This document shows, piece after piece, positions 1 through 33,872 of a stretch of 33,872 nt of DNA (positions are counted from its first letter, which is position 1; every line of letters begins with the position of its first letter). The DNA lies in IMG/VR virus record IMGVR_UViG_3300046804_006776, positions 1 through 33,872 of that record. One strand, written 5' to 3'. The notes under the pieces were generated by a model that was given only the letters and a program-made list of their open reading frames with translations, made no database searches and had not been told where the DNA came from. The DNA comes from a virus. The position numbers were made by a program, and so were the translations under genes.

Positions 1-204
1 TTAACGCTTAGACACAGAGGCTTGTTGTTTGATTTCTTTTATACGTTTGCGTACTCGTACGTAATTGGCAGAGTCATAGTAGCATAGACTTACTATTAGA
101 CCCAACAGGAAACCTATAGCCCATACTTTAGGATTATCTTTAGTTTGGCTAATGGCTTTTAGATCTTCCAGGATCTCGTTGCGTATGTTGTTATAGTCTG
201 CCAT
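1..204 (-). CDS. small single-pass membrane protein, unknown function
   Basis: A 67-residue protein with a charged N-terminal part, one hydrophobic segment at about residues 27-43 and a strongly basic tail (VRKRIKEIKQQ...KR). The pattern suggests a single transmembrane helix, with the positively charged tail probably cytoplasmic. It starts at an ATG (202-204) and ends at a TAA at the very edge of the window, so it is complete. A TAAATA late-promoter word lies 8 bases upstream of the ATG on the same strand, with no clear Shine-Dalgarno, so the message may be nearly leaderless. The family is not recognised. Small membrane proteins of this kind are common in T4-like phages, but nothing here indicates a role in lysis, superinfection exclusion or anything else. 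Confidence 0.7.
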   Translation of the reverse strand: MADYNNIRNEILEDLKAISQTKDNPKVWAIGFLLGLIVSLCYYDSANYVRVRKRIKEIKQQASVSKR

Positions 205-212
205 AGTGTGTG

Positions 213-218
213 TATTTA
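213..218 (-). promoter_or_regulatory. T4-type late promoter word TAAATA
   Basis: The minus strand reads CAGTAAATACACACAC and then the ATG of the small membrane protein, 8 bases after the motif. It matches the core of the T4 late promoter (TATAAATA), and the same word recurs at most operon starts in this window. Confidence 0.6.
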
Positions 219-249
219 CTGTAGACTAGTTTGCGCTTCACATACGTAC

Positions 250-279
250 AAAAAAAAAGTTTTTTGTGCCGCTTCGCGG
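250..279 (-). terminator. possible hairpin/terminator
   Basis: Reading the minus strand, a perfect four-base-pair GC stem (CCGC-GAA-GCGG, 279-269) is followed by a short CAC, then AAAAAAC and a run of nine T (258-250). The element lies between the convergent unit ending at 1749 and the promoter of the membrane protein at 1-204, so it could stop read-through transcripts from the long minus-strand operon. The T run is not directly adjacent to the GC stem, which weakens the case. Confidence 0.3.
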
Positions 280-296
280 GATAGGGGTTGGGTAAT

Positions 297-563
297 ATGT
301 CGTCTGGTAAAACCATTGAAGATCCTGAAATGGCCAAATGGATCAGTGACGTACTCAGTGAAGGGCGTAGTAATAGGTTCTTGCTCATCGGGGATAGAAC
401 CGGGGGCTCGTCTGTTATTATTTCCGATTGGCGTTGGTGGGCAGACAATGAGAGAGTATTGAATGACTACTGTGATCTACATGGAATAGCCATAGAGGGC
501 ATGTTGCTCAAGTTTCCATCGGACAAAGTCATGACCTTGTTTATGCTACGTTGGGGCAATTAA
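297..563 (+). CDS. hypothetical protein, tryptophan-rich
   Basis: An 88-residue protein beginning at the ATG at 297. A TTG three codons upstream is in frame but has no better ribosome site. It has a short polar N-terminus, a beta-like stretch around FLLIGDRTGGSSVIISDW and then a WWADNE segment, and it ends in MLRWGN. I do not recognise the family. It lies just ahead of two oxygenase-like genes on the same strand and shares their higher G+C composition and G-run-rich codon use, unlike the rest of the window. Reality as a gene is supported by its tight fit between the divergent membrane-protein promoter and the next gene. Confidence 0.55.
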   Translation: MSSGKTIEDPEMAKWISDVLSEGRSNRFLLIGDRTGGSSVIISDWRWWADNERVLNDYCDLHGIAIEGMLLKFPSDKVMTLFMLRWGN

Positions 564-566
564 ATA
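561..566 (+). promoter_or_regulatory. T4-type late promoter word TAAATA
   Basis: AATTAAATAAGTG overlaps the stop codon of the preceding gene and lies 20 bases before the ATG at 587 of the oxygenase-like gene. Confidence 0.45.
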
Positions 567-586
567 AGTGCGTAGATATTGTATAT

Positions 587-1261
587 ATGAGTAAATTAGA
601 CGCATTAATTTTAAACGCCGATCCTTTTCCGCCTTTGGTATTCAAAACGCACTATGATGGGTTCAGTGATAGTGGTCGTTGGACCGAGATCTGTGAGGGC
701 ATCATGCGAGGGGCCGGGGGACATAACAGCTATTTGGAAGCAGGGGGCGCACAAAGTAGTGTACGCAATCAAACCAGTGCTCCGCATACTCTGGCCGTGT
801 TCCAGCCCTTTTATCGTTGGCTTTGGCCCAAAATAGAAGAAGTCCTGTTCCTACAATGGGGACTGGAAAGTGAAGTCAAATACTGGATCAGCGACTCTTG
901 GGTCAACTGTCATGATCGTGGGGGCAAGACTCTGGAGCATACACATGGCTATGCGTCAATGGCCGTGAGTACCTATATCACAGTACCCGAGAATTCGGGC
1001 AATCTTGAAGTATTAGATCCCTGCGAACCCATGTGGGCCATGCACTTTAGATCACACTATAGAGAACGTGCGCCATCGGGTTGGAGACCCATTGAAATCA
1101 AAGCAGGGGATGTCTGTATGTTTCCCGGGTGGCTACAGCATCGCACAGAAGAACATAGAGGGGCCAAGGGTGACATACGCTGGGTCTTGACTACCAATAT
1201 ACTCTGCGTTAATCACAGCCGTAGCAATCGCGGCAATCAGTGGCATCCGGACGGCCTATGA
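587..1261 (+). CDS. 2OG-Fe(II) oxygenase-like protein (PF13759-type)
   Basis: A 224-residue protein with the layout of the small phage 2-oxoglutarate/Fe(II) oxygenases. WVNCHDRGG (about 106-113) leads to a histidine pair H118/H120 (LEHTHGY), then a beta-strand run with Y130 and VLDP at 142-145. AGDVCMFPGWLQH (173-185) supplies the distal histidine H185, and R198 is a likely 2OG-carboxylate contact. Such enzymes hydroxylate or otherwise oxidise a substrate; this one's substrate is unknown. The ATG at 587 is preferred over an in-frame TTG at 551, because a TAAATA motif precedes it and the motif region aligns with its paralogues at 9779 and 15348. Its last bases (ATGA) overlap the start of the next gene. 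Confidence 0.75.
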   Translation: MSKLDALILNADPFPPLVFKTHYDGFSDSGRWTEICEGIMRGAGGHNSYLEAGGAQSSVRNQTSAPHTLAVFQPFYRWLWPKIEEVLFLQWGLESEVKYWISDSWVNCHDRGGKTLEHTHGYASMAVSTYITVPENSGNLEVLDPCEPMWAMHFRSHYRERAPSGWRPIEIKAGDVCMFPGWLQHRTEEHRGAKGDIRWVLTTNILCVNHSRSNRGNQWHPDGL

Positions 1262-1785
1262 TCGAACACCTATTACAGGATCCGGGATATAGGCGTGCTC
1301 GTGACTCGGGCTCGTGGTGGGTATGGCCTGCTCCTTGTAGTATAGAACCCCCTAGTTGGGAACAGTTATTGGAAAACATAGCATTCAGTAGCGCCCGCCG
1401 TGGGGAGTTGCGAGTGCTGAATAATTTGGGCTTTGTGGGCTATCATGCTCAACGCATACCCCTAGTGGGCTCAATACGTCGTGAGCTACAAACAGAATGC
1501 CCTGATACAGAAACCAGCGCACACCTATTCCTCAGCATGGGCCAACAGAGTGCGGGCTATGGGCGGCACAAAGATGACAGCGATCTATGGTTTTGGCAAT
1601 GCTACGGAACTACAGATTGGCGTGTGGAACACCCTGATGGAGACTTTGTGGGTACCCTGGGCCCGGGCTCTTGGATCTATGTACATAGGGAGCTCTATCA
1701 CACAGTACGCCCCCAGGGTGCTAGGGCCGCTATATCATTTGCCAATCATTACTTGATACCCAAGAACTCAATCAAACTCTTTTGA
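1258..1785 (+). CDS. cupin/JmjC-like Fe(II) oxygenase
   Basis: A 175-residue protein. A HKD triad at 104-106 is followed by WFWQCYGTTDWRV, a PGSWIYVHRELYH run ending in H148, and R156. HxD, then a strand pair with a tryptophan, then PG-D/S-x-x-YxPxxxxH resembles the JmjC/ribosomal-oxygenase type (YcfD, No66) of 2OG oxygenase core. The protein is much shorter than those families, which usually have extra winged-helix domains. It starts at an ATG whose ATGA overlaps the stop of the upstream oxygenase, indicating translational coupling. Its 3' end overlaps the convergent radical SAM gene by 37 bases. The substrate is unknown. A non-catalytic cupin is an alternative reading. Confidence 0.6.
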   Translation: MIEHLLQDPGYRRARDSGSWWVWPAPCSIEPPSWEQLLENIAFSSARRGELRVLNNLGFVGYHAQRIPLVGSIRRELQTECPDTETSAHLFLSMGQQSAGYGRHKDDSDLWFWQCYGTTDWRVEHPDGDFVGTLGPGSWIYVHRELYHTVRPQGARAAISFANHYLIPKNSIKLF

Positions 1786-3215
1786 TATTCGCGCTGTCTG
1801 TTAACTAGCAGTCTAGATATAGGGTATTTGCGATGTATGGCTTCCACGGACATGCTCTTCATTTCTTCTAGGCCGATACCCAGGTTAGCATAGTCCTGTA
1901 CATAAAACTCACTGATGCGAGCACGATCTTTGAACAGGCCTATGATCCTACTGCGCCAGCGGTCACAGACAGCATTGTCCAAACTATTAGAGGGTAGGCT
2001 CCAGCCTCGACCCACACGCTTGTATCCGTAGACATCTAAGTTTAAATTAAACTGGCTCCACCCATCTGATTGTGTAGCACCCTCGGGGGCTGGGGGTCCT
2101 AGCCATAGGGTATTGATGCTTAGGTTATCTACTGGACAGGCAGGGTCTGTTGCCCATGCTTCCAGTTCTTTGAAGTATTCTTCGGTATCATAAGGTAAGC
2201 CCAGGATAAGCCCCACTGATACTAGTACACGATCACCCCATAGGGCTCGTAGACGTACTAGCTCTGCCTTAGTACGCTTAGGGTCCAGCCCTTTGCCCAC
2301 GCATTGGGCTGACTTCTTGTTAAATGTTTCCACCCCAAAGAAACAGCCCACTAGGCCCATGTCTAATACTAGATCAGCAGTCTCGGGCCAACGCTCTATT
2401 AGATCCAGGCGTAGGAAACAGCTGAACTGGGGTTTAAAGGGTAGCGTCTTAAACATAGCATGTAGTTCAGCTAGACGCTCACGATCATCGTTAAACGTAT
2501 CGTCTGTAAAGTAAAAACGATTACAGCCCGTTGTAGCATGTGCTCGAAGCATTTGATCGCGTATCTGCTCTACAGGGCGTTGATAGGTGCCCTTCTTTTT
2601 ACCAATTAAAGGATAGCTACAGAACTTACATTGAAATATACAGCCCCGAGCCATTTCTATGGGTAGGGCTTCGTTAGGCAATAGGCAGTAGCTGGGATCG
2701 CTCCAATCAGTGTCAATATGTGCTGGGTCAGGCTCCGGATATGTGCGGCTGTCTACAAAACGTGGGGGTAGGTTACCCTGAGCTAGACTATGTGTATAGG
2801 CTATGACGCTGGTATCAGCATAGCCCGTGATGTAGGTATCTATGCGATCATCAAAGGCAAATAAGTGTGCGTAGGCGCCCCCGTAGACTAGCCAGGCCTT
2901 GCTACGGGCTTTGATATAGTCAAACAGCCAGTCCATATCGTTTAGTGATCTACTCCACATATGAGCCCTGGGGGTAGATGGGGGTGAGTTGCCAACCATG
3001 AATGTACTGGACCAGCCTACCCATAGGGTATCTGGGCCCAAGAGTTTATCCATTATTAGGGCTAGATCATTGCGTGACCAACTGCTGAACCACTCAACGA
3101 CCTGTACAGTATAGCCAGCATCTTTTAATGCTTGGGCTATTCTATAGGGTCCAAGGGTGCGCCTAAAAGAAAAGACATCTGTTGATTTGTCGTTGAATAA
3201 AACGACCTGCGCCAT
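1749..3215 (-). CDS. radical SAM protein with degenerate B12-binding-like N-domain
   Basis: A 488-residue protein. Residues 1-140 form an alternating strand/helix region of the B12-binding type found in many radical SAM methyltransferases and oxidases, but without the DxHxxG cobalamin motif. The radical SAM core starts with EMARGCIFQCKFCSYP, giving cluster cysteines C192, C196 and C199. FTDDTFNDD, GVETFN and GLPYDTEE stretches follow, typical of B12-type radical SAM cores. It is clearly paralogous to the protein at 11664-13202: both have RRTxGxxRIA near the N-terminus and RGCIFxCxFC. It starts at TAATG, overlapping the stop of the SPASM enzyme upstream in the operon. Reaction and substrate are unknown; peptide or glycan modification is an inference. 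Its DNA is richer in G+C than most of the window. Confidence 0.85.
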   Translation of the reverse strand: MAQVVLFNDKSTDVFSFRRTLGPYRIAQALKDAGYTVQVVEWFSSWSRNDLALIMDKLLGPDTLWVGWSSTFMVGNSPPSTPRAHMWSRSLNDMDWLFDYIKARSKAWLVYGGAYAHLFAFDDRIDTYITGYADTSVIAYTHSLAQGNLPPRFVDSRTYPEPDPAHIDTDWSDPSYCLLPNEALPIEMARGCIFQCKFCSYPLIGKKKGTYQRPVEQIRDQMLRAHATTGCNRFYFTDDTFNDDRERLAELHAMFKTLPFKPQFSCFLRLDLIERWPETADLVLDMGLVGCFFGVETFNKKSAQCVGKGLDPKRTKAELVRLRALWGDRVLVSVGLILGLPYDTEEYFKELEAWATDPACPVDNLSINTLWLGPPAPEGATQSDGWSQFNLNLDVYGYKRVGRGWSLPSNSLDNAVCDRWRSRIIGLFKDRARISEFYVQDYANLGIGLEEMKSMSVEAIHRKYPISRLLVNRQREYQKSLIEFLGIK

Positions 3216-4603
3216 TAGACAGCCTTGATGGGTATGATCTTTTGATTAGTTTCAGGACGCTCGCCACCTACCCACCAGAAGATATCCTTACGGTCTTCAC
3301 GTTGTGGGCCTTCGATGTATTTTGGGATCATGCCGGTCATGCTTTCAATAGCTGTGGCAAACATGACAATGTTGTCACTGAAGGCATTGTTACAGCTGGT
3401 TTCCCATAGGGGTCCGCTCAAGAACATACAAGCACCACGGCAGATGTGCAGCACAGGGCACTTAGGGCATTCTTCACGATCGCTCCAATGTGTGCTACTC
3501 TTTAGTTCTACAGCATCTAGATCGCTTACATGCCCTACCTTATGGCTAACTCCGGCTGGGTTAGTTGATACAGCCGATACGTTTTGGCAAGTTAATACAT
3601 TACCGTCCAAATCAACAGTCATGTTATCTGGCTGATCCATGCCGCACTTCTGACCCATGCCCGCACTCTTTAGTCCAAACCTAATACTCTGTACAAAGTC
3701 CGTAACCTTTTGTGAAATAACTCCAAAGCGTCTAGGTTGTTTATCGCGTATTTCCTGTAGGGCAAACTGACGATAGATAATCTGTTGCTTGTCTGTCATT
3801 AGACTGTTGGCCAGTCCGCCTTCATCGTAAGCATCGATAAACGCACCCTCGCCGATAGTTAGGTAGTCTAGCATATCATCGCCTAGCTCTTTGAGAATAA
3901 GCTCTTCAAACCATTGTTGGCATTCGGCACGACTAGCATTGCGAGCGTGTATCATTACATTGAAGCTGAAACGATTAGCGGGTGCTAGACGTTTGTATAA
4001 TTCTAGAATCCATTTACGGCTAACAGGATCTTCTAATGGATCTGGACCGCGTGTGCCTTGTCCAGGACCGTCGTGCGATACGGCAACAACAAAGTTAAGG
4101 GCATTTAACCAACGCACCTTTTCTTCATCAAGCAGACTACCGTTAGTAATAATGCTCTTGACAGCGTGTGGGTAACGACCGTGTATTAGTTCTGCTAGAG
4201 GTTTGAGTGTTTTCCAATAGACTAACGGCTCCCCACCCCAGAATTCGATTTTAGTGCTTTCACCCATGCCATCAGTTCCGCCGTTGAACCAGTTTTCCAT
4301 ATTGTCCACAAACGGTTTAATATCTTGAGGATTGTGTGATTCACTATGTGGGACGAAACGCTGATTACAATAGTCGCAGGCAAAGTTACACTCAAGACCC
4401 AATTGAATCTTTAGAATAACTGGTTGTTTACCCATTGGGATTTTAATTTGTCCTACATCAGGTTGATCTGCTACTTCTATATCTGTAAGAACAGGCTCTC
4501 GTGTATCAGCCCAGATCAATGTACTATCTGAATTGTCGTACTCCAATTGCCTTTCATGCGTATGATCGGCAGGGTTGTAAACAGTAACGGTAAATTTAGC
4601 CAT
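3215..4603 (-). CDS. radical SAM/SPASM enzyme (anSME / peptide-maturase-like)
   Basis: A 462-residue protein. The cluster motif LGLECNFACDYCNQ supplies C72, C76 and C79. A KIEFWGGEPL stretch is the SAM-amino-group GGE motif, and SIITNGSLL and VAVSHDGPG are further core motifs. The C-terminal third is a SPASM domain with a cysteine set (CGMDQPD, LTCQN, EECPKCPVLHICRGAC, TSCNNAF) that would ligate auxiliary Fe-S clusters. This domain order is that of anaerobic sulfatase-maturating enzymes and peptide-modifying maturases, which act on protein or peptide side chains. The ATG at 4603 is chosen over an in-frame upstream ATG at 4684 because it gives an 8-base overlap with the upstream gene and a normal N-terminus (MAKFTVTVYN). 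It sits in the same operon as the Asn-Cys protein at 7180-7467, a candidate substrate. Confidence 0.88.
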   Translation of the reverse strand: MAKFTVTVYNPADHTHERQLEYDNSDSTLIWADTREPVLTDIEVADQPDVGQIKIPMGKQPVILKIQLGLECNFACDYCNQRFVPHSESHNPQDIKPFVDNMENWFNGGTDGMGESTKIEFWGGEPLVYWKTLKPLAELIHGRYPHAVKSIITNGSLLDEEKVRWLNALNFVVAVSHDGPGQGTRGPDPLEDPVSRKWILELYKRLAPANRFSFNVMIHARNASRAECQQWFEELILKELGDDMLDYLTIGEGAFIDAYDEGGLANSLMTDKQQIIYRQFALQEIRDKQPRRFGVISQKVTDFVQSIRFGLKSAGMGQKCGMDQPDNMTVDLDGNVLTCQNVSAVSTNPAGVSHKVGHVSDLDAVELKSSTHWSDREECPKCPVLHICRGACMFLSGPLWETSCNNAFSDNIVMFATAIESMTGMIPKYIEGPQREDRKDIFWWVGGERPETNQKIIPIKAV

Positions 4604-5618
4604 ATGTGGGTGCGTCCTTAAAATATATGTTAGTGTAATTATCCAACAAAGCGAACCACTCGTGCTTTTTTGTGTAGAGTACACTAACTGCTTTGTCTTT
4701 ATACGATGTATAGTTGTTTGGGCCTATCCATCGATCTATTAATTGTCTCATTTGCCAACGATGTGTTAGATTGTCGGCAGGATCTAATTGTTTTGGTTCT
4801 TTGGTAGACATTGCCCATTGCTGGATTTCTGTGCTGTCAAAGAACGCATGAATTTCTCCGTAGTCCTTTAGGGGAAAGTAAATGTTCTGTTCGTACTTCA
4901 TTCCTTGCCAGGGGAAGTTAAACATCATAAAACATCTAAAGTCTTCTACAGTTTCTATTGTGCCAGGATATGCTCGAATGCTAGGATCTAGTATTTCTAA
5001 TATTTCCGGATCAACAACAGTCTTGTAATCTTTATGTATTGTTTCTAATGTGCCAAACTTAAATGGAGTGCCCGTGTTGTTAAACCAGTTGCCAGGACCA
5101 AATATTTGATTACCCAACATACCAGATACATATAGACATTCCTTGTTGGCCACAAGATCTAATCCAAATACACCTATTGTATATTTTACACGATCTCTAA
5201 TGTATTTGTCAAACAATTCGCCTGCTTCAATTATGCTGGCATAGGTTCCAAACACTGACACTTGTCCAGGTTGGGCATATTCTAATAAACACATTAAGGT
5301 AAACGTGCTGTCCAACCCTCCGCTCCATAATACAGTAATAGGTTTGTTTTGTGCTATCAGTTCCTGTGCTCGGATACGAGTAGCATCTTCAAAAGATATA
5401 ACTCTTGCTTCCGGTAATGGATCTAACAGTTTGATATTAAAGAAATGCGGCAACTGTCCTGTACGATCTATTTGGGCGTTAATGTGCTTGCCAAATACCT
5501 GTTGATATTTGTCGTATAGACCTACATCAATAAGAAAAGGGTCTAAGACCCTACTAGGTCTTCCTTTTATTAGTTTGGTTGTAAGTATTGGATTGTAAGC
5601 AATTATAGACTGTGTCAT
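4596..5618 (-). CDS. asparagine-synthetase-like PP-loop ATP enzyme
   Basis: A 340-residue protein. The ATP-pyrophosphatase P-loop is VLWSGGLDSTF (SGGLDST at 99-105). A second stretch, VSGMLGNQIFGPGNW (164-178), resembles the acceptor-site region SGxGxDExFGG of asparagine synthetase C-terminal domains. No N-terminal glutamine-hydrolysing Cys2 domain is present; the first 90 residues are unrelated. Enzymes of this class adenylate a carboxylate and transfer it to an amine or ammonia. Related stand-alone synthetase domains close the macrolactam ring of lasso peptides and build beta-lactams. It overlaps both neighbours (TAATG at its start), between a small unknown gene and the SPASM enzyme. Amidation, cyclisation or peptide ligation of a substrate made in the operon is inference. 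Confidence 0.75.
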   Translation of the reverse strand: MTQSIIAYNPILTTKLIKGRPSRVLDPFLIDVGLYDKYQQVFGKHINAQIDRTGQLPHFFNIKLLDPLPEARVISFEDATRIRAQELIAQNKPITVLWSGGLDSTFTLMCLLEYAQPGQVSVFGTYASIIEAGELFDKYIRDRVKYTIGVFGLDLVANKECLYVSGMLGNQIFGPGNWFNNTGTPFKFGTLETIHKDYKTVVDPEILEILDPSIRAYPGTIETVEDFRCFMMFNFPWQGMKYEQNIYFPLKDYGEIHAFFDSTEIQQWAMSTKEPKQLDPADNLTHRWQMRQLIDRWIGPNNYTSYKDKAVSVLYTKKHEWFALLDNYTNIYFKDAPTYG

Positions 5619-5929
5619 TACAATCTATTTACAAGGCGCAATGATAGTGTCCAGCGTCCTTGGGTTCTGTGTACAATAGGTAGACGGTTGTCTATTATAC
5701 GTTGTTTGTTATTTTGGACCCAGTCTTTCATTAATGGATCTAGGTTCAGTTCTGCTTCGGGAATAAACACTCCAGGCTGATCGTTGCGTAAGGGGCTAAG
5801 GCTAGAATACTGGAATATATCTTTTACTCGATAATATTCGTGATCGTTGTTTTCTGCTTCGGGTCCGGGATTAACATGTAACGGAACAGAGTCTATTGAC
5901 CAAACTGCTCCATCTATAAAAGGTTTCAT
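5618..5929 (-). CDS. hypothetical protein in the PP-loop/SPASM operon
   Basis: A 103-residue protein starting at the ATG at 5929, which overlaps the TGA of the virion-like gene upstream as ATGA. An in-frame upstream ATG at 5965 would cause a much longer overlap. No signal peptide or membrane segment is seen. Features are a proline-rich mid-section (HVNPGPEAENNDHEYYRVKD), the segment GVFIPEAELNLDPLMKDW and a basic C-terminus. I do not recognise it. Its place between a structural-type protein and the asparagine-synthetase-like enzyme allows two readings: a small virion accessory protein, or a partner of the modifying enzymes such as a leader-recognition or scaffold protein. Confidence 0.6.
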   Translation of the reverse strand: MKPFIDGAVWSIDSVPLHVNPGPEAENNDHEYYRVKDIFQYSSLSPLRNDQPGVFIPEAELNLDPLMKDWVQNNKQRIIDNRLPIVHRTQGRWTLSLRLVNRL

Positions 5930-7164
5930 GACAGGGTCTTTTCTACAGTCTCTGCGTTTGTCCAATATTTGAATCCTACCTTAGCACTAGCTACATCTCC
6001 CGGCTCTAGTGTAGTAGTCAGAATCTTAAATGTACCTGTGCCGTTAGTTAACTTAACTTCTAGGCGATCAGGAATACCGCACACTTGCTCTACATATAAT
6101 TTCTTTATGCTAGGATGTGTGTGGACCTGTACAGTGACAGGATCCCCTGCGGCAACATCACCGTCTGGAACAACACACCATACTTCTTCAATTAGTTTAT
6201 AAACAGGCTCTTTTACAGGACCAGTCCAGGAAGCCATTTGACTAGCAATGCCGGCAGCATCCCATTCTGATGCGCTAGGACCCCTTAAAAATTCATGTGG
6301 GGTTTGACTATTCATATACAAATGCCAAGACAATTGAGAAACAGACGTAAATGTCTTGTCATGAATGTAGACCATTATTGGAGTAGGTACTCTGTTAGAT
6401 GTTCTTTGCCCTTGTATAACAGGATTAATTTCGACTCCTGATCCTTTATTTTCAGTTGTTCTTTGAAATACCGGAACAAACCTATTCATGATCCATACTT
6501 TGTAGTTCTTGATTATAGTTGAAGTAGTCAACAAACGAACTTTATTCAAATAATCAAATTGGCTGAAGTTAAAACCATTAGATTGCGGAATTTTGTTTTC
6601 TTCAACATCAAATACGTCACACTCTAACGCAAACAACGATTGATCTACACTAGAAGGTGATGTTCTAAAGTTTTGAATATTAGCAATGATCTGTCCGCGG
6701 TTGTATGTAACAGTTGATGTGCTTTCTGTTGTTGCATCGACTAGATAAACTAATTGTACAGATGCTGTTGAAATACTGTTCGGGTTCTCTGGGTCAATGA
6801 CTGTAACAGTTGGCTGATAAATGTATCCACTCCCAGTTGTTGTAACAATCACATCAGTGATTGTTCCTGTGGTAATAACTGGTGTTGCTGTAAATTGTGT
6901 GCCACCTGCTACATCTGGAGAACTAAAAACAAGATAGGTAGAAGTTGATAATTCAGTTCCCCCAGAATCTACCTGAACAGCCTGTATACCGTAGGCAGAC
7001 TCTATAACATCTTCTTCAACTCTAAATTCAAAATTGTTTTGTTGGATGTTGATATAGAATTTTTGATCCTGGAACCGATTCATATCTGGGCGATACGTGA
7101 ATAGGCGTTGTCCTCGATCTTGCGGGACAAATTCTACTGACTGAGCTGAAGTAATTACGGGCAT
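5926..7164 (-). CDS. virion-type structural protein (fibre/neck-like)
   Basis: A 412-residue, beta-rich, Thr/Ser/Val-rich protein without signal peptide. Residues around 110-125 read VIVTTTGSGYIYQPTVTV, matching the 'GSGY..PTVTV' module repeated in many T4-like phage virion and fibre proteins. The N-terminal part (VEFVPQDRGQRLFTYRPDMNRF) and the C-terminal beta-rich part (PDGDVAAGDPVTVQVHTHP) look like assembly domains. It follows the Asn-Cys protein by 15 bases and is preceded by an AAGGA about 12 bases from the ATG. It overlaps the next gene by 4 bases. I infer a structural role from composition and this module; the exact virion position is unknown. Confidence 0.6.
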   Translation of the reverse strand: MPVITSAQSVEFVPQDRGQRLFTYRPDMNRFQDQKFYINIQQNNFEFRVEEDVIESAYGIQAVQVDSGGTELSTSTYLVFSSPDVAGGTQFTATPVITTGTITDVIVTTTGSGYIYQPTVTVIDPENPNSISTASVQLVYLVDATTESTSTVTYNRGQIIANIQNFRTSPSSVDQSLFALECDVFDVEENKIPQSNGFNFSQFDYLNKVRLLTTSTIIKNYKVWIMNRFVPVFQRTTENKGSGVEINPVIQGQRTSNRVPTPIMVYIHDKTFTSVSQLSWHLYMNSQTPHEFLRGPSASEWDAAGIASQMASWTGPVKEPVYKLIEEVWCVVPDGDVAAGDPVTVQVHTHPSIKKLYVEQVCGIPDRLEVKLTNGTGTFKILTTTLEPGDVASAKVGFKYWTNAETVEKTLS

Positions 7165-7179
7165 TTAAGTATTAATTCC

Positions 7180-7467
7180 TTAACAATTACAGTTACAGTT
7201 GCAATTGTAGCAATTGACGTAATAGTAGTACATTGTCCATCCAGCACAGTTTACTAGATAAATCTTAGGATAACAGTTACCAAAGCTGATGTTACCACAG
7301 TTACCAGCGCCGCCGTTTAACCAACCGACGTTGTAAGAGTTACGGTTTACTTCGTTAAAAGTGTTACCATATAGGTAACCGGAGTTGTTTGATAACTGGC
7401 TGATGTATCCTTGTAAGTTAACACCGCTGTTAAAAACGATACCATCGTTATAGATATATGTTGACAT
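7180..7467 (-). CDS. Asn/Cys-rich small protein ending in (Asn-Cys) repeats; candidate modified-peptide precursor
   Basis: A 95-residue protein with extreme composition: 20 Asn, 13 Tyr and 8 Cys, and only four charged side chains (D8, E39, R42, K68). All eight cysteines (57, 65, 74, 86, 89, 91, 93, 95) are directly preceded by Asn, and the last eight residues are four Asn-Cys pairs after a YYYY run. The N-terminal half has no cysteine and could act as a leader; the C-terminal 40 residues would be a core. It is the first gene of a minus-strand operon that also holds a radical SAM/SPASM enzyme, an asparagine-synthetase-like enzyme and a B12-type radical SAM enzyme, which would suit a ribosomally made modified peptide. 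A disulfide-rich or metal-binding tail-tip protein is a serious alternative, since a virion-type gene follows at once. It is preceded by a TAAATA late-promoter word. Confidence 0.7.
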   Translation of the reverse strand: MSTYIYNDGIVFNSGVNLQGYISQLSNNSGYLYGNTFNEVNRNSYNVGWLNGGAGNCGNISFGNCYPKIYLVNCAGWTMYYYYVNCYNCNCNCNC

Positions 7468-7497
7468 ATGAGTTTGGCCTAAAGTCCTTGTATAGGG

Positions 7498-7503
7498 TAT
7501 TTA
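7498..7503 (-). promoter_or_regulatory. T4-type late promoter word TAAATA
   Basis: The minus strand reads ACATAAATACCC, 30 bases before the ATG of the Asn-Cys protein. It is the probable main promoter of the operon running down to 1749, since the following genes are contiguous or overlapping. Confidence 0.6.
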
Positions 7504-7578
7504 TGTGTTTGTCAAAGTGATGTTTGGTAATTTATTTTGACAAAAAGATTTCATTCCGGGAGACTTTTACCAGAATAC

Positions 7579-7608
7579 TTGACAGATATATGCCAATTTT
7601 GCTACAAT
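7579..7608 (+). promoter_or_regulatory. sigma70-like promoter for the SleB-type hydrolase
   Basis: TTGACA at 7579-7584 and TACAAT at 7603-7608 are separated by 18 bases, close to the bacterial housekeeping consensus. They lie about 90 bases ahead of the hydrolase ATG, in the longest gene-free gap of the window (7468-7695). This contrasts with the late-type motifs elsewhere and suggests that host RNA polymerase transcribes the gene without phage late factors. A second TTGACA at 7537-7542 has no good partner. Confidence 0.5.
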
Positions 7609-7681
7609 TTAAGATTGTTGGAATTATATTATTACTTAACTGAGTCTAACAAGGCATAATTAATTACACGACTTTTAAAAA

Positions 7682-7687
7682 AGGAGG
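7682..7687 (+). promoter_or_regulatory. strong Shine-Dalgarno AGGAGG
   Basis: A consensus AGGAGG lies 8 bases before the ATG at 7696 and fixes the hydrolase start. It is the strongest ribosome site I saw in the window. Confidence 0.8.
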
Positions 7688-7695
7688 GCATACCA

Positions 7696-8358
7696 ATGCG
7701 AAAACTACTTAATGTAGTCTTAACAGTAATAGGCCTGATGTTTTTATCAAGTGGCGTGGCGGCTGCATACGATAATAGCAACAGCATACAGGTTGCGTAC
7801 AATTATAATGATCATCAAGTAACAGATAGAATAGGATCATTTGTACAGACTGTAATAACACCAATCATCGATCCAAAGGATTTAGAATGCTTGGCAAAGA
7901 ACATATTCTACGAAAGTGCTAGTGAGCCTTATGAGGGCAAGATAGCAGTAGGAATGGTCACACTTAATCGCGCAAGACATCCAAACTTCCCTAAGAGTAT
8001 CTGTGATGTAGTGAAACAGCGAACAACTAAGAGTGTTCCAAGAAAAGTAACAACATCCTATGTAGTTAGGACAGGGTACTTTGGGAAACTTGAAAAGCGT
8101 ACAGAAACGCAGACAGTTTGGGATAGCGTAACAACTTGTCAATTCAGCTGGAGTTGTACAAAAGTTAAGAAACCCAAAGCTGATGACCCACGATGGATAG
8201 CTAGCCAAGAAGTAGCCTATGAACTACTTGCTGGAGGTTACGACAAACACGAAGAAAAGTATGGTAATTTAAAATACTTCCATGCTACATTTGTTCGTCC
8301 GGCCTGGCACGGCGTAAAGCGCATAATTCGAATTGGCGGTCACGTCTTTTACGAATAA
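7696..8358 (+). CDS. secreted SleB/CwlJ-type cell wall hydrolase
   Basis: A 220-residue protein. Residues 1-24 form a Sec signal peptide: MRKLL, a hydrophobic core VVLTVIGLMFLSSG, then VAAA before the likely cleavage. The mature part from about 62 matches the Hydrolase_2 (SleB/CwlJ) fold: LECLAKNIFYESASEP with the likely catalytic E73, then VGMVTLNRARHPNFP, ICDVV, a CQFSWSC stretch, and a C-terminal YFHATFVRPAW. About 45 residues between ICDVV and the FSW motif are an insert relative to minimal family members. Enzymes of this family cleave peptidoglycan glycan strands, probably as lytic transglycosylases. In a phage it would help lysis from the periplasm. It has its own sigma70-like promoter and strong Shine-Dalgarno. 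Confidence 0.88.
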   Translation: MRKLLNVVLTVIGLMFLSSGVAAAYDNSNSIQVAYNYNDHQVTDRIGSFVQTVITPIIDPKDLECLAKNIFYESASEPYEGKIAVGMVTLNRARHPNFPKSICDVVKQRTTKSVPRKVTTSYVVRTGYFGKLEKRTETQTVWDSVTTCQFSWSCTKVKKPKADDPRWIASQEVAYELLAGGYDKHEEKYGNLKYFHATFVRPAWHGVKRIIRIGGHVFYE

Positions 8359-8361
8359 ATA
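8356..8361 (+). promoter_or_regulatory. T4-type late promoter word TAAATA
   Basis: GAATAAATACTTTCATG: the motif overlaps the stop codon of the hydrolase gene and lies 5 bases before the next ATG. The small basic protein would then be transcribed late and nearly leaderless. Confidence 0.55.
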
Positions 8362-8366
8362 CTTTC

Positions 8367-8588
8367 ATGAGAATACATGAAATTATAACTGAAAAAACAA
8401 GTGCGGCCCTGTGTCGTAGCCCTAAGCGTCTAGGACGTAGTGATCACAGTTCTTGTGTATCTCAAGGGCTACGCCCGCACAATTCTAAAGGCAAAGGCCA
8501 TACAGATGGCAATGGCAATTACCTAAAAGGTAAGAAGTCTAAGTCTGTACAGTATGGCGGCCCAGTTAAAGACTACGACGGAAAGTGA
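8367..8588 (+). CDS. small basic protein with capsid-targeting-like N-terminus
   Basis: A 73-residue protein, glycine-, lysine- and serine-rich, with no hydrophobic core after residue 10, so probably disordered. The N-terminus MRIHEIITE resembles the short capsid-targeting sequences of T4 internal head proteins, which end in an I/L-x-E site cut by the prohead protease. Cleavage would fall after E9. The rest (KTSAALCRSPKRLGRSDHSS...KGKGHTDGNGNYLKGKKSKS) is strongly basic, as expected of a DNA-associated internal head protein. I do not recognise a named family. Its end overlaps the convergent GNAT-like gene by 16 bases. A housekeeping basic protein of other use is possible. Confidence 0.6.
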   Translation: MRIHEIITEKTSAALCRSPKRLGRSDHSSCVSQGLRPHNSKGKGHTDGNGNYLKGKKSKSVQYGGPVKDYDGK

Positions 8589-9145
8589 ACGTCCCATTTA
8601 GGGCATTGTTCATATTGTTCTAAAAATAGAGAGTGATCAAAAGACCAGACAGCGACTTGTCGGTCATGCCAACTTTGCTCACTTTCTAATTTTATTAGCC
8701 CTCGCTTACTCCAACTCTGTAACATCTTATTATGGCCCTTCATATACTGAGGTGGTTTAGATAGATCTACATTAACGTATGTAGAAATGTCCTTACCTTG
8801 TGTTTTTAACAACCAATTGATACAGGTAGGTAGAACTGTTTGAGAAACAATGTTTTGATGTTGCTCGTAAAATCCTCGAGGAGTCGGATTTATGGGAGAA
8901 TTATATTTTAAGACACACATCCTAGACATAATACTGTAGCCAGGAGCATTATATTTCTTAAGGCTGTGTACACCAAATGTTGCTATTGGATTGTTACCTT
9001 GGTAGACGATCCAATTATTAACCACAAGCTCTCCCGGCCAAAGAAATATTCTTGGGGATGTATGGAAGATGTAGCCTTCTTCGTACGCTTGCTTGAAGTA
9101 GGGCTTTAGATCTATACTAGGATTGTACTCAATAACTTTGAACAT
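8573..9145 (-). CDS. GNAT-like protein, paralogue of 19536-20090
   Basis: A 190-residue protein. It opens with MFKVIEYNPSIDLKPYFKQAYEEGY. A strand NWIVYQGNNPIATFGVHSL is followed by GYSIMSRMCVL, a layout that resembles the central strands of GNAT acyltransferases. A signature acetyl-CoA loop is not evident, so the call is tentative. It shares with 19536-20090 the start (YN-SLDL), the SR-CVL segment, QHQ-VSQ--LP-CI-W and a C-terminal Q-VWS/ELL region. In both places an HxD-type oxygenase gene abuts or overlaps it, which points to a joint function. It is the last gene of a four-gene minus-strand operon, and its first 34 bases overlap the upstream gene. Confidence 0.5.
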   Translation of the reverse strand: MFKVIEYNPSIDLKPYFKQAYEEGYIFHTSPRIFLWPGELVVNNWIVYQGNNPIATFGVHSLKKYNAPGYSIMSRMCVLKYNSPINPTPRGFYEQHQNIVSQTVLPTCINWLLKTQGKDISTYVNVDLSKPPQYMKGHNKMLQSWSKRGLIKLESEQSWHDRQVAVWSFDHSLFLEQYEQCPKWDVHFPS

Positions 9146-9786
9146 GCGTTTATATTAAGACTTAAGAAAAATTGATAGTTCAACCCAGTAGCTCGAGCAA
9201 TGTGTACAATGCTAGTATCTATTAGGTATAGGCGCCCTGCTTCTATATTTTTAACAATATCAAAATTATTTGTATTGTTAGCAAACCCTAGCTCTATTGT
9301 ACTAGGATCTGTAGTTCCCCATAGCCTAAACCAAAGAGCTGGAAATGTTGTATCTATGTGAGGTTTAAATTCTCCGCCAGCTTCCCATTTAAGGATATTA
9401 GATCTTGTCCAATAGCCGTCAAACACTCGCAGTGGATCTAAAGAAGGAATGACCATAGCAGGAGTTAAAACTGTAAAATCAGTTTCCATGTGCGGACTAT
9501 TTGGAAAGTCTTCATTCCAGTGAGCTAAAGATCCTACAGTAGGTTCTATAGTGTTGTCCATGCTACCGTTAGAATTAACTAATGGAAGGCCGTATCTGGG
9601 CAGTTCTAAATACCGATTCCCCCAACGCTTAAATTCAAACTGCTCTATTTCTTTTAGAAACTGTTCGCAGTCTATTTGTATATCTAAAGGTTGTAACGGA
9701 ATAGGGTGATACTTTTTAAATTCATCCTCTTTTAGATAAGGCAAATTGATAGCTCTGTTTCTAAGTATATCTAGGTAATCAGACAT
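9112..9786 (-). CDS. HxD-type 2OG-Fe(II) oxygenase-like protein
   Basis: A 224-residue protein with a double-stranded beta-helix iron site. GGEFKPHIDTTFP gives H143 and D145, WFRLWGTTDPSTIELGF follows, and AGRLYLIDTSIVHIARATG gives H195. This is the HxD...H pattern of Asp/Asn-beta-hydroxylase-like and prolyl-hydroxylase-like enzymes. It shares a METDFTV block, preceded by a W-NE-PN segment, with 22672-23253, which holds KLETDFTVWNEELPN, suggesting common descent. It overlaps both neighbours (8 bases upstream, 34 downstream). It probably oxidises a peptide or small molecule made or bound by the operon partners; the substrate is unknown. Confidence 0.72.
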   Translation of the reverse strand: MSDYLDILRNRAINLPYLKEDEFKKYHPIPLQPLDIQIDCEQFLKEIEQFEFKRWGNRYLELPRYGLPLVNSNGSMDNTIEPTVGSLAHWNEDFPNSPHMETDFTVLTPAMVIPSLDPLRVFDGYWTRSNILKWEAGGEFKPHIDTTFPALWFRLWGTTDPSTIELGFANNTNNFDIVKNIEAGRLYLIDTSIVHIARATGLNYQFFLSLNINACSKLLSTILV

Positions 9787-10477
9787 CTTTCAAAGGTTTA
9801 CCAACAAACTCGTTATACACAATATCAGGCGGCCCGCTAGTAAATTCATTAACCCAATTACTAGACCAGTACCAACCTTTGCTCCCGTAATTAACTCCTA
9901 AAATTAATCGATCTCTATCTGTTGTATTTGGTAATACGCGATGCCTTAAGTAAGCAGGAAATAATATAAAGTCTCCGGTCTCAACCTGTATTTCATGTTC
10001 AAACTGATACTTTTGTTTATACTTAATAGGCTGTGCGGCTAGTACTTGGTCTAATGGATTTTCGAGTATAATATTACCTTGTTCTGGGCTAGCGTCGACA
10101 TATAATACGCCACTAAATGGAATACTCAAGTGTAGATGGCTTTCAATCCATCCTCCTTTAGGAGTTTTGTTAGCCCATGATTGTGCTACATACGGTGTAA
10201 GTCCGTCGTAATAGTCTAACTCCTTCCAATATTCTTCTCCACATTTGTTAGCAAACTCTATAAAATGATTTGTTTCTTGAGGGAACTTTTTATGAATAAA
10301 ATTCTCTTCGTGGTACGAGCACAAATTACCGTTAGCCATAAACTGTTGATTGTTTTTACTAACCGGGTCCCATAGATAGTTTAATTTTGGAAATAGATTT
10401 TCTTTAATATCATTTACTCGATTGTACTTGGTTTTGATTATTTTAATCGGGAATAAGTTAATTGTTTCGATGGTCAT
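9779..10477 (-). CDS. 2OG-Fe(II) oxygenase-like protein (PF13759-type)
   Basis: A 232-residue protein in the same class as 587-1261 and 15348-15968. SWANKTPKGGWIESHLHLSIP supplies H114 and H116. FSGVLYVDASPEQGNIILENP is the central strand pair, VETGDFILFPAYLRHRVLPN gives H179, and DRDRLILGVN holds the late arginines R188/R190. The N-terminal half (INLFPIKIIKTKY) is the usual beta-helix lead-in of these phage enzymes. It overlaps the methyltransferase upstream by 20 bases and the next oxygenase by 8, so the three are probably translated together. The substrate is unknown. Confidence 0.8.
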   Translation of the reverse strand: MTIETINLFPIKIIKTKYNRVNDIKENLFPKLNYLWDPVSKNNQQFMANGNLCSYHEENFIHKKFPQETNHFIEFANKCGEEYWKELDYYDGLTPYVAQSWANKTPKGGWIESHLHLSIPFSGVLYVDASPEQGNIILENPLDQVLAAQPIKYKQKYQFEHEIQVETGDFILFPAYLRHRVLPNTTDRDRLILGVNYGSKGWYWSSNWVNEFTSGPPDIVYNEFVGKPLKDV

Positions 10478-11126
10478 TGTTTTTTCCGTGTATTAATACT
10501 ATCTCTATAAAACTAGGATCTCCCTTAGTTGTAACAGTAAGTGATAGACCTGCGCTGTTTAGTTGTTCTGATATTTCTTTTATAGTAAACGCGGCCTTTA
10601 ATGAATTAGTAAAATCTCTTTGAAATGACAAGTTCTCATTTGGAGCAGTTGTGGATACAATACGATCTACTAGGTATTCCTCTGTCGGCCTTACTAAATC
10701 CATAATAAAAATATCACCCGTTGCTATTCTTTTAATAGTGTTCCAAAAATTTAAAGGATTATGCGAATGATGAAGTGTTCCAGACGATATAACACAATTA
10801 AATTGATCTGATATATCTGTAAAGTATGATTGACGCACATCAATTCTATGAGACAGTCCTGCTTGTTCTATATTCTCTCTTGCTAGATCAATCATAGCCT
10901 TGCTTGCGTCATAACCGACAAAAGATATATCTGGGTATTCATTACATAGTCTGATAAGATACTTTGCCGGACCGCATCCTAGGTCTGCGATAACACCGGT
11001 ACTTACATTACAGTAATCTTTGTACCAATAAACAAACGCATCCTCGGAGTATTTTCGTCTAGCATCACTAAAAGATGTTGCTTGTTGAAAATCTTCCATT
11101 ATTTCAGGTTCTGTTTGTCGTTCCAT
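10458..11126 (-). CDS. class I SAM-dependent methyltransferase
   Basis: A 222-residue protein with a Rossmann methyltransferase core. Motif I is GVIADLGCGPAKYL (DLGCG at 48-52), the acidic end of strand 2 lies in FVGYDASKAM, and CVISSGTLHHSHNPLNFW is motif IV with the HH often seen in small-molecule or lipid methyltransferases. GDIFIMDLVRP follows. It would transfer a methyl group to an unknown acceptor. It is the first gene of a four-gene minus-strand operon with two oxygenases and a GNAT-like protein, and has a TAAATA motif 27 bases upstream. Confidence 0.88.
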   Translation of the reverse strand: MERQTEPEIMEDFQQATSFSDARRKYSEDAFVYWYKDYCNVSTGVIADLGCGPAKYLIRLCNEYPDISFVGYDASKAMIDLARENIEQAGLSHRIDVRQSYFTDISDQFNCVISSGTLHHSHNPLNFWNTIKRIATGDIFIMDLVRPTEEYLVDRIVSTTAPNENLSFQRDFTNSLKAAFTIKEISEQLNSAGLSLTVTTKGDPSFIEIVLIHGKNNDHRNN

Positions 11127-11135
11127 GCCAGTAAT

Positions 11136-11141
11136 TAAATA
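11136..11141 (+). promoter_or_regulatory. T4-type late promoter word TAAATA (plus strand)
   Basis: AATTAAATATG lies 34 bases before the GTG start of the cupin gene. With the minus-strand copy at 11154-11159 it forms a compact bidirectional, inward-crossing promoter pair. Confidence 0.45.
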
Positions 11142-11153
11142 TGTATATGTGTA

Positions 11154-11159
11154 TATTTA
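11154..11159 (-). promoter_or_regulatory. T4-type late promoter word TAAATA (minus strand)
   Basis: The minus strand reads AATTAAATATACA, 27 bases before the ATG of the methyltransferase at 11126. Confidence 0.5.
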
Positions 11160-11175
11160 ATTAAAGGCTAGCGTT

Positions 11176-11664
11176 GTGTGGAACAATTTGAAAGAATTTG
11201 CTGAATGGTATCGAGATAATAATTACCCTCTTAGACCCCCGTTTGATAGTGGAGTATACGTTACAGACGAAGCTGTGAGTTATGTTCTATATAGAGAAGG
11301 GCAGTACCAAGCTGAGTTATATCTAGTCAAACCCGGAAAAATGCCTCCTGAGCATAGTCACCCTAATGTTGAAAACATTATTATTGTGTTAGGAGGAACG
11401 TTAGAGTGTAGTGTTAACGGAGAAAAATTAGATGCTGAACCATACTGGAATAAAACAAACGCTGACGGAACTAGTGTAATGTTTGGATATATAACAGATA
11501 ATCTTAAACATCCAAGCACTCATAGTGTCGGCGGCGGCCCAAAAGGTGTAGCTTTAATATCATTTGAGAAATGGCATCCAAATGTTACACCCACAAGTAT
11601 ATCACACGATTGGGCTGGGCCACCAGTTGGCGACATTCACAAAGAAACATTAAAGAACATATAA
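11176..11664 (+). CDS. single-domain cupin
   Basis: A 162-residue protein. The first cupin motif is GKMPPEHSHPNVENIIIVLGG, giving metal ligands H60, H62 and E66. The second is weaker, with H116 in HPSTHSVGGGP. Cupins of this kind are isomerases, dioxygenases or binding proteins. The GTG at 11176 is the start because no ATG lies near and the first strand-forming residues follow directly. Its stop overlaps the ATG of the radical SAM gene as TAATG, so the two are coupled. Its substrate is unknown; a role in handling the radical SAM substrate or product is inference. Confidence 0.75.
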   Translation: MWNNLKEFAEWYRDNNYPLRPPFDSGVYVTDEAVSYVLYREGQYQAELYLVKPGKMPPEHSHPNVENIIIVLGGTLECSVNGEKLDAEPYWNKTNADGTSVMFGYITDNLKHPSTHSVGGGPKGVALISFEKWHPNVTPTSISHDWAGPPVGDIHKETLKNI

Positions 11665-13202
11665 TGCACGGACTATTATTAACAGGCTTTCCTACAGTTG
11701 GATATGTTGCTGTATATCGTCGAACAAGCGGAGCACATAGAATTGCGACATACTTAAGAAAAGAAGGTTGGGACATAGAAGTACTTGATTTTCTACTAGG
11801 ATGGAGTCTAGAGGAATTAAAAGAGTTCACACGTTCTAGGATAACAAGCAAAACTGTATTTGTCGGTTTCGGTGGAACATTTCCAATTTGGACTGATACA
11901 CTATGTCAATACTTTGAATGGGTAAGAAAAGAATATCCAAGTGTATCAATTATTGCCGGAGGACAAGTTAGTAACTTATATAAAGTAAATGCCGATTGGT
12001 ATATAGATGGGTTCGGAGAAAAAGCCATCGGAGCATTATTAAAACACATCACCGGAACTTCAACTGAAAAATTAAAATTTCAACTTTGGGACAATGGCCG
12101 TAAAATTATAAAAGGCAATTTAGATTACCCTAGTTTTCCTATGAAAGATCTAAGTATCCGCTACGAAGATAGAGATTTTATTTTAGAAAAAGAAACCTTG
12201 GTAACAGAACTTGGAAGAGGTTGTATCTTTAATTGTTCTTTTTGTAATTTTCCTATATTAGGAGTTACGGAAGATCATACTAGAGATGCCGATAACTTGT
12301 ACGAAGAGCTACAGGATACATATGATAGATTTGGTGTAACCAAATATGTTATAGCAGACGAGACTGTAAATGATTACACAGAGAAACTTGAAAAATTTGC
12401 CGGAGCAGTTAAAAGATTAAACTTTCAACCCAGGATGTATGGATTTGCTCGAGCAGATTTACTTGTCTCTCGTCCCCAGGATTGGGATATAATGCTTGCT
12501 ATGGGATTTACTGGCCACCATTATGGTATCGAGTCAACTAACCATAAGACACTTAAAACAATTGGCAAAGGTATGCATCCTGATAAGTTGCTACCTGGAC
12601 TACTAAATGCCAGAACATATTTTCAACAGCACGGAAGTTATCGAGGACAAATAAGTCTCATCGCTGGCTTACCATACGATACTCCGGCTAGTTTACAATC
12701 AACATTAGATTGGTGTAAAACTAATTGGAGAACAGAAAATACAATGCTATTTCCTTTGTATATTCCTAAGGAAAGTTACGGTGATAATAGTTCTAAATTA
12801 ACACAGGACTGGACCAAATATTATACTGAAACTAAAGAAGACTTACTTCCTAAAATAAAAGAAAGATTTCCTTACCTTCCTACACAATATGGAACTGGTG
12901 CTGCATTAGTTTCTCACACTGGATTAAGTTGGCAAAACGAAGTTTGGAATATTGAAGATGTAACAGAACTAGTATATAACTTTTATAAAAGTCCTGAATA
13001 TACACAAACTAATGGGCCCGTTCTTTGGAGCGTAGGAGAACTCGAACTAGCATTTGACAAGCCTTCGGGGTACTATGACGGAAAGACATTGAGCGATATT
13101 GCTAACGGCGATACTTCTCCCGAAGGCTTTTACAAGACGCTTATTAAGAGTAATCCTCTTGTAAAAGAATACATTACTAAAAAACTTAATTGGCGTTTTT
13201 AA
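11664..13202 (+). CDS. radical SAM protein with degenerate B12-binding-like N-domain
   Basis: A 512-residue protein, paralogue of 1749-3215. The N-terminal 130 residues are Rossmann-like (RRTSGAHRIATYLRKEGW, IIAGGQVS) and lack a DxHxxG cobalamin ligand. The radical SAM cluster motif is TELGRGCIFNCSFCNFP (C187, C191, C194), followed by VIADETVNDY, GIESTNHKTLK and ISLIAGLPYDTPAS. The start at ATG 11664 overlaps the cupin stop; longer in-frame starts would run far into the cupin gene. It is AT-rich like most of the window, unlike its paralogue. It could methylate or oxidise an unreactive carbon, but no substrate can be named. Confidence 0.85.
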   Translation: MHGLLLTGFPTVGYVAVYRRTSGAHRIATYLRKEGWDIEVLDFLLGWSLEELKEFTRSRITSKTVFVGFGGTFPIWTDTLCQYFEWVRKEYPSVSIIAGGQVSNLYKVNADWYIDGFGEKAIGALLKHITGTSTEKLKFQLWDNGRKIIKGNLDYPSFPMKDLSIRYEDRDFILEKETLVTELGRGCIFNCSFCNFPILGVTEDHTRDADNLYEELQDTYDRFGVTKYVIADETVNDYTEKLEKFAGAVKRLNFQPRMYGFARADLLVSRPQDWDIMLAMGFTGHHYGIESTNHKTLKTIGKGMHPDKLLPGLLNARTYFQQHGSYRGQISLIAGLPYDTPASLQSTLDWCKTNWRTENTMLFPLYIPKESYGDNSSKLTQDWTKYYTETKEDLLPKIKERFPYLPTQYGTGAALVSHTGLSWQNEVWNIEDVTELVYNFYKSPEYTQTNGPVLWSVGELELAFDKPSGYYDGKTLSDIANGDTSPEGFYKTLIKSNPLVKEYITKKLNWRF

Positions 13203-13980
13203 GATTTTGTTTTTCTTCTAATAATTTAACATACTGATTTTTAGGATGAAAATCAGATTTTAATATTTTTAACCAAGGTACTATGGATTTAATTAACCCT
13301 GTCTTAGTACTAAAGAATAAATTACAAAAACCTCTTATGGTGTCAAATTTAAACAATTTCTTATCAGCATGAAGTAACAAGATTGTTGTTTTTAGCAATT
13401 TACACATTAGTAATATTGAAAGAACAACGGTTATTATTTTCACAGGGGCTGACATTTTTAAATGTAACATAGTATCAAACGCAACAGACCTATGTTCCAA
13501 TTCTTCAACAGAATGCCATTGCCAAATTTTCCTGAAGTGTGGATGCATTTGATTAGATAATTCTTCATTTCCTAAAATATGTCCAGCAATTATACTGGTA
13601 TTGTGTTCTTGACAAGCAGTTATAACTAACAATGTTTTAAAAGACATTTTATGTTTATTGAGTTGATAATGATCAAATGCCTTTTTCTCGAGCAACGTAG
13701 CTGGAAGTCCTTGAGTATCTAGCCATTCATTGTATTGTTTGTGTACACGATTATGTTGAGATTCTTGTTTAATAAATTCTAAACACTGGGAATGTAATAC
13801 AGGGTCATTAATTTTATCTAGCGATCCTCGAATGGCATCGATGAATGCGATTTCTCCCCGACCAGTAAACGCAATTGATAAAGAATTGAAAAAATGAGTC
13901 TTAACTGGATCATTGTCAAGCCAATACTTTGGTAGATCTTGACTCCAATCTAAATCTAATCTTTTTGATTTAAATGTCAC
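13186..13980 (-). CDS. predicted metal-dependent (di-iron-type) hydrolase/oxygenase, PF10118-like
   Basis: A 264-residue helical protein. KQESQHNRVH (E73, H76, H80), a conserved glutamate near E43, QEHN at 124-127 and WHSVEELEHRSVAFD (H156, E159/E160, H163) form the repeated E/H pattern of the 'predicted metal-dependent hydrolase' family, thought to be ferritin-like di-iron. A hydrophobic stretch VKIITVVLSILLMCKLL near 175-195 could touch the membrane. The start is a GTG whose GTGA overlaps the TGA of the dehydrogenase upstream. It is the last gene of a four-gene operon with an oxygenase, a methyltransferase and an SDR, so it may be one step of a short pathway. The reaction is unknown. Confidence 0.75.
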   Translation of the reverse strand: MTFKSKRLDLDWSQDLPKYWLDNDPVKTHFFNSLSIAFTGRGEIAFIDAIRGSLDKINDPVLHSQCLEFIKQESQHNRVHKQYNEWLDTQGLPATLLEKKAFDHYQLNKHKMSFKTLLVITACQEHNTSIIAGHILGNEELSNQMHPHFRKIWQWHSVEELEHRSVAFDTMLHLKMSAPVKIITVVLSILLMCKLLKTTILLLHADKKLFKFDTIRGFCNLFFSTKTGLIKSIVPWLKILKSDFHPKNQYVKLLEEKQNLKNAN

Positions 13981-14582
13981 GAAGGTTTTCTCGGTTTAAT
14001 ATCAGTCCATGTAATATTAGGAACATCTAGCACCAATTCTCTAATAGACACTTTATCTCTAATTAATACTGAATGATAGATTAGTTCAGCAATATCAGTC
14101 GCATCTAATTTTTTACAATTGAATACCTTCCCCATATCAGTATCAACCGGACCCGGCGACACATCCAAAATTTGGGGAGTACCTATAGCAAGCCTACTTT
14201 TAACTAATCTATCTTGCCATTTCTTACTTTCTATATAAGTCTTAAGGTATATAGGATCAGGCATCATACTTAAAAATTCATTTATACCTTCGTCGCCTAA
14301 AAATTTAGCTTTAGTATTCAAATTTATAATCATTTTACTTGTGCCATCCCAACGCTTAATCATTTCTTTTAATAAATCAAACTGACCTTGATAATGAAAC
14401 GCATTGTTAATAAACACATCACAATCTTCTGAAAAATCTGCTATTTCTTTTATAGCATTAGGATCTCCTATGTCAAATCCTGTTGATTTGCTAAATCCTA
14501 TAACTGTATGTTGGCCAGCAGTGAATACATCTGCTAGTGCTTTGCCTATTCCTCTAGTATGTCCAGTGATTGCTATTTTCAT
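13977..14582 (-). CDS. short-chain dehydrogenase/reductase (SDR)
   Basis: A 201-residue protein. The nucleotide-binding motif is ITGHTRGIG (5-13), NNA is at 59-61, YIESK (Y116, K120) supplies the YxxxK catalytic pair, and SPGPVDTDM is the usual SDR loop. The catalytic serine position reads NLNTK, so T90 may replace Ser. The protein is somewhat short at the C-terminus. The ATG at 14582 overlaps the TGA of the methyltransferase (ATGA) and is preferred to an upstream in-frame ATG at 14600. It would oxidise or reduce an alcohol or carbonyl with NAD(P); the substrate is unknown. Confidence 0.85.
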   Translation of the reverse strand: MKIAITGHTRGIGKALADVFTAGQHTVIGFSKSTGFDIGDPNAIKEIADFSEDCDVFINNAFHYQGQFDLLKEMIKRWDGTSKMIINLNTKAKFLGDEGINEFLSMMPDPIYLKTYIESKKWQDRLVKSRLAIGTPQILDVSPGPVDTDMGKVFNCKKLDATDIAELIYHSVLIRDKVSIRELVLDVPNITWTDIKPRKPS

Positions 14583-15361
14583 TTTTTTGTCCAAGTACAC
14601 CTGTATCCCATAACGTATGGATCAGGACCTTTATACGCATCGAAAGTTTCTGACATATTAGGGTAAGGAAACATAATAGGAGTACATTTCATTTGTTCAG
14701 AAATTTCTCCTATAGTATCTCTATCGTTTAACAGCCTTACATCTAATACTAATTTTCCGCCCTTCTTTAAGGACCCGTATGCTTGATCCCAGTATGTCTC
14801 TTTAGGATAATGAAAGCACCAAGAAAAGTAAGATGTAATACAATCAACATCTTCTGGGAATTGCGTACCGGGCCCTTGTATTGTAAATCTGTTACGATCA
14901 AATCCTGTAGTAGCAATAGCATCTTCAATTGGTGCCCATGAATTATATACAGGATAATCTTTAGTATAATATACAGACGGCCCCCATGTGCTTTCGTTAG
15001 CATCAATAAGACAGAAAGTGCTGTTGGGCAGGTAAGATGCTAGTAACATATCTACTACAGCAACTCCACATCCGACGTCTACAATCTTAGCATTATTTGG
15101 TAGATCAAATGTACCAAACTTTTGTCTACCTACCCAAAAGTCTTGATTCCATTTAGGAAAATTTTCAAAGAACAATTGAAGAGTATTCTTCGGGCCTTTA
15201 ATATACAGACCGGCCTGCATGTTATGCCAACGTGCAAGTTCTAATACATTAGACCAAGAGACATTTAGTGGTCCTCGATCTGAATTTACTGTTAGGTCGT
15301 ATCGTTGCCACTCGTGAGTGCTTACTAATTTTTTCATATGGTCTATATCAAGGTTTGACAA
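14579..15361 (-). CDS. class I SAM-dependent methyltransferase
   Basis: A 260-residue protein. Motif I is AKIVDVGCGVAVVDML (VDVGCG at 94-99), followed by TFCLIDANEST and a post-core strand GGKLVLDVRLLNDRD. A tryptophan-rich N-terminal region (HEWQRYDLT, LELARWHNM) precedes the core and may bind substrate. I choose a TTG start (15359-15361), because AGGAG at 15368-15372 is spaced 6 bases from it. The next in-frame ATG at 15337 has no ribosome site. The start overlaps the end of the upstream oxygenase by 14 bases. The acceptor is unknown; sugar or small-molecule methylation is plausible. Confidence 0.85.
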   Translation of the reverse strand: MSNLDIDHMKKLVSTHEWQRYDLTVNSDRGPLNVSWSNVLELARWHNMQAGLYIKGPKNTLQLFFENFPKWNQDFWVGRQKFGTFDLPNNAKIVDVGCGVAVVDMLLASYLPNSTFCLIDANESTWGPSVYYTKDYPVYNSWAPIEDAIATTGFDRNRFTIQGPGTQFPEDVDCITSYFSWCFHYPKETYWDQAYGSLKKGGKLVLDVRLLNDRDTIGEISEQMKCTPIMFPYPNMSETFDAYKGPDPYVMGYRCTWTKK

Positions 15362-15968
15362 CTAATTCTCCTACATTAAATGCTAAAGCATACCTATCAA
15401 AATTTGTGTTGTTCATCTTTGCGTAATGAATTGCCCATCCAGGAAATAATACAATCTTTCCGGGTTCGACTTTAAATGTTTTACTAAAGTGAAATGGCGG
15501 CGGGTACTTCTTTCGATCAAACGGCATATACCCTAGAACATCCTTCATAGGATGATCTAGTTGAAAATCTCCTGTTTCAGAAGTTGCGTTAAGATAAAGA
15601 CATCCGGTTACAATAGCAGGGCTATGTGTATGTGGTGGTGTAAATCCTTCGGGTCGATTAATGATTCCCCACATGTGTGTAATTTTTGGCTTAATAGCAG
15701 GATCATAGTCGCAATCTAACCAATATTGATAGTTTACTTCATCTAATATGTCGATTAAAAATTTAAATCTAGGATCGTTCTGTAGATAGATATCCTTAGT
15801 AATACTCATTCGAGAATCATCTGGTTTTGTAAAACTATTTGATTGTCGTTTAATGCCTTCGTCTAAACAAACTTTTACCAAGTCGATGATTCGGTCTTTC
15901 ACAGAATCAAATTTTGGTAAAATGCCTTCGTAAACGGGAGTACTAAAAATTTGTTGCGTTGTGCCCAT
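15348..15968 (-). CDS. 2OG-Fe(II) oxygenase-like protein (PF13759-type)
   Basis: A 206-residue protein. HMWGIINRPEGFTPPHTHSPA supplies H113/H115. CLYLNATSETGDFQLDHP is the central strand pair, VEPGKIVLFPGWAIHYAKMNN gives H181, and DRYALAFNV gives R192. This is the same arrangement as 587-1261 and 9779-10477. The start is an ATG with a near-match to the late motif (TAAATT) only 5 bases upstream. It leads a minus-strand operon with a methyltransferase, an SDR and a di-iron-type protein. Confidence 0.82.
   Translation of the reverse strand: MGTTQQIFSTPVYEGILPKFDSVKDRIIDLVKVCLDEGIKRQSNSFTKPDDSRMSITKDIYLQNDPRFKFLIDILDEVNYQYWLDCDYDPAIKPKITHMWGIINRPEGFTPPHTHSPAIVTGCLYLNATSETGDFQLDHPMKDVLGYMPFDRKKYPPPFHFSKTFKVEPGKIVLFPGWAIHYAKMNNTNFDRYALAFNVGELVVKP
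15368..15372 (-). promoter_or_regulatory. Shine-Dalgarno AGGAG supporting a TTG start
   Basis: The minus strand reads GTAGGAGAATTAGTTG, placing AGGAG 6 bases before the TTG at 15361. It lies inside the upstream oxygenase gene and decides the methyltransferase start. Confidence 0.6.
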
Positions 15969-16002
15969 ACTCTAATTTATCTACAAAGCAAATTGTGACT
16001 CT

Positions 16003-16008
16003 TAAATA
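16003..16008 (+). promoter_or_regulatory. T4-type late promoter word TAAATA
   Basis: CTCTTAAATACTGAATG: the motif ends 4 bases before the ATG at 16013, implying a leaderless or almost leaderless late mRNA for the following four-gene operon. Confidence 0.55.
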
Positions 16009-16012
16009 CTGA

Positions 16013-17194
16013 ATGCTATTCATACATAAAACAACATCTCTTTGTGATCATTGCTATCGACACATTCCGGGAAATGTGATCGAAGAAAACAATCAAATTG
16101 TATTATTAAAACGATGTCCTGAGCACGGAGAAATGAAGTCTATTGTGGAGATTGATAAAAATTTTTATTATAATTTAACACATACGGCAATCCCTATCCA
16201 ACTTGGCCATATGCTGTTTGAAGTAACTGACAAGTGCCAATTAGAATGCCCGCATTGCTATCATTTACCGGATAACAAAGCATTAGACAAAGATATCGAA
16301 GAGATTATAAAACAAGTAAAATCATTTCCTAAATATTGTAGACCTTTAATAGCAGGAGCAGAGCCAACCCTTCGAAAAGATTTTGTTGAATTGTGTAGAC
16401 GACTCAAGGCCACTGGCTTAGAAGCATTTGGAGTATTGACTAACGGTGTTCGATTTGCTGATAAAGAATTTGCTCAGGCTGCCTGGGATGCTGGATTACA
16501 ACACGCAGTTGTAGGATTGAATCATTGGACCTATCAGGGAAAAAAGATACATGATAAGCAATTAAAAGCTATTAAAAACTTAACTGACATTGGATACTGG
16601 ATGGGGTATGTTGGATATACTATCGAAACTTTAGATCATATTCCTGATATATTAACAGAGATTGAAACTATAAAACATCCTCTCATATGGCAATATCGAA
16701 TAAGATGCGGAAGTTTTATAGGTAGGAGTGGAGATACAGAACGCAGTTACCTTAGTAGTCTAGTAAAAGCTGTTGAAAAATTTTATGATCAGCCATTAGA
16801 ATATGTAGGACCAGATGACAATCCATATCATTTTATGGTAAAGACTCCGACGGGAGTCGTTTTGAGATTAATACAGTGGCCGGATGTGACTAATATCGAT
16901 ATGGAAGAATTACGAACAGGTCCCTGGTCTACTTTTGTCGACGGTGCGCCGGCTACTAATTTTGTTCATCAAGTTATTACGCGAGATGCTTATAAAAACA
17001 TGAAACGCAGACCATTGGACATTTGTCCACCTAGATATTATTGTACACATCCTTCTACGTTAGAAGGTAGTCATTGGAAACATGATTGGAAAGGGCCAAC
17101 AGAAGTTACTGAATTAGATTGGACATATATTCAAGAGCCTATCCCTGCACCGAGATATTTTAGTTTAACGCCAACAAATGAAACTAGGTCCTAA
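16013..17194 (+). CDS. radical SAM protein of the COG1964/Tes-like type
   Basis: A 393-residue protein. A small N-terminal metal-site region (CDHCYRHIPG and KRCPEHGE: C11, C14, C35, H38) precedes the radical SAM core, as in the archaeal tetraether-synthase-like and related COG1964 enzymes. The cluster motif is FEVTDKCQLECPHCYHLPD (C75, C79, C82), with AGAEPTLR as a GGEPTLR variant. The C-terminal part holds further cysteines near CPPRYYCTHP. Family members join or modify unreactive carbons of lipids or other substrates. Here the partner is an overlapping QueC-like gene (17 bases), followed by a glycosyltransferase and an oxygenase. The substrate is unknown. Confidence 0.83.
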   Translation: MLFIHKTTSLCDHCYRHIPGNVIEENNQIVLLKRCPEHGEMKSIVEIDKNFYYNLTHTAIPIQLGHMLFEVTDKCQLECPHCYHLPDNKALDKDIEEIIKQVKSFPKYCRPLIAGAEPTLRKDFVELCRRLKATGLEAFGVLTNGVRFADKEFAQAAWDAGLQHAVVGLNHWTYQGKKIHDKQLKAIKNLTDIGYWMGYVGYTIETLDHIPDILTEIETIKHPLIWQYRIRCGSFIGRSGDTERSYLSSLVKAVEKFYDQPLEYVGPDDNPYHFMVKTPTGVVLRLIQWPDVTNIDMEELRTGPWSTFVDGAPATNFVHQVITRDAYKNMKRRPLDICPPRYYCTHPSTLEGSHWKHDWKGPTEVTELDWTYIQEPIPAPRYFSLTPTNETRS

Positions 17195-17972
17195 CAATAC
17201 AGAATGGAGCATCGAAACAGCGTTTCCTAAGACGGGTAAGATGGCTGTGTTGTTTAGCGGCGGAATTGATAGTACCTTAATTGCTAGTATTGCGATAGAC
17301 CTATATGGTAAAGACAATGTTATACTGTTGTGGTCAGATTCTATGTTCTGCGAGGATGACAGCAGAATAAAGCAGACAATTAAATTTAATGTAAAAACTG
17401 TATCTCAATACTTAGACATAGTCCCCTATTATGCTCCGGTTGACTATGAGTATTTTAAAGAAGATCCACTATTAGCACAAAGGAATGCGTGGATGGATGC
17501 TCAATGCAAATTAGGATTTGACCATATGGCAATGGGCATGACTGCTATGTTCTGGGATATAATGCCCCTACAATCATTTAGTCGAAAAGAAATATTAGAC
17601 TACTGTAATAAAGATAGAGAAAAGTATAGAGCATTAATAGAACAATGGCACATGGATACAGATACATATACAGAGCATTTAAAAATGAAAATACACCCCG
17701 ATGTATTTAATTGGCTCAAATCTAATCTAGGTCAACAGTTTCATTTTCCATTGGGCACATTACACAAAGATGAAATAATTGATTTATTTTATAAATTAGA
17801 TAAACAAGATTTACTTTACAAAACAATATCCTGTATGTCCGGAGAAGGTAAACATTGTGGAGAATGTTGGAACTGTCAAAATAGGTACGATGGACATGAT
17901 ATAAATGGGATTAACGATCAAACAATATATCAAAGCAACTTAATTAAAGAGCGCAGGGAAAAAATAAAATGA
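17178..17972 (+). CDS. QueC-like PP-loop ATP-dependent enzyme
   Basis: A 264-residue protein. The PP-loop is AVLFSGGIDSTLIA (SGGIDST at 27-33). The C-terminal end has the zinc site of QueC: SCMSGEGKHCGECWNCQNR, cysteines 219, 227, 230 and 233. QueC turns carboxy-deazaguanine into the nitrile preQ0 by two ATP-dependent steps. The middle of this protein (about 100-200) has an AFWDIMPLQSFSRKEI region and is longer than in typical QueC. No queD, queE, folE, DNA transglycosylase or other deazaguanine gene is in the window, so a diverged amide- or nitrile-forming enzyme with another carboxylate substrate is as likely. It overlaps both neighbours. Confidence 0.78.
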   Translation: MKLGPNNTEWSIETAFPKTGKMAVLFSGGIDSTLIASIAIDLYGKDNVILLWSDSMFCEDDSRIKQTIKFNVKTVSQYLDIVPYYAPVDYEYFKEDPLLAQRNAWMDAQCKLGFDHMAMGMTAMFWDIMPLQSFSRKEILDYCNKDREKYRALIEQWHMDTDTYTEHLKMKIHPDVFNWLKSNLGQQFHFPLGTLHKDEIIDLFYKLDKQDLLYKTISCMSGEGKHCGECWNCQNRYDGHDINGINDQTIYQSNLIKERREKIK

Positions 17973-18610
17973 TCAATGTGTGGATAGGTTGTGATCAACA
18001 ATTTGCTAAAAATATACCTATTGAAGCCAGATCGATATCTAAGAATGCCAAATTAGTCTACATACGTTTCCTTTATTTAGAACATATGAAAGAATTAACA
18101 CGGGTCAGGGATCCTAATCAAAGTACAGACTCTGCGTTTACTCGTTGGATGATCCCCTACCTGGCAGGTTATAAAGGATGGCATTTATATCTCGACAGTG
18201 ATATGATGGTCTGTGATAGTTTAGAAAAGCTATGGGAACTCAGAGATTCGTCTAAAGCAGTTATGGTTGTAAAGCACAATATTAAACACGCAGAAGGAAT
18301 CAAGTTTAATAAGCAGCCGCAGAAGAACTACACAAGAAAGAATTGGAGTAGTGTTATGTTATTCAATGCGGAAAAATGCCAAGCACTTACTCCTGATTAT
18401 ATTAATACAGCACACGGATTAGATCTTCATCAATTTAAATGGATCGATGATGAATTAATCGGAGAGCTTCCATCTAGATGGAATCATTTAGTTGGAGTAA
18501 ATGAGCCGAATGATGACCCTGGAATCGTCCACTGGACCTTAGGAGGTCCTTGGGCCGAAGAATATAAAGATACAGAGCATTCAAAGTTATGGAATACCCT
18601 TGGCAAATAA
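17969..18610 (+). CDS. GT8-like glycosyltransferase
   Basis: A 213-residue protein. The GT-A fold opens with INVWIGCDQQF. The metal/nucleotide-sugar motif is WHLYLDSDMMVCDSL (D76-x-D78). NWSSVMLFNAEKC and the final DPGIVHWTLGGPWAEEY are the HxxxxPW-type C-terminal motif of family 8 enzymes. It would add a sugar to an acceptor on the host surface, the virion or a small molecule. The start (ATGA) overlaps the stop of the QueC-like gene. Of the glycosyltransferases in the window it is the only clear GT8 type. Confidence 0.78.
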   Translation: MINVWIGCDQQFAKNIPIEARSISKNAKLVYIRFLYLEHMKELTRVRDPNQSTDSAFTRWMIPYLAGYKGWHLYLDSDMMVCDSLEKLWELRDSSKAVMVVKHNIKHAEGIKFNKQPQKNYTRKNWSSVMLFNAEKCQALTPDYINTAHGLDLHQFKWIDDELIGELPSRWNHLVGVNEPNDDPGIVHWTLGGPWAEEYKDTEHSKLWNTLGK

Positions 18611-19101
18611 AAGAAACTATGGATCTAGTTTCTCCTAAATTAGTAGAGATACTAAACAGGAGGGCATCTGATTGGCTTTCCAATAAAAAGTTCTATCAAT
18701 TTGTAGAGAAGCAATCAGTTGGCGATATTAGAGAATATAAGAGTTATGAAGATTCAATAATGTCTAATCTATCATACTATGCTTCGCAGTTTAAGAGAAA
18801 TAGATATGATCCAAATTCAAACTATAAATTAGCATCTAAACTAATAATAGCGTGTCCTTGGTTTAGACAATTAAGACATAAAGACAGCAGTAATAAAGTT
18901 TTTAGTTTTGTAACTTATCTCAATGAAAGTAATAAAGGTACAAAAATACACTCACAAAAGACTGGAGGACAAACTGTAATCGTTCCTTGGCAAAAAGGTA
19001 AAACTGTGTTCTTTGCTCCCGGGGACAATACATGGCATTCTTGGTCAAGCAACAACAATTGGCGTGTTACTTTAATCAGCTTTGTAACCTATTCTAGCTG
19101 A
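18589..19101 (+). CDS. HxD-type 2OG-Fe(II) oxygenase-like protein
   Basis: A 170-residue protein. QLRHKDSSNKVFSFVTYLNE gives H97 and D99, a glycine-rich TGGQTVIVPWQKGKTVFFAPGD strand set follows, and NTWHSW gives H150, with R159 as the 2OG contact. This is the prolyl-4-hydroxylase-like layout. It overlaps the glycosyltransferase end by 22 bases, and its 3' end overlaps the convergent oxygenase gene by 30 bases. Probably the last gene of the 16013 operon. Confidence 0.75.
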   Translation: MEYPWQIKETMDLVSPKLVEILNRRASDWLSNKKFYQFVEKQSVGDIREYKSYEDSIMSNLSYYASQFKRNRYDPNSNYKLASKLIIACPWFRQLRHKDSSNKVFSFVTYLNESNKGTKIHSQKTGGQTVIVPWQKGKTVFFAPGDNTWHSWSSNNNWRVTLISFVTYSS

Positions 19102-19545
19102 TAATTCTTCATATGTTTCGTCAAATATTGATATCTTTAATAGGATGCGCTCAGTTGCTCCATTAGTAACAGAATGTGGTAATGTTGTATTCAACAACAC
19201 TTGCGTATAGAAATAGTCTTTTCCAAAGAATGTTATTGGTGCCGGGTCGTCACTTAATATAAAGTTAAGAGAACATTGTGTTCCGTTGTCTACATGTTTG
19301 GGTATAACTGAGTTTGGTTCTGTCCAATAAAACCTAGGCCTTCCGTCAATACCAAAATCGGACATAATCTTTTCAATGTGCTTATCAGTATAATGGCCAA
19401 TATACCAATTGTTCATCTGCATACCCGGATACCTAGCATCAGTGTAGGGATTGGCAAACTCTCTAGCACGTTTAGCTGATTCTAATAAGACAGCATTGTC
19501 TAAAGGATAGTTTAAGTGTACAAATAAGTTATCAGTCATTGCCAT
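19072..19545 (-). CDS. HxD-type 2OG-Fe(II) oxygenase-like protein
   Basis: A 157-residue protein. NSVIPKHVDNGTQCSLNFIL gives H84 and D86, LLNTTLPHSVTNG gives H124, and TERILLKISIF gives R133, a compact HxD...H...R site. Two starts are possible: the ATG at 19545, or the ATG at 19539 that overlaps the upstream stop as ATGA. The difference is two residues. It pairs with the GNAT-like gene upstream. This mirrors the 9112/8573 pair, except that the order is reversed. Confidence 0.75.
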   Translation of the reverse strand: MAMTDNLFVHLNYPLDNAVLLESAKRAREFANPYTDARYPGMQMNNWYIGHYTDKHIEKIMSDFGIDGRPRFYWTEPNSVIPKHVDNGTQCSLNFILSDDPAPITFFGKDYFYTQVLLNTTLPHSVTNGATERILLKISIFDETYEELSARIGYKAD

Positions 19546-20090
19546 CTCGGATATTGATTTAAACTTTCATAAAACTTATCAGGCAACAGTTCCCATACGG
19601 TTTGACTATGTCCTCTATAGAGTAACTCTTTGATACGCTTTAAACTCCCTTGCTCTTCCATTGCCGGCCCGTATATATTGTGTACAAGACGTTGTGTTCC
19701 AATGGCGCTCTGATTAGTTGTAATAAACAACTTAGATCCCTTTGGTGTCCAATCTATACAGGCAGGTATTAAGAACTGACTTGTTACATGTTGGTGGGTT
19801 TTGATTTGATTTATAGTTCTTAGTGAGCTCAGAGGTAAAAGGTGTGATAATACACAGGTCCTAGAAGCTATTCTGTAACAGTTATCGCCCATCTCTGGAA
19901 AACTGTGTGCCGCTACACTTCCTACAGCCGTGTTGTTATAAAACAGTATCCAAACTTGTTTTTCTTTCTCTGAGCTTAGACTATCGATTAGCATTTCCTT
20001 AGATGAATTATTGTTAAAGCCCTTGGAATGTGCTTCTCTATAAAATTCAGTTAAATCTAAGCTGTTGTTCCAGGGTATGATATTGTACAT
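19536..20090 (-). CDS. GNAT-like protein, paralogue of 8573-9145
   Basis: A 184-residue protein. MYNIIPWNNSLDLTEFYREAHSKGF is followed by strands QVWILFYNNTAVGSVAAHSF and CYRIASRTCVLSHLL, then QHVTSQFLIPACIDW. The strand order resembles a GNAT core, with no clear acetyl-CoA signature loop. Its similarity to 8573-9145 runs over the whole length. A TAAATA motif lies 17 bases upstream, and the stop overlaps the next oxygenase gene. Function unknown; acyl transfer is a tentative reading. Confidence 0.5.
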   Translation of the reverse strand: MYNIIPWNNSLDLTEFYREAHSKGFNNNSSKEMLIDSLSSEKEKQVWILFYNNTAVGSVAAHSFPEMGDNCYRIASRTCVLSHLLPLSSLRTINQIKTHQHVTSQFLIPACIDWTPKGSKLFITTNQSAIGTQRLVHNIYGPAMEEQGSLKRIKELLYRGHSQTVWELLPDKFYESLNQYPRWQ

Positions 20091-20107
20091 AAGAATTATA
20101 ATGTACC

Positions 20108-20113
20108 TATTTA
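20108..20113 (-). promoter_or_regulatory. T4-type late promoter word TAAATA (minus strand)
   Basis: The minus strand reads CCAATAAATAGGTAC, 17 bases before the ATG at 20090. It stands 7 bases from the plus-strand copy at 20121-20126. Confidence 0.55.
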
Positions 20114-20120
20114 TTGGCCT

Positions 20121-20126
20121 TAAATA
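20121..20126 (+). promoter_or_regulatory. T4-type late promoter word TAAATA (plus strand)
   Basis: GGCCTTAAATATGTCTATG: the motif ends at the A of one ATG and 5 bases before the next. By analogy with the 8367 and 16013 genes, the second ATG (20132) is then the likely start. Confidence 0.45.
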
Positions 20127-20131
20127 TGTCT

Positions 20132-20977
20132 ATGAACAGACGCGATTGGACAACTACTTTACCAAATAGTAATATACTAGATTTGTCTAGCAATATCTGT
20201 TACGACAAATATCTGAATATCGATACTGAACAAAACAATCAATGTTATCCAGATTCAAGTGAAGCATACAATTTGCTATCAAGTTATTATAACATAAGCC
20301 CGTATAATATAGCTATCGGATACGGCTCTTGCGAATTAATACTTCGAATACTTCAGGCGTATCGAGATTGGACTCTACATATTGTAACCCCAACATGGCA
20401 GCTGGCTGAACTCTATGCTTATCATATAGGAATGAAGCAACAGATAAATGCTGACATCTTATACATTGCTAACCCAAACGGCCTTACAGGACAAGCGTTG
20501 TCTGTTAAAGATATACTAGGAATGCTTCCGAATTATAAATTGGTAATTGTAGATGAAGCCTACGGAGACTTTAGCAACTGCTCAGTATTAAAGTATGCTA
20601 CAACTTCAGACAACTTGATTGTAGTAAAGACGTTGAGCAAAACTATTGCTTCTCCTGGTTTAAGATTTGGTTATTGTTTTTCCAACACAAAGATTATTAA
20701 ACACATACAAGATAGCCGACCGGGCTATGTAACAACTGGCGCAACAGTCAACGCATTGAAAAGGTTACTTCCTCATATTGACCTTCATGTTGCTCGTATG
20801 ATAGACACAAGAGATTACATAGAATCAAAGTATATGGTAGTACCGTCTGAAGGAAACTATGTTTTGTTTAGACAAGATCCGCACCTGCCTGTTGTTATGC
20901 GAGAAACTAATGGATTGTATCGAATGGCTCTAACAGATTTAACTACCTTTAAGGAATTGGAAAATGAATATCGATGA
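20132..20977 (+). CDS. PLP-dependent class I/II aminotransferase, HisC-like
   Basis: A protein of about 281 residues, short for histidinol-phosphate aminotransferases (about 350). Counting from the ATG at 20126, the features are NIAIGYGSCELILRI (cofactor-binding strand), TPTWQLAELYA, IANPNGLTG (N116), VIVDEAYGDF (D143), KTLSKTIASPGLRFGY with Schiff-base lysine K172, and R180. The start could be the ATG at 20126 or 20132; I use 20132 because of the promoter word at 20121-20126. It overlaps the next radical SAM gene by 14 bases. A role in making an amino sugar, amino alcohol or amino acid derivative for the operon is inference. Confidence 0.82.
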   Translation: MNRRDWTTTLPNSNILDLSSNICYDKYLNIDTEQNNQCYPDSSEAYNLLSSYYNISPYNIAIGYGSCELILRILQAYRDWTLHIVTPTWQLAELYAYHIGMKQQINADILYIANPNGLTGQALSVKDILGMLPNYKLVIVDEAYGDFSNCSVLKYATTSDNLIVVKTLSKTIASPGLRFGYCFSNTKIIKHIQDSRPGYVTTGATVNALKRLLPHIDLHVARMIDTRDYIESKYMVVPSEGNYVLFRQDPHLPVVMRETNGLYRMALTDLTTFKELENEYR

Positions 20978-21782
20978 GCTAAGGACATTACAAGAACAAG
21001 GTGTAAAGGACCTATGGTCTACATTGCGTAGTGTAGAAATAAATCCAACTGAACTGTGTAATAGAACGTGCTCATTCTGCCCTAGAACCGACCCTAAACT
21101 TTATAAAAATCGTAAGCAACACATTGATCCTAGCCTATGTATGCTAATAGGATCGCAATTACAAAACTTTACAGGTAGGATTGGGTTTGTGGGGTTTGGT
21201 GAGCCATTACTTCATCCAAACATTGTAGAGTGTGTTACTAACGTTAGAACAGGATGTCCTACAGCACAATGGATTGAAATTAATACTAACGGAGATGTAC
21301 TAACTAGAGATCTAGCTGTCGAACTAGCTGCCGCAGGATGTACAAATATTACAATTAGTATGTATGATAAAGACAATACAGATTATTTTACTGAAATGCT
21401 CGATGGAGTCAATGTTCAAATGATATTGCGACATCATTACAACACAGGTACAATGGGATTGATTAATAGAATTAATATCATTAGAAAAGATGGTAACATA
21501 CTAGAGGTTAATCGCCCTTGTTACAGGCCTTTCTATAAAATGTTTATAGACTGGAATGGAGACTTTTTATTGTGCGAGCAGGACTGGGGCAAAGTTACTA
21601 AGCGATATAATATATATTCGACTAATATTGTCGATTTTTGGTTAGATAAACTAAATCGATATAGGATAGAACTAATGGAAGGAAATCGAGTGTTAAGTCC
21701 TTGTGATAAGTGTGATATAAACGGAACCAAACACGGACAAGATAGTTTTAATATATTTTATGATCAACTTACTACAAAATAA
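20964..21782 (+). CDS. radical SAM protein with SPASM-type C-terminus
   Basis: A 272-residue protein, compact. The cluster motif is SVEINPTELCNRTCSFCPRTD (C32, C36, C39). GFVGFGEPLLHP is the GGEPLLHP-type SAM motif, and IEINTNGDVL and ITISMYDKD follow. A reduced C-terminal cysteine set (RPCYRPF, LLCEQDWG, SPCDKCDI) looks like a SPASM or twitch domain holding one auxiliary cluster. Enzymes of this type often modify peptides. It sits between an aminotransferase and the unknown cassette at 21760-22688, overlapping both. Confidence 0.85.
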   Translation: MNIDELRTLQEQGVKDLWSTLRSVEINPTELCNRTCSFCPRTDPKLYKNRKQHIDPSLCMLIGSQLQNFTGRIGFVGFGEPLLHPNIVECVTNVRTGCPTAQWIEINTNGDVLTRDLAVELAAAGCTNITISMYDKDNTDYFTEMLDGVNVQMILRHHYNTGTMGLINRINIIRKDGNILEVNRPCYRPFYKMFIDWNGDFLLCEQDWGKVTKRYNIYSTNIVDFWLDKLNRYRIELMEGNRVLSPCDKCDINGTKHGQDSFNIFYDQLTTK

Positions 21783-22506
21783 AATTGAATACTGGACAGA
21801 AGACCGTATAGACAATGAGTTCTATAAGGGCATTCCTACGCATACTGATAGAAACATGAAGTATGCTATTGAGCAAGACTCTACTGGATTTTATATAACA
21901 CAGCGAGACTCTGCTACCTACTTTAATCTAACAAATGGGATAATACATCGAATTGACTGTCGATGGACTTACACAGACATCAAGTGTAACGAAATGCTTT
22001 ACGACAGGAGTATCAAATACAACGACTTTAATATAGATATTCCGTTAGACAGTAAGTTTTTAATGATTAATGGTAAAGAGTATTGGTATTCCGTAGTACA
22101 ACGTCCTATGAACACATTAGGCATTGATTGTAATATGGACATAGGTAGTAAACTTATCACAGTTGATTATATTAAAGAGTGGGTTGATCAAAGTCTTATT
22201 GTACTACAACACATCAAGGAAGTTGCTAGACTATGCGACGGGGGGATGCCTGCCAATGGAGTATTGATTACAAATCGTGTTAGATTAATAGACGACATAT
22301 ATTCTTGGAAAACGTTTAAACGATGGCAGCGAGATATTCCCTCTATGATTAAAAAGAGTATATGTACATTACAGGCATTTTATGTATCAGCGGCTTACCT
22401 ACAAATAGGCGGAGAAGTAACTCCTAAACTAATACAAGAAGGACAGCCAAACGTAGAAGAAATATTAATCTATGCGAGCAAGAAATGGAATACACTGATC
22501 AAGTAA
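21760..22506 (+). CDS. unknown protein A1 of a duplicated two-gene cassette
   Basis: A 248-residue protein with no recognised domain. It aligns with 27019-27705 along much of its length. Shared features are an N-terminal LL-K--W segment, GFYITQRDSATYFNLTNG against GCYQIGTDHIIYHNFTDG, a strand pair (IDIPLDSKFLMINGKEYW against VTLPIKRDIVEINGESWEF), and a helical C-terminal half. A MPANGVLITN-RVRLIDD stretch faintly recalls the N...D site of phosphotransferase-type kinases, but no nucleotide loop is seen, so this is not a call. It starts inside the radical SAM gene and overlaps the next small gene by 22 bases. Confidence 0.7.
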   Translation: MINLLQNKIEYWTEDRIDNEFYKGIPTHTDRNMKYAIEQDSTGFYITQRDSATYFNLTNGIIHRIDCRWTYTDIKCNEMLYDRSIKYNDFNIDIPLDSKFLMINGKEYWYSVVQRPMNTLGIDCNMDIGSKLITVDYIKEWVDQSLIVLQHIKEVARLCDGGMPANGVLITNRVRLIDDIYSWKTFKRWQRDIPSMIKKSICTLQAFYVSAAYLQIGGEVTPKLIQEGQPNVEEILIYASKKWNTLIK

Positions 22507-22688
22507 TACACATAAAAGTATACAATGAACTTAATGAGTTGATTTATGAAATTGACTGCCCATCGCTTGCTCTCATGAGCATGTATATGCTATGGTACTG
22601 TCCTACTACTACAAATAGACTCAAATTAACTTGGCCTAACGGAAGAACAATAACAACTGCGCTATCTAATCCTAATTGTTGGGGATAG
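22485..22688 (+). CDS. unknown small protein A2 of a duplicated two-gene cassette
   Basis: A 67-residue protein paralogous to 27702-27887. Both share a beta-hairpin start (HIKVYNELNELIYEIDCP against KLEIYKNGQLVKTFDCP), an invariant DCP, an AL-S-Y segment, a PF/PT turn and a C-terminal strand with IT. Neither has a signal peptide or membrane segment. Always downstream of and overlapping the larger partner gene, it may form a complex with it, or be a small carrier or substrate for the nearby radical SAM enzyme. The C-terminus NPNCWG is not conserved in the paralogue. Its 3' end overlaps the convergent oxygenase gene by 17 bases. Confidence 0.65.
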   Translation: MEYTDQVIHIKVYNELNELIYEIDCPSLALMSMYMLWYCPTTTNRLKLTWPNGRTITTALSNPNCWG

Positions 22689-22689
22689 C
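22661..22689. terminator. possible bidirectional hairpin at a convergent overlap
   Basis: GCTATC at 22661-22666 pairs with GATAGC at 22684-22689, with an inner CC/GG pairing and a T/A-rich loop. It sits exactly where two convergent genes end and could act in both directions. There is no clear T run, so this is weak. Confidence 0.25.
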
Positions 22690-23253
22690 ATTTATAACCA
22701 GATGTATTCGTTCAGTGTTGCCTGAGTTATAAACGAAATGATGTACAGTTGTATCAATTTTATAAAAATGACCATCTGCCGGAATATGATATCCTCTAAC
22801 TTGATAATCTTCTAAAGGTCCTACTGTTGTCGGAGTACAGATAAAACATCCTATATTAGTAGTAATTGCTAAATGGTATCTTTGCTCTGAATCTTGATGC
22901 ATCATAAGTCCAGTCTTTGGCATTAATCGCATTATTCTTACTCTTCCGGGAGTAAAGTTATGTTCCTTAGCAAGACTGTTGACTAATTCTATTAGATAGT
23001 TTGGCAACTCTTCATTCCATACTGTAAAGTCTGTTTCAAGTTTACCTGCTTGATTATCTTTGCCGCCGCCGCTAGCGTCTAACCATTTATTAGTGGCCGA
23101 TTGACGATGTGTTAATCCTATTTGATTTACAATGCTACAATCTTCTACAGATCCGTTAGGCCAGGGACGTATTGATAAAATACGTTCTATGCATTCTTTA
23201 ATGATTTCTAAGTTTGCTGTGTTATTCAGCTTTTTTATAAATTGATTTTCCAT
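22672..23253 (-). CDS. aspartyl/asparaginyl beta-hydroxylase-like 2OG-Fe(II) oxygenase
   Basis: A 193-residue protein. VRIMRLMPKTGLMMHQDSEQRYHLAI (written here in parts: RIMRLMPKTG, then MMHQDSEQRYH) gives H119 and D121. CFICTP and GYHIPADGHFYKIDTTVHH give the second strand set and H171/H172. NTERIHLVINAI gives R182. This is the Asp/Asn beta-hydroxylase (PF05118) pattern, in which the HxD is followed by R-H on the next strand. It is the last gene of a four-gene operon with three radical SAM enzymes, overlapping the upstream one by 32 bases. Peptide or protein side-chain hydroxylation is a reasonable inference. Confidence 0.83.
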   Translation of the reverse strand: MENQFIKKLNNTANLEIIKECIERILSIRPWPNGSVEDCSIVNQIGLTHRQSATNKWLDASGGGKDNQAGKLETDFTVWNEELPNYLIELVNSLAKEHNFTPGRVRIMRLMPKTGLMMHQDSEQRYHLAITTNIGCFICTPTTVGPLEDYQVRGYHIPADGHFYKIDTTVHHFVYNSGNTERIHLVINAIPNN

Positions 23254-24460
23254 CTATCTTGTTTAATGAGTAAATTCTATCTATTTTAGTTTCGCCGCCA
23301 CACATACTAGCACAAAAGGCTAACTTGCCGTTTGCTACAGTATCTATTTCCCAGGACTTAGCAAACACATTATCTAAATGTCCTGCGTCTAATATTTCTC
23401 GTAAGGTGTGTCTATTTAAATCAAAGTTATCCCATCCGTAATCATTCATATGTTTATGTAGTTGTAATGATTGGGTGTCTTTATATACTCCGTTTAGATG
23501 TGTTCCTACGTAACAGCAAGGCATTAATCTACCAAAATTATCTACAAAGATTTCCTTACCTGTATTACGCTTTGCTTTACATTGTATTGAACAGGCGTTT
23601 GCTTTACTATGATCTTCTTTTGCTATCTGAGTGTATACATATTCAACTCTAGTTGTGTATCCTGGATCGATCTCTTTGCTCTTAAGTTTGTTATAAACTG
23701 ATAGTTCCATTCCGAACCATACGGGCTTAGATCCTATAGGATTTTCCAAATTTCTATACTTTGGTATTGTAGGAGCTTCGATAGCATATTCAAGTACTCC
23801 TTCTCTGTTCATAGCAGGCATCGGTCGTAGGTATGTGCCGTCATCTACCCCTAGTGCTTTCTTAGGAATAAACATTTTAAATCCTGCTTGCTCGGAGTAT
23901 GCCTTGGCTTCGTCCACTTGATGTTCGTTATGCTTGAATATCAAATATTCCCAAACAGCAATTCCACCCCCTTTAATAAAGGCAGTAAAGTTGCTCTCTA
24001 GTGCTTTCCATTTAACATTACGTCTATATATATGATTAGTATCTTCTAGTCCGTCGATGCTGAATATTAACCTCCATCGACTATCGGCACTAGATCGTTT
24101 GCTAAACAACTGTCCAAACTTATACCACCAGTCTGGATTACGCATACCGCCGTTTGTATTAATATGGACTATTGTTTTACTGTCGATAGATTGTATGTAC
24201 TCGCATATCTCGTACAGGTCTTTGGCCATACCCGGATCACCATGTACTCCGCAGAACAAAAACATATTACATTGTTTTACTACATCTTCTGGAAAGTACT
24301 GTTTAAACTTGTCTATTGTAATTTGGCCTATCTCTAAATCAGGCCTTATTAATGGACTATTATGGTAATATCGCACACACATAGGACAAGCGGCATTACA
24401 CGCATTAGTTAATTCTACGTGTATTTGCGACAGTTCTGTGTTATTCCAAAATGCTGTCAT
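23222..24460 (-). CDS. radical SAM protein with C-terminal SPASM-like cysteines
   Basis: A 412-residue protein. The cluster motif HVELTNACNAACPMCVRY gives C21, C25 and C28. MFLFCGVHGDPGMAKD replaces the usual GGEPL with a GDPG form, and IVHINTNGGMRN and LIFSIDGLEDTN follow. The C-terminal third has ANACSIQCKAK, GRLMPCCYVGTH and AFCASMCGG, a SPASM-type cysteine set. It overlaps the twitch-type radical SAM gene upstream by 4 bases (ATGA) and the beta-hydroxylase downstream by 32. The substrate is unknown. Confidence 0.85.
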   Translation of the reverse strand: MTAFWNNTELSQIHVELTNACNAACPMCVRYYHNSPLIRPDLEIGQITIDKFKQYFPEDVVKQCNMFLFCGVHGDPGMAKDLYEICEYIQSIDSKTIVHINTNGGMRNPDWWYKFGQLFSKRSSADSRWRLIFSIDGLEDTNHIYRRNVKWKALESNFTAFIKGGGIAVWEYLIFKHNEHQVDEAKAYSEQAGFKMFIPKKALGVDDGTYLRPMPAMNREGVLEYAIEAPTIPKYRNLENPIGSKPVWFGMELSVYNKLKSKEIDPGYTTRVEYVYTQIAKEDHSKANACSIQCKAKRNTGKEIFVDNFGRLMPCCYVGTHLNGVYKDTQSLQLHKHMNDYGWDNFDLNRHTLREILDAGHLDNVFAKSWEIDTVANGKLAFCASMCGGETKIDRIYSLNKIDGKSIYKKAE

Positions 24461-25623
24461 TTAGTATACCCTATAATCTTAGCAAATTCTGGAAATGTAG
24501 TAGCATAATCCTCATTGCGATAATTGTCGGTTAGTCTAATTTCGTTCATTAATGTGTCCCACTGCTCAGTATTAGGAGTACCGTTTTCTATGAACTTAAT
24601 AATGCCCGATAATTGATTAGAATGTGACTTAGGAATAGTGTTTAGTTTGTCTATAACTATTTTCTTTACATTATCAGGCATACCACTAATATTAAAATGC
24701 TCGGGCCAATGAACTAAGTTTAAGTAAAGTGTTAATGATCCGCGAAATCTAGCATTAAAATAATTAATAATCTCGTCAAGATAAAAAATATTAAGAGCAC
24801 TGAGCGTAACACACCAAAACGGGCGCATATTACTATACGTCACTTCTGGGCGGCTCATATTAACAAGGACATCATTCCACACAGCTGGATGTCTCATATA
24901 TTCAAACCTTGACCCAACACCGTCAATACTAAATCCTAAATTAACTTGCTTGAAATGTTTCCATACTTCAGTTTCTACAGGCCAAACAGTTCCATTGGTG
25001 GCATAATTCAATGTCATGTCTTTGGCATACCCTAATTCAACTGTACGTTTTAAAACACTCCACATTTTTTTACTGAGCAGAGGTTCTCCTCCGTAAAAAT
25101 CAATTTTCTTAATAGTACTTAAACTATCTTCTAATTCTTTCCAAAACGTACTATCGTCGTCATAGCTATTAGAATAAGTTCTTATTTTTTTACGATATTC
25201 TTCTTTTGATACGACATTTACATATTTTGTATCATATAGCTCTTGAGCCCATTGGCTGCTTGAATGTGGAGCACAAGTTCTACATTTAATGTTACAAGTG
25301 TTGCCCATGTTAAGTTCAACATAGACTAATCCTTGTTGGTCTCTAGACCAATTGCTATTGTCTCTTATTCGTTTACTGTCTCGCCCAGCTTCTTCTTCTT
25401 TCCAGCATCGATTACACCCCGGGTGCTTTATTCCTTGAGATAACGCAGACCTTAACTCAACAAACTCCGATCCATTAAAATGGTCTAAGAGAGGAACCTC
25501 CCCTAATTTTGATTCTTTCCCGTTAGGAGTTCGAGTAAACATACAACAAGGTCGTGTTTTTCCATCATTTGATGAACTGATAGCATGGAACGCATTTATA
25601 CACCATGTATTAGAATTGGTCAT
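24457..25623 (-). CDS. radical SAM protein with N-terminal twitch domain
   Basis: A 388-residue protein. The N-terminal 90 residues carry the cysteine/histidine pattern of the N-twitch radical SAM group: WCINAFHAIS (C8, H13), RPCCMF (C26, C27) and HPGCNRCWKEEEAG (C70, C73) before a D-S-R stretch. The radical SAM core follows with VELNMGNTCNIKCRTCAPHSS (C110, C114, C117), IDFYGGEPLLS and LGFSIDGVG. The substrate is unknown for this group. It overlaps the next twitch-type gene upstream by 14 bases and the SPASM gene downstream by 4. Confidence 0.87.
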   Translation of the reverse strand: MTNSNTWCINAFHAISSSNDGKTRPCCMFTRTPNGKESKLGEVPLLDHFNGSEFVELRSALSQGIKHPGCNRCWKEEEAGRDSKRIRDNSNWSRDQQGLVYVELNMGNTCNIKCRTCAPHSSSQWAQELYDTKYVNVVSKEEYRKKIRTYSNSYDDDSTFWKELEDSLSTIKKIDFYGGEPLLSKKMWSVLKRTVELGYAKDMTLNYATNGTVWPVETEVWKHFKQVNLGFSIDGVGSRFEYMRHPAVWNDVLVNMSRPEVTYSNMRPFWCVTLSALNIFYLDEIINYFNARFRGSLTLYLNLVHWPEHFNISGMPDNVKKIVIDKLNTIPKSHSNQLSGIIKFIENGTPNTEQWDTLMNEIRLTDNYRNEDYATTFPEFAKIIGYTK

Positions 25624-26962
25624 ACGTATCCTTACACAATTGATAGAAGTCTTTATATTCAGGGAATGTTTCTAATAAATTAGTACCTAAGCGACGGTCG
25701 TTCTCTGTGAAGAATACATAAAAGTCTCTGCGTCCCCTACGAATACGTTCCGGATCGACTGGATTCTTACGCATATACTCAGTTACACGTTTAAACTTAA
25801 CTATCTCAGACTGTTGGAACCACTCGCTGTTGTCTTCCATAAACTTAACAGTATCATCCATGTATACCATAAAGTCTGGCGTAAGGATGTTAATCATCCA
25901 ATGTGGAGGATCCTTCAAGTATGGAATGTCTAAATGGAACGCATCAAACCCATAAGCCTTACGCCATTCGATTACTTTCTCTAGTAACTGTTTATAGTTT
26001 GTAACGCATAGTACATTAAAGGTACACATAAAGTGAATCTTCTTACCCACTTCGACTACCTTGAGCATATTACGTTCCCAATGCTCACAATTAAGACCTG
26101 TACGCATATACTCTGCTTGCGGTCCCCAGCTGTCTATGCTAGTAAATGTATTAAACTTCTTGATCTTCTTTTCTACAATTAGTTTGCGTACAGTCTCAAT
26201 TACACGATCAACACGATCAAACGATACGCCTAGGTTACTGTTAAGGCTAATCTCTAAGTCAGGCGCTGGCTCTTTGTCTAACAAATCAAAGAAGTCCATT
26301 GCTCCTTTATTCATTAAAGGCTCGCCTCCTGTGATGCGTAGTGTGTGTAGGTCCTTGCGTAGGTCTGGCCACCACTTCCAGAACGAATCGATATATGGAT
26401 TTTCGTCCTTTGGGCCGTAGTATGTTCCGTGCTCTAAGAAGCTAATGCTGTATTGCGGATGTGTAATATCGTAGTCGCCGTGCTTCTTTACTTCTTCCAT
26501 CCACATGGTGCTTGCTTGCGGGCCGCAATAGCCACAACGATAGTTACAGTTATTACCGAAACTAACTTCTAAATATTTTGGATTGATGGGAGCATTCCAA
26601 GGCATCTTTGCTAGTTCTTCGATAGCAGGGTCTGCCCACGTACTACCATTGTGTAAGATACGATCGCTAGCATGTTCACCTGGTAGGTCCTCGATGTTCC
26701 AACAATAGTAACATTCGCTAGGACGGTGTCCATTTAACATTTGCTTGCGCTGTTCCATCTTGTGTGCGGTATTGTGTAGAGCACTGGGATTGTTAGCAAT
26801 TTCGTCTAACTGGATGTGATGAGGTTTCGGATGATAACAACTATGGTTATCTCCTGTATGTAGGTACAACGTTTGATGTAGCCATTTCATAGTACAGTAA
26901 CCCGGACCTATTTGGTTTAACCGATCTCGTATGTTTCTGTAGAATTGAATTTGTTGTTCCAT
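25610..26962 (-). CDS. radical SAM protein with N-terminal twitch domain
   Basis: A 450-residue protein, first gene of the three-radical-SAM operon. The N-terminal twitch pattern is GYCTMKWLHQ (C23, H29), HSCYHP (C42, H44) and SECYYCWNIE (C84, C87). The radical SAM core motif is VSFGNNCNYRCGYCGPQA (C139, C143, C146), with LRITGGEPLMNKG, ISLNSNLG and FTSIDSWG. It is a distant paralogue of the following gene. The ATG has a TAAATA late-promoter word only 4 bases upstream, giving a leaderless-type start. Confidence 0.87.
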   Translation of the reverse strand: MEQQIQFYRNIRDRLNQIGPGYCTMKWLHQTLYLHTGDNHSCYHPKPHHIQLDEIANNPSALHNTAHKMEQRKQMLNGHRPSECYYCWNIEDLPGEHASDRILHNGSTWADPAIEELAKMPWNAPINPKYLEVSFGNNCNYRCGYCGPQASTMWMEEVKKHGDYDITHPQYSISFLEHGTYYGPKDENPYIDSFWKWWPDLRKDLHTLRITGGEPLMNKGAMDFFDLLDKEPAPDLEISLNSNLGVSFDRVDRVIETVRKLIVEKKIKKFNTFTSIDSWGPQAEYMRTGLNCEHWERNMLKVVEVGKKIHFMCTFNVLCVTNYKQLLEKVIEWRKAYGFDAFHLDIPYLKDPPHWMINILTPDFMVYMDDTVKFMEDNSEWFQQSEIVKFKRVTEYMRKNPVDPERIRRGRRDFYVFFTENDRRLGTNLLETFPEYKDFYQLCKDTYDQF

Positions 26963-26966
26963 AGTG

Positions 26967-26972
26967 TATTTA
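26967..26972 (-). promoter_or_regulatory. T4-type late promoter word TAAATA (minus strand)
   Basis: The minus strand reads CTTTAAATACACTATG: the motif ends 4 bases before the ATG of the first radical SAM gene in its operon. Confidence 0.55.
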
Positions 26973-27005
26973 AAGCTCTAGTTAATGTCTGTAAAATTTT
27001 GTGAC

Positions 27006-27011
27006 TAAATA
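27006..27011 (+). promoter_or_regulatory. T4-type late promoter word TAAATA (plus strand)
   Basis: GTGACTAAATATTGTATCATG: the motif ends 7 bases before the ATG at 27019 of the second cassette. Confidence 0.5.
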
Positions 27012-27018
27012 TTGTATC

Positions 27019-27705
27019 ATGCTAGATCAACTACTTTCTAAACTACAAAATACAAGTGACCAGACTATTCGTGACTGGTGGGGTCCCGAAATTTCAAACG
27101 AGTTCCCTGACATTATAGACTCTTTAGAATGGGATAGCAATGGATGTTATCAAATAGGAACTGATCACATTATATATCACAATTTTACTGATGGAAGAAT
27201 TCAGAAATTAGTAAAGAATTACGATAAAAACAGTTGGCATTTGTATCAACGATTATATCTAAAAGCGGCATACACTAAATCTGTTAGAGTTACATTACCT
27301 ATTAAGAGAGATATAGTTGAGATAAACGGAGAATCTTGGGAATTTACAGATGCTATGCGTCCGGGAAACTACAATGGAGAAACTATGAAAAAAGAATTAG
27401 TTGTAAATTCTGATGACGATATTGCTTATATTGCTAATCAATATTATAATCTTTTCCAGTTATTAATCGAAGTTTCAAATGAAGAAAACTCTAAAATTCC
27501 TTTTGTCTCTTTTAATCACATGCACTTCGACGATGTTGGGTGCTATTTTACTTTAGACAGCGCAGAATGGAAAATAAGTCCGTCTGAATCAATACAACGG
27601 TTGTTAGAACTAATTGATTCTGTGCCTAGTCTAATAGGAACTACTGAACAGCAATTCACAAAATTTAGGAATTTGATGAAAGAAAAATTAGGATCATTCT
27701 TATGA
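27019..27705 (+). CDS. unknown protein B1 of a duplicated two-gene cassette
   Basis: A 228-residue paralogue of 21760-22506. The N-terminus MLDQLLSKLQ, the GCYQIGTDHIIYHNFTDG block, TLPIKRDIVEINGESWEF and a helical C-terminal region correspond between the two. Two differences: it has its own late promoter instead of sitting inside a radical SAM gene, and the FNHMHFDDVGCYFTLDSAEW region replaces the ITN-RVRLIDD region of the other copy. The ATG at 27019 is preferred over an in-frame GTG at 27001 because the promoter word spans the bases between. It overlaps the next gene as ATGA. Function unknown. Confidence 0.7.
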   Translation: MLDQLLSKLQNTSDQTIRDWWGPEISNEFPDIIDSLEWDSNGCYQIGTDHIIYHNFTDGRIQKLVKNYDKNSWHLYQRLYLKAAYTKSVRVTLPIKRDIVEINGESWEFTDAMRPGNYNGETMKKELVVNSDDDIAYIANQYYNLFQLLIEVSNEENSKIPFVSFNHMHFDDVGCYFTLDSAEWKISPSESIQRLLELIDSVPSLIGTTEQQFTKFRNLMKEKLGSFL

Positions 27706-27887
27706 AAGTAGAAGACTTTTCTTATAAATTAGAGATTTACAAAAATGGTCAGTTAGTAAAAACCTTTGATTGTCCCTATGCGCTAATTAGTCCTTATGTT
27801 GAAAGATTAATGTATACTTCTTCTCCGTTTACTGTAAAAGTTATTCTTAATTCAGAAATACAAATTACCTTACCCCAATCAACATAA
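27702..27887 (+). CDS. unknown small protein B2 of a duplicated two-gene cassette
   Basis: A 61-residue paralogue of 22485-22688, sharing the IYKNGQL hairpin, DCPYALISPY and a C-terminal strand with IT. No signal peptide, membrane segment or metal site is visible. The start overlaps the stop of the large partner (ATGA), so the two are surely co-translated. The end overlaps the convergent methyltransferase-like gene by 23 bases. Function unknown. Confidence 0.65.
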   Translation: MKVEDFSYKLEIYKNGQLVKTFDCPYALISPYVERLMYTSSPFTVKVILNSEIQITLPQST

Positions 27888-28410
27888 ACCTTGTAAATTT
27901 CCATTCCGGATAGACAAATTCTTTACTACCTTCAAAGGCATATTCCGTTAATGGGTATGCCTTTTTAAATTCCTCAATTGACTCAGTTGTGATATGATGA
28001 TCGTTGTGCGGCATATTGTTACCTTGTAATACAACACGAGTGCCCTTAGTTATACGATTAAACCAGTCCATACTCTCAAAATGTTCTGTGCTGGTGTTAA
28101 TAATTAAGTCGCCGTACTGGCCTTCATAATTATTACAATCCTGTGTAAAGGCTTTGAACTTCCATTCTTGCCAAACCCAGTTCTCGTTGATCATGTCGGC
28201 AACTGCTTGACATTCTGGATCTATGTCCAAACTACAAATCTTATCAACGTTAAACTTGCCTCTACTTAATAGCAGGAATGCTGTAATGCCATACCATCCG
28301 CCGTAGATGTAAGTAAGACTAGATTGCCATTGTAACTTTTCAAGTTCTTCGCAAAGCCATATCTTACTTCCTATTTGACCGCTACTAAATGCGTCTTTAT
28401 CGATTAACAT
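27865..28410 (-). CDS. methyltransferase-like (Rossmann) protein
   Basis: A 181-residue protein. SLTYIYGGWYGITAFLLL is a degenerate motif I with a glycine-rich loop, ICSLDIDPECQAVAD the acidic strand 2, and GDLIINTSTEHFESMDWF motif IV. EHFESMDW is typical of phage class I methyltransferase-like proteins. The altered glycine loop leaves activity open. It is the last gene of the long minus-strand operon and follows four glycosyltransferase-like genes, so an O-methylation of a glycan is a reasonable guess. Confidence 0.65.
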   Translation of the reverse strand: MLIDKDAFSSGQIGSKIWLCEELEKLQWQSSLTYIYGGWYGITAFLLLSRGKFNVDKICSLDIDPECQAVADMINENWVWQEWKFKAFTQDCNNYEGQYGDLIINTSTEHFESMDWFNRITKGTRVVLQGNNMPHNDHHITTESIEEFKKAYPLTEYAFEGSKEFVYPEWKFTRFMLIGVR

Positions 28411-29227
28411 ATTTGTTCCTTAACCAAGTAAAGTTGTTGATCAAAGATATTTCCCCGTCTTCTTTGATAAATTTTTCCCCTGCCTTTGCTCCACTAACTG
28501 TGTATTCATCCCCAACAGTTGTCCACACATTTAATCTATGTTGTGTTTCGTCTGTGTTTTGATTAGAAATAATACCAGACGCTAGTTTAGCGGCTTCTCT
28601 AAAACCTGATCTCCAAGAGTTAAATGGGCTTGTATTAAATCTGTTTTCACTTATAACCTGATCAATTATTTTAACAGGACCTAGAGAAGTTGTAACGTCT
28701 ATTCCTGGTTCTTTAGTAAATGCGTTTCTTGGTAATATCTTAACAGCACCGTTTCCGTATTCTAATCCATTAACAGGATTACGTGCTTTAAAGATATGTA
28801 CATAGTTACGATCAAATATATTAGGAGTAAATTTAAAATCAAAGTCTAACACATAAGAATCAGCATCCACAACATAGAACATATCGGTCTTTGCTATAAA
28901 AGCCGCTGTCTTGTGTGCGTTATATATTCCTGTTACGCCAATAACTTTGCTTGCCCTAGGACATAATTCTTTTAATCGATTCCAGTTTTCGTCTGCGTTT
29001 GGCTCATCATACTGTATAAAAATTACATCAAGTTCTTTTGATAACTTAGGCATAACATATCCCATACGTTTGATACCTTTATCTCCTGTGTTAATTGTCC
29101 AAACACGACATCTTCCGTTAAAGAATATAGGATCGACGTACCATACAAGTTCGTGGCCAATATCTTCCGGCTGTAATTCATATACTAACGGATCAAATAC
29201 TGCGGGCAAGTCTGTATTAAAAATCAT
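28397..29227 (-). CDS. GT-A-like glycosyltransferase, paralogue of 29224-30234
   Basis: A 276-residue protein. LDVIFIQYDEPNADENW is followed by a conserved histidine (IYNAHKTAAF) and MFYVVDADSYVLDFD, with D121-x-D123 as the nucleotide-sugar motif. GLEYGNGAVKI is the acceptor-side loop. The next gene upstream shares all of these blocks (SYDEPNAEHNW, ACHKAAA, VDADNIVD, GLMYGNGGLKC). The exact CAZy family is not clear. It overlaps both neighbours. Confidence 0.68.
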   Translation of the reverse strand: MIFNTDLPAVFDPLVYELQPEDIGHELVWYVDPIFFNGRCRVWTINTGDKGIKRMGYVMPKLSKELDVIFIQYDEPNADENWNRLKELCPRASKVIGVTGIYNAHKTAAFIAKTDMFYVVDADSYVLDFDFKFTPNIFDRNYVHIFKARNPVNGLEYGNGAVKILPRNAFTKEPGIDVTTSLGPVKIIDQVISENRFNTSPFNSWRSGFREAAKLASGIISNQNTDETQHRLNVWTTVGDEYTVSGAKAGEKFIKEDGEISLINNFTWLRNKYVNR

Positions 29228-30234
29228 AGCCGTGTCCTGGGAGGATTAGTCCATACTTCTTTAAAGAATGTGCTTTGCTCTGGACTTAAGGTAGTTATTG
29301 GTAATCCTAAATCTTGTAATGCTTCTCCATATCTCATAGCAGTATAATACGGATCGTTGTCTTTAACTAATTCAAACTGATAGTTTAAGTGTTCAAAGTC
29401 ACGAACTTGTGTATAATCCCAATCAGTACAGTTAGCCATGTAGCATCCTAGCCGTGCGCCAAATATTGCCCACTGGCCGTGTTTAACATCGGATCCCACA
29501 CTACACCAGATTAGCAGTCGTTGATAATTAATATTTGGAATTTGTGTTTTAGGATCTACTAAATTTTGTTTTAGTCCTTCAAGGAGTGTCATTTTTACAC
29601 CTTCTCGAAACCCTGCCCTAAAGGCCTGTAAAGGAGATGAGTTAATGTTACTAATAGAATAACAATCTGTCATTTGTTGATAATTGTGCTCCCAACAAAA
29701 ATCTACACGAGAACCAGCAAACAATGCCGCTTCGTGTGTACGCATATTATTAACAAATGTTTTAGTCCAGCACTTTAATCCGCCGTTGCCGTACATGAGA
29801 CCGTTGATATTATTTTTCCCGCACCAGGATAGTTGTTTGTTTTTGTATTGCTGATTTTCAAAATCTATCACTAAATCAAAAAATGTAGGATCAACAATAT
29901 TATCGGCATCAACTGTAATGAATCTTTCAGTATTACTCAGTTCTGCTGCAGCTTTGTGACAAGCATCGCTTCCTTTAACTCCGTGTACACGTTTAGCCCA
30001 AGGCGCCTTGTTCAACAAGTCTGCCCAGTTATGTTCGGCATTAGGCTCGTCATAGCTAATAAAAATACAGTCAATCTCTCCTAGAGTTTTGGGAGATAAC
30101 ACTTTTGGTATCACTTGTTTACGTGCTAGTTCGCCGTTGACTACTTCAAAGTCCTCTACTTTCCAGTATCCGGAATCAAAAGCAGATATCTCTACATCAC
30201 TTAGTGTTATATTAAAATGCTCTTGATAATTCAC
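29224..30234 (-). CDS. GT-A-like glycosyltransferase, paralogue of 28397-29227
   Basis: A 336-residue protein with IDCIFISYDEPNAEHNW, DACHKAAAEL, RFITVDADNIVDP (D109-x-D111) and GLMYGNGGLKCW. A GTG start at 30234 is supported by AAGGA about 8 bases upstream on the minus strand, inside the preceding gene. The overlap with that gene is 23 bases. Adding a sugar to virion protein or host surface is inference; the substrate is unknown. Confidence 0.68.
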   Translation of the reverse strand: MNYQEHFNITLSDVEISAFDSGYWKVEDFEVVNGELARKQVIPKVLSPKTLGEIDCIFISYDEPNAEHNWADLLNKAPWAKRVHGVKGSDACHKAAAELSNTERFITVDADNIVDPTFFDLVIDFENQQYKNKQLSWCGKNNINGLMYGNGGLKCWTKTFVNNMRTHEAALFAGSRVDFCWEHNYQQMTDCYSISNINSSPLQAFRAGFREGVKMTLLEGLKQNLVDPKTQIPNINYQRLLIWCSVGSDVKHGQWAIFGARLGCYMANCTDWDYTQVRDFEHLNYQFELVKDNDPYYTAMRYGEALQDLGLPITTLSPEQSTFFKEVWTNPPRTRL

Positions 30235-30916
30235 TTACAATTCCTTTGTCTACATAGTGTAGTACACCTGTTTGTACATAGTTACCTATAATAACCTTAC
30301 CTGGCTCTACAGTTAGGTTAACATGTTGTTTCCAATTTTCGCTGTACTTTGTCCAACCTTGTACCCCGGACTTCATGTGCGTAAACGTAGGATAGTCTAG
30401 GGGACTAAACGGTTGTATGGCCATTTGGTTACAAGCAATACCCATGGCAATATCTATGCTAGCCTTAGATTGGTATTGGGTATAAGTCCAATTACTCACA
30501 ATATCGCCTATAGTTTTAAAGAATTCTTCTGCAATGGGATCCTTCTTAAAGTATGTAATAGCACAATAACATAACGGAAGTTCTGCCTTTACTCTAGTAT
30601 TACGATACGGGGTATCAGTAACATAGTCGCCTCTATATGTTTTGACTTTGTTTGTTATGAGTAAAGGGAACTTAGCAAAGTGATCCCACCAATGGCTAAC
30701 ATCATTTAAGAACAGCATATCGGCGTCAAGTATAACTGTTTCATCAAACGGAGATAAGTCGTATGCGCGGGTTCTATTATACATTACATCACCATTGTTT
30801 CCCTGTATAAAGCACACATCGTTAACTGTAGACTGTGTTGCCTTGATGCTACGAGACAACAACTCTGCCATTTCGTTATAAGGACCTTGTGTGAATATTA
30901 AGTATCCTCTACTCAT
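30212..30916 (-). CDS. GT-A-like glycosyltransferase with DAD motif
   Basis: A 234-residue protein. The start SRGYLIFTQGPYNEMAELL, the block NRTRAYDLSPFDETVILDADMLFLND (D64-x-D66) and a C-terminal HMKSGVQGW region have a GT-A appearance. It is a paralogue of the following upstream gene, which shares ILLFAHD and YDLTPYDETLIIDTDIAI. Its start overlaps the stop of that gene as ATGA. Family placement beyond GT-A is uncertain. Confidence 0.65.
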   Translation of the reverse strand: MSRGYLIFTQGPYNEMAELLSRSIKATQSTVNDVCFIQGNNGDVMYNRTRAYDLSPFDETVILDADMLFLNDVSHWWDHFAKFPLLITNKVKTYRGDYVTDTPYRNTRVKAELPLCYCAITYFKKDPIAEEFFKTIGDIVSNWTYTQYQSKASIDIAMGIACNQMAIQPFSPLDYPTFTHMKSGVQGWTKYSENWKQHVNLTVEPGKVIIGNYVQTGVLHYVDKGIVSELSRAF

Positions 30917-31689
30917 ACGCCTAATTCCTTTTTAACGTAAGTCATTAGACTATGCTTGTTCATTATGTGGACATCTTGTTCTTCTATTTTAATAGTATTC
31001 TCTACTACAACTGCCCTATTGGACATTTTAACTGTATCTTTGTTAGTAGAATACCATAAGTTAATTGGTATAGAAGTAGCACCTAACTTATGTACAGCAA
31101 TAGACCAAACATGATCGTTGCGTAGATATGTGTCACCTATTTTATATTCTAAGTTGTAGCTAGTATAGTTTTCTTTAATATGCTTACACAAATTAAAGAA
31201 CTCTTTACTACGATCGTTCTTTTTAAAATAGAATAGTGTTGCCCAATAAAACTTAATACCGTATGGGGGATTGATGTATCTTAACCCAGGCCAATCTCTA
31301 CCTAGTGTATCTGTACAATGCTCGCATACTAGATAGTCTTCGGAATTATTCCAAACAATATTGAGTCTATCTGACTGGATAGCAATGTCTGTATCTATAA
31401 TAAGGGTCTCGTCATAAGGAGTTAGGTCGTACGCATCTGTCCTGTCTACATTCTTAAATGTAAGTGCGTCCTTTTTTTGTTCTGTTATGACTTCGGACAG
31501 TATGATCTTGTCAAACTCTTGTAAAGGGCTGATATTATATGTTTTGAGATTATCTATTGATTGCTGATCTGTGACAATAGATACTGGTACATTCAACCAG
31601 TGGTGTATTCTTCGGGCTTGCCAAACGGCAAGGAGGCTGTAGTGTATCTGCTCATTGTCGTGAGCAAATAAAAGAATCCCTTTTGTCAT
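30913..31689 (-). CDS. GT-A-like glycosyltransferase with DTD motif
   Basis: A 258-residue protein. KGILLFAHDNEQIHYSLLA and VPVSIVTDQQSIDNL form the N-terminal Rossmann-like half. AYDLTPYDETLIIDTDIAI (D99-x-D101) is the nucleotide-sugar motif, and the C-terminal part holds HVWSIAVHKLG. It is a paralogue of 30212-30916. It follows a structural-type gene set and overlaps it as ATGA, so glycosylation of virion proteins is one option. Confidence 0.65.
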   Translation of the reverse strand: MTKGILLFAHDNEQIHYSLLAVWQARRIHHWLNVPVSIVTDQQSIDNLKTYNISPLQEFDKIILSEVITEQKKDALTFKNVDRTDAYDLTPYDETLIIDTDIAIQSDRLNIVWNNSEDYLVCEHCTDTLGRDWPGLRYINPPYGIKFYWATLFYFKKNDRSKEFFNLCKHIKENYTSYNLEYKIGDTYLRNDHVWSIAVHKLGATSIPINLWYSTNKDTVKMSNRAVVVENTIKIEEQDVHIMNKHSLMTYVKKELGV

Positions 31690-31991
31690 AGGTCCAATAT
31701 AGAATCAACAGACCTTTGAGTTTTTAGAGTATTATATGCGGTACCGTATTCATTCAAGGCTGCGTAATAGACATTGTACACTTGTTCGTAAAAATAAACA
31801 ATACCTTGTATAAAGATAGGGTTAGAATTCATATCCAAAACCCATTGAGATTTTTCTTTAATATTTGATAGCTGATTTAAAAATTCTGGAGTAATTAAAA
31901 ACAACCCTCCGTTATGGGCAATAACACACTGATCCTTGAACTTTTGTTCAAGGACTATTATTTGTTGTGCTACTGTATCTCTGTAGTTCAT
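31686..31991 (-). CDS. small helical protein in a virion-gene context
   Basis: A 101-residue protein starting at the ATG at 31991, one base after the stop of the virion-like gene upstream. Longer in-frame starts would run deep into that gene. It is largely helical (TVAQQIIVLEQKFKDQ, YFYEQVYNVYYAALNEYGTAYNTLKTQRSVDSILDL) with no membrane segment or signal peptide. I do not recognise it. Chaperone or accessory protein for the adjacent virion protein is plausible. Confidence 0.6.
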   Translation of the reverse strand: MNYRDTVAQQIIVLEQKFKDQCVIAHNGGLFLITPEFLNQLSNIKEKSQWVLDMNSNPIFIQGIVYFYEQVYNVYYAALNEYGTAYNTLKTQRSVDSILDL

Positions 31992-31992
31992 A

Positions 31993-32973
31993 TCAATACC
32001 AATATGATCCCTGAGGAGCAGAGAATGTCGGCGATGATTTTGTAATTGCACTTCCTGGGGTCCCTGAGGGCAAAGTACTAGCATTAGGTGTAAATGCGAA
32101 CAAACTACCTCGGGTTGCGTAATTTATTTGAATAGCAGGAGTTACTCCGTCAGTGGTATAATTTACATCATAATCTTTTATGTTATAGAATATATCAATA
32201 ATATTATTTCCGTTCCAAGTGAATGTAGCAGATGCCTCTATATGACGGCTTGATACATTGTATGGACTATAAGTACTAACTCCTTGAGTAGTAGCAGATA
32301 TAACATACGAACCACTAGTATTACTAGAACCGCCCATACTATTCCACCAGGTATTCCAAGTAATAGCAATACCGTTTATTGCATTGATTACATAGATATA
32401 CGAAGAATCTTTTGTTGTAGTTCCTGTTCCAGTACATACGATACTTGGTACTAGATATGCTCCTAGGTTAAAATAAGCAATTAACTCTTCCTTACTAGAA
32501 AACGTATATCGTCCTTGATATCTTTTTTCAACATATCCTGATGGATGTGAATCTGCGTTTCCTCCCCAGGGCGCACTAAACGAAGCATCGACATACGTTT
32601 GTGTTAAGAAAGGATAATCATACCCAAATTTAGCAGGTACTGCATACTTTACTTGTGTGTAAGCATCTCCGTCGGCAGCATTAACAGCATTTTGATAGGT
32701 AACAACGTTAGCCCATGTTATAGTGTCTCCTTTAACCGGAGAAGTTATACTAGGAACAGCACCTGTTTGCCACCAACGAGCTGTGTTAATGTCTGCTTTT
32801 AAATTTTCCCATTCGTCTTTTTTAATAAGTTGATGAACAGCTACATCACTACTAACTGACAAACTAGTGTTATATCCGTATCGATTTTGTGCCGCCGAAG
32901 GACCAAGAATCTTGCCCATTGTTCTTCTCATAGCATTATATTCTTCTGCTAGTATGGTTGTATACTGTGCCAT
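31993..32973 (-). CDS. virion-type structural protein (fibre-like)
   Basis: A 326-residue protein. The N-terminus TTILAEEYNAMRRTMGKILG, followed by YGYNTSLSVSSDVAVHQLIKKDEWENLKADI, is a conserved start of T4-like marine phage virion/fibre proteins ('EYN...ILG...YGY...W.NL..DI'). The rest is Ser/Thr/Gly-rich beta sequence with no catalytic motif. An AAGGAA sits 6 bases before the ATG. Position in the virion is unknown. Confidence 0.65.
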   Translation of the reverse strand: MAQYTTILAEEYNAMRRTMGKILGPSAAQNRYGYNTSLSVSSDVAVHQLIKKDEWENLKADINTARWWQTGAVPSITSPVKGDTITWANVVTYQNAVNAADGDAYTQVKYAVPAKFGYDYPFLTQTYVDASFSAPWGGNADSHPSGYVEKRYQGRYTFSSKEELIAYFNLGAYLVPSIVCTGTGTTTKDSSYIYVINAINGIAITWNTWWNSMGGSSNTSGSYVISATTQGVSTYSPYNVSSRHIEASATFTWNGNNIIDIFYNIKDYDVNYTTDGVTPAIQINYATRGSLFAFTPNASTLPSGTPGSAITKSSPTFSAPQGSYWY

Positions 32974-32985
32974 TTCTATTCCTTA

Positions 32986-33507
32986 TCAATCTAAAATAAC
33001 TGGCAATATTTTTGTTATAAATGTACCAGTTGATGTTTGTGTAACTGTAGTTTTTACTTTAGGAATAACATTTTCTCCTGTTATAAACCCGGAAGTATAA
33101 TTTTTTTCAAATAAAAATCTTTCTCTACCATCACCAAGATCTTGCCTATCCCACGGTCCAAGTCCTTCTAAGATATTTTCTTTTGCGGCTATTTCGTCTT
33201 GTCTCAATGTTACTTTAAAAATTGGACTTGTTTTAAATAGTTCGTCTGACAGGTCTTTCCAATATCTGATCCAAACTCCAGATCCTTGAACTCTTTCGAT
33301 AAATGCTACTCCTACCTCTAGATGTAAAAATACATTCGCTGATTCTTGTGAAGCAAGGTAACACATTCCGCCTAACCATGTACCATCTTGATCAAACAAA
33401 CTAGCTCCGGGACCCATGGTGCCGGCATAGTCCTGACTTTCTGACATTAAATCTAGAAATGATACTTTTTCTTCAAGCGTCATTGGTTTTACGTAGTAAT
33501 CTGACAT
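32986..33507 (-). CDS. hypothetical protein in a virion-gene context
   Basis: A 173-residue protein starting MSDYYVKPMTLEEKVSFLDLM. The middle (LGGMCYLASQESANVFLHLEVGVAFIERVQGSGVWIRYW) is beta-rich and could be a small GNAT-like or structural fold. The C-terminal tail (KTTVTQTSTGTFITKILPVILD) is Thr-rich. A late-promoter word lies 23 bases upstream with an AGGA about 8 bases from the ATG. I do not recognise the family. It precedes a fibre-like gene by 12 bases. Confidence 0.6.
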   Translation of the reverse strand: MSDYYVKPMTLEEKVSFLDLMSESQDYAGTMGPGASLFDQDGTWLGGMCYLASQESANVFLHLEVGVAFIERVQGSGVWIRYWKDLSDELFKTSPIFKVTLRQDEIAAKENILEGLGPWDRQDLGDGRERFLFEKNYTSGFITGENVIPKVKTTVTQTSTGTFITKILPVILD

Positions 33508-33530
33508 ATATTATCCTAATGTTTAATTGA

Positions 33531-33536
33531 TATTTA
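33531..33536 (-). promoter_or_regulatory. T4-type late promoter word TAAATA
   Basis: The minus strand reads AGATAAATATCAAT, 23 bases before the ATG at 33507. It lies between the IscA gene and the virion-like genes and probably drives the long operon down to 27865. Confidence 0.6.
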
Positions 33537-33545
33537 TCTAGGAGT

Positions 33546-33872
33546 TTAAACCCTAAAACTTTCCCCACACCCGCAACGATCTCGTTCATTTGGATTCTTA
33601 AAATCAAATCCTTCATTTAACCCGTTGCGTACCCAGTCAATAATCATCCCGTTTAGGTAAACTTGACTCTTGGCATCTACCAATACTACAAAGTCTTTTT
33701 GGGCATAATTTGTAATACCCACTTCATGGGTGTATTCGTCTACATATTCTAACACATAGGCAAGCCCCGAGCAACCGGTTGTGCGAACTCCTATCCGAAT
33801 TCCTACACCTTTACCACGTTTTTTTAATTGTCCAACTATCTTCTTATAGGCTTGCTCTGTGAATGTAATCAT
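33546..33872 (-). CDS. iscA: IscA/HesB A-type Fe-S cluster carrier
   Basis: A 108-residue protein of normal family length. It has ITFTEQAYKKI at the N-terminus, IRIGVRTTGCSGLAY with C34, a FVVLVDAKSQVYLNG strand and the C-terminal FKNPNERDRCGCGESF with C100 and C102. These three cysteines are the Fe-S ligands of A-type carriers, which deliver clusters to apo-enzymes. The ATG lies at the last bases of the window, so the promoter is outside. HesB/IscA genes have been reported as auxiliary metabolic genes in marine phages. Here the gene sits beside eight radical SAM enzymes that each need a [4Fe-4S] cluster. Confidence 0.92.
   Translation of the reverse strand: MITFTEQAYKKIVGQLKKRGKGVGIRIGVRTTGCSGLAYVLEYVDEYTHEVGITNYAQKDFVVLVDAKSQVYLNGMIIDWVRNGLNEGFDFKNPNERDRCGCGESFRV

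Follow-up and report, generated by a model that had tools for sequence, protein, structure and literature searches.

Proteins carrying arrays of Asn-Cys dipeptides and a family of SPASM radical SAM enzymes encoded beside them make up, on the strength of gene linkage, a conserved enzyme–substrate pair. The best explanation of the data as a whole, which we regard as probable, is that the SPASM enzyme acts after translation on a virion protein of the tail-fibre type, modifying its Asn-Cys units and chiefly those of its C-terminal array. The pair is encoded in the window, i.e., the whole stretch of DNA analysed, the 33,872-base IMG/VR virus record IMGVR_UViG_3300046804_006776, and is also found in the cultured Achromobacter phages JWF and 2-1 and among the prophages of isolates with sequenced genomes (Limnohabitans, Thalassobacter).

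The operon and the Asn-Cys protein of the window

The NC operon lies on the minus strand, and the ends of its neighbouring genes overlap or almost touch. It is headed by the gene of the 95-aa Asn-Cys tail protein, the proposed substrate (7180–7467), followed by genes for a beta-rich phage protein of 412 aa whose C-terminal domain is Ig-like (5926–7164), a small protein of ca. 100 aa (5618–5929), a PP-loop protein of the ATP-pyrophosphatase type with an SGGxDST motif (4596–5618), the radical SAM/SPASM enzyme, the proposed maturase of Asn-Cys arrays (3215–4603), and, at the end of the operon, a B12-type radical SAM protein (1749–3215); the gene order and tight coupling stated in the original prediction thus hold. 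ATG 5929, which overlaps the stop codon of the 412-aa gene, is probably the start of the small protein, and ATG 4603, not GTG 4684, is probably that of the SPASM enzyme, whose relatives begin at the same MAxF. The operon consists of the core pair and three optional genes. The segment 1749–26962 of the window is an unusually dense modification island: the 34 kb hold eight genes of radical SAM proteins, together with several 2OG oxygenases and glycosyltransferase-like genes; its modification genes include those of a QueC-like PP-loop protein (17178–17972) and a zinc-ribbon HMPTM-type radical SAM protein (16013–17194).

Translation of the ORF at 7180–7467 bears out the claim that all eight Cys residues of the 95-aa protein are preceded by Asn and that four Asn-Cys pairs close it. 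The protein follows the pattern ...GNCGN..GNCYP..VNCAG..VNCYNCNCNCNC, with eight Cys and eight Asn-Cys, and its C-terminal end is NCNCNCNC, the (Asn-Cys)4 array (7183–7206, minus strand) lying directly 5' of the stop codon. Eight Asn-Cys pairs were reached in none of 200,000 residue shuffles of the protein, the shuffle maximum being seven. The codons of the tail (AATTGC TAC AATTGC AACTGT AACTGT AATTGT) are synonymously mixed, so the tail is no artefact of DNA slippage, and the shuffles and the codons together indicate that selection acts on the protein. The tail is of low complexity, as would befit a functionless product of chance or tandem repetition, but in view of the codon usage, the shuffles, and the strong linkage, seen in both directions, to a single family of enzymes described below, the probability of such an artefact is practically nil; the linkage data refute it.

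No full-length homologue of the 95-aa protein was found in viral contigs or phages, and therefore its co-occurrence with other genes was followed via the enzyme and via the tail motif. Its ties to other NC proteins are the tail, the gene order, and the enzyme, and on visual inspection its C-terminal half looks like the C-terminal tips of 380–440-aa fibre proteins (L017/L023; GNCGNI..NC..NC.NCNCNC). A Pfam scan of the protein gave no match, and among PHROGs only phrog_22680 was matched, weakly (E 0.027). We infer that this standalone protein is part of the virion.

Linkage of the array and the SPASM enzyme

The SPASM enzyme of the window has 30 relatives in viral contigs, with 53–70% identity; nearly all of those with sufficient upstream sequence are preceded by a gene for a 360–440-aa fibre-like protein ending in NCNCNC. 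A wider, alignment-based search gave 80 loci in bacterial genomes and 80 viral loci, the former in Limnohabitans, Polaromonas, Thalassobacter, Rhodospirillaceae, Magnetospirillum, and others, with several cultured isolates among them. Among 128 non-redundant loci with at least 2.5 kb of upstream sequence, a strict array is found upstream on the same strand in 99, a variant array (e.g., NCNCRCNC or NCNCVCNC) upstream in 11, and an array protein directly downstream of the SPASM gene in seven, which places an Asn-Cys array protein beside the enzyme in about 117 of the 128, against four arrays in the opposite-strand control. The loci without an array, about 10 of the 128, require 24 changes on the SPASM tree, close to random scatter, as expected if most of them represent missing data or degenerate tails.

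The reverse approach was a DNA pattern scan for an in-frame NCNCNC-stop, blind to the enzyme, which gave at least 119 loci. Among the matches listed, 32 of the 36 unique in-frame ORFs with at least 3 kb of downstream sequence are followed on the same strand, within 3.7 kb, by a SPASM homologue, compared with none of the 33 out-of-frame controls (Fisher p 1.6e-15), and the four in-frame exceptions among these listed matches are two ORFs of 35–36 aa and two proteins unlike fibres. For 30 more pattern loci the full records were examined: seven contain the enzyme, and in each of these seven the first stretch had stopped short of it; at other SPASM-negative pattern loci the array lies near the end of the stretch or record. 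The 35–36-aa ORFs were rejected as genuine tails, being chance ORFs. Two further groups, Cys-rich proteins of 184–190 aa and proteins of 202 aa ending in SNCNCNC (loci L052, L099, and L112, and L055, L085, L104, L120, and L138), belong to other families with no SPASM homologue in the full records. The co-occurrence with the SPASM gene that the original prediction called for is thus seen in both directions (32/36 of the matches listed and about 117/128); a wide occurrence of array proteins without a radical SAM gene, which would have spoken against that prediction, was looked for, and the pairing held. Plasmids were searched too, with no match.

The remaining genes of the operon were counted in 154 related loci. 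The gene of the beta-rich partner is present in 108 of them, usually directly beside the NC gene, and the fold of its product matches only uncharacterised Caudovirales proteins. 2OG-Fe(II) oxygenases are encoded in about 43 loci, homologues of the PP-loop protein in 22, the ca. 100-aa protein, which travels with the PP-loop gene, in 20, and homologues of the B12-type radical SAM protein in only five; the PP-loop enzyme and the B12 enzyme are accessories that a locus may lack, and the co-occurrence with the PP-loop gene that had been anticipated is confined to those 22 loci. A homology search with the PP-loop protein on its own gave one locus and weak matches. Its earlier description as asparagine-synthetase-like is corrected to that of a PP-loop ATP pyrophosphatase, with SGGxDST invariant in the family; asn_synth_AEB was matched with a best E of 0.0021, below the cut-off. 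The accompanying idea of a lasso-type cyclase is not supported: NF033535 was matched by one of the 22 members (best E 0.054), and lasso-type cyclisation was rejected as a general role, the PP-loop gene being rare and giving no lasso-cyclase score. A TRAP-transporter DctP-type solute-binding protein, apparently devoid of a signal peptide, is encoded in 17 of the 154 loci (e.g., L012:9693–10637; PF03480, E 1.7e-45), its gene sitting between the ca. 100-aa gene and the PP-loop gene in the NC-tail operon.

The repeated unit is the dipeptide. In 116 array proteins, whose arrays are of the type found in the window, Cys within the array is preceded by Asn in 380 of 540 cases, and at each of the first two array positions in 106 of the 116 proteins; in long arrays Ala, Asp, Arg, and other residues stand in for Asn, so that later positions do not strictly require it. 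Of the 322 Cys residues outside the arrays, 271 (84%) have Asn before them, compared with the 11% expected from the Asn frequency; what comes after Cys is variable there. The rule was not found in the neighbouring beta-rich partner proteins. The preference for Asn both inside and outside the arrays therefore points to an enzyme reading the Asn-Cys dipeptide, and, as judged from these sequence comparisons, the array is very probably modified by this SPASM enzyme. Alternatively, the array might bind metal ions or form disulphides and the enzyme act elsewhere, e.g., on the beta-rich partner, whose gene is also often beside it; Cys-x-Cys runs are classic metal-binding patterns, and some fibre tips contain His-rich stretches. 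This is considered improbable, since the array accompanies the enzyme more constantly than the partner does (about 117/128 and 108/154, respectively) and the Asn preceding Cys outside the arrays would be superfluous for metal binding or disulphides.

The enzyme and the proposed modification

The enzyme belongs to the radical SAM/SPASM proteins, scoring above the cut-off for PF04055 and with 35 versus 27 bits for TIGR04085, and possessing the CxxxCxxC motif. It falls in phrog_1802 (E 1.1e-61), a PHROGs family listed as a radical SAM domain-containing protein with no function or substrate; its link to Asn-Cys tails is new here. Ten Cys residues, three of the SAM cluster and seven of the SPASM domain, are invariant in all 53 sequences compared, none of which has a Cys between Cys321 and Cys340. 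Seven SPASM Cys is the count behind the open AuxI site proposed for AlbA; such an open site has been seen in CteB, while anSME is fully ligated (PMC6231123). By its sequence, the phage enzyme has a predicted sactisynthase-like open site, with one AuxI Cys ligand absent.

The AlphaFold2 model of the enzyme (pLDDT 92) has anSME as its nearest solved fold in Foldseek, with ChlB, CteB, TigE, SkfB, and SuiB also among the best matches. None of the named NCBIfam SPASM maturases (PapB, SCIFF, anSME, QhpD, CcpM, and others) was matched above its cut-off, the best score being that of PapB (55 versus 340 bits). Residues 1–60 of the model form three strands and no helix, so that, judged from secondary structure alone, a canonical RRE is not evident. 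The system is not filed in a RiPP class, because the named-family scores stay below the cut-offs and an RRE is not evident.

In the proposed mechanism the enzyme would take a hydrogen atom from Asn and then join the sulphur of the following Cys there, yielding a thioether; thioether chemistry on the array is given an even chance. The best guess at its product is a six-membered thiomorpholine ring, with Cys joined to the alpha-carbon of Asn, the alternative being a link to the beta-carbon; thiomorpholine specifically is, however, rather doubtful. A row of such rings would cap the fibre tip with a rigid structure proof against oxidation, probably serving in receptor contact or in locking the fibre end, and further steps may differ between phages, involving the 2OG-Fe(II) oxygenases or the PP-loop enzyme.

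A product other than a thioether, i.e., formylglycine made from Cys as by anSME, epimerised Asn, or a carbon–carbon link, is possible, though at clearly less than an even chance. It would accord with the 2OG oxygenases being frequent neighbours and with the closest solved fold being that of anSME, which oxidises Cys in a protein. Asp277 of anSME is the catalytic base of formylglycine formation. At the corresponding position of the phage family, directly after Cys340, Gln is found in 49 sequences, His in three, and Asn in one (n=53), the sulfatase-maturase score is 43 against a cut-off of 349 bits, and the absent AuxI ligand likens the enzyme to those of the sactisynthase type. The sulfatase-maturase class is accordingly disfavoured for want of Asp277.

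Thioether formation on Asn-Cys, the preferred reading, has its nearest chemical parallel in the enteropeptins, in which a radical SAM enzyme links Cys to the alpha-carbon of the preceding residue, giving thiomorpholine (PMC12395415, PMC12973295). The phage Asn-Cys dipeptide has exactly the Cys-to-preceding-residue spacing of these sactipeptides, but an enteropeptin is a secreted antimicrobial peptide of 7–9 residues with one ring and N-methylornithine as the partner, whereas the phage protein bears up to 10 consecutive Xaa-Cys units. The ranthipeptide maturases CteB (SCIFF) and PapB are likewise SPASM enzymes acting on Cys-rich substrates, the CteB fold being among the best matches and PapB giving the best NCBIfam score; however, CteB, which carries an RRE, works on a peptide with a leader, and the phage enzyme is far below the family cut-offs. 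The likeness to anSME lies in the best Foldseek matches and in the modification of Cys in a protein, and the JWF relative is annotated as anSME, but the phage enzyme differs at the Asp277 position, which is not conserved, in having one AuxI Cys fewer, and in its substrate.

Maturation by radical SAM peptide enzymes has been described for secreted peptides, for cofactors, and for a small number of enzymes of bacteria. QhpD, the maturase of quinohemoprotein amine dehydrogenase, makes thioethers in a protein subunit that is retained in a larger assembly, and its logic is the closest to that of the phage enzyme, whose substrate would likewise be a protein kept in an assembly. Nevertheless, the phage enzyme scores 49.8 against the 453-bit cut-off of TIGR03906 (QhpD), and the QhpD target is a subunit of a bacterial enzyme, not a virion. 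To our knowledge, a virion tip as the proposed substrate distinguishes the phage system from all SPASM enzymes with co-encoded substrates. In the open-access papers searched, no report was found of a virus modifying its own particle by a radical SAM enzyme, nor of NCNCNC tails.

Proteins bearing the array

The arrays are borne mostly by tail-fibre-type proteins encoded in tail gene clusters, both of free phages and of prophages that cultured bacteria carry, and these substrates are often fibre-like proteins of 300–440 aa. The array ends at most 12 aa from the C-terminus in 93 of 106 cases. Tail genes adjoin the array gene in JWF, in 2-1, and in the Limnohabitans and Magnetospirillum prophage loci.

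Of the two readings offered originally, a virion tip modified by the enzymes and a RiPP precursor, the former is strongly supported by the two-way linkage and the fibre-borne arrays, and the latter is weakened by the 300–440-aa substrates and an RRE that is not evident. It is highly improbable that the protein of the window is a true RiPP precursor from which a secreted peptide is cut off a leader. Such a role would suit a small (95 aa), Cys-rich protein co-encoded with two radical SAM enzymes, and at some loci array proteins of 80–98 aa occur in tandem, but most relatives carry this type of tail at the end of a 300–440-aa fibre-like protein, the enzyme model shows no evident RRE, and the neighbourhood clusters contain no conserved protease or exporter. 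The conserved neighbours of the NC-array loci are structural genes and oxygenases.

The array of the modified fibre would be exposed at the terminus of the polypeptide either directly or by a Hint domain. Such a domain lies 3' of the array in 12 loci, including the Achromobacter siphoviruses JWF and 2-1, in which the array–Hint junction is NCNCDCNCNCSC|FPAGTMV. PJWF_00028 of JWF combines a fibre-type N-terminus (Shufflon_N, E 5e-7) with a Hint domain after the array (Hom_end_hint, E 3e-12) and is thus a fibre with Hint. The cut presumably falls just before the first Cys of the Hint domain. The presence of Hint requires about five changes on the SPASM tree, so exposure of the array by self-cleavage seems to have arisen repeatedly.

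It is proposed tentatively, with somewhat less than even confidence, that covalently modified virion tips of a class not described before occur in tailed phages and prophages of at least the Burkholderiales and Alphaproteobacteria, consisting of adjacent thioether, perhaps thiomorpholine, rings that a dedicated radical SAM enzyme makes on a full-length fibre, with the array exposed at the free C-terminus directly or via Hint. If true, this would reveal a further level in the construction of receptor-binding tips by phages and provide a large natural substrate set for a new maturase family, with the in-frame NCNCNC-stop beside a SPASM gene as a sequence handle; Asn-Cys tails could also be used as gene-encoded templates for peptides with stapled ends.

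Several variants of the array proteins were observed. In about nine loci (L300:7248–8129, L302, L303, L305, L306, L307, L312, L314, and L317) the stop codon after the array is replaced by a C-terminal domain of ca. 170 aa starting with CSKIICTKLYE; two members were scanned against Pfam with no match, and it may be one more domain that serves in processing or anchoring. The tandem array proteins of 80–98 aa mentioned above number two or three per phage in some phages. In loci L051, L053, L105, L109, and L132 the array proteins are 125–173 aa long, with 15–21 Cys, of which 14–19 are in Asn-Cys, and their genes lie 12–19 bases upstream of the SPASM gene, possibly as a minimal two-gene form of the system. 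In Thalassobacter stenotrophicus (L212) a 94-aa NC-tail gene beside the SPASM gene lies between 2OG-oxygenase-like genes (5241–5981 and 6246–6890), an arrangement that recurs in other Rhodobacteraceae loci.

Follow-up and report, generated by a model that had tools for sequence, protein, structure and literature searches.

Radical SAM enzymes carry out peptide chemistry in the formation of small ribosomal peptides and in the maturation of metalloenzymes and sulfatases. Those of the SPASM type share a pattern of seven cysteines (C, GX4C, CX2CX5CX3C, and C), and several SPASM maturases act on cysteine-containing targets. In the proteusin (polytheonamide) pathway, radical SAM enzymes, a 2OG-type hydroxylase, and methyltransferases act on one ribosomal product. 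The T4-like pelagimyophages are described as having a host recognition cluster, a variable island in which tail fibers occur together with glycosyltransferases and radical SAM cassettes (PMC7029224). No paper tying a radical SAM family to cysteine tails of fibers was found in the literature covered, which was without bioRxiv and most subscription papers.

Here, we compare these systems with a sequence of an uncultivated phage from IMG/VR (the window, i.e., the whole stretch of 33,872 nucleotides analyzed). On the strength of sequence comparisons, the window probably consists of host-recognition cassettes, in one of which a SPASM enzyme would modify the cysteine tail of its own cassette.

Radical SAM genes of the window and related phages

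A first-pass annotation had listed eight radical SAM proteins in the window (genes are named here by their lower coordinate):

1749..3215, minus strand: radical SAM protein with B12-type resemblance, last gene of its operon; B12 models below cut-off
3215..4606, minus strand: radical SAM/SPASM enzyme of a tail-linked family; TIGR04085 35 bits, cut-off 27
11664..13202, plus strand: radical SAM protein with B12-type resemblance; B12 models below cut-off
16013..17194, plus strand: radical SAM protein resembling Tes/TrsS and carrying an HMPTM zinc ribbon; ribbon over the Pfam cut-off, Tes/TrsS models under theirs
20964..21782, plus strand: radical SAM protein with SPASM-like C terminus
23222..24460, minus strand: N-twitch-type radical SAM protein; NF033640 45.8 bits, below the cut-off of 170
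24457..25623, minus strand: N-twitch radical SAM protein; NF033640 320 bits, cut-off 170
25610..26962, minus strand: N-twitch radical SAM protein; NF033640 302 bits, cut-off 170

All eight proved real: the frames are open, each matches PF04055 with an intact CxxxCxxC motif, and none of the radical SAM domains contains an internal stop, which disposes of disrupted motifs as a ground for doubt. The PF04055 cut-off was passed by seven of the eight in the search of the window and by five when they were scanned as single proteins. The highest pairwise identity among them is 26%; therefore, a single recent duplication is ruled out as their origin, as the annotation had argued. Its count of at least four subtypes stood in part, with SPASM (3215) and N-twitch (24457 and 25610) over the cut-offs and the Tes-like and B12-like models below them; 1749 and 11664 contain no B12-binding Pfam domain, and their alignments to B12-radical SAM models were all below cut-off.

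Among 44 random IMG/VR records (those of at least 27 kb out of 80 listed, the rest being dropped), four radical SAM matches were found in two records (2.29 Mb in all), compared with eight in the 33.9 kb of the window. The 48 related records (45 of the 80 relatives of the 25610 protein, which has at least 152 relatives in IMG/VR, and the 3 relatives of the 16013 protein) contain 2 to 15 radical SAM genes each, a count that is conditional because these records were chosen for holding radical SAM. The density is thus exceptional relative to random viral contigs and typical of the phage group, and the heavy dose of radical SAM genes noted in one phage region is real but a group-wide trait rather than one of a single contig. 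The gp23 major capsid protein is present in 16 of 30 related records; Pfam scans of ORFs from the window, which is a fragment, turned up no capsid family. A megablast search with its first 25 kb revealed no near-identical named phage, and the window contains no tRNAs and, as long repeats, two imperfect pairs only.

Oxygenase-like genes

Eight oxygenase-like genes had also been proposed:

551..1261, plus strand: PF13759 oxygenase-like protein, over Pfam cut-off
1240..1785, plus strand: JmjC_2-like oxygenase, over Pfam cut-off
9112..9786, minus strand: oxygenase-like, motif only (HID...H)
9779..10477, minus strand: PF13759 oxygenase-like protein, over Pfam cut-off
15348..15968, minus strand: PF13759 oxygenase-like protein, over Pfam cut-off
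18589..19101, plus strand: oxygenase-like, weak PF13640 match below cut-off
19072..19545, minus strand: oxygenase-like, motif only (HVD...H...R)
22672..23253, minus strand: Asp/Asn hydroxylase-like, PF05118 (Asp_Arg_Hydrox) over cut-off

Five of these hold at the Pfam cut-offs, one is weak (18589), and two were recognized by motif alone (9112 and 19072; nothing matched either in Pfam, PHROGs, or PDB sequences). HxD...H is present in 1240, 9112, 18589, 19072, and 22672, and, on visual inspection, the PF13759 proteins 551, 9779, and 15348 have HxH in place of HxD at the first position for metal binding. BLASTP between 9112 and 22672 gave short, weak stretches only (best E value, 0.016). The survey for joint gain and loss that the annotation had called for did not reveal one set of radical SAM and oxygenase genes: PF13759 occurs in only 6 of the 48 related records (4 over cut-off) versus 2 of the 44 random records (0 over cut-off), and a co-inherited set is unsupported.

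A putative late operon with a cysteine-tailed protein

The 3215 gene lies in an operon that runs from 7467 down to 1749 and ends with the two radical SAM genes listed first above. Upstream of these are the following features:

7498..7504, minus strand: ATAAATA, T4-type late promoter core, 30 nt before the gene for the 95-aa protein
7180..7467, minus strand: 95-aa cysteine-tailed protein, proposed substrate; ends NCNCNCNC (VNCYNCNCNCNC)
5926..7164, minus strand: structural protein, Ig-like by eye
5618..5965, minus strand: 115-aa protein; similar small proteins in the same place in L034/L035 (by eye)
4596..5618, minus strand: PP-loop (SGGLDS) ATPase, asparagine/beta-lactam synthetase-like

The site encoding NCNC and a stop occurs once in the whole window (0.01 expected). 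No PHROG matched the 95-aa protein, and tblastn detected no homologue in the related loci compared. ATAAATA, the core of the T4-type late promoter (consensus, which we take to be TATAAATA), is found at 4 sites (18.1 expected), all 4 right before same-strand gene starts; CTAAATA was also considered as a late promoter but is not supported (none of its 5 sites precedes a gene). The gene order is that of loci L034/L035 minus one gene. The C-terminal ~75 aa of the Ig-like protein recur before the radical SAM gene in relatives. The model of the PP-loop protein has a mean pLDDT of 61, and its weak fold matches are therefore only a hint.

Linkage of the SPASM enzyme family to cysteine tails

Searches from both directions show that the 3215-family enzyme and the cysteine tail are linked. 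Starting from the enzyme, a cysteine-tailed ORF was located within 5.5 kb upstream in 23/23 viral loci (30 found, 23 with at least 4 kb upstream counted) and at the end of an upstream ORF in 43/61 bacterial loci (79 found, 61 with at least 4 kb upstream counted); in the bacterial controls, the tail was downstream in 0/61 and on the other strand in 1/61. Six further bacterial loci among the 61 (L392, L428, L429, L430, L432, and L433) have a Hint-like start (CFPAGT/CFPAAT) after the cysteine run. Tail ORFs were found in 0/80 random viral loci (753 kb). Starting from the tail, 93 pattern hits in the fetched loci had 1.5 kb or more of sequence after them; the next 5 kb on the tail's strand contain a family enzyme for 59/67 in-frame C-terminal tails versus 2/26 out-of-frame hits (Fisher P = 2.5e-13). 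In a separate scan, the first 80 of 119 pattern stretches were searched with PF04055. Of the 104 non-redundant loci whose upstream sequence reaches at least 4 kb, 12 have no tail (L372, L394, L413, L420-L422, L424-L426, L431, L435, and L444, which include a Bacteriovorax group), and 8 of the 67 in-frame tails, on carriers of other protein families, are without the enzyme.

The carriers, of about 70 to 600 aa, match tail-fiber PHROGs. The residue before the tail cysteine is asparagine in 410 of 575 cases, with Ala, Cys, Asp, and Gly also found, and cysteine is the sole constant residue. Synonymous codons are mixed in 56 of 59 NC runs, which therefore points to selection on the protein and disfavors microsatellite slippage as the source of the tails. 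The isolated Achromobacter phages 2-1 and JWF encode a fiber followed by a cysteine run and a Hint domain, with the radical SAM gene two genes on; in gene 27 of phage 2-1, a Hom_end_hint domain over cut-off starts directly after the cysteine run.

The enzyme itself resembles peptide maturases. The cysteines of its radical SAM motif and the seven of its SPASM domain do not vary across 46 family sequences, and its best profile and fold matches are SPASM RiPP maturases and the anaerobic sulfatase maturase. The predicted structure (pLDDT 91.6), whose first 60 residues form three strands and no helix, is nearest to the solved folds of anSME, ChlB, CteB, TigE, SkfB, and SuiB, entries whose titles, except that of TigE, name a peptide, precursor, RiPP, or sactipeptide; the epimerase EpeE is also among the matches. 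All NCBIfam models of RiPP maturases were far below cut-off (best, PapB at 55 of 340 bits). Among 137 loci (164 minus those with identical enzyme DNA), 2OG-type oxygenases accompany the enzyme in 53 and a PP-loop protein in 21, never both; this exclusion may reflect lineage alone, viral and bacterial loci being pooled. The window's operon, with its 95-aa, Ig-like, PP-loop, and radical SAM proteins, has no oxygenase.

Proposed function and alternatives

In the proposed mechanism, the cassette would be a late operon for an (Asn-Cys)n-tailed protein and a downstream radical SAM/SPASM enzyme that modifies this C-terminal tail. That the enzyme acts on the tail seems quite likely to us. In the chemistry that we favor, a hydrogen atom would be abstracted from a tail residue and a thioether bond then formed from neighboring cysteines, an assignment that we make tentatively, at somewhat less than even confidence. 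The tail fiber or tail-associated peptide would thereby gain a tip made rigid by cross-links, with a presumed role in adsorption. The PP-loop synthetase would be replaced in other lineages by a 2OG-Fe(II) oxygenase, and some lineages would cap the tail with a Hint domain, presumably for cleavage. The broader generalization, for which the balance falls just short of even, is that phages and prophages of many bacteria share a radical-SAM virion maturation in which an (Asn-Cys)n fiber tail, capped at times by a Hint domain that cleaves itself off, is converted by the SPASM enzyme with an oxygenase or PP-loop protein into a cross-linked, RiPP-like host-contact tip.

The tail might instead bind metal or form disulfides unaided, the enzyme targeting the Ig-like protein or a host glycan and merely sharing a tail locus. 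Tail genes are syntenic, the Ig-like protein is an about equally constant neighbor (its cluster occurs in 94/137 loci), and 104 of 117 tail carriers fall in one similarity group, so the linkage could partly reflect inheritance of a fixed tail locus. However, the enzyme accompanies in-frame tails far more often than out-of-frame hits, tails differing in carrier and sequence still lie upstream of it in viruses and bacterial genomes, and Hint domains begin exactly where the cysteine run ends; we regard this explanation as unlikely. Modification of the tail by a reaction other than thioether formation (epimerization, methylation, cyclopropylglycine formation, or some other radical chemistry, cysteine then donating hydrogen or binding metal) is a serious but lesser possibility: SPASM enzymes of similar fold are chemically diverse, TigE and EpeE being among the matches, whereas cysteine is the one residue that the tails keep constant.

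Less probable still is that none of the eight radical SAM genes has a virion target and that all serve ordinary auxiliary metabolism or surface sugars within a T4-like host-recognition cluster. The pelagimyophage clusters, as described, combine glycosyltransferases with radical SAM cassettes (PMC7029224), and the N-twitch genes (23222-26962) have glycosyltransferase-like neighbors in 75/80 loci, but the tail linkage of the 3215 family would be left unexplained. Other features of the window are as follows:

17178..17972, plus strand: QueC-like PP-loop protein, adjoining the 16013 radical SAM gene
20114..20977, plus strand: HisC-like aminotransferase, adjoining the 20964 radical SAM gene
27865..31689, minus strand: methyltransferase-like and four glycosyltransferase-like genes, no Pfam match, both readings by eye; constantly found near the N-twitch radical SAM genes
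33546..33872, minus strand: HesB/IscA-type Fe-S carrier (PF01521)

The seven radical SAM genes other than 3215 are parts of further exchangeable cassettes, of which one or more has glycosyltransferase-like partners; from these partners, the cassette at 23222-31689 probably serves sugar or surface chemistry. The large-scale modification of peptides, glycans, or metabolites suggested at first pass therefore survives piecewise, with the 3215 enzyme pointing to a peptide-like tail and the constancy of the glycosyltransferase-like neighbors suggesting glycans for the N-twitch enzymes. A comparison with viral contigs that have relatives of the 13977 gene yielded little more.

On this reading, the window would come from a T4-like phage and cover some of its variable host-recognition region, assembled from exchangeable cassettes. 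Fusion of several phages by mis-assembly, which we consider very improbable, could be argued from the closest relative, contig L163, which lacks the window's middle (8.6-22.7 kb) except for a relative of 11664 and the 1.7-7.5 kb operon except for a distant match to 1749. Mosaic cassettes are nevertheless expected in such a region, the independent L163 joins the 22.7-33.9 kb part with genes of the 7.7-8.6 kb part, and in record G040 the cysteine-tail module occurs alongside the N-twitch/glycosyltransferase array; the chimera envisaged as a refutation is not indicated.

These patterns of gene content suggest that phages alter the chemistry of the tail proteins that they make. The cysteine-tail family, if true, would place radical SAM peptide chemistry on virions and explain part of why aquatic T4-like phages carry so many radical SAM genes, and the isolated phages JWF and 2-1 make the idea testable.

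Comparison with known systems

The window is like the pelagimyophage host recognition cluster in its probable T4-like character and its radical SAM cassettes and glycosyltransferase-like genes; cysteine tails are not mentioned in the section and passages used of that source (PMC7029224). The Hint domain in gene 27 of Achromobacter phage 2-1 recalls Hint/intein-type autoprocessing but, unlike the usual domains, comes after a fiber cysteine tail, with putative cleavage, and is absent from the window. Unlike the proteusin pathway, the window has different enzymes in a phage tail locus, and no proteusin precursor was seen in it. The closest likeness is to the SPASM RiPP maturases (PapB, QhpD, CteB, SkfB, and SuiB) and the anaerobic sulfatase maturase, which share a radical SAM core and a SPASM domain with two auxiliary clusters. 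The 3215 enzyme differs from the RiPP maturases in scoring far below every equivalog cut-off, in its proposed target, a C-terminal (Xaa-Cys)n on virion tail proteins rather than a short precursor whose leader is bound by a peptide-recognition (RRE) domain, and in the neighbors of its family, which are tail genes, Hint domains, and 2OG oxygenases or a PP-loop synthetase.

Radical SAM and oxygenase-like genes of the window

The first-pass annotation had listed eight radical S-adenosylmethionine (SAM) and eight oxygenase-like proteins in the 33,872 bases of this IMG/VR virus record. All eight radical SAM ORFs were found, with open reading frames and intact CxxxCxxC motifs; scanned as single proteins, five passed the cut-off of the radical SAM family PF04055, and two more passed the NCBIfam N-twitch model. 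The oxygenase-like set held up in part: five of the eight ORFs scored above the Pfam cut-off, one fell below it, and two were assigned by motif. By eye, the PF13759 members (551-1261, 9779-10477, and 15348-15968) have HxH at the first metal site, where HxD/E is usual. A HesB/IscA-type Fe-S carrier at the right edge (33546-33872) is in keeping with this load of Fe-S enzymes; the carrier also occurs in the close relatives L163, L165, and L166. ORFs 8573-9145 and 19536-20090 are a paralogous pair of unknown function (25% identity).

PF04055 matches were found in 2 of 44 random viral records (four matches in a summed 2.29 Mb), versus eight radical SAM genes in the 33.9-kb window. Related records were collected via the 25610 protein (at least 152 IMG/VR relatives) or the 16013 protein (three relatives). 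The 48 records, selected for holding a radical SAM gene, had 2 to 15 matches apiece (median, 4.5), and seven of these selected records had at least eight. Thus, the window is ordinary within a radical SAM-rich phage group and extraordinary outside it. Of the long related records (30 in all), 16 encode Gp23 of T4-like phages.

A SPASM enzyme family linked to cysteine tails

The radical SAM/SPASM enzyme at 3215-4606 lies in an operon with the following order:

7467-7180, minus strand: 95-aa protein ending NCYNCNCNCNC
7164-5926, minus strand: Ig-like protein
then, minus strand: 115-aa protein, PP-loop protein, SPASM enzyme, second radical SAM enzyme

This gene order is kept through to the enzyme in L034 and L035, with an extra DctP-like gene. 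The NCNC-stop pattern has a single site in the window, compared with 0.01 expected.

The enzyme matches phrog_1802 and has every SPASM cysteine, all invariant in 46 sequences. Its best NCBIfam profile scores, all far below cut-off, are to the peptide maturases PapB, nif11-type, and QhpD, and the folds nearest to its AlphaFold model (pLDDT, 91.6) are those of anSME, ChlB, CteB, TigE, SkfB, and SuiB. Relatives occur at 30 IMG/VR loci, in the Achromobacter phages 2-1 (44%) and JWF (43%), and at 79 loci in bacterial genomes, among them those of Limnohabitans and further Burkholderiales and of Alphaproteobacteria.

In relatives, proteins ending in CNCNCNC or variants are encoded upstream of this enzyme. 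Starting from the enzyme, the tail was present in 23/23 viral loci having at least 4 kb upstream, and in bacterial genomes it lay upstream in 43/61 loci, downstream in none, and on the other strand in one. Starting from the tail, an enzyme of the family followed within 5 kb downstream for 59 of 67 in-frame tails versus 2 of 26 out-of-frame hits. These three counts agree. Of 50 tail hits in radical SAM-bearing records, 92% were within 3 kb of the radical SAM gene, versus 21% of random positions, and 80 random viral loci contained no tail ORF. Synonymous codons are mixed in 56 of 59 tail runs; of 575 residues that precede a tail cysteine, 410 are Asn and the others mainly Ala, Cys, or Asp. Tailed proteins and their neighbors match tail and tail-fiber PHROGs. 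Proteins ending in NCNCNC without a nearby radical SAM gene of this family were also seen at L053, L102, L118, and L136 (about 202 aa) and at L050, L091, L097, and L110 (about 184-193 aa).

Six bacterial loci without an ORF-end tail (L392, L428-L430, L432, and L433) have an internal cysteine run followed directly by Hint-like sequence, and including them raises the bacterial count to 49/61. Hint domains commonly cut at their own first residue; if they do so here, the cysteine tail would be left C-terminal. Gene 27 of phage 2-1 matches Hom_end_hint at 46.6 bits (cut-off, 32.1), JWF Gp28 has the same layout of cysteine run and Hint, and the matches in the four bacterial proteins scanned, out of the six, were all below cut-off. 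In L009 (9808-11250), as in the six bacterial loci, the Hint (intein-like) domain directly follows the cysteine run of a tail-fiber-like protein. The JWF GenBank record names the Hint gene and the radical SAM gene separately. JWF is treated as a siphovirus in PMC3899368 and PMC7996906, and is listed as temperate and UV inducible in the former; the words "radical" and "hint" are absent from the cited passages of PMC3899368, and "radical SAM" and "hint" from those of PMC7996906.

Given this linkage, the simplest account is that the enzyme acts on the tail, and by analogy with the nearest enzyme families, thioether formation would be the likeliest chemistry. Among 104 loci with room upstream, in a set drawn partly by the tail pattern, 85 had a C-terminal tail, 7 a tail plus Hint, and 12 neither. 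These 12 loci count against enzyme action on the tail, as do the 8 in-frame tails without an enzyme and the fact that the carrier proteins largely form one common group. Judged by their listings, none of the papers found in the literature searches links cysteine tails of phage fibers with radical SAM enzymes; PMC11118758, on RiPP mining in a phage-prokaryote context, does not mention the system in the text sections consulted.

Partner genes and a putative late-promoter motif

Of 137 nonredundant loci (58 viral and 79 bacterial), 94 encode the Ig-like protein and 53 carry 2OG-type oxygenase groups (14/58 viral and 39/79 bacterial); the PP-loop protein occurs at 21 loci and the DctP-like protein at 20. 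No locus in this pooled set had both the PP-loop protein and an oxygenase. Representatives of the four oxygenase groups gave two Pfam matches above cut-off, one weak match, and one without a match. Side observations include a DctP-type solute-binding protein within the tail/radical SAM module of T4-like phages (e.g., L024, 11694-12638), at five loci, L103 among them, a halogenase-like gene (FAD dependent, by eye) downstream of the enzyme, and, in Parasutterella (L439, 2506-7053), three Cys-rich small proteins together with an Ig-like protein and a pair of adjacent radical SAM genes.

The heptamer ATAAATA, the core of the T4 late-promoter consensus, lies 30 nt upstream of the 95-aa gene (7498-7504). 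It is depleted in the window (4 copies versus 18.1 expected), and all four sites (the others being 8355-8361, 20108-20114, and 33531-33537) lie 5 to 30 nt before same-strand gene starts; for three control heptamers, 0/5, 0/13, and 0/10 copies in the window were within 60 nt of such a start. One ATAAATA site stands at the head of the strand encoding the glycosyltransferase-like and N-twitch genes (33507 downwards). The depletion and placement suggest that ATAAATA-led genes may be expressed late, together with virion genes.

Exchangeable cassettes

In 80 loci with 25610-like genes, recurring neighbors were 24457 (80 loci), 28397 and 29224 (75 each), 23222 (66), 30212 (64), and 30913 (62). The related viral record G040 has a tandem of six N-twitch-like radical SAM genes adjoining the same glycosyltransferase-like genes (L158; G040, 1-20000) and carries a cysteine-tail module elsewhere. 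L243, L245, and L445 share the middle-part genes 16013, 19536, and 10458, plus 11664 and/or 13977. These recurring sets show that the genes of the radical SAM region are exchangeable cassettes. Carbamoyltransferase-like and SGNH-like genes (both by eye) lie close to the L158 tandem, and relatives of 19536 accompany the 16013 radical SAM gene in L243, L245, and L445.

Radical SAM genes are reported among marine viral genes in PMC7150976 and PMC9301287. The cassette setting of the window resembles the pelagimyophage "host recognition cluster," which PMC7029224 describes as containing tail fibers, glycosyltransferases, and radical SAM cassettes.

Follow-up and report, generated by a model that had tools for sequence, protein, structure and literature searches.

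The SPASM radical SAM enzymes PapB, CteB, SkfB and QhpD form Cys thioethers, and the own substrate of QhpD is a protein subunit rather than a small RiPP. The enzyme anSME makes formylglycine at one Cys or Ser of the sulfatase motif. We know of no phage fiber link for the His-Xaa-Ser system, in which HxsA is said to occur with HxsB and HxsC, reportedly described by Haft and Basu. The nearest published item is "Cluster 59" (PMC9062424, JBC 2022), in which a radical SAM enzyme of uncharacterized chemistry lies beside an Asp-Cys repeat peptide and which, compared by description alone, could belong to the same family as the enzymes considered here. Among virion proteins, the HxH iron sites of T4 gp37, P2 gpV and R-pyocin present alternating ligands in trimeric phage fibers, with six His from three chains binding one Fe (PMC6116203).

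Here, we analyzed an IMG/VR virus contig of 33,872 bases (hereafter, the window), which encodes a 95-aa protein with a C-terminal Asn-Cys array (the tag) and, in the same run of genes, a radical SAM/SPASM enzyme (Table 1). As in Cluster 59, a radical SAM enzyme adjoins a two-residue Xaa-Cys repeat, present there in up to six copies; however, Cluster 59 comprises a recombinase, the enzyme and an Asp-Cys peptide, with no phage fiber or virion context mentioned. The locus shares a short regular substrate repeat and radical SAM/SPASM maturase(s) with the His-Xaa-Ser system, HxsB being a distant relative of the enzyme, whereas that system has another repeat and two maturases. PapB, CteB, SkfB and QhpD are likewise SPASM radical SAM enzymes, but the scores against ranthipeptide and sactipeptide maturases lie far below the cut-offs, no RRE is seen in the enzyme model and the substrate would be the C-terminus of a phage fiber. 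The enzyme anSME provides the nearest PDB fold and differs in its formylglycine chemistry, with an NCBIfam score far below the cut-off. Unlike the tag, the HxH sites use His rather than Cys, lie in the shaft rather than at the C-terminus and have no partner enzyme. In open-access PMC text, we found no account of a phage fiber Asn-Cys tag combined with a radical SAM enzyme (a description elsewhere is possible); hence, the virion fiber would represent a new kind of substrate for radical SAM peptide maturation. We consider it probable, judging from sequence comparisons, that the Asn-Cys tag is the substrate of the enzyme and is modified, most likely by thioethers, into a cross-linked fiber tip.

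The Asn-Cys protein and its operon

The protein ends in NCNCNCNC, followed by TAA. Translation and counting agree with what the sequence-only reading of this DNA had stated, namely, 20 Asn, 13 Tyr and only 4 charged residues, with Asn before each Cys (residues 57, 65, 74, 86, 89, 91, 93 and 95); the protein also has 12 Gly and 8 Cys in total. The same reading had considered so regular a repeat unlikely by chance, which is borne out by the tag statistics across relatives (see below) and by 200,000 shuffles of the protein's own residues, none of which placed Asn before every Cys and 2 of which ended in NCNCNC. The array is encoded by AAT TGC TAC AAT TGC AAC TGT AAC TGT AAT TGT TAA, that is, with both synonymous codons for Asn as well as for Cys, indicating a constraint at the protein level rather than a DNA repeat; an origin of the Asn-Cys repeat by DNA slippage is ruled out by this synonymous codon use.

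No other ORF of the window carries the tag. Searches with the protein as a query yielded no Pfam family, a single weak PHROG match (0.027), no tblastn match in INPHARED and no relative in viral_contigs. The protein aligned with the fiber tip of a related locus, L004, at 31% identity over 72 aa (E 5e-5, a value from a single comparison of sequences with biased composition), and also with fiber tips of other relatives. Because of the alignment with the L004 tip, we read the protein as a putative free-standing tip; it resembles a short tail-fiber-tip protein, with that alignment as its only link to fibers.

Upstream of the gene lies CATAAATA, which resembles the T4 late promoter sequence, TATAAATA. 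The motif YATAAATA occurs in the window only as this one copy, compared to 10 expected by chance, so that there is no enrichment and it is the position of the element, not its presence, that weakly suggests a T4-type late promoter. The divergent gene adjoining the tag gene encodes a cell wall hydrolase (PF07486, 4.2e-19; endolysin PHROG).

On the minus strand, the tag gene is followed by gene 2 and by the genes for the ~100-aa protein, the PP-loop protein, the radical SAM/SPASM enzyme and the second radical SAM enzyme, with a gap of 15 nt between the first two and overlaps of a few nucleotides between the later neighbors. The C-terminal residues 329-412 of gene 2 have high predicted pLDDT, and its fold search returned generic Ig-like matches alone, none with E < 1e-3. 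An HMM built from the corresponding genes in ten related loci matches the ~100-aa gene of the window (E 7.9e-10). All matches of the PP-loop protein are weak, to QueC/PAPS reductase and to LarE/Asn synthase/ArgG-like proteins, and the second radical SAM enzyme was not seen as a conserved partner in related loci. The 34-kb contig carries at least 8 radical SAM genes (positions 1749-26962), of which three fall slightly short of the Pfam cut-off. They are accompanied by an Asp/Asn beta-hydroxylase-like gene and by several genes that resemble 2OG-Fe(II) oxygenases. The contig also carries a phage-encoded IscA-type Fe-S biosynthesis protein (PF01521, 9.1e-16), which could help in loading radical SAM clusters.

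Table 1. Locations of the features discussed (window positions, unless a related locus is named).
Feature	Location	Strand	Remarks
Tag protein, 95 aa	7180..7467	-	Start ATG, stop TAA; C-terminal (Asn-Cys)n array
Tag itself, last 11 residues and stop	7180..7215	-	Codons for N-C-Y-N-C-N-C-N-C-N-C
T4-type late-promoter-like element CATAAATA	7498..7505	-	~30 nt upstream of the tag gene start codon
Cell wall hydrolase	7696-8358	+
Gene 2, 412 aa, virion-like	5926..7164	-	Ig-like C-terminal domain; next to the enzyme in 93/130 loci
~100-aa accessory protein	5618..5965	-	Likely start ATG 5929, overlapping the gene 2 stop
PP-loop ATPase-like accessory protein, 340 aa	4596..5618	-	Homologues in 24/130 loci
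Radical SAM/SPASM enzyme, proposed tag maturase	3215..4684	-	Likely start ATG 4603 (M28 of the listed ORF)
Second radical SAM enzyme, akin to B12-dependent types	1749..3215	-	1-nt overlap with the first enzyme
Radical SAM genes of the window	1749-3215, 3215-4684, 11571-13202, 16013-17194, 20964-21782, 23222-24460, 24457-25623, 25610-26962
Asp/Asn beta-hydroxylase-like gene	22672-23253
IscA-type Fe-S biosynthesis protein	33546-33872	-
Tail-fiber genes with Hint directly after the Asn-Cys tag	L150:6658-8109, L149:6808-8250, L180:5631-7160, L233:5044-6609
DctP-family TRAP solute-binding protein	L004:6178-7125

The radical SAM/SPASM enzyme and its relatives

The enzyme is a member of the radical SAM superfamily with a SPASM domain. 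It matches Radical_SAM (PF04055, 8.5e-07; 29.7 bits against a cut-off of 29.5), SPASM (TIGR04085; 34.9 bits, above the cut-off of 27) and phrog_1802 (1.2e-61), and carries the CX3CX2C motif (C99, C103 and C106; invariant in 24 and 25 sequences) and seven more invariant Cys in the SPASM region (C347, C366, C406, C409, C415, C419 and C431). In NCBIfam, it matches peptide maturases best, among them PapB, nif11 and QhpD, all with scores far below the cut-offs: 55.2 bits against 340 for the PapB-type ranthipeptide maturase (NF047865), 49.6 against 453 for the QhpD-type maturase (TIGR03906) and 40.6 against 370 for HxsB, the His-Xaa-Ser system maturase (TIGR03978, 1.3e-10), with 42.9 against 349 for anSME. 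The structural model (mean pLDDT 82.9) is nearest to the folds of anSME (top PDB match 4k36, Foldseek 3.2e-10), ChlB, TigE, CteB and SkfB; searches by sequence profile, taken together with those by fold, point to these enzymes. The winged-helix RRE is the usual peptide-recognition module. In the model, the barrel is preceded by three strands alone, without helices (residues 30-58); hence, the model shows no canonical RRE and no N-terminal winged-helix RRE domain.

The first search recovered relatives of the enzyme in 30 viral loci, and their number reaches at least 586 in viruses and 122 in bacterial genomes, including Limnohabitans, Burkholderia paludis, Polynucleobacter, Thalassobacter, Nereida and MAGs. 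The bacterial loci may represent host genes or prophages, and many of the 122 are probably prophage-borne.

Association of the tag with the enzyme

In many of the 30 first viral loci, the upstream gene encodes a tail-fiber-like protein of 357-442 aa that ends in an Asn-Cys array (CNCNCNC, NCTNCNCNC, NCRCNC, NCNCVCNC and others), and relatives keep the tag/fiber gene, gene 2 and the enzyme gene in the same order. The association was surveyed in a set of 130 enzymes sharing less than 90% identity; this filter, which acts by sequence and not by contig name, reduced cases of the same contig fetched twice. Among loci with at least 3 kb of upstream sequence, strict tag calls were obtained in 60/62 viral and 37/51 genome loci. 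When the near-miss form NC[NDA]C[NDA]C is included, tags are present in 107 of the 120 assessable loci on the deep enzyme tree (FastTree, to be read with a long-branch warning), 10 further loci being too short; L161, L182, L198 and L288, first scored as "none," proved to have near-miss tags on re-reading. A recognizable tag is absent from 13 of the 120 loci despite the enzyme. Six of these form part of one deep clade, mainly Bacteriovoracaceae (L224, L227-L231), and the sole neighborhood read in it, that of L224, contains ABC-transporter and glycosyltransferase-like genes, not phage genes. This enzyme-only clade suggests that not every relative of the enzyme serves phage fibers.

Tagged ORFs of at least 80 aa located upstream on the same strand number 119, and 117 of them lie within 4 kb of the enzyme (44/322, 49/163, 15/178 and 9/127 ORFs by successive kb upstream), the region at 4-6 kb contributing 2/228. 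In the controls, 0/1052 downstream ORFs and 2/1995 ORFs on the opposite strand are tagged, which excludes chance for the placement of the tag. The reverse search, using a DNA pattern for CNCxCNC-stop and leaving out 15 loci with too little downstream sequence, detected the enzyme no more than 5 kb downstream of all 38 assessable tag-ending ORFs; no tag-ending ORF with at least 5 kb of downstream sequence lacked it, once a family of 73-aa ORFs was set aside. The latter family, which ends in CNCKCNC and has no enzyme (L046, L098, L102, L120 and L138), was considered unrelated. Where the pattern matched elsewhere than at the end of an ORF, the enzyme was present in 1 of 61 cases. Four cultured phages outside the enzyme matches have fiber proteins with shared repeats, and these proteins contain no CxC. 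What the tagged loci contain is the arrangement by which a RiPP is recognized, a ribosomal substrate whose gene adjoins that of a maturase and whose modifiable core is conserved.

In phages, modification genes are often found near fiber genes, and the window is rich in unrelated radical SAM and 2OG-oxygenase genes, as might be expected if the enzyme had another target, be it tRNA, a sugar on the cell surface or a different protein of the virion, and were linked to the fiber genes only, the tail itself forming disulfides. This is distinctly improbable in view of the co-occurrence in both directions over a deep enzyme tree and over unrelated carriers and hosts, and of the complete absence of the tag from the downstream ORFs. 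Instead, the association strongly suggests that the enzyme acts on the tag. Among the fates that the sequence-only reading had offered for the array, namely, deamidation, backbone modification, disulfide ladders and metal binding, modification is favored by the tie to the enzyme, seen in both search directions, whereas nothing specific speaks for deamidation.

Tag sequences and their carriers

Across 97 different C-terminal tags, Cys is preceded by Asn at 314 of 400 positions and less often by Ala (29), Asp (13) and Arg (11); the tags comprise 2 to 9 xC units, and 74 of the 97 have Asn-Cys at the very end. Codon use across the tags of relatives is 86/86 for AAC/AAT and 135/82 for TGT/TGC. Thus, the conservation of the Asn-Cys spacing across phages, proposed earlier as a check, holds for composition and not for length, and the free drift of the tail that had been named as counterevidence is likewise confined to length. 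This variation in length would be the sign of a chance low-complexity extension without function, to which we assign practically no credence: it is already contradicted by the survey, in which the Asn-Cys composition is conserved, synonymous codons vary, the carriers are independent and the same enzyme adjoins them.

The carriers differ among relatives and include a T4-like fiber (L014, with matches to tail/structural PHROGs; phrog_24210, 7.3e-12), a collagen-like tail fiber (L137; phrog_5073, 2e-81) and ~95-aa proteins, with short carriers of 92-167 aa forming tandem triplets in L058, L074, L084 and other loci. Judged by homology to fiber families, the carriers in the relatives are phage tail-fiber proteins. 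Four loci, representing at least two lineages (JWF, 2-1, Burkholderia paludis and a Rhodospirillales MAG), have an internal tag with a Hint domain, starting with CFPAGT, directly behind it. Hint domains are self-cleaving, and this cleavage, inferred here, would expose the internal tag as a C-terminus. The tag either ends its protein or precedes a self-cleaving Hint domain. Collectively, the tag is present and conserved at the protein level on several unrelated fiber carriers, and its association with the enzyme holds both ways.

The tandem triplets of short tagged proteins, together with the resemblance of the enzyme to RiPP maturases, could alternatively mean that the tag is a core peptide, cleaved from its carrier and set free as a phage-borne RiPP against competitors or the host. 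However, we noticed neither a peptidase nor an exporter in the neighborhoods read, the tag is carried on fiber proteins of 350-550 aa and Hint cleavage would keep the tag on the fiber rather than free it, making such a release very improbable.

The main rival to modification would be a tip that binds metal ions or a cluster, as a thiolate analogue of the HxH fiber sites, in which the inward alternating Cys of three chains would hold a column of metal ions and the enzyme would be minor or preparatory. The ligands alternate as in the HxH sites, the carriers are fiber proteins, an IscA-type Fe-S biosynthesis protein is encoded in the window and iron in phage tails has been proposed to act as a lure for siderophore receptors (PMC11705849). 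By contrast, the HxH sites lie inside fiber shafts and need no dedicated enzyme, whereas a radical SAM enzyme accompanies every assessable locus found through the tag, and the tag is an extreme C-terminus of variable length. We therefore regard a metal column as unlikely, albeit the least so of the alternatives considered.

Proposed maturation of the fiber tip

Under the substrate reading, the 95-aa protein would be a short distal tail-fiber protein of a phage, and the radical SAM/SPASM enzyme would modify its Asn-Cys array after or during fiber synthesis. The most likely bond would join the Cys sulfur to a carbon of a neighboring residue, either inside one chain or across the chains of the trimer, yielding a covalently stapled, rigid tip that may contact the receptor or lock the assembled fiber. 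The thioether nature of the bonds, predicted because the substrate is Cys-rich and because of the distant kin of the enzyme, is held with moderate confidence; that the product stiffens or decorates the fiber tip for adsorption or assembly is the least secure step and may be regarded as a suggestion. Counted against the substrate reading are the 13 tagless loci among 120, the lack of an RRE in the model and the distance of all thioether-forming kin, which score far below the NCBIfam cut-offs.

The neighborhoods of the enzyme also differ in their accessory genes. A 2OG-Fe(II) oxygenase-like gene is found in 58/130 enzyme loci and the set of the ~100-aa, DctP-like and PP-loop genes in about 25/130, and the two never occur together, which suggests alternative second steps, a pattern that related sequences could also produce. 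The DctP-family TRAP solute-binding protein (PF03480, 1.7e-45 in L004; 22/130 loci, including homologues) sits inside the tail cassette of related phages and starts without an obvious signal peptide. As a tentative extension, which we hold to be possible rather than probable, phages would use dedicated radical-SAM chemistry to stitch the Asn-Cys C-termini of trimeric fibers into natural-product-like tips, possibly mimics of peptide- or siderophore-type ligands of an outer-membrane receptor, and would add a second tailoring step by one of two exclusive sets, either the 2OG-Fe(II) oxygenase or the PP-loop ATPase with the ~100-aa and, usually, the DctP-like protein.

Implications

The tail-fiber tip usually decides which cell is infected. 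If the link between tag and enzyme is right, hundreds of phages, given that the enzyme has at least 586 relatives in viruses, finish their tail-fiber tip by radical chemistry, and bacterial genomes (122 relatives), many probably through prophages, use such chemistry as well; phrog_1802, listed merely as "radical SAM domain-containing protein," would thereby gain a role. The tag would constitute a new Cys-rich class of radical SAM substrates, and the presence of carriers among cultured viruses, the Achromobacter phages JWF and 2-1, would make this a testable claim on phage adsorption. More generally, virion architecture would join secreted peptides and enzyme cofactors as a field of radical SAM peptide maturation.

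Follow-up and report, generated by a model that had tools for sequence, protein, structure and literature searches.

A fast-diverging phage gene pair behind a late-promoter motif, with a predicted protein-kinase-like fold in its larger protein

Two overlapping gene pairs and their late-promoter motifs

We analysed IMG/VR viral record IMGVR_UViG_3300046804_006776 over positions 1 to 33,872 (33,872 nucleotides, hereafter the window), which comes from a T4-like phage. The window carries two gene pairs, A and B, each consisting of a large gene followed by a small one, all on the + strand and overlapping (Table 1). An earlier note on this DNA had described these four open reading frames as a repeated cassette with coupled starts, and both the large-small order and the coupling hold, with overlaps of 22 bases in A and 4 bases in B; in three relatives, L003, L004 and L006, the overlaps are 4, 8 and 4 bases, the small-gene starts having been chosen by hand throughout. 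The large gene of pair A also overlaps the last 23 bases of a radical SAM/SPASM gene, for which no relative was found at E 1e-4 among 80 loci. Three radical SAM genes (25610, 24457 and 23222) run divergently from pair B, on whose other side lies a gene, MT181, that matched neither Pfam nor PHROGs.

Table 1. Genes and promoter motifs at and around the two pairs
Feature	Position	Strand	Remarks
CTTAAATA	20119..20126	+	5 bases 5' of ATG 20132 of the aminotransferase-like gene
Radical SAM/SPASM gene	20964..21782	+	Directly upstream of pair A; Pfam
Pair A large protein, P0001	21760..22506	+	248 aa; homologue in the predicted kinase-fold family, fold carried over from the L004 relative
Pair A small protein, P0002	22485..22688	+	67 aa; putative beta-beta-alpha-beta-beta by analogy, weak sequence homology
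Radical SAM gene, R450	25610..26962	-	Conserved left flank of pair B, divergent
TTTAAATA	26967..26974	-	4 bases 5' of the R450 start
TAAATA, T4-type late-promoter box	27006..27011	+	7 bases 5' of the pair B start
Pair B large protein, P0003	27019..27705	+	228 aa; predicted kinase-fold family, apparently without catalytic residues; fold from the 30% identical L004 relative
Pair B small protein, P0004	27702..27887	+	61 aa; ATGA overlap with the large gene is its start
181 aa gene, MT181	27865..28410	-	Conserved gene to the right of pair B; converges on the small gene, whose end it overlaps

The T4-type late-promoter consensus is described as a TATAAATA-like box (PMC2988020, PMC2984593). As read from the sequence, pair B lies behind such a box, and because the box falls inside the longer frame that opens at GTG 27001, we took ATG 27019 as the start of the large gene. 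TAAATA precedes four of four distinct alleles of the pair B slot, at 7, 5, 5 and 21 bases; L004 and L006 have ATAAATA 5 bases before the large-gene start, and L003 has the box 21 bases before the start with GAGGAA in between. Within the window, similar boxes also stand before the divergent radical SAM gene and before the aminotransferase-like gene, the first of the run of genes that ends in pair A. The number of TAAATA-3to6-ATG occurrences in the window is not above that in shuffled sequence (5 vs 4.93), and the late-promoter assignment draws on the position of the boxes at gene starts and on their conservation instead of on the raw count.

Relatedness, distribution and divergence

We compared the two pairs with each other and with their relatives. 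P0001 and P0003 align by BLASTP at 26% identity over 125 aa (E 4e-7, one comparison). A profile built from three relatives and neither window copy ranked P0003 first (E 1.8e-34) and P0001 second (E 3.2e-12) among 238 window frames, with the third frame at E 0.39. The large proteins are thus truly related, and a chance or artefactual likeness was rejected on the strength of these ranks. The duplication does not appear recent, since the two large proteins share 22% while that of A is closer to the L003 copy (29%); the L004 protein is 30% identical to P0003 and 26% to P0001.

Paralogy of the small proteins, which the earlier note had also proposed, stood in part: order, size and predicted pattern favour it, but likeness in sequence is weak. 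P0002 and P0004 gave nothing detectable by BLASTP (E 1.5), and the corresponding profile without the window copies placed P0004 first of 238 frames at an E of only 0.011, with P0002 outside the top five. In single-sequence searches of the window frames, P0004 retrieved P0002 second (E 0.19) and P0002 retrieved P0004 third (E 0.24). Their homology is therefore argued mainly from position, size and predicted pattern. The DCP and AL-S-Y motifs that had been offered as shared features are common to the two window copies only; elsewhere DCP is replaced by YLP, DVP or YIP. Across the small proteins Met 1 and one Pro are the only invariant residues, with no invariant Cys or Ser.

Relatives of pair B occupy the same slot in six of the six other IMG/VR contigs that carry the closest version of R450, which is 81-83% identical in these pair-bearing relatives. 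The pair is missing from 75 of 80 related loci, which are more distant and keep the same radical SAM family. Both genes were present in the same 6 of 50 records, so that homologues do occur together, the co-occurrence on which the earlier note had made its reading depend, and the small gene lies 3' of the large one in five of five distinct pairs. The cassette is the quickest-diverging part of its locus: between the window and L003 the flanks are 52-83% identical and the two proteins of the pair 27% and 20%, and between L004 and L006 the flanks reach 76-89% and the pair 46% and 40%. The late region around it is hypervariable and also encodes glycosyltransferases, oxygenases and radical SAM proteins; in pelagimyophages a similar variable region has been reported around the tail-fibre genes (PMC7029224).

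The claim that no known family could be recognised held at the level of sequence, with no match in Pfam, PHROGs, NCBIfam or PADLOC. Among 50,697 phage records, the 7 kb region had no relative by blastn and the large proteins P0001, P0003, L004 and L006 had none by tblastn. Viral contigs searched with P0003 alone or P0001 alone returned nothing, and searched with L003 they returned its own contig only. A pattern search of bacterial genomes gave 61 stretches, none confirmed. A profile search found the pair in 0 of 199 genomes of one bacterial order, a set with no positive control that was picked only because one MAG contig carried the radical SAM gene, and among 24 further records that carry either a flank gene or the radical SAM gene itself the pair was present in 0 of 24, again with no positive control. 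The PDB searched by sequence gave chance rows only, and Rfam found nothing in the window.

Predicted fold and catalytic positions

We modelled one large protein, the L004 homologue, with AlphaFold2 from a five-row alignment, obtaining a mean pLDDT of 86.4 and a pTM of 0.82 (five models, 85.2-86.4). The predicted structure is protein-kinase-like and two-lobed, running through strands, helix C, strands 4-5, a hinge, helix E, beta 7-8 and C-terminal helices. All 50 of the 50 Foldseek matches listed in the PDB were kinases (lowest E 9e-4, probabilities reaching 0.99), with low TM-scores (0.2-0.4) and rmsd of about 8-19 A among the matches listed. VIA-align gave Z 9.5 both to WaaP 6dfl (177 aligned, 3.8 A) and to YabT 6g4j (188 aligned, 4.5 A), slightly above the 7-8 that the tool states as the typical best Z for models without a clear match, and 213 of 999 chains reached Z >= 8. 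Named viral structures matching the model were mostly kinases. At the sequence level, Pfam gave no kinase match, and hhalign against four bacterial kinase-like proteins gave a probability of 0.2, barely more than the 0.1 of an unrelated control family.

Catalytic landmarks were read by eye from the model strands and compared across five divergent members. L004 has a two-residue beta1-beta2 turn (DSSP strands 44-49 and 52-57) where a glycine loop would be expected, and no beta-3 Lys is common to the five. The catalytic Asp position reads D/F/A/A/E and the catalytic Asn position Q/H/N/N/H (in the order L004, P0003, P0001, L003, L006), no Asp after beta 8 is common to all at the place of the DFG Asp, and the alignment contains no invariant Asp, Glu, His or Asn. 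Given that the five members conserve neither the glycine loop nor the beta-3 Lys, the catalytic Asp or the DFG Asp, we infer from these alignments that the large protein is a pseudokinase that would neither bind ATP nor transfer phosphate; with those residues lost, it probably works by binding, not chemistry.

The small protein was modelled as beta-beta-alpha-beta-beta at pLDDT 68. Its model had no match among viral structures at E <= 0.001.

Candidate functions and known counterparts

Our leading reading, which we advance tentatively and with somewhat less than even confidence, is a two-protein, non-enzymatic binding module expressed late by a T4-like phage and used in phage-host or phage-phage conflict. 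The kinase-like large protein would have given up ATP binding and phosphotransfer and would act as a binder, and the small protein, made from the overlapping gene, would most likely form a complex with it. Late switch-on would come through a T4-type promoter of its own for pair B and through a place at the tail of a late operon for pair A. As the two proteins change far more quickly than those encoded next to them, the complex may engage a fast-changing target of the host or of a rival phage, possibly by occupying or mimicking a kinase-like factor. What points to conflict is the divergence together with the restricted distribution; a role in the virion or in its assembly is just as compatible with late expression. 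A more pointed version, which we consider somewhat unlikely, has the catalytically dead kinase-fold protein and its dedicated small partner, expressed late from a fixed slot and in an arms race of their own, bind and so disarm a kinase-like factor of the host or of a rival phage, with the second copy in the window providing a second specificity.

The T4-type late promoter and the hypervariable late region, which resembles that around pelagimyophage tail-fibre genes as described in PMC7029224, would also suit a late structural or tail-fibre-assembly protein with a small chaperone or partner, its kinase-like outline arising by chance. We regard this as unlikely: neither protein matches structural PHROGs, and absence from 75 of 80 related loci is unexpected for a needed virion part. 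A helper role for the neighbouring radical SAM enzymes, in line with the recognition/substrate pair or carrier system suggested in the earlier note, would have the large protein bind an enzyme or its substrate and the small one serve as recognition element or carrier. The positional observation of the note stood, since each pair in the window adjoins a radical SAM gene and pair A follows radical SAM/SPASM and aminotransferase-like genes on the same strand, but the functional link is weak. The window holds 8 radical SAM genes and 13 of its 41 gene junctions touch one (a hand count over 42 genes, pairs excluded), so that two of two pairs would adjoin one by chance in about 10% of cases, and the adjacency is quite possibly coincidental. 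The neighbour of pair B in the relatives reflects one inherited arrangement and adds no independent evidence, the same radical SAM family occurs at the 75 loci that lack the pair, and the small protein offers no invariant Cys or Ser; we judge a helper role distinctly improbable.

A toxin-antitoxin pair of the HipT/HipS kind, in which a small inhibitor restrains an active kinase, would accord with the kinase-like fold, the overlapping genes, a small protein diverging alongside and a weak resemblance between the small model and Dmd, an antitoxin of T4 (Z 4.5, 2.8 A over 49 residues). We consider it very unlikely, because the residues for catalysis lack conservation, designed proteins reach the same score as Dmd, PADLOC found no match and the small gene lies downstream here vs two small genes upstream in HipBST (PMC9325769). 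Equally unlikely is an active but atypical phosphotransferase or nucleotidyl-type transferase working through residues other than those of classical kinases: kinase-fold proteins with other chemistry exist, SidJ being one (PMC6858067), and L004 and L006 retain an acidic residue (Asp or Glu) close to the catalytic position, together with NFD where DFG would be expected nearby, but across the five members not one acidic residue is invariant. Overall, the observations of the earlier note were confirmed in part and its interpretation was supported in part; its recognition/substrate, carrier and toxin-antitoxin proposals found no support beside a large protein predicted to be kinase-like and to lack catalytic residues.

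If fold and pairing hold, the binding module would represent a phage protein family invisible to sequence libraries and revealed only by structure prediction, and the variety of its alleles at a single fixed slot would be ready material for target finding. The predicted two-lobed element order of the L004 model is that of WaaP/Kdo kinases, YabT, APH and eukaryote-like protein kinases. The phage protein differs from these in having no sequence similarity to them, no glycine loop, no beta-3 Lys and no conserved catalytic or DFG Asp, and in being followed by a small partner gene. The small protein recalls Dmd of T4 and RB69 (PDB 5hy3 and 5i8j; Z 4.5 and 4.2) in its length of about 60 aa, a similar predicted arrangement of strands and helix and its occurrence in T4-like phages, but the match is at the level of designed proteins, the small model has a pLDDT of 68 and there is no sequence match. 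Dmd is not known as a partner of any kinase-fold protein. A RiPP recognition element, as a partner of radical SAM enzymes, would have a PqqD-like winged-helix fold and come with a precursor peptide; the small model here is beta-beta-alpha-beta-beta at that same pLDDT.

HipBST likewise joins a kinase-fold protein to a small protein from adjacent genes. According to PMC9325769, HipT is an active Ser/Thr kinase with a P-loop, HipS (102 aa) is encoded upstream and hipB is a third gene, whereas the phage large protein appears to lack catalytic residues and its small gene is downstream in all five distinct pairs. Kinase-fold proteins without catalysis have been described in eukaryotes and poxviruses (PMC9175622); a search of the open literature by title or abstract opening found no phage-encoded pseudokinase. 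Vaccinia B12, a pseudokinase of a eukaryotic virus, binds the cellular kinase VRK1 according to the same source. The phage protein differs from B12 in having no sequence link to any kinase and in coming with a second protein from an overlapping gene; on our reading, the two would have in common a virus-encoded kinase fold that lacks catalysis and acts through protein binding.

Two copies of the cassette and their kinship

The 33,872-base IMG/VR virus record carries two plus-strand cassettes, pairs A and B (table). In each, a large gene precedes and overlaps a small one, confirming the coupled order described in the earlier note, and the small gene and a convergent gene overlap at their 3' ends. 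Pair A comes after two genes, one radical SAM/SPASM and one aminotransferase-like, and a three-gene radical SAM run diverges from pair B. These three genes score just below the 29.5-bit Pfam radical SAM cut-off (27.5-28.6 bits, n=3), with radical SAM PHROG matches backing their assignment.

Searched against the 238 window frames, a profile of three large-protein relatives from outside the window only recovered both window large proteins (B, E 1.8e-34; A, E 3.2e-12; next frame, 0.39), bearing out the proposal that they are paralogous. That proposal had extended to the small proteins, whose kinship is probable, not proven: a small-protein profile likewise built outside the window ranked that of pair B first at edge level (E 0.011) and that of pair A outside the top five among the 238 frames, the latter was the best non-self frame with the former as query (E 0.19), and the two are alike in size, place and strand-helix pattern. 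The pair A large protein is nearer the allele of a related viral locus, L003 (29% identity), than pair B (22%), so the duplication is not recent. The cassette proteins had no family matches in Pfam, PHROGs, NCBIfam or PADLOC, and the earlier note had recognised no known family either.

This 34 kb phage fragment contains eight radical SAM genes, in the company of oxygenase-like, glycosyltransferase and methyltransferase genes, and encodes an IscA-like Fe-S protein. One radical SAM protein has, at its N-terminus, a zinc ribbon of the HMPTM type (PF23545, E 4e-16) and is followed by a QueC-like protein. A 95-aa protein ending in YVNCYNCNCNCNC, whose neighbour weakly matches virion-structural PHROGs, had no Pfam or PHROG family and no relative among the 80 loci described below; it is possibly a modification substrate or structural peptide of this genome with its eight radical SAM genes.

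Positions of features in the window, related contigs and the L004 large-protein model
Feature	Position	Strand	Details
Pair A cassette	21760-22688	+	large 248 aa, small 67 aa, gene overlap 22 bases
Pair B cassette	27019-27887	+	large 228 aa, small 61 aa, gene overlap 4 bases
TAAATA boxes, window	8354, 16001, 20119, 26974 (-), 27006		often only 4-7 bases before ATG
Eight radical SAM genes, window	1749-26962
Zinc-ribbon radical SAM protein	16013-17194
QueC-like protein	17178-17972
95-aa protein	7180-7467	-
IscA-like protein	33546-33872
Extra gene, L109	6536-7324	+
Split radical SAM gene, L117	9650-10522, 10583-10819
Model strands (residues)	44-49, 52-57, 62-68, 95-104, 107-115, 174-177, 180-183		last two short
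Model helices (residues)	72-88, 133-160, 194-211, 218-236

Distribution and divergence of the pair

Using the 450-aa radical SAM neighbour of pair B as query, we gathered the best 80 of 152 viral relatives. Five of these loci hold the pair, exactly those with a radical SAM protein 81-83% identical; it was not found in the other 75, where the best identity was 71%. A scan with the family alignment gave a sixth pair-bearing contig, in which the adjoining radical SAM gene is 81% identical. Large and small profiles matched the same six of 50 whole records, one place apiece, so homologues of the two do occur together. The slot between the radical SAM and flank genes holds four distinct alleles, namely those of the window, of L004 and L005, of L006, L027 and L085/L117, and of L003; pair A is a fifth distinct family member. 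Loci gathered via the flank gene held the pair in 6 of 29 cases, on the same contigs, and in the 23 without it the flank gene has other neighbours, marking the region as hypervariable. Pelagimyophage genomes are reported to have a comparable hypervariable region (PMC7029224), which surrounds the tail fibres and includes glycosyltransferases as well as extra radical SAM cassettes; the likeness is of region, not a group assignment of the window.

Among the genes compared, the pair diverges fastest. Between the window and L003, flanking proteins are 52-83% identical against 27% (large) and 20% (small); between L004 and L006, the figures are 76-89% against 46% and 40%.

Only L003's contig (L109) has an extra gene between flank and small genes, probably a methyltransferase by sequence. 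The second radical SAM gene of L117 is broken into two frames, a frameshift or assembly error given the single frame in L118, which shares its layout. Among bacterial genomes, the radical SAM protein matched L102 (CANHSL010000125.1) alone, at 65% identity. This is a 5.4 kb contig from a Flavobacteriales MAG, may be a phage sequence that was binned there, and is at best a weak host hint.

Late-promoter boxes

TAAATA, by its sequence the T4 late consensus, precedes all four slot alleles. In the window it lies 7 bases upstream of ATG 27019; the gap to the pair start is 5 bases in both L004 and L006, and 21 bases in L003, where GAGGAA intervenes. The T4 consensus covers -13 to -6 by -13/-12 numbering (PMC2988020) and the cyanophage one is NATAAATA (PMC2984593). 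By T4 geometry, a 5-base gap would start the message at the A of the ATG, giving leaderless late messages. TAAATA ended 4-5 bases before the ATG at 10 of 49 scored starts in L003, L004 and L006 (nine exactly 5), which are not independent because these loci are related. As a control, none of 307 internal ATGs in these three loci had it at 3-9 bases. Three of 542 starts in the 75 other, more distant loci had it at 4-5 bases; there, the box lies mostly 15-34 bases upstream. The box-before-ATG count was 4 in L005 against 0.60 expected (matched in 1 of 200 shuffles) and in the window equalled shuffles, as a raw count. Boxes also lie ahead of the divergent radical SAM gene and of the aminotransferase-like gene heading the pair A run.

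Predicted folds and proposed role

We folded the L004 large protein with an alignment including four relatives (mean pLDDT 86.4, pTM 0.82), and the predicted elements follow one another as in a small protein kinase. The 50 Foldseek matches listed against the PDB are kinases without exception (of 1,622 matches, one had E <= 0.001), all 50 VIA rows listed are kinase-fold proteins (best Z 9.5), and the majority of named viral structure matches are kinases. Low TM-scores and high rmsd make the superposition loose, and profile comparison with real kinases gave a probability of 0.2 (unrelated control, 0.1). The model makes a kinase-like fold likely; common ancestry with kinases is unproven.

With catalytic landmarks placed from the model in L004, pair B, pair A, L003 and L006, we found no common beta-3 Lys at the model-given place and no common Asp after beta 8. 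In that order of members, the position of the catalytic Asp reads D, F, A, A, E and that of the Asn reads Q, H, N, N, H. Identity in the alignment is about 20-46%, and it could be shifted locally by a residue or two. The modelled beta1-beta2 turn is two residues. Most invariant residues are structural (L, W, G, P, I, Y); the others are an Arg following strand 5 and a Lys within the last helix.

The L004 small protein was modelled as beta-beta-alpha-beta-beta (pLDDT 68). Among solved structures it was most like a designed protein (Z 4.7; 50 residues aligned, 3.1 A), ahead of the Dmd antitoxin of T4 (Z 4.5; 49 residues aligned, 2.8 A), RB69 Dmd (Z 4.2) and AcrF9 (Z 3.6); these matches are within noise and do not identify it as a Dmd.

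That the two genes overlap, are constantly paired and diverge jointly suggests a two-protein complex, and a kinase outline lacking catalytic residues suggests action by binding. The narrow distribution of the pair and its rapid divergence in a fixed slot hint at a partner that itself changes. We tentatively propose that the large and small proteins form a complex that would bind rather than catalyse, and may engage such a partner in phage-host or phage-phage conflict. A virion role, kept alive by the late expression that the boxes suggest, is unlikely, and assistance to the radical SAM enzymes encoded beside both copies is decidedly doubtful. It is very improbable that the pair is an active toxin system, and equally so that the large protein is an atypical enzyme.

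Among titles and abstract openings in the open-licence literature, we found no phage-encoded pseudokinase. A viral pseudokinase that works through binding is known from vaccinia (PMC9175622), and the same mode of action is proposed here for the phage large protein.
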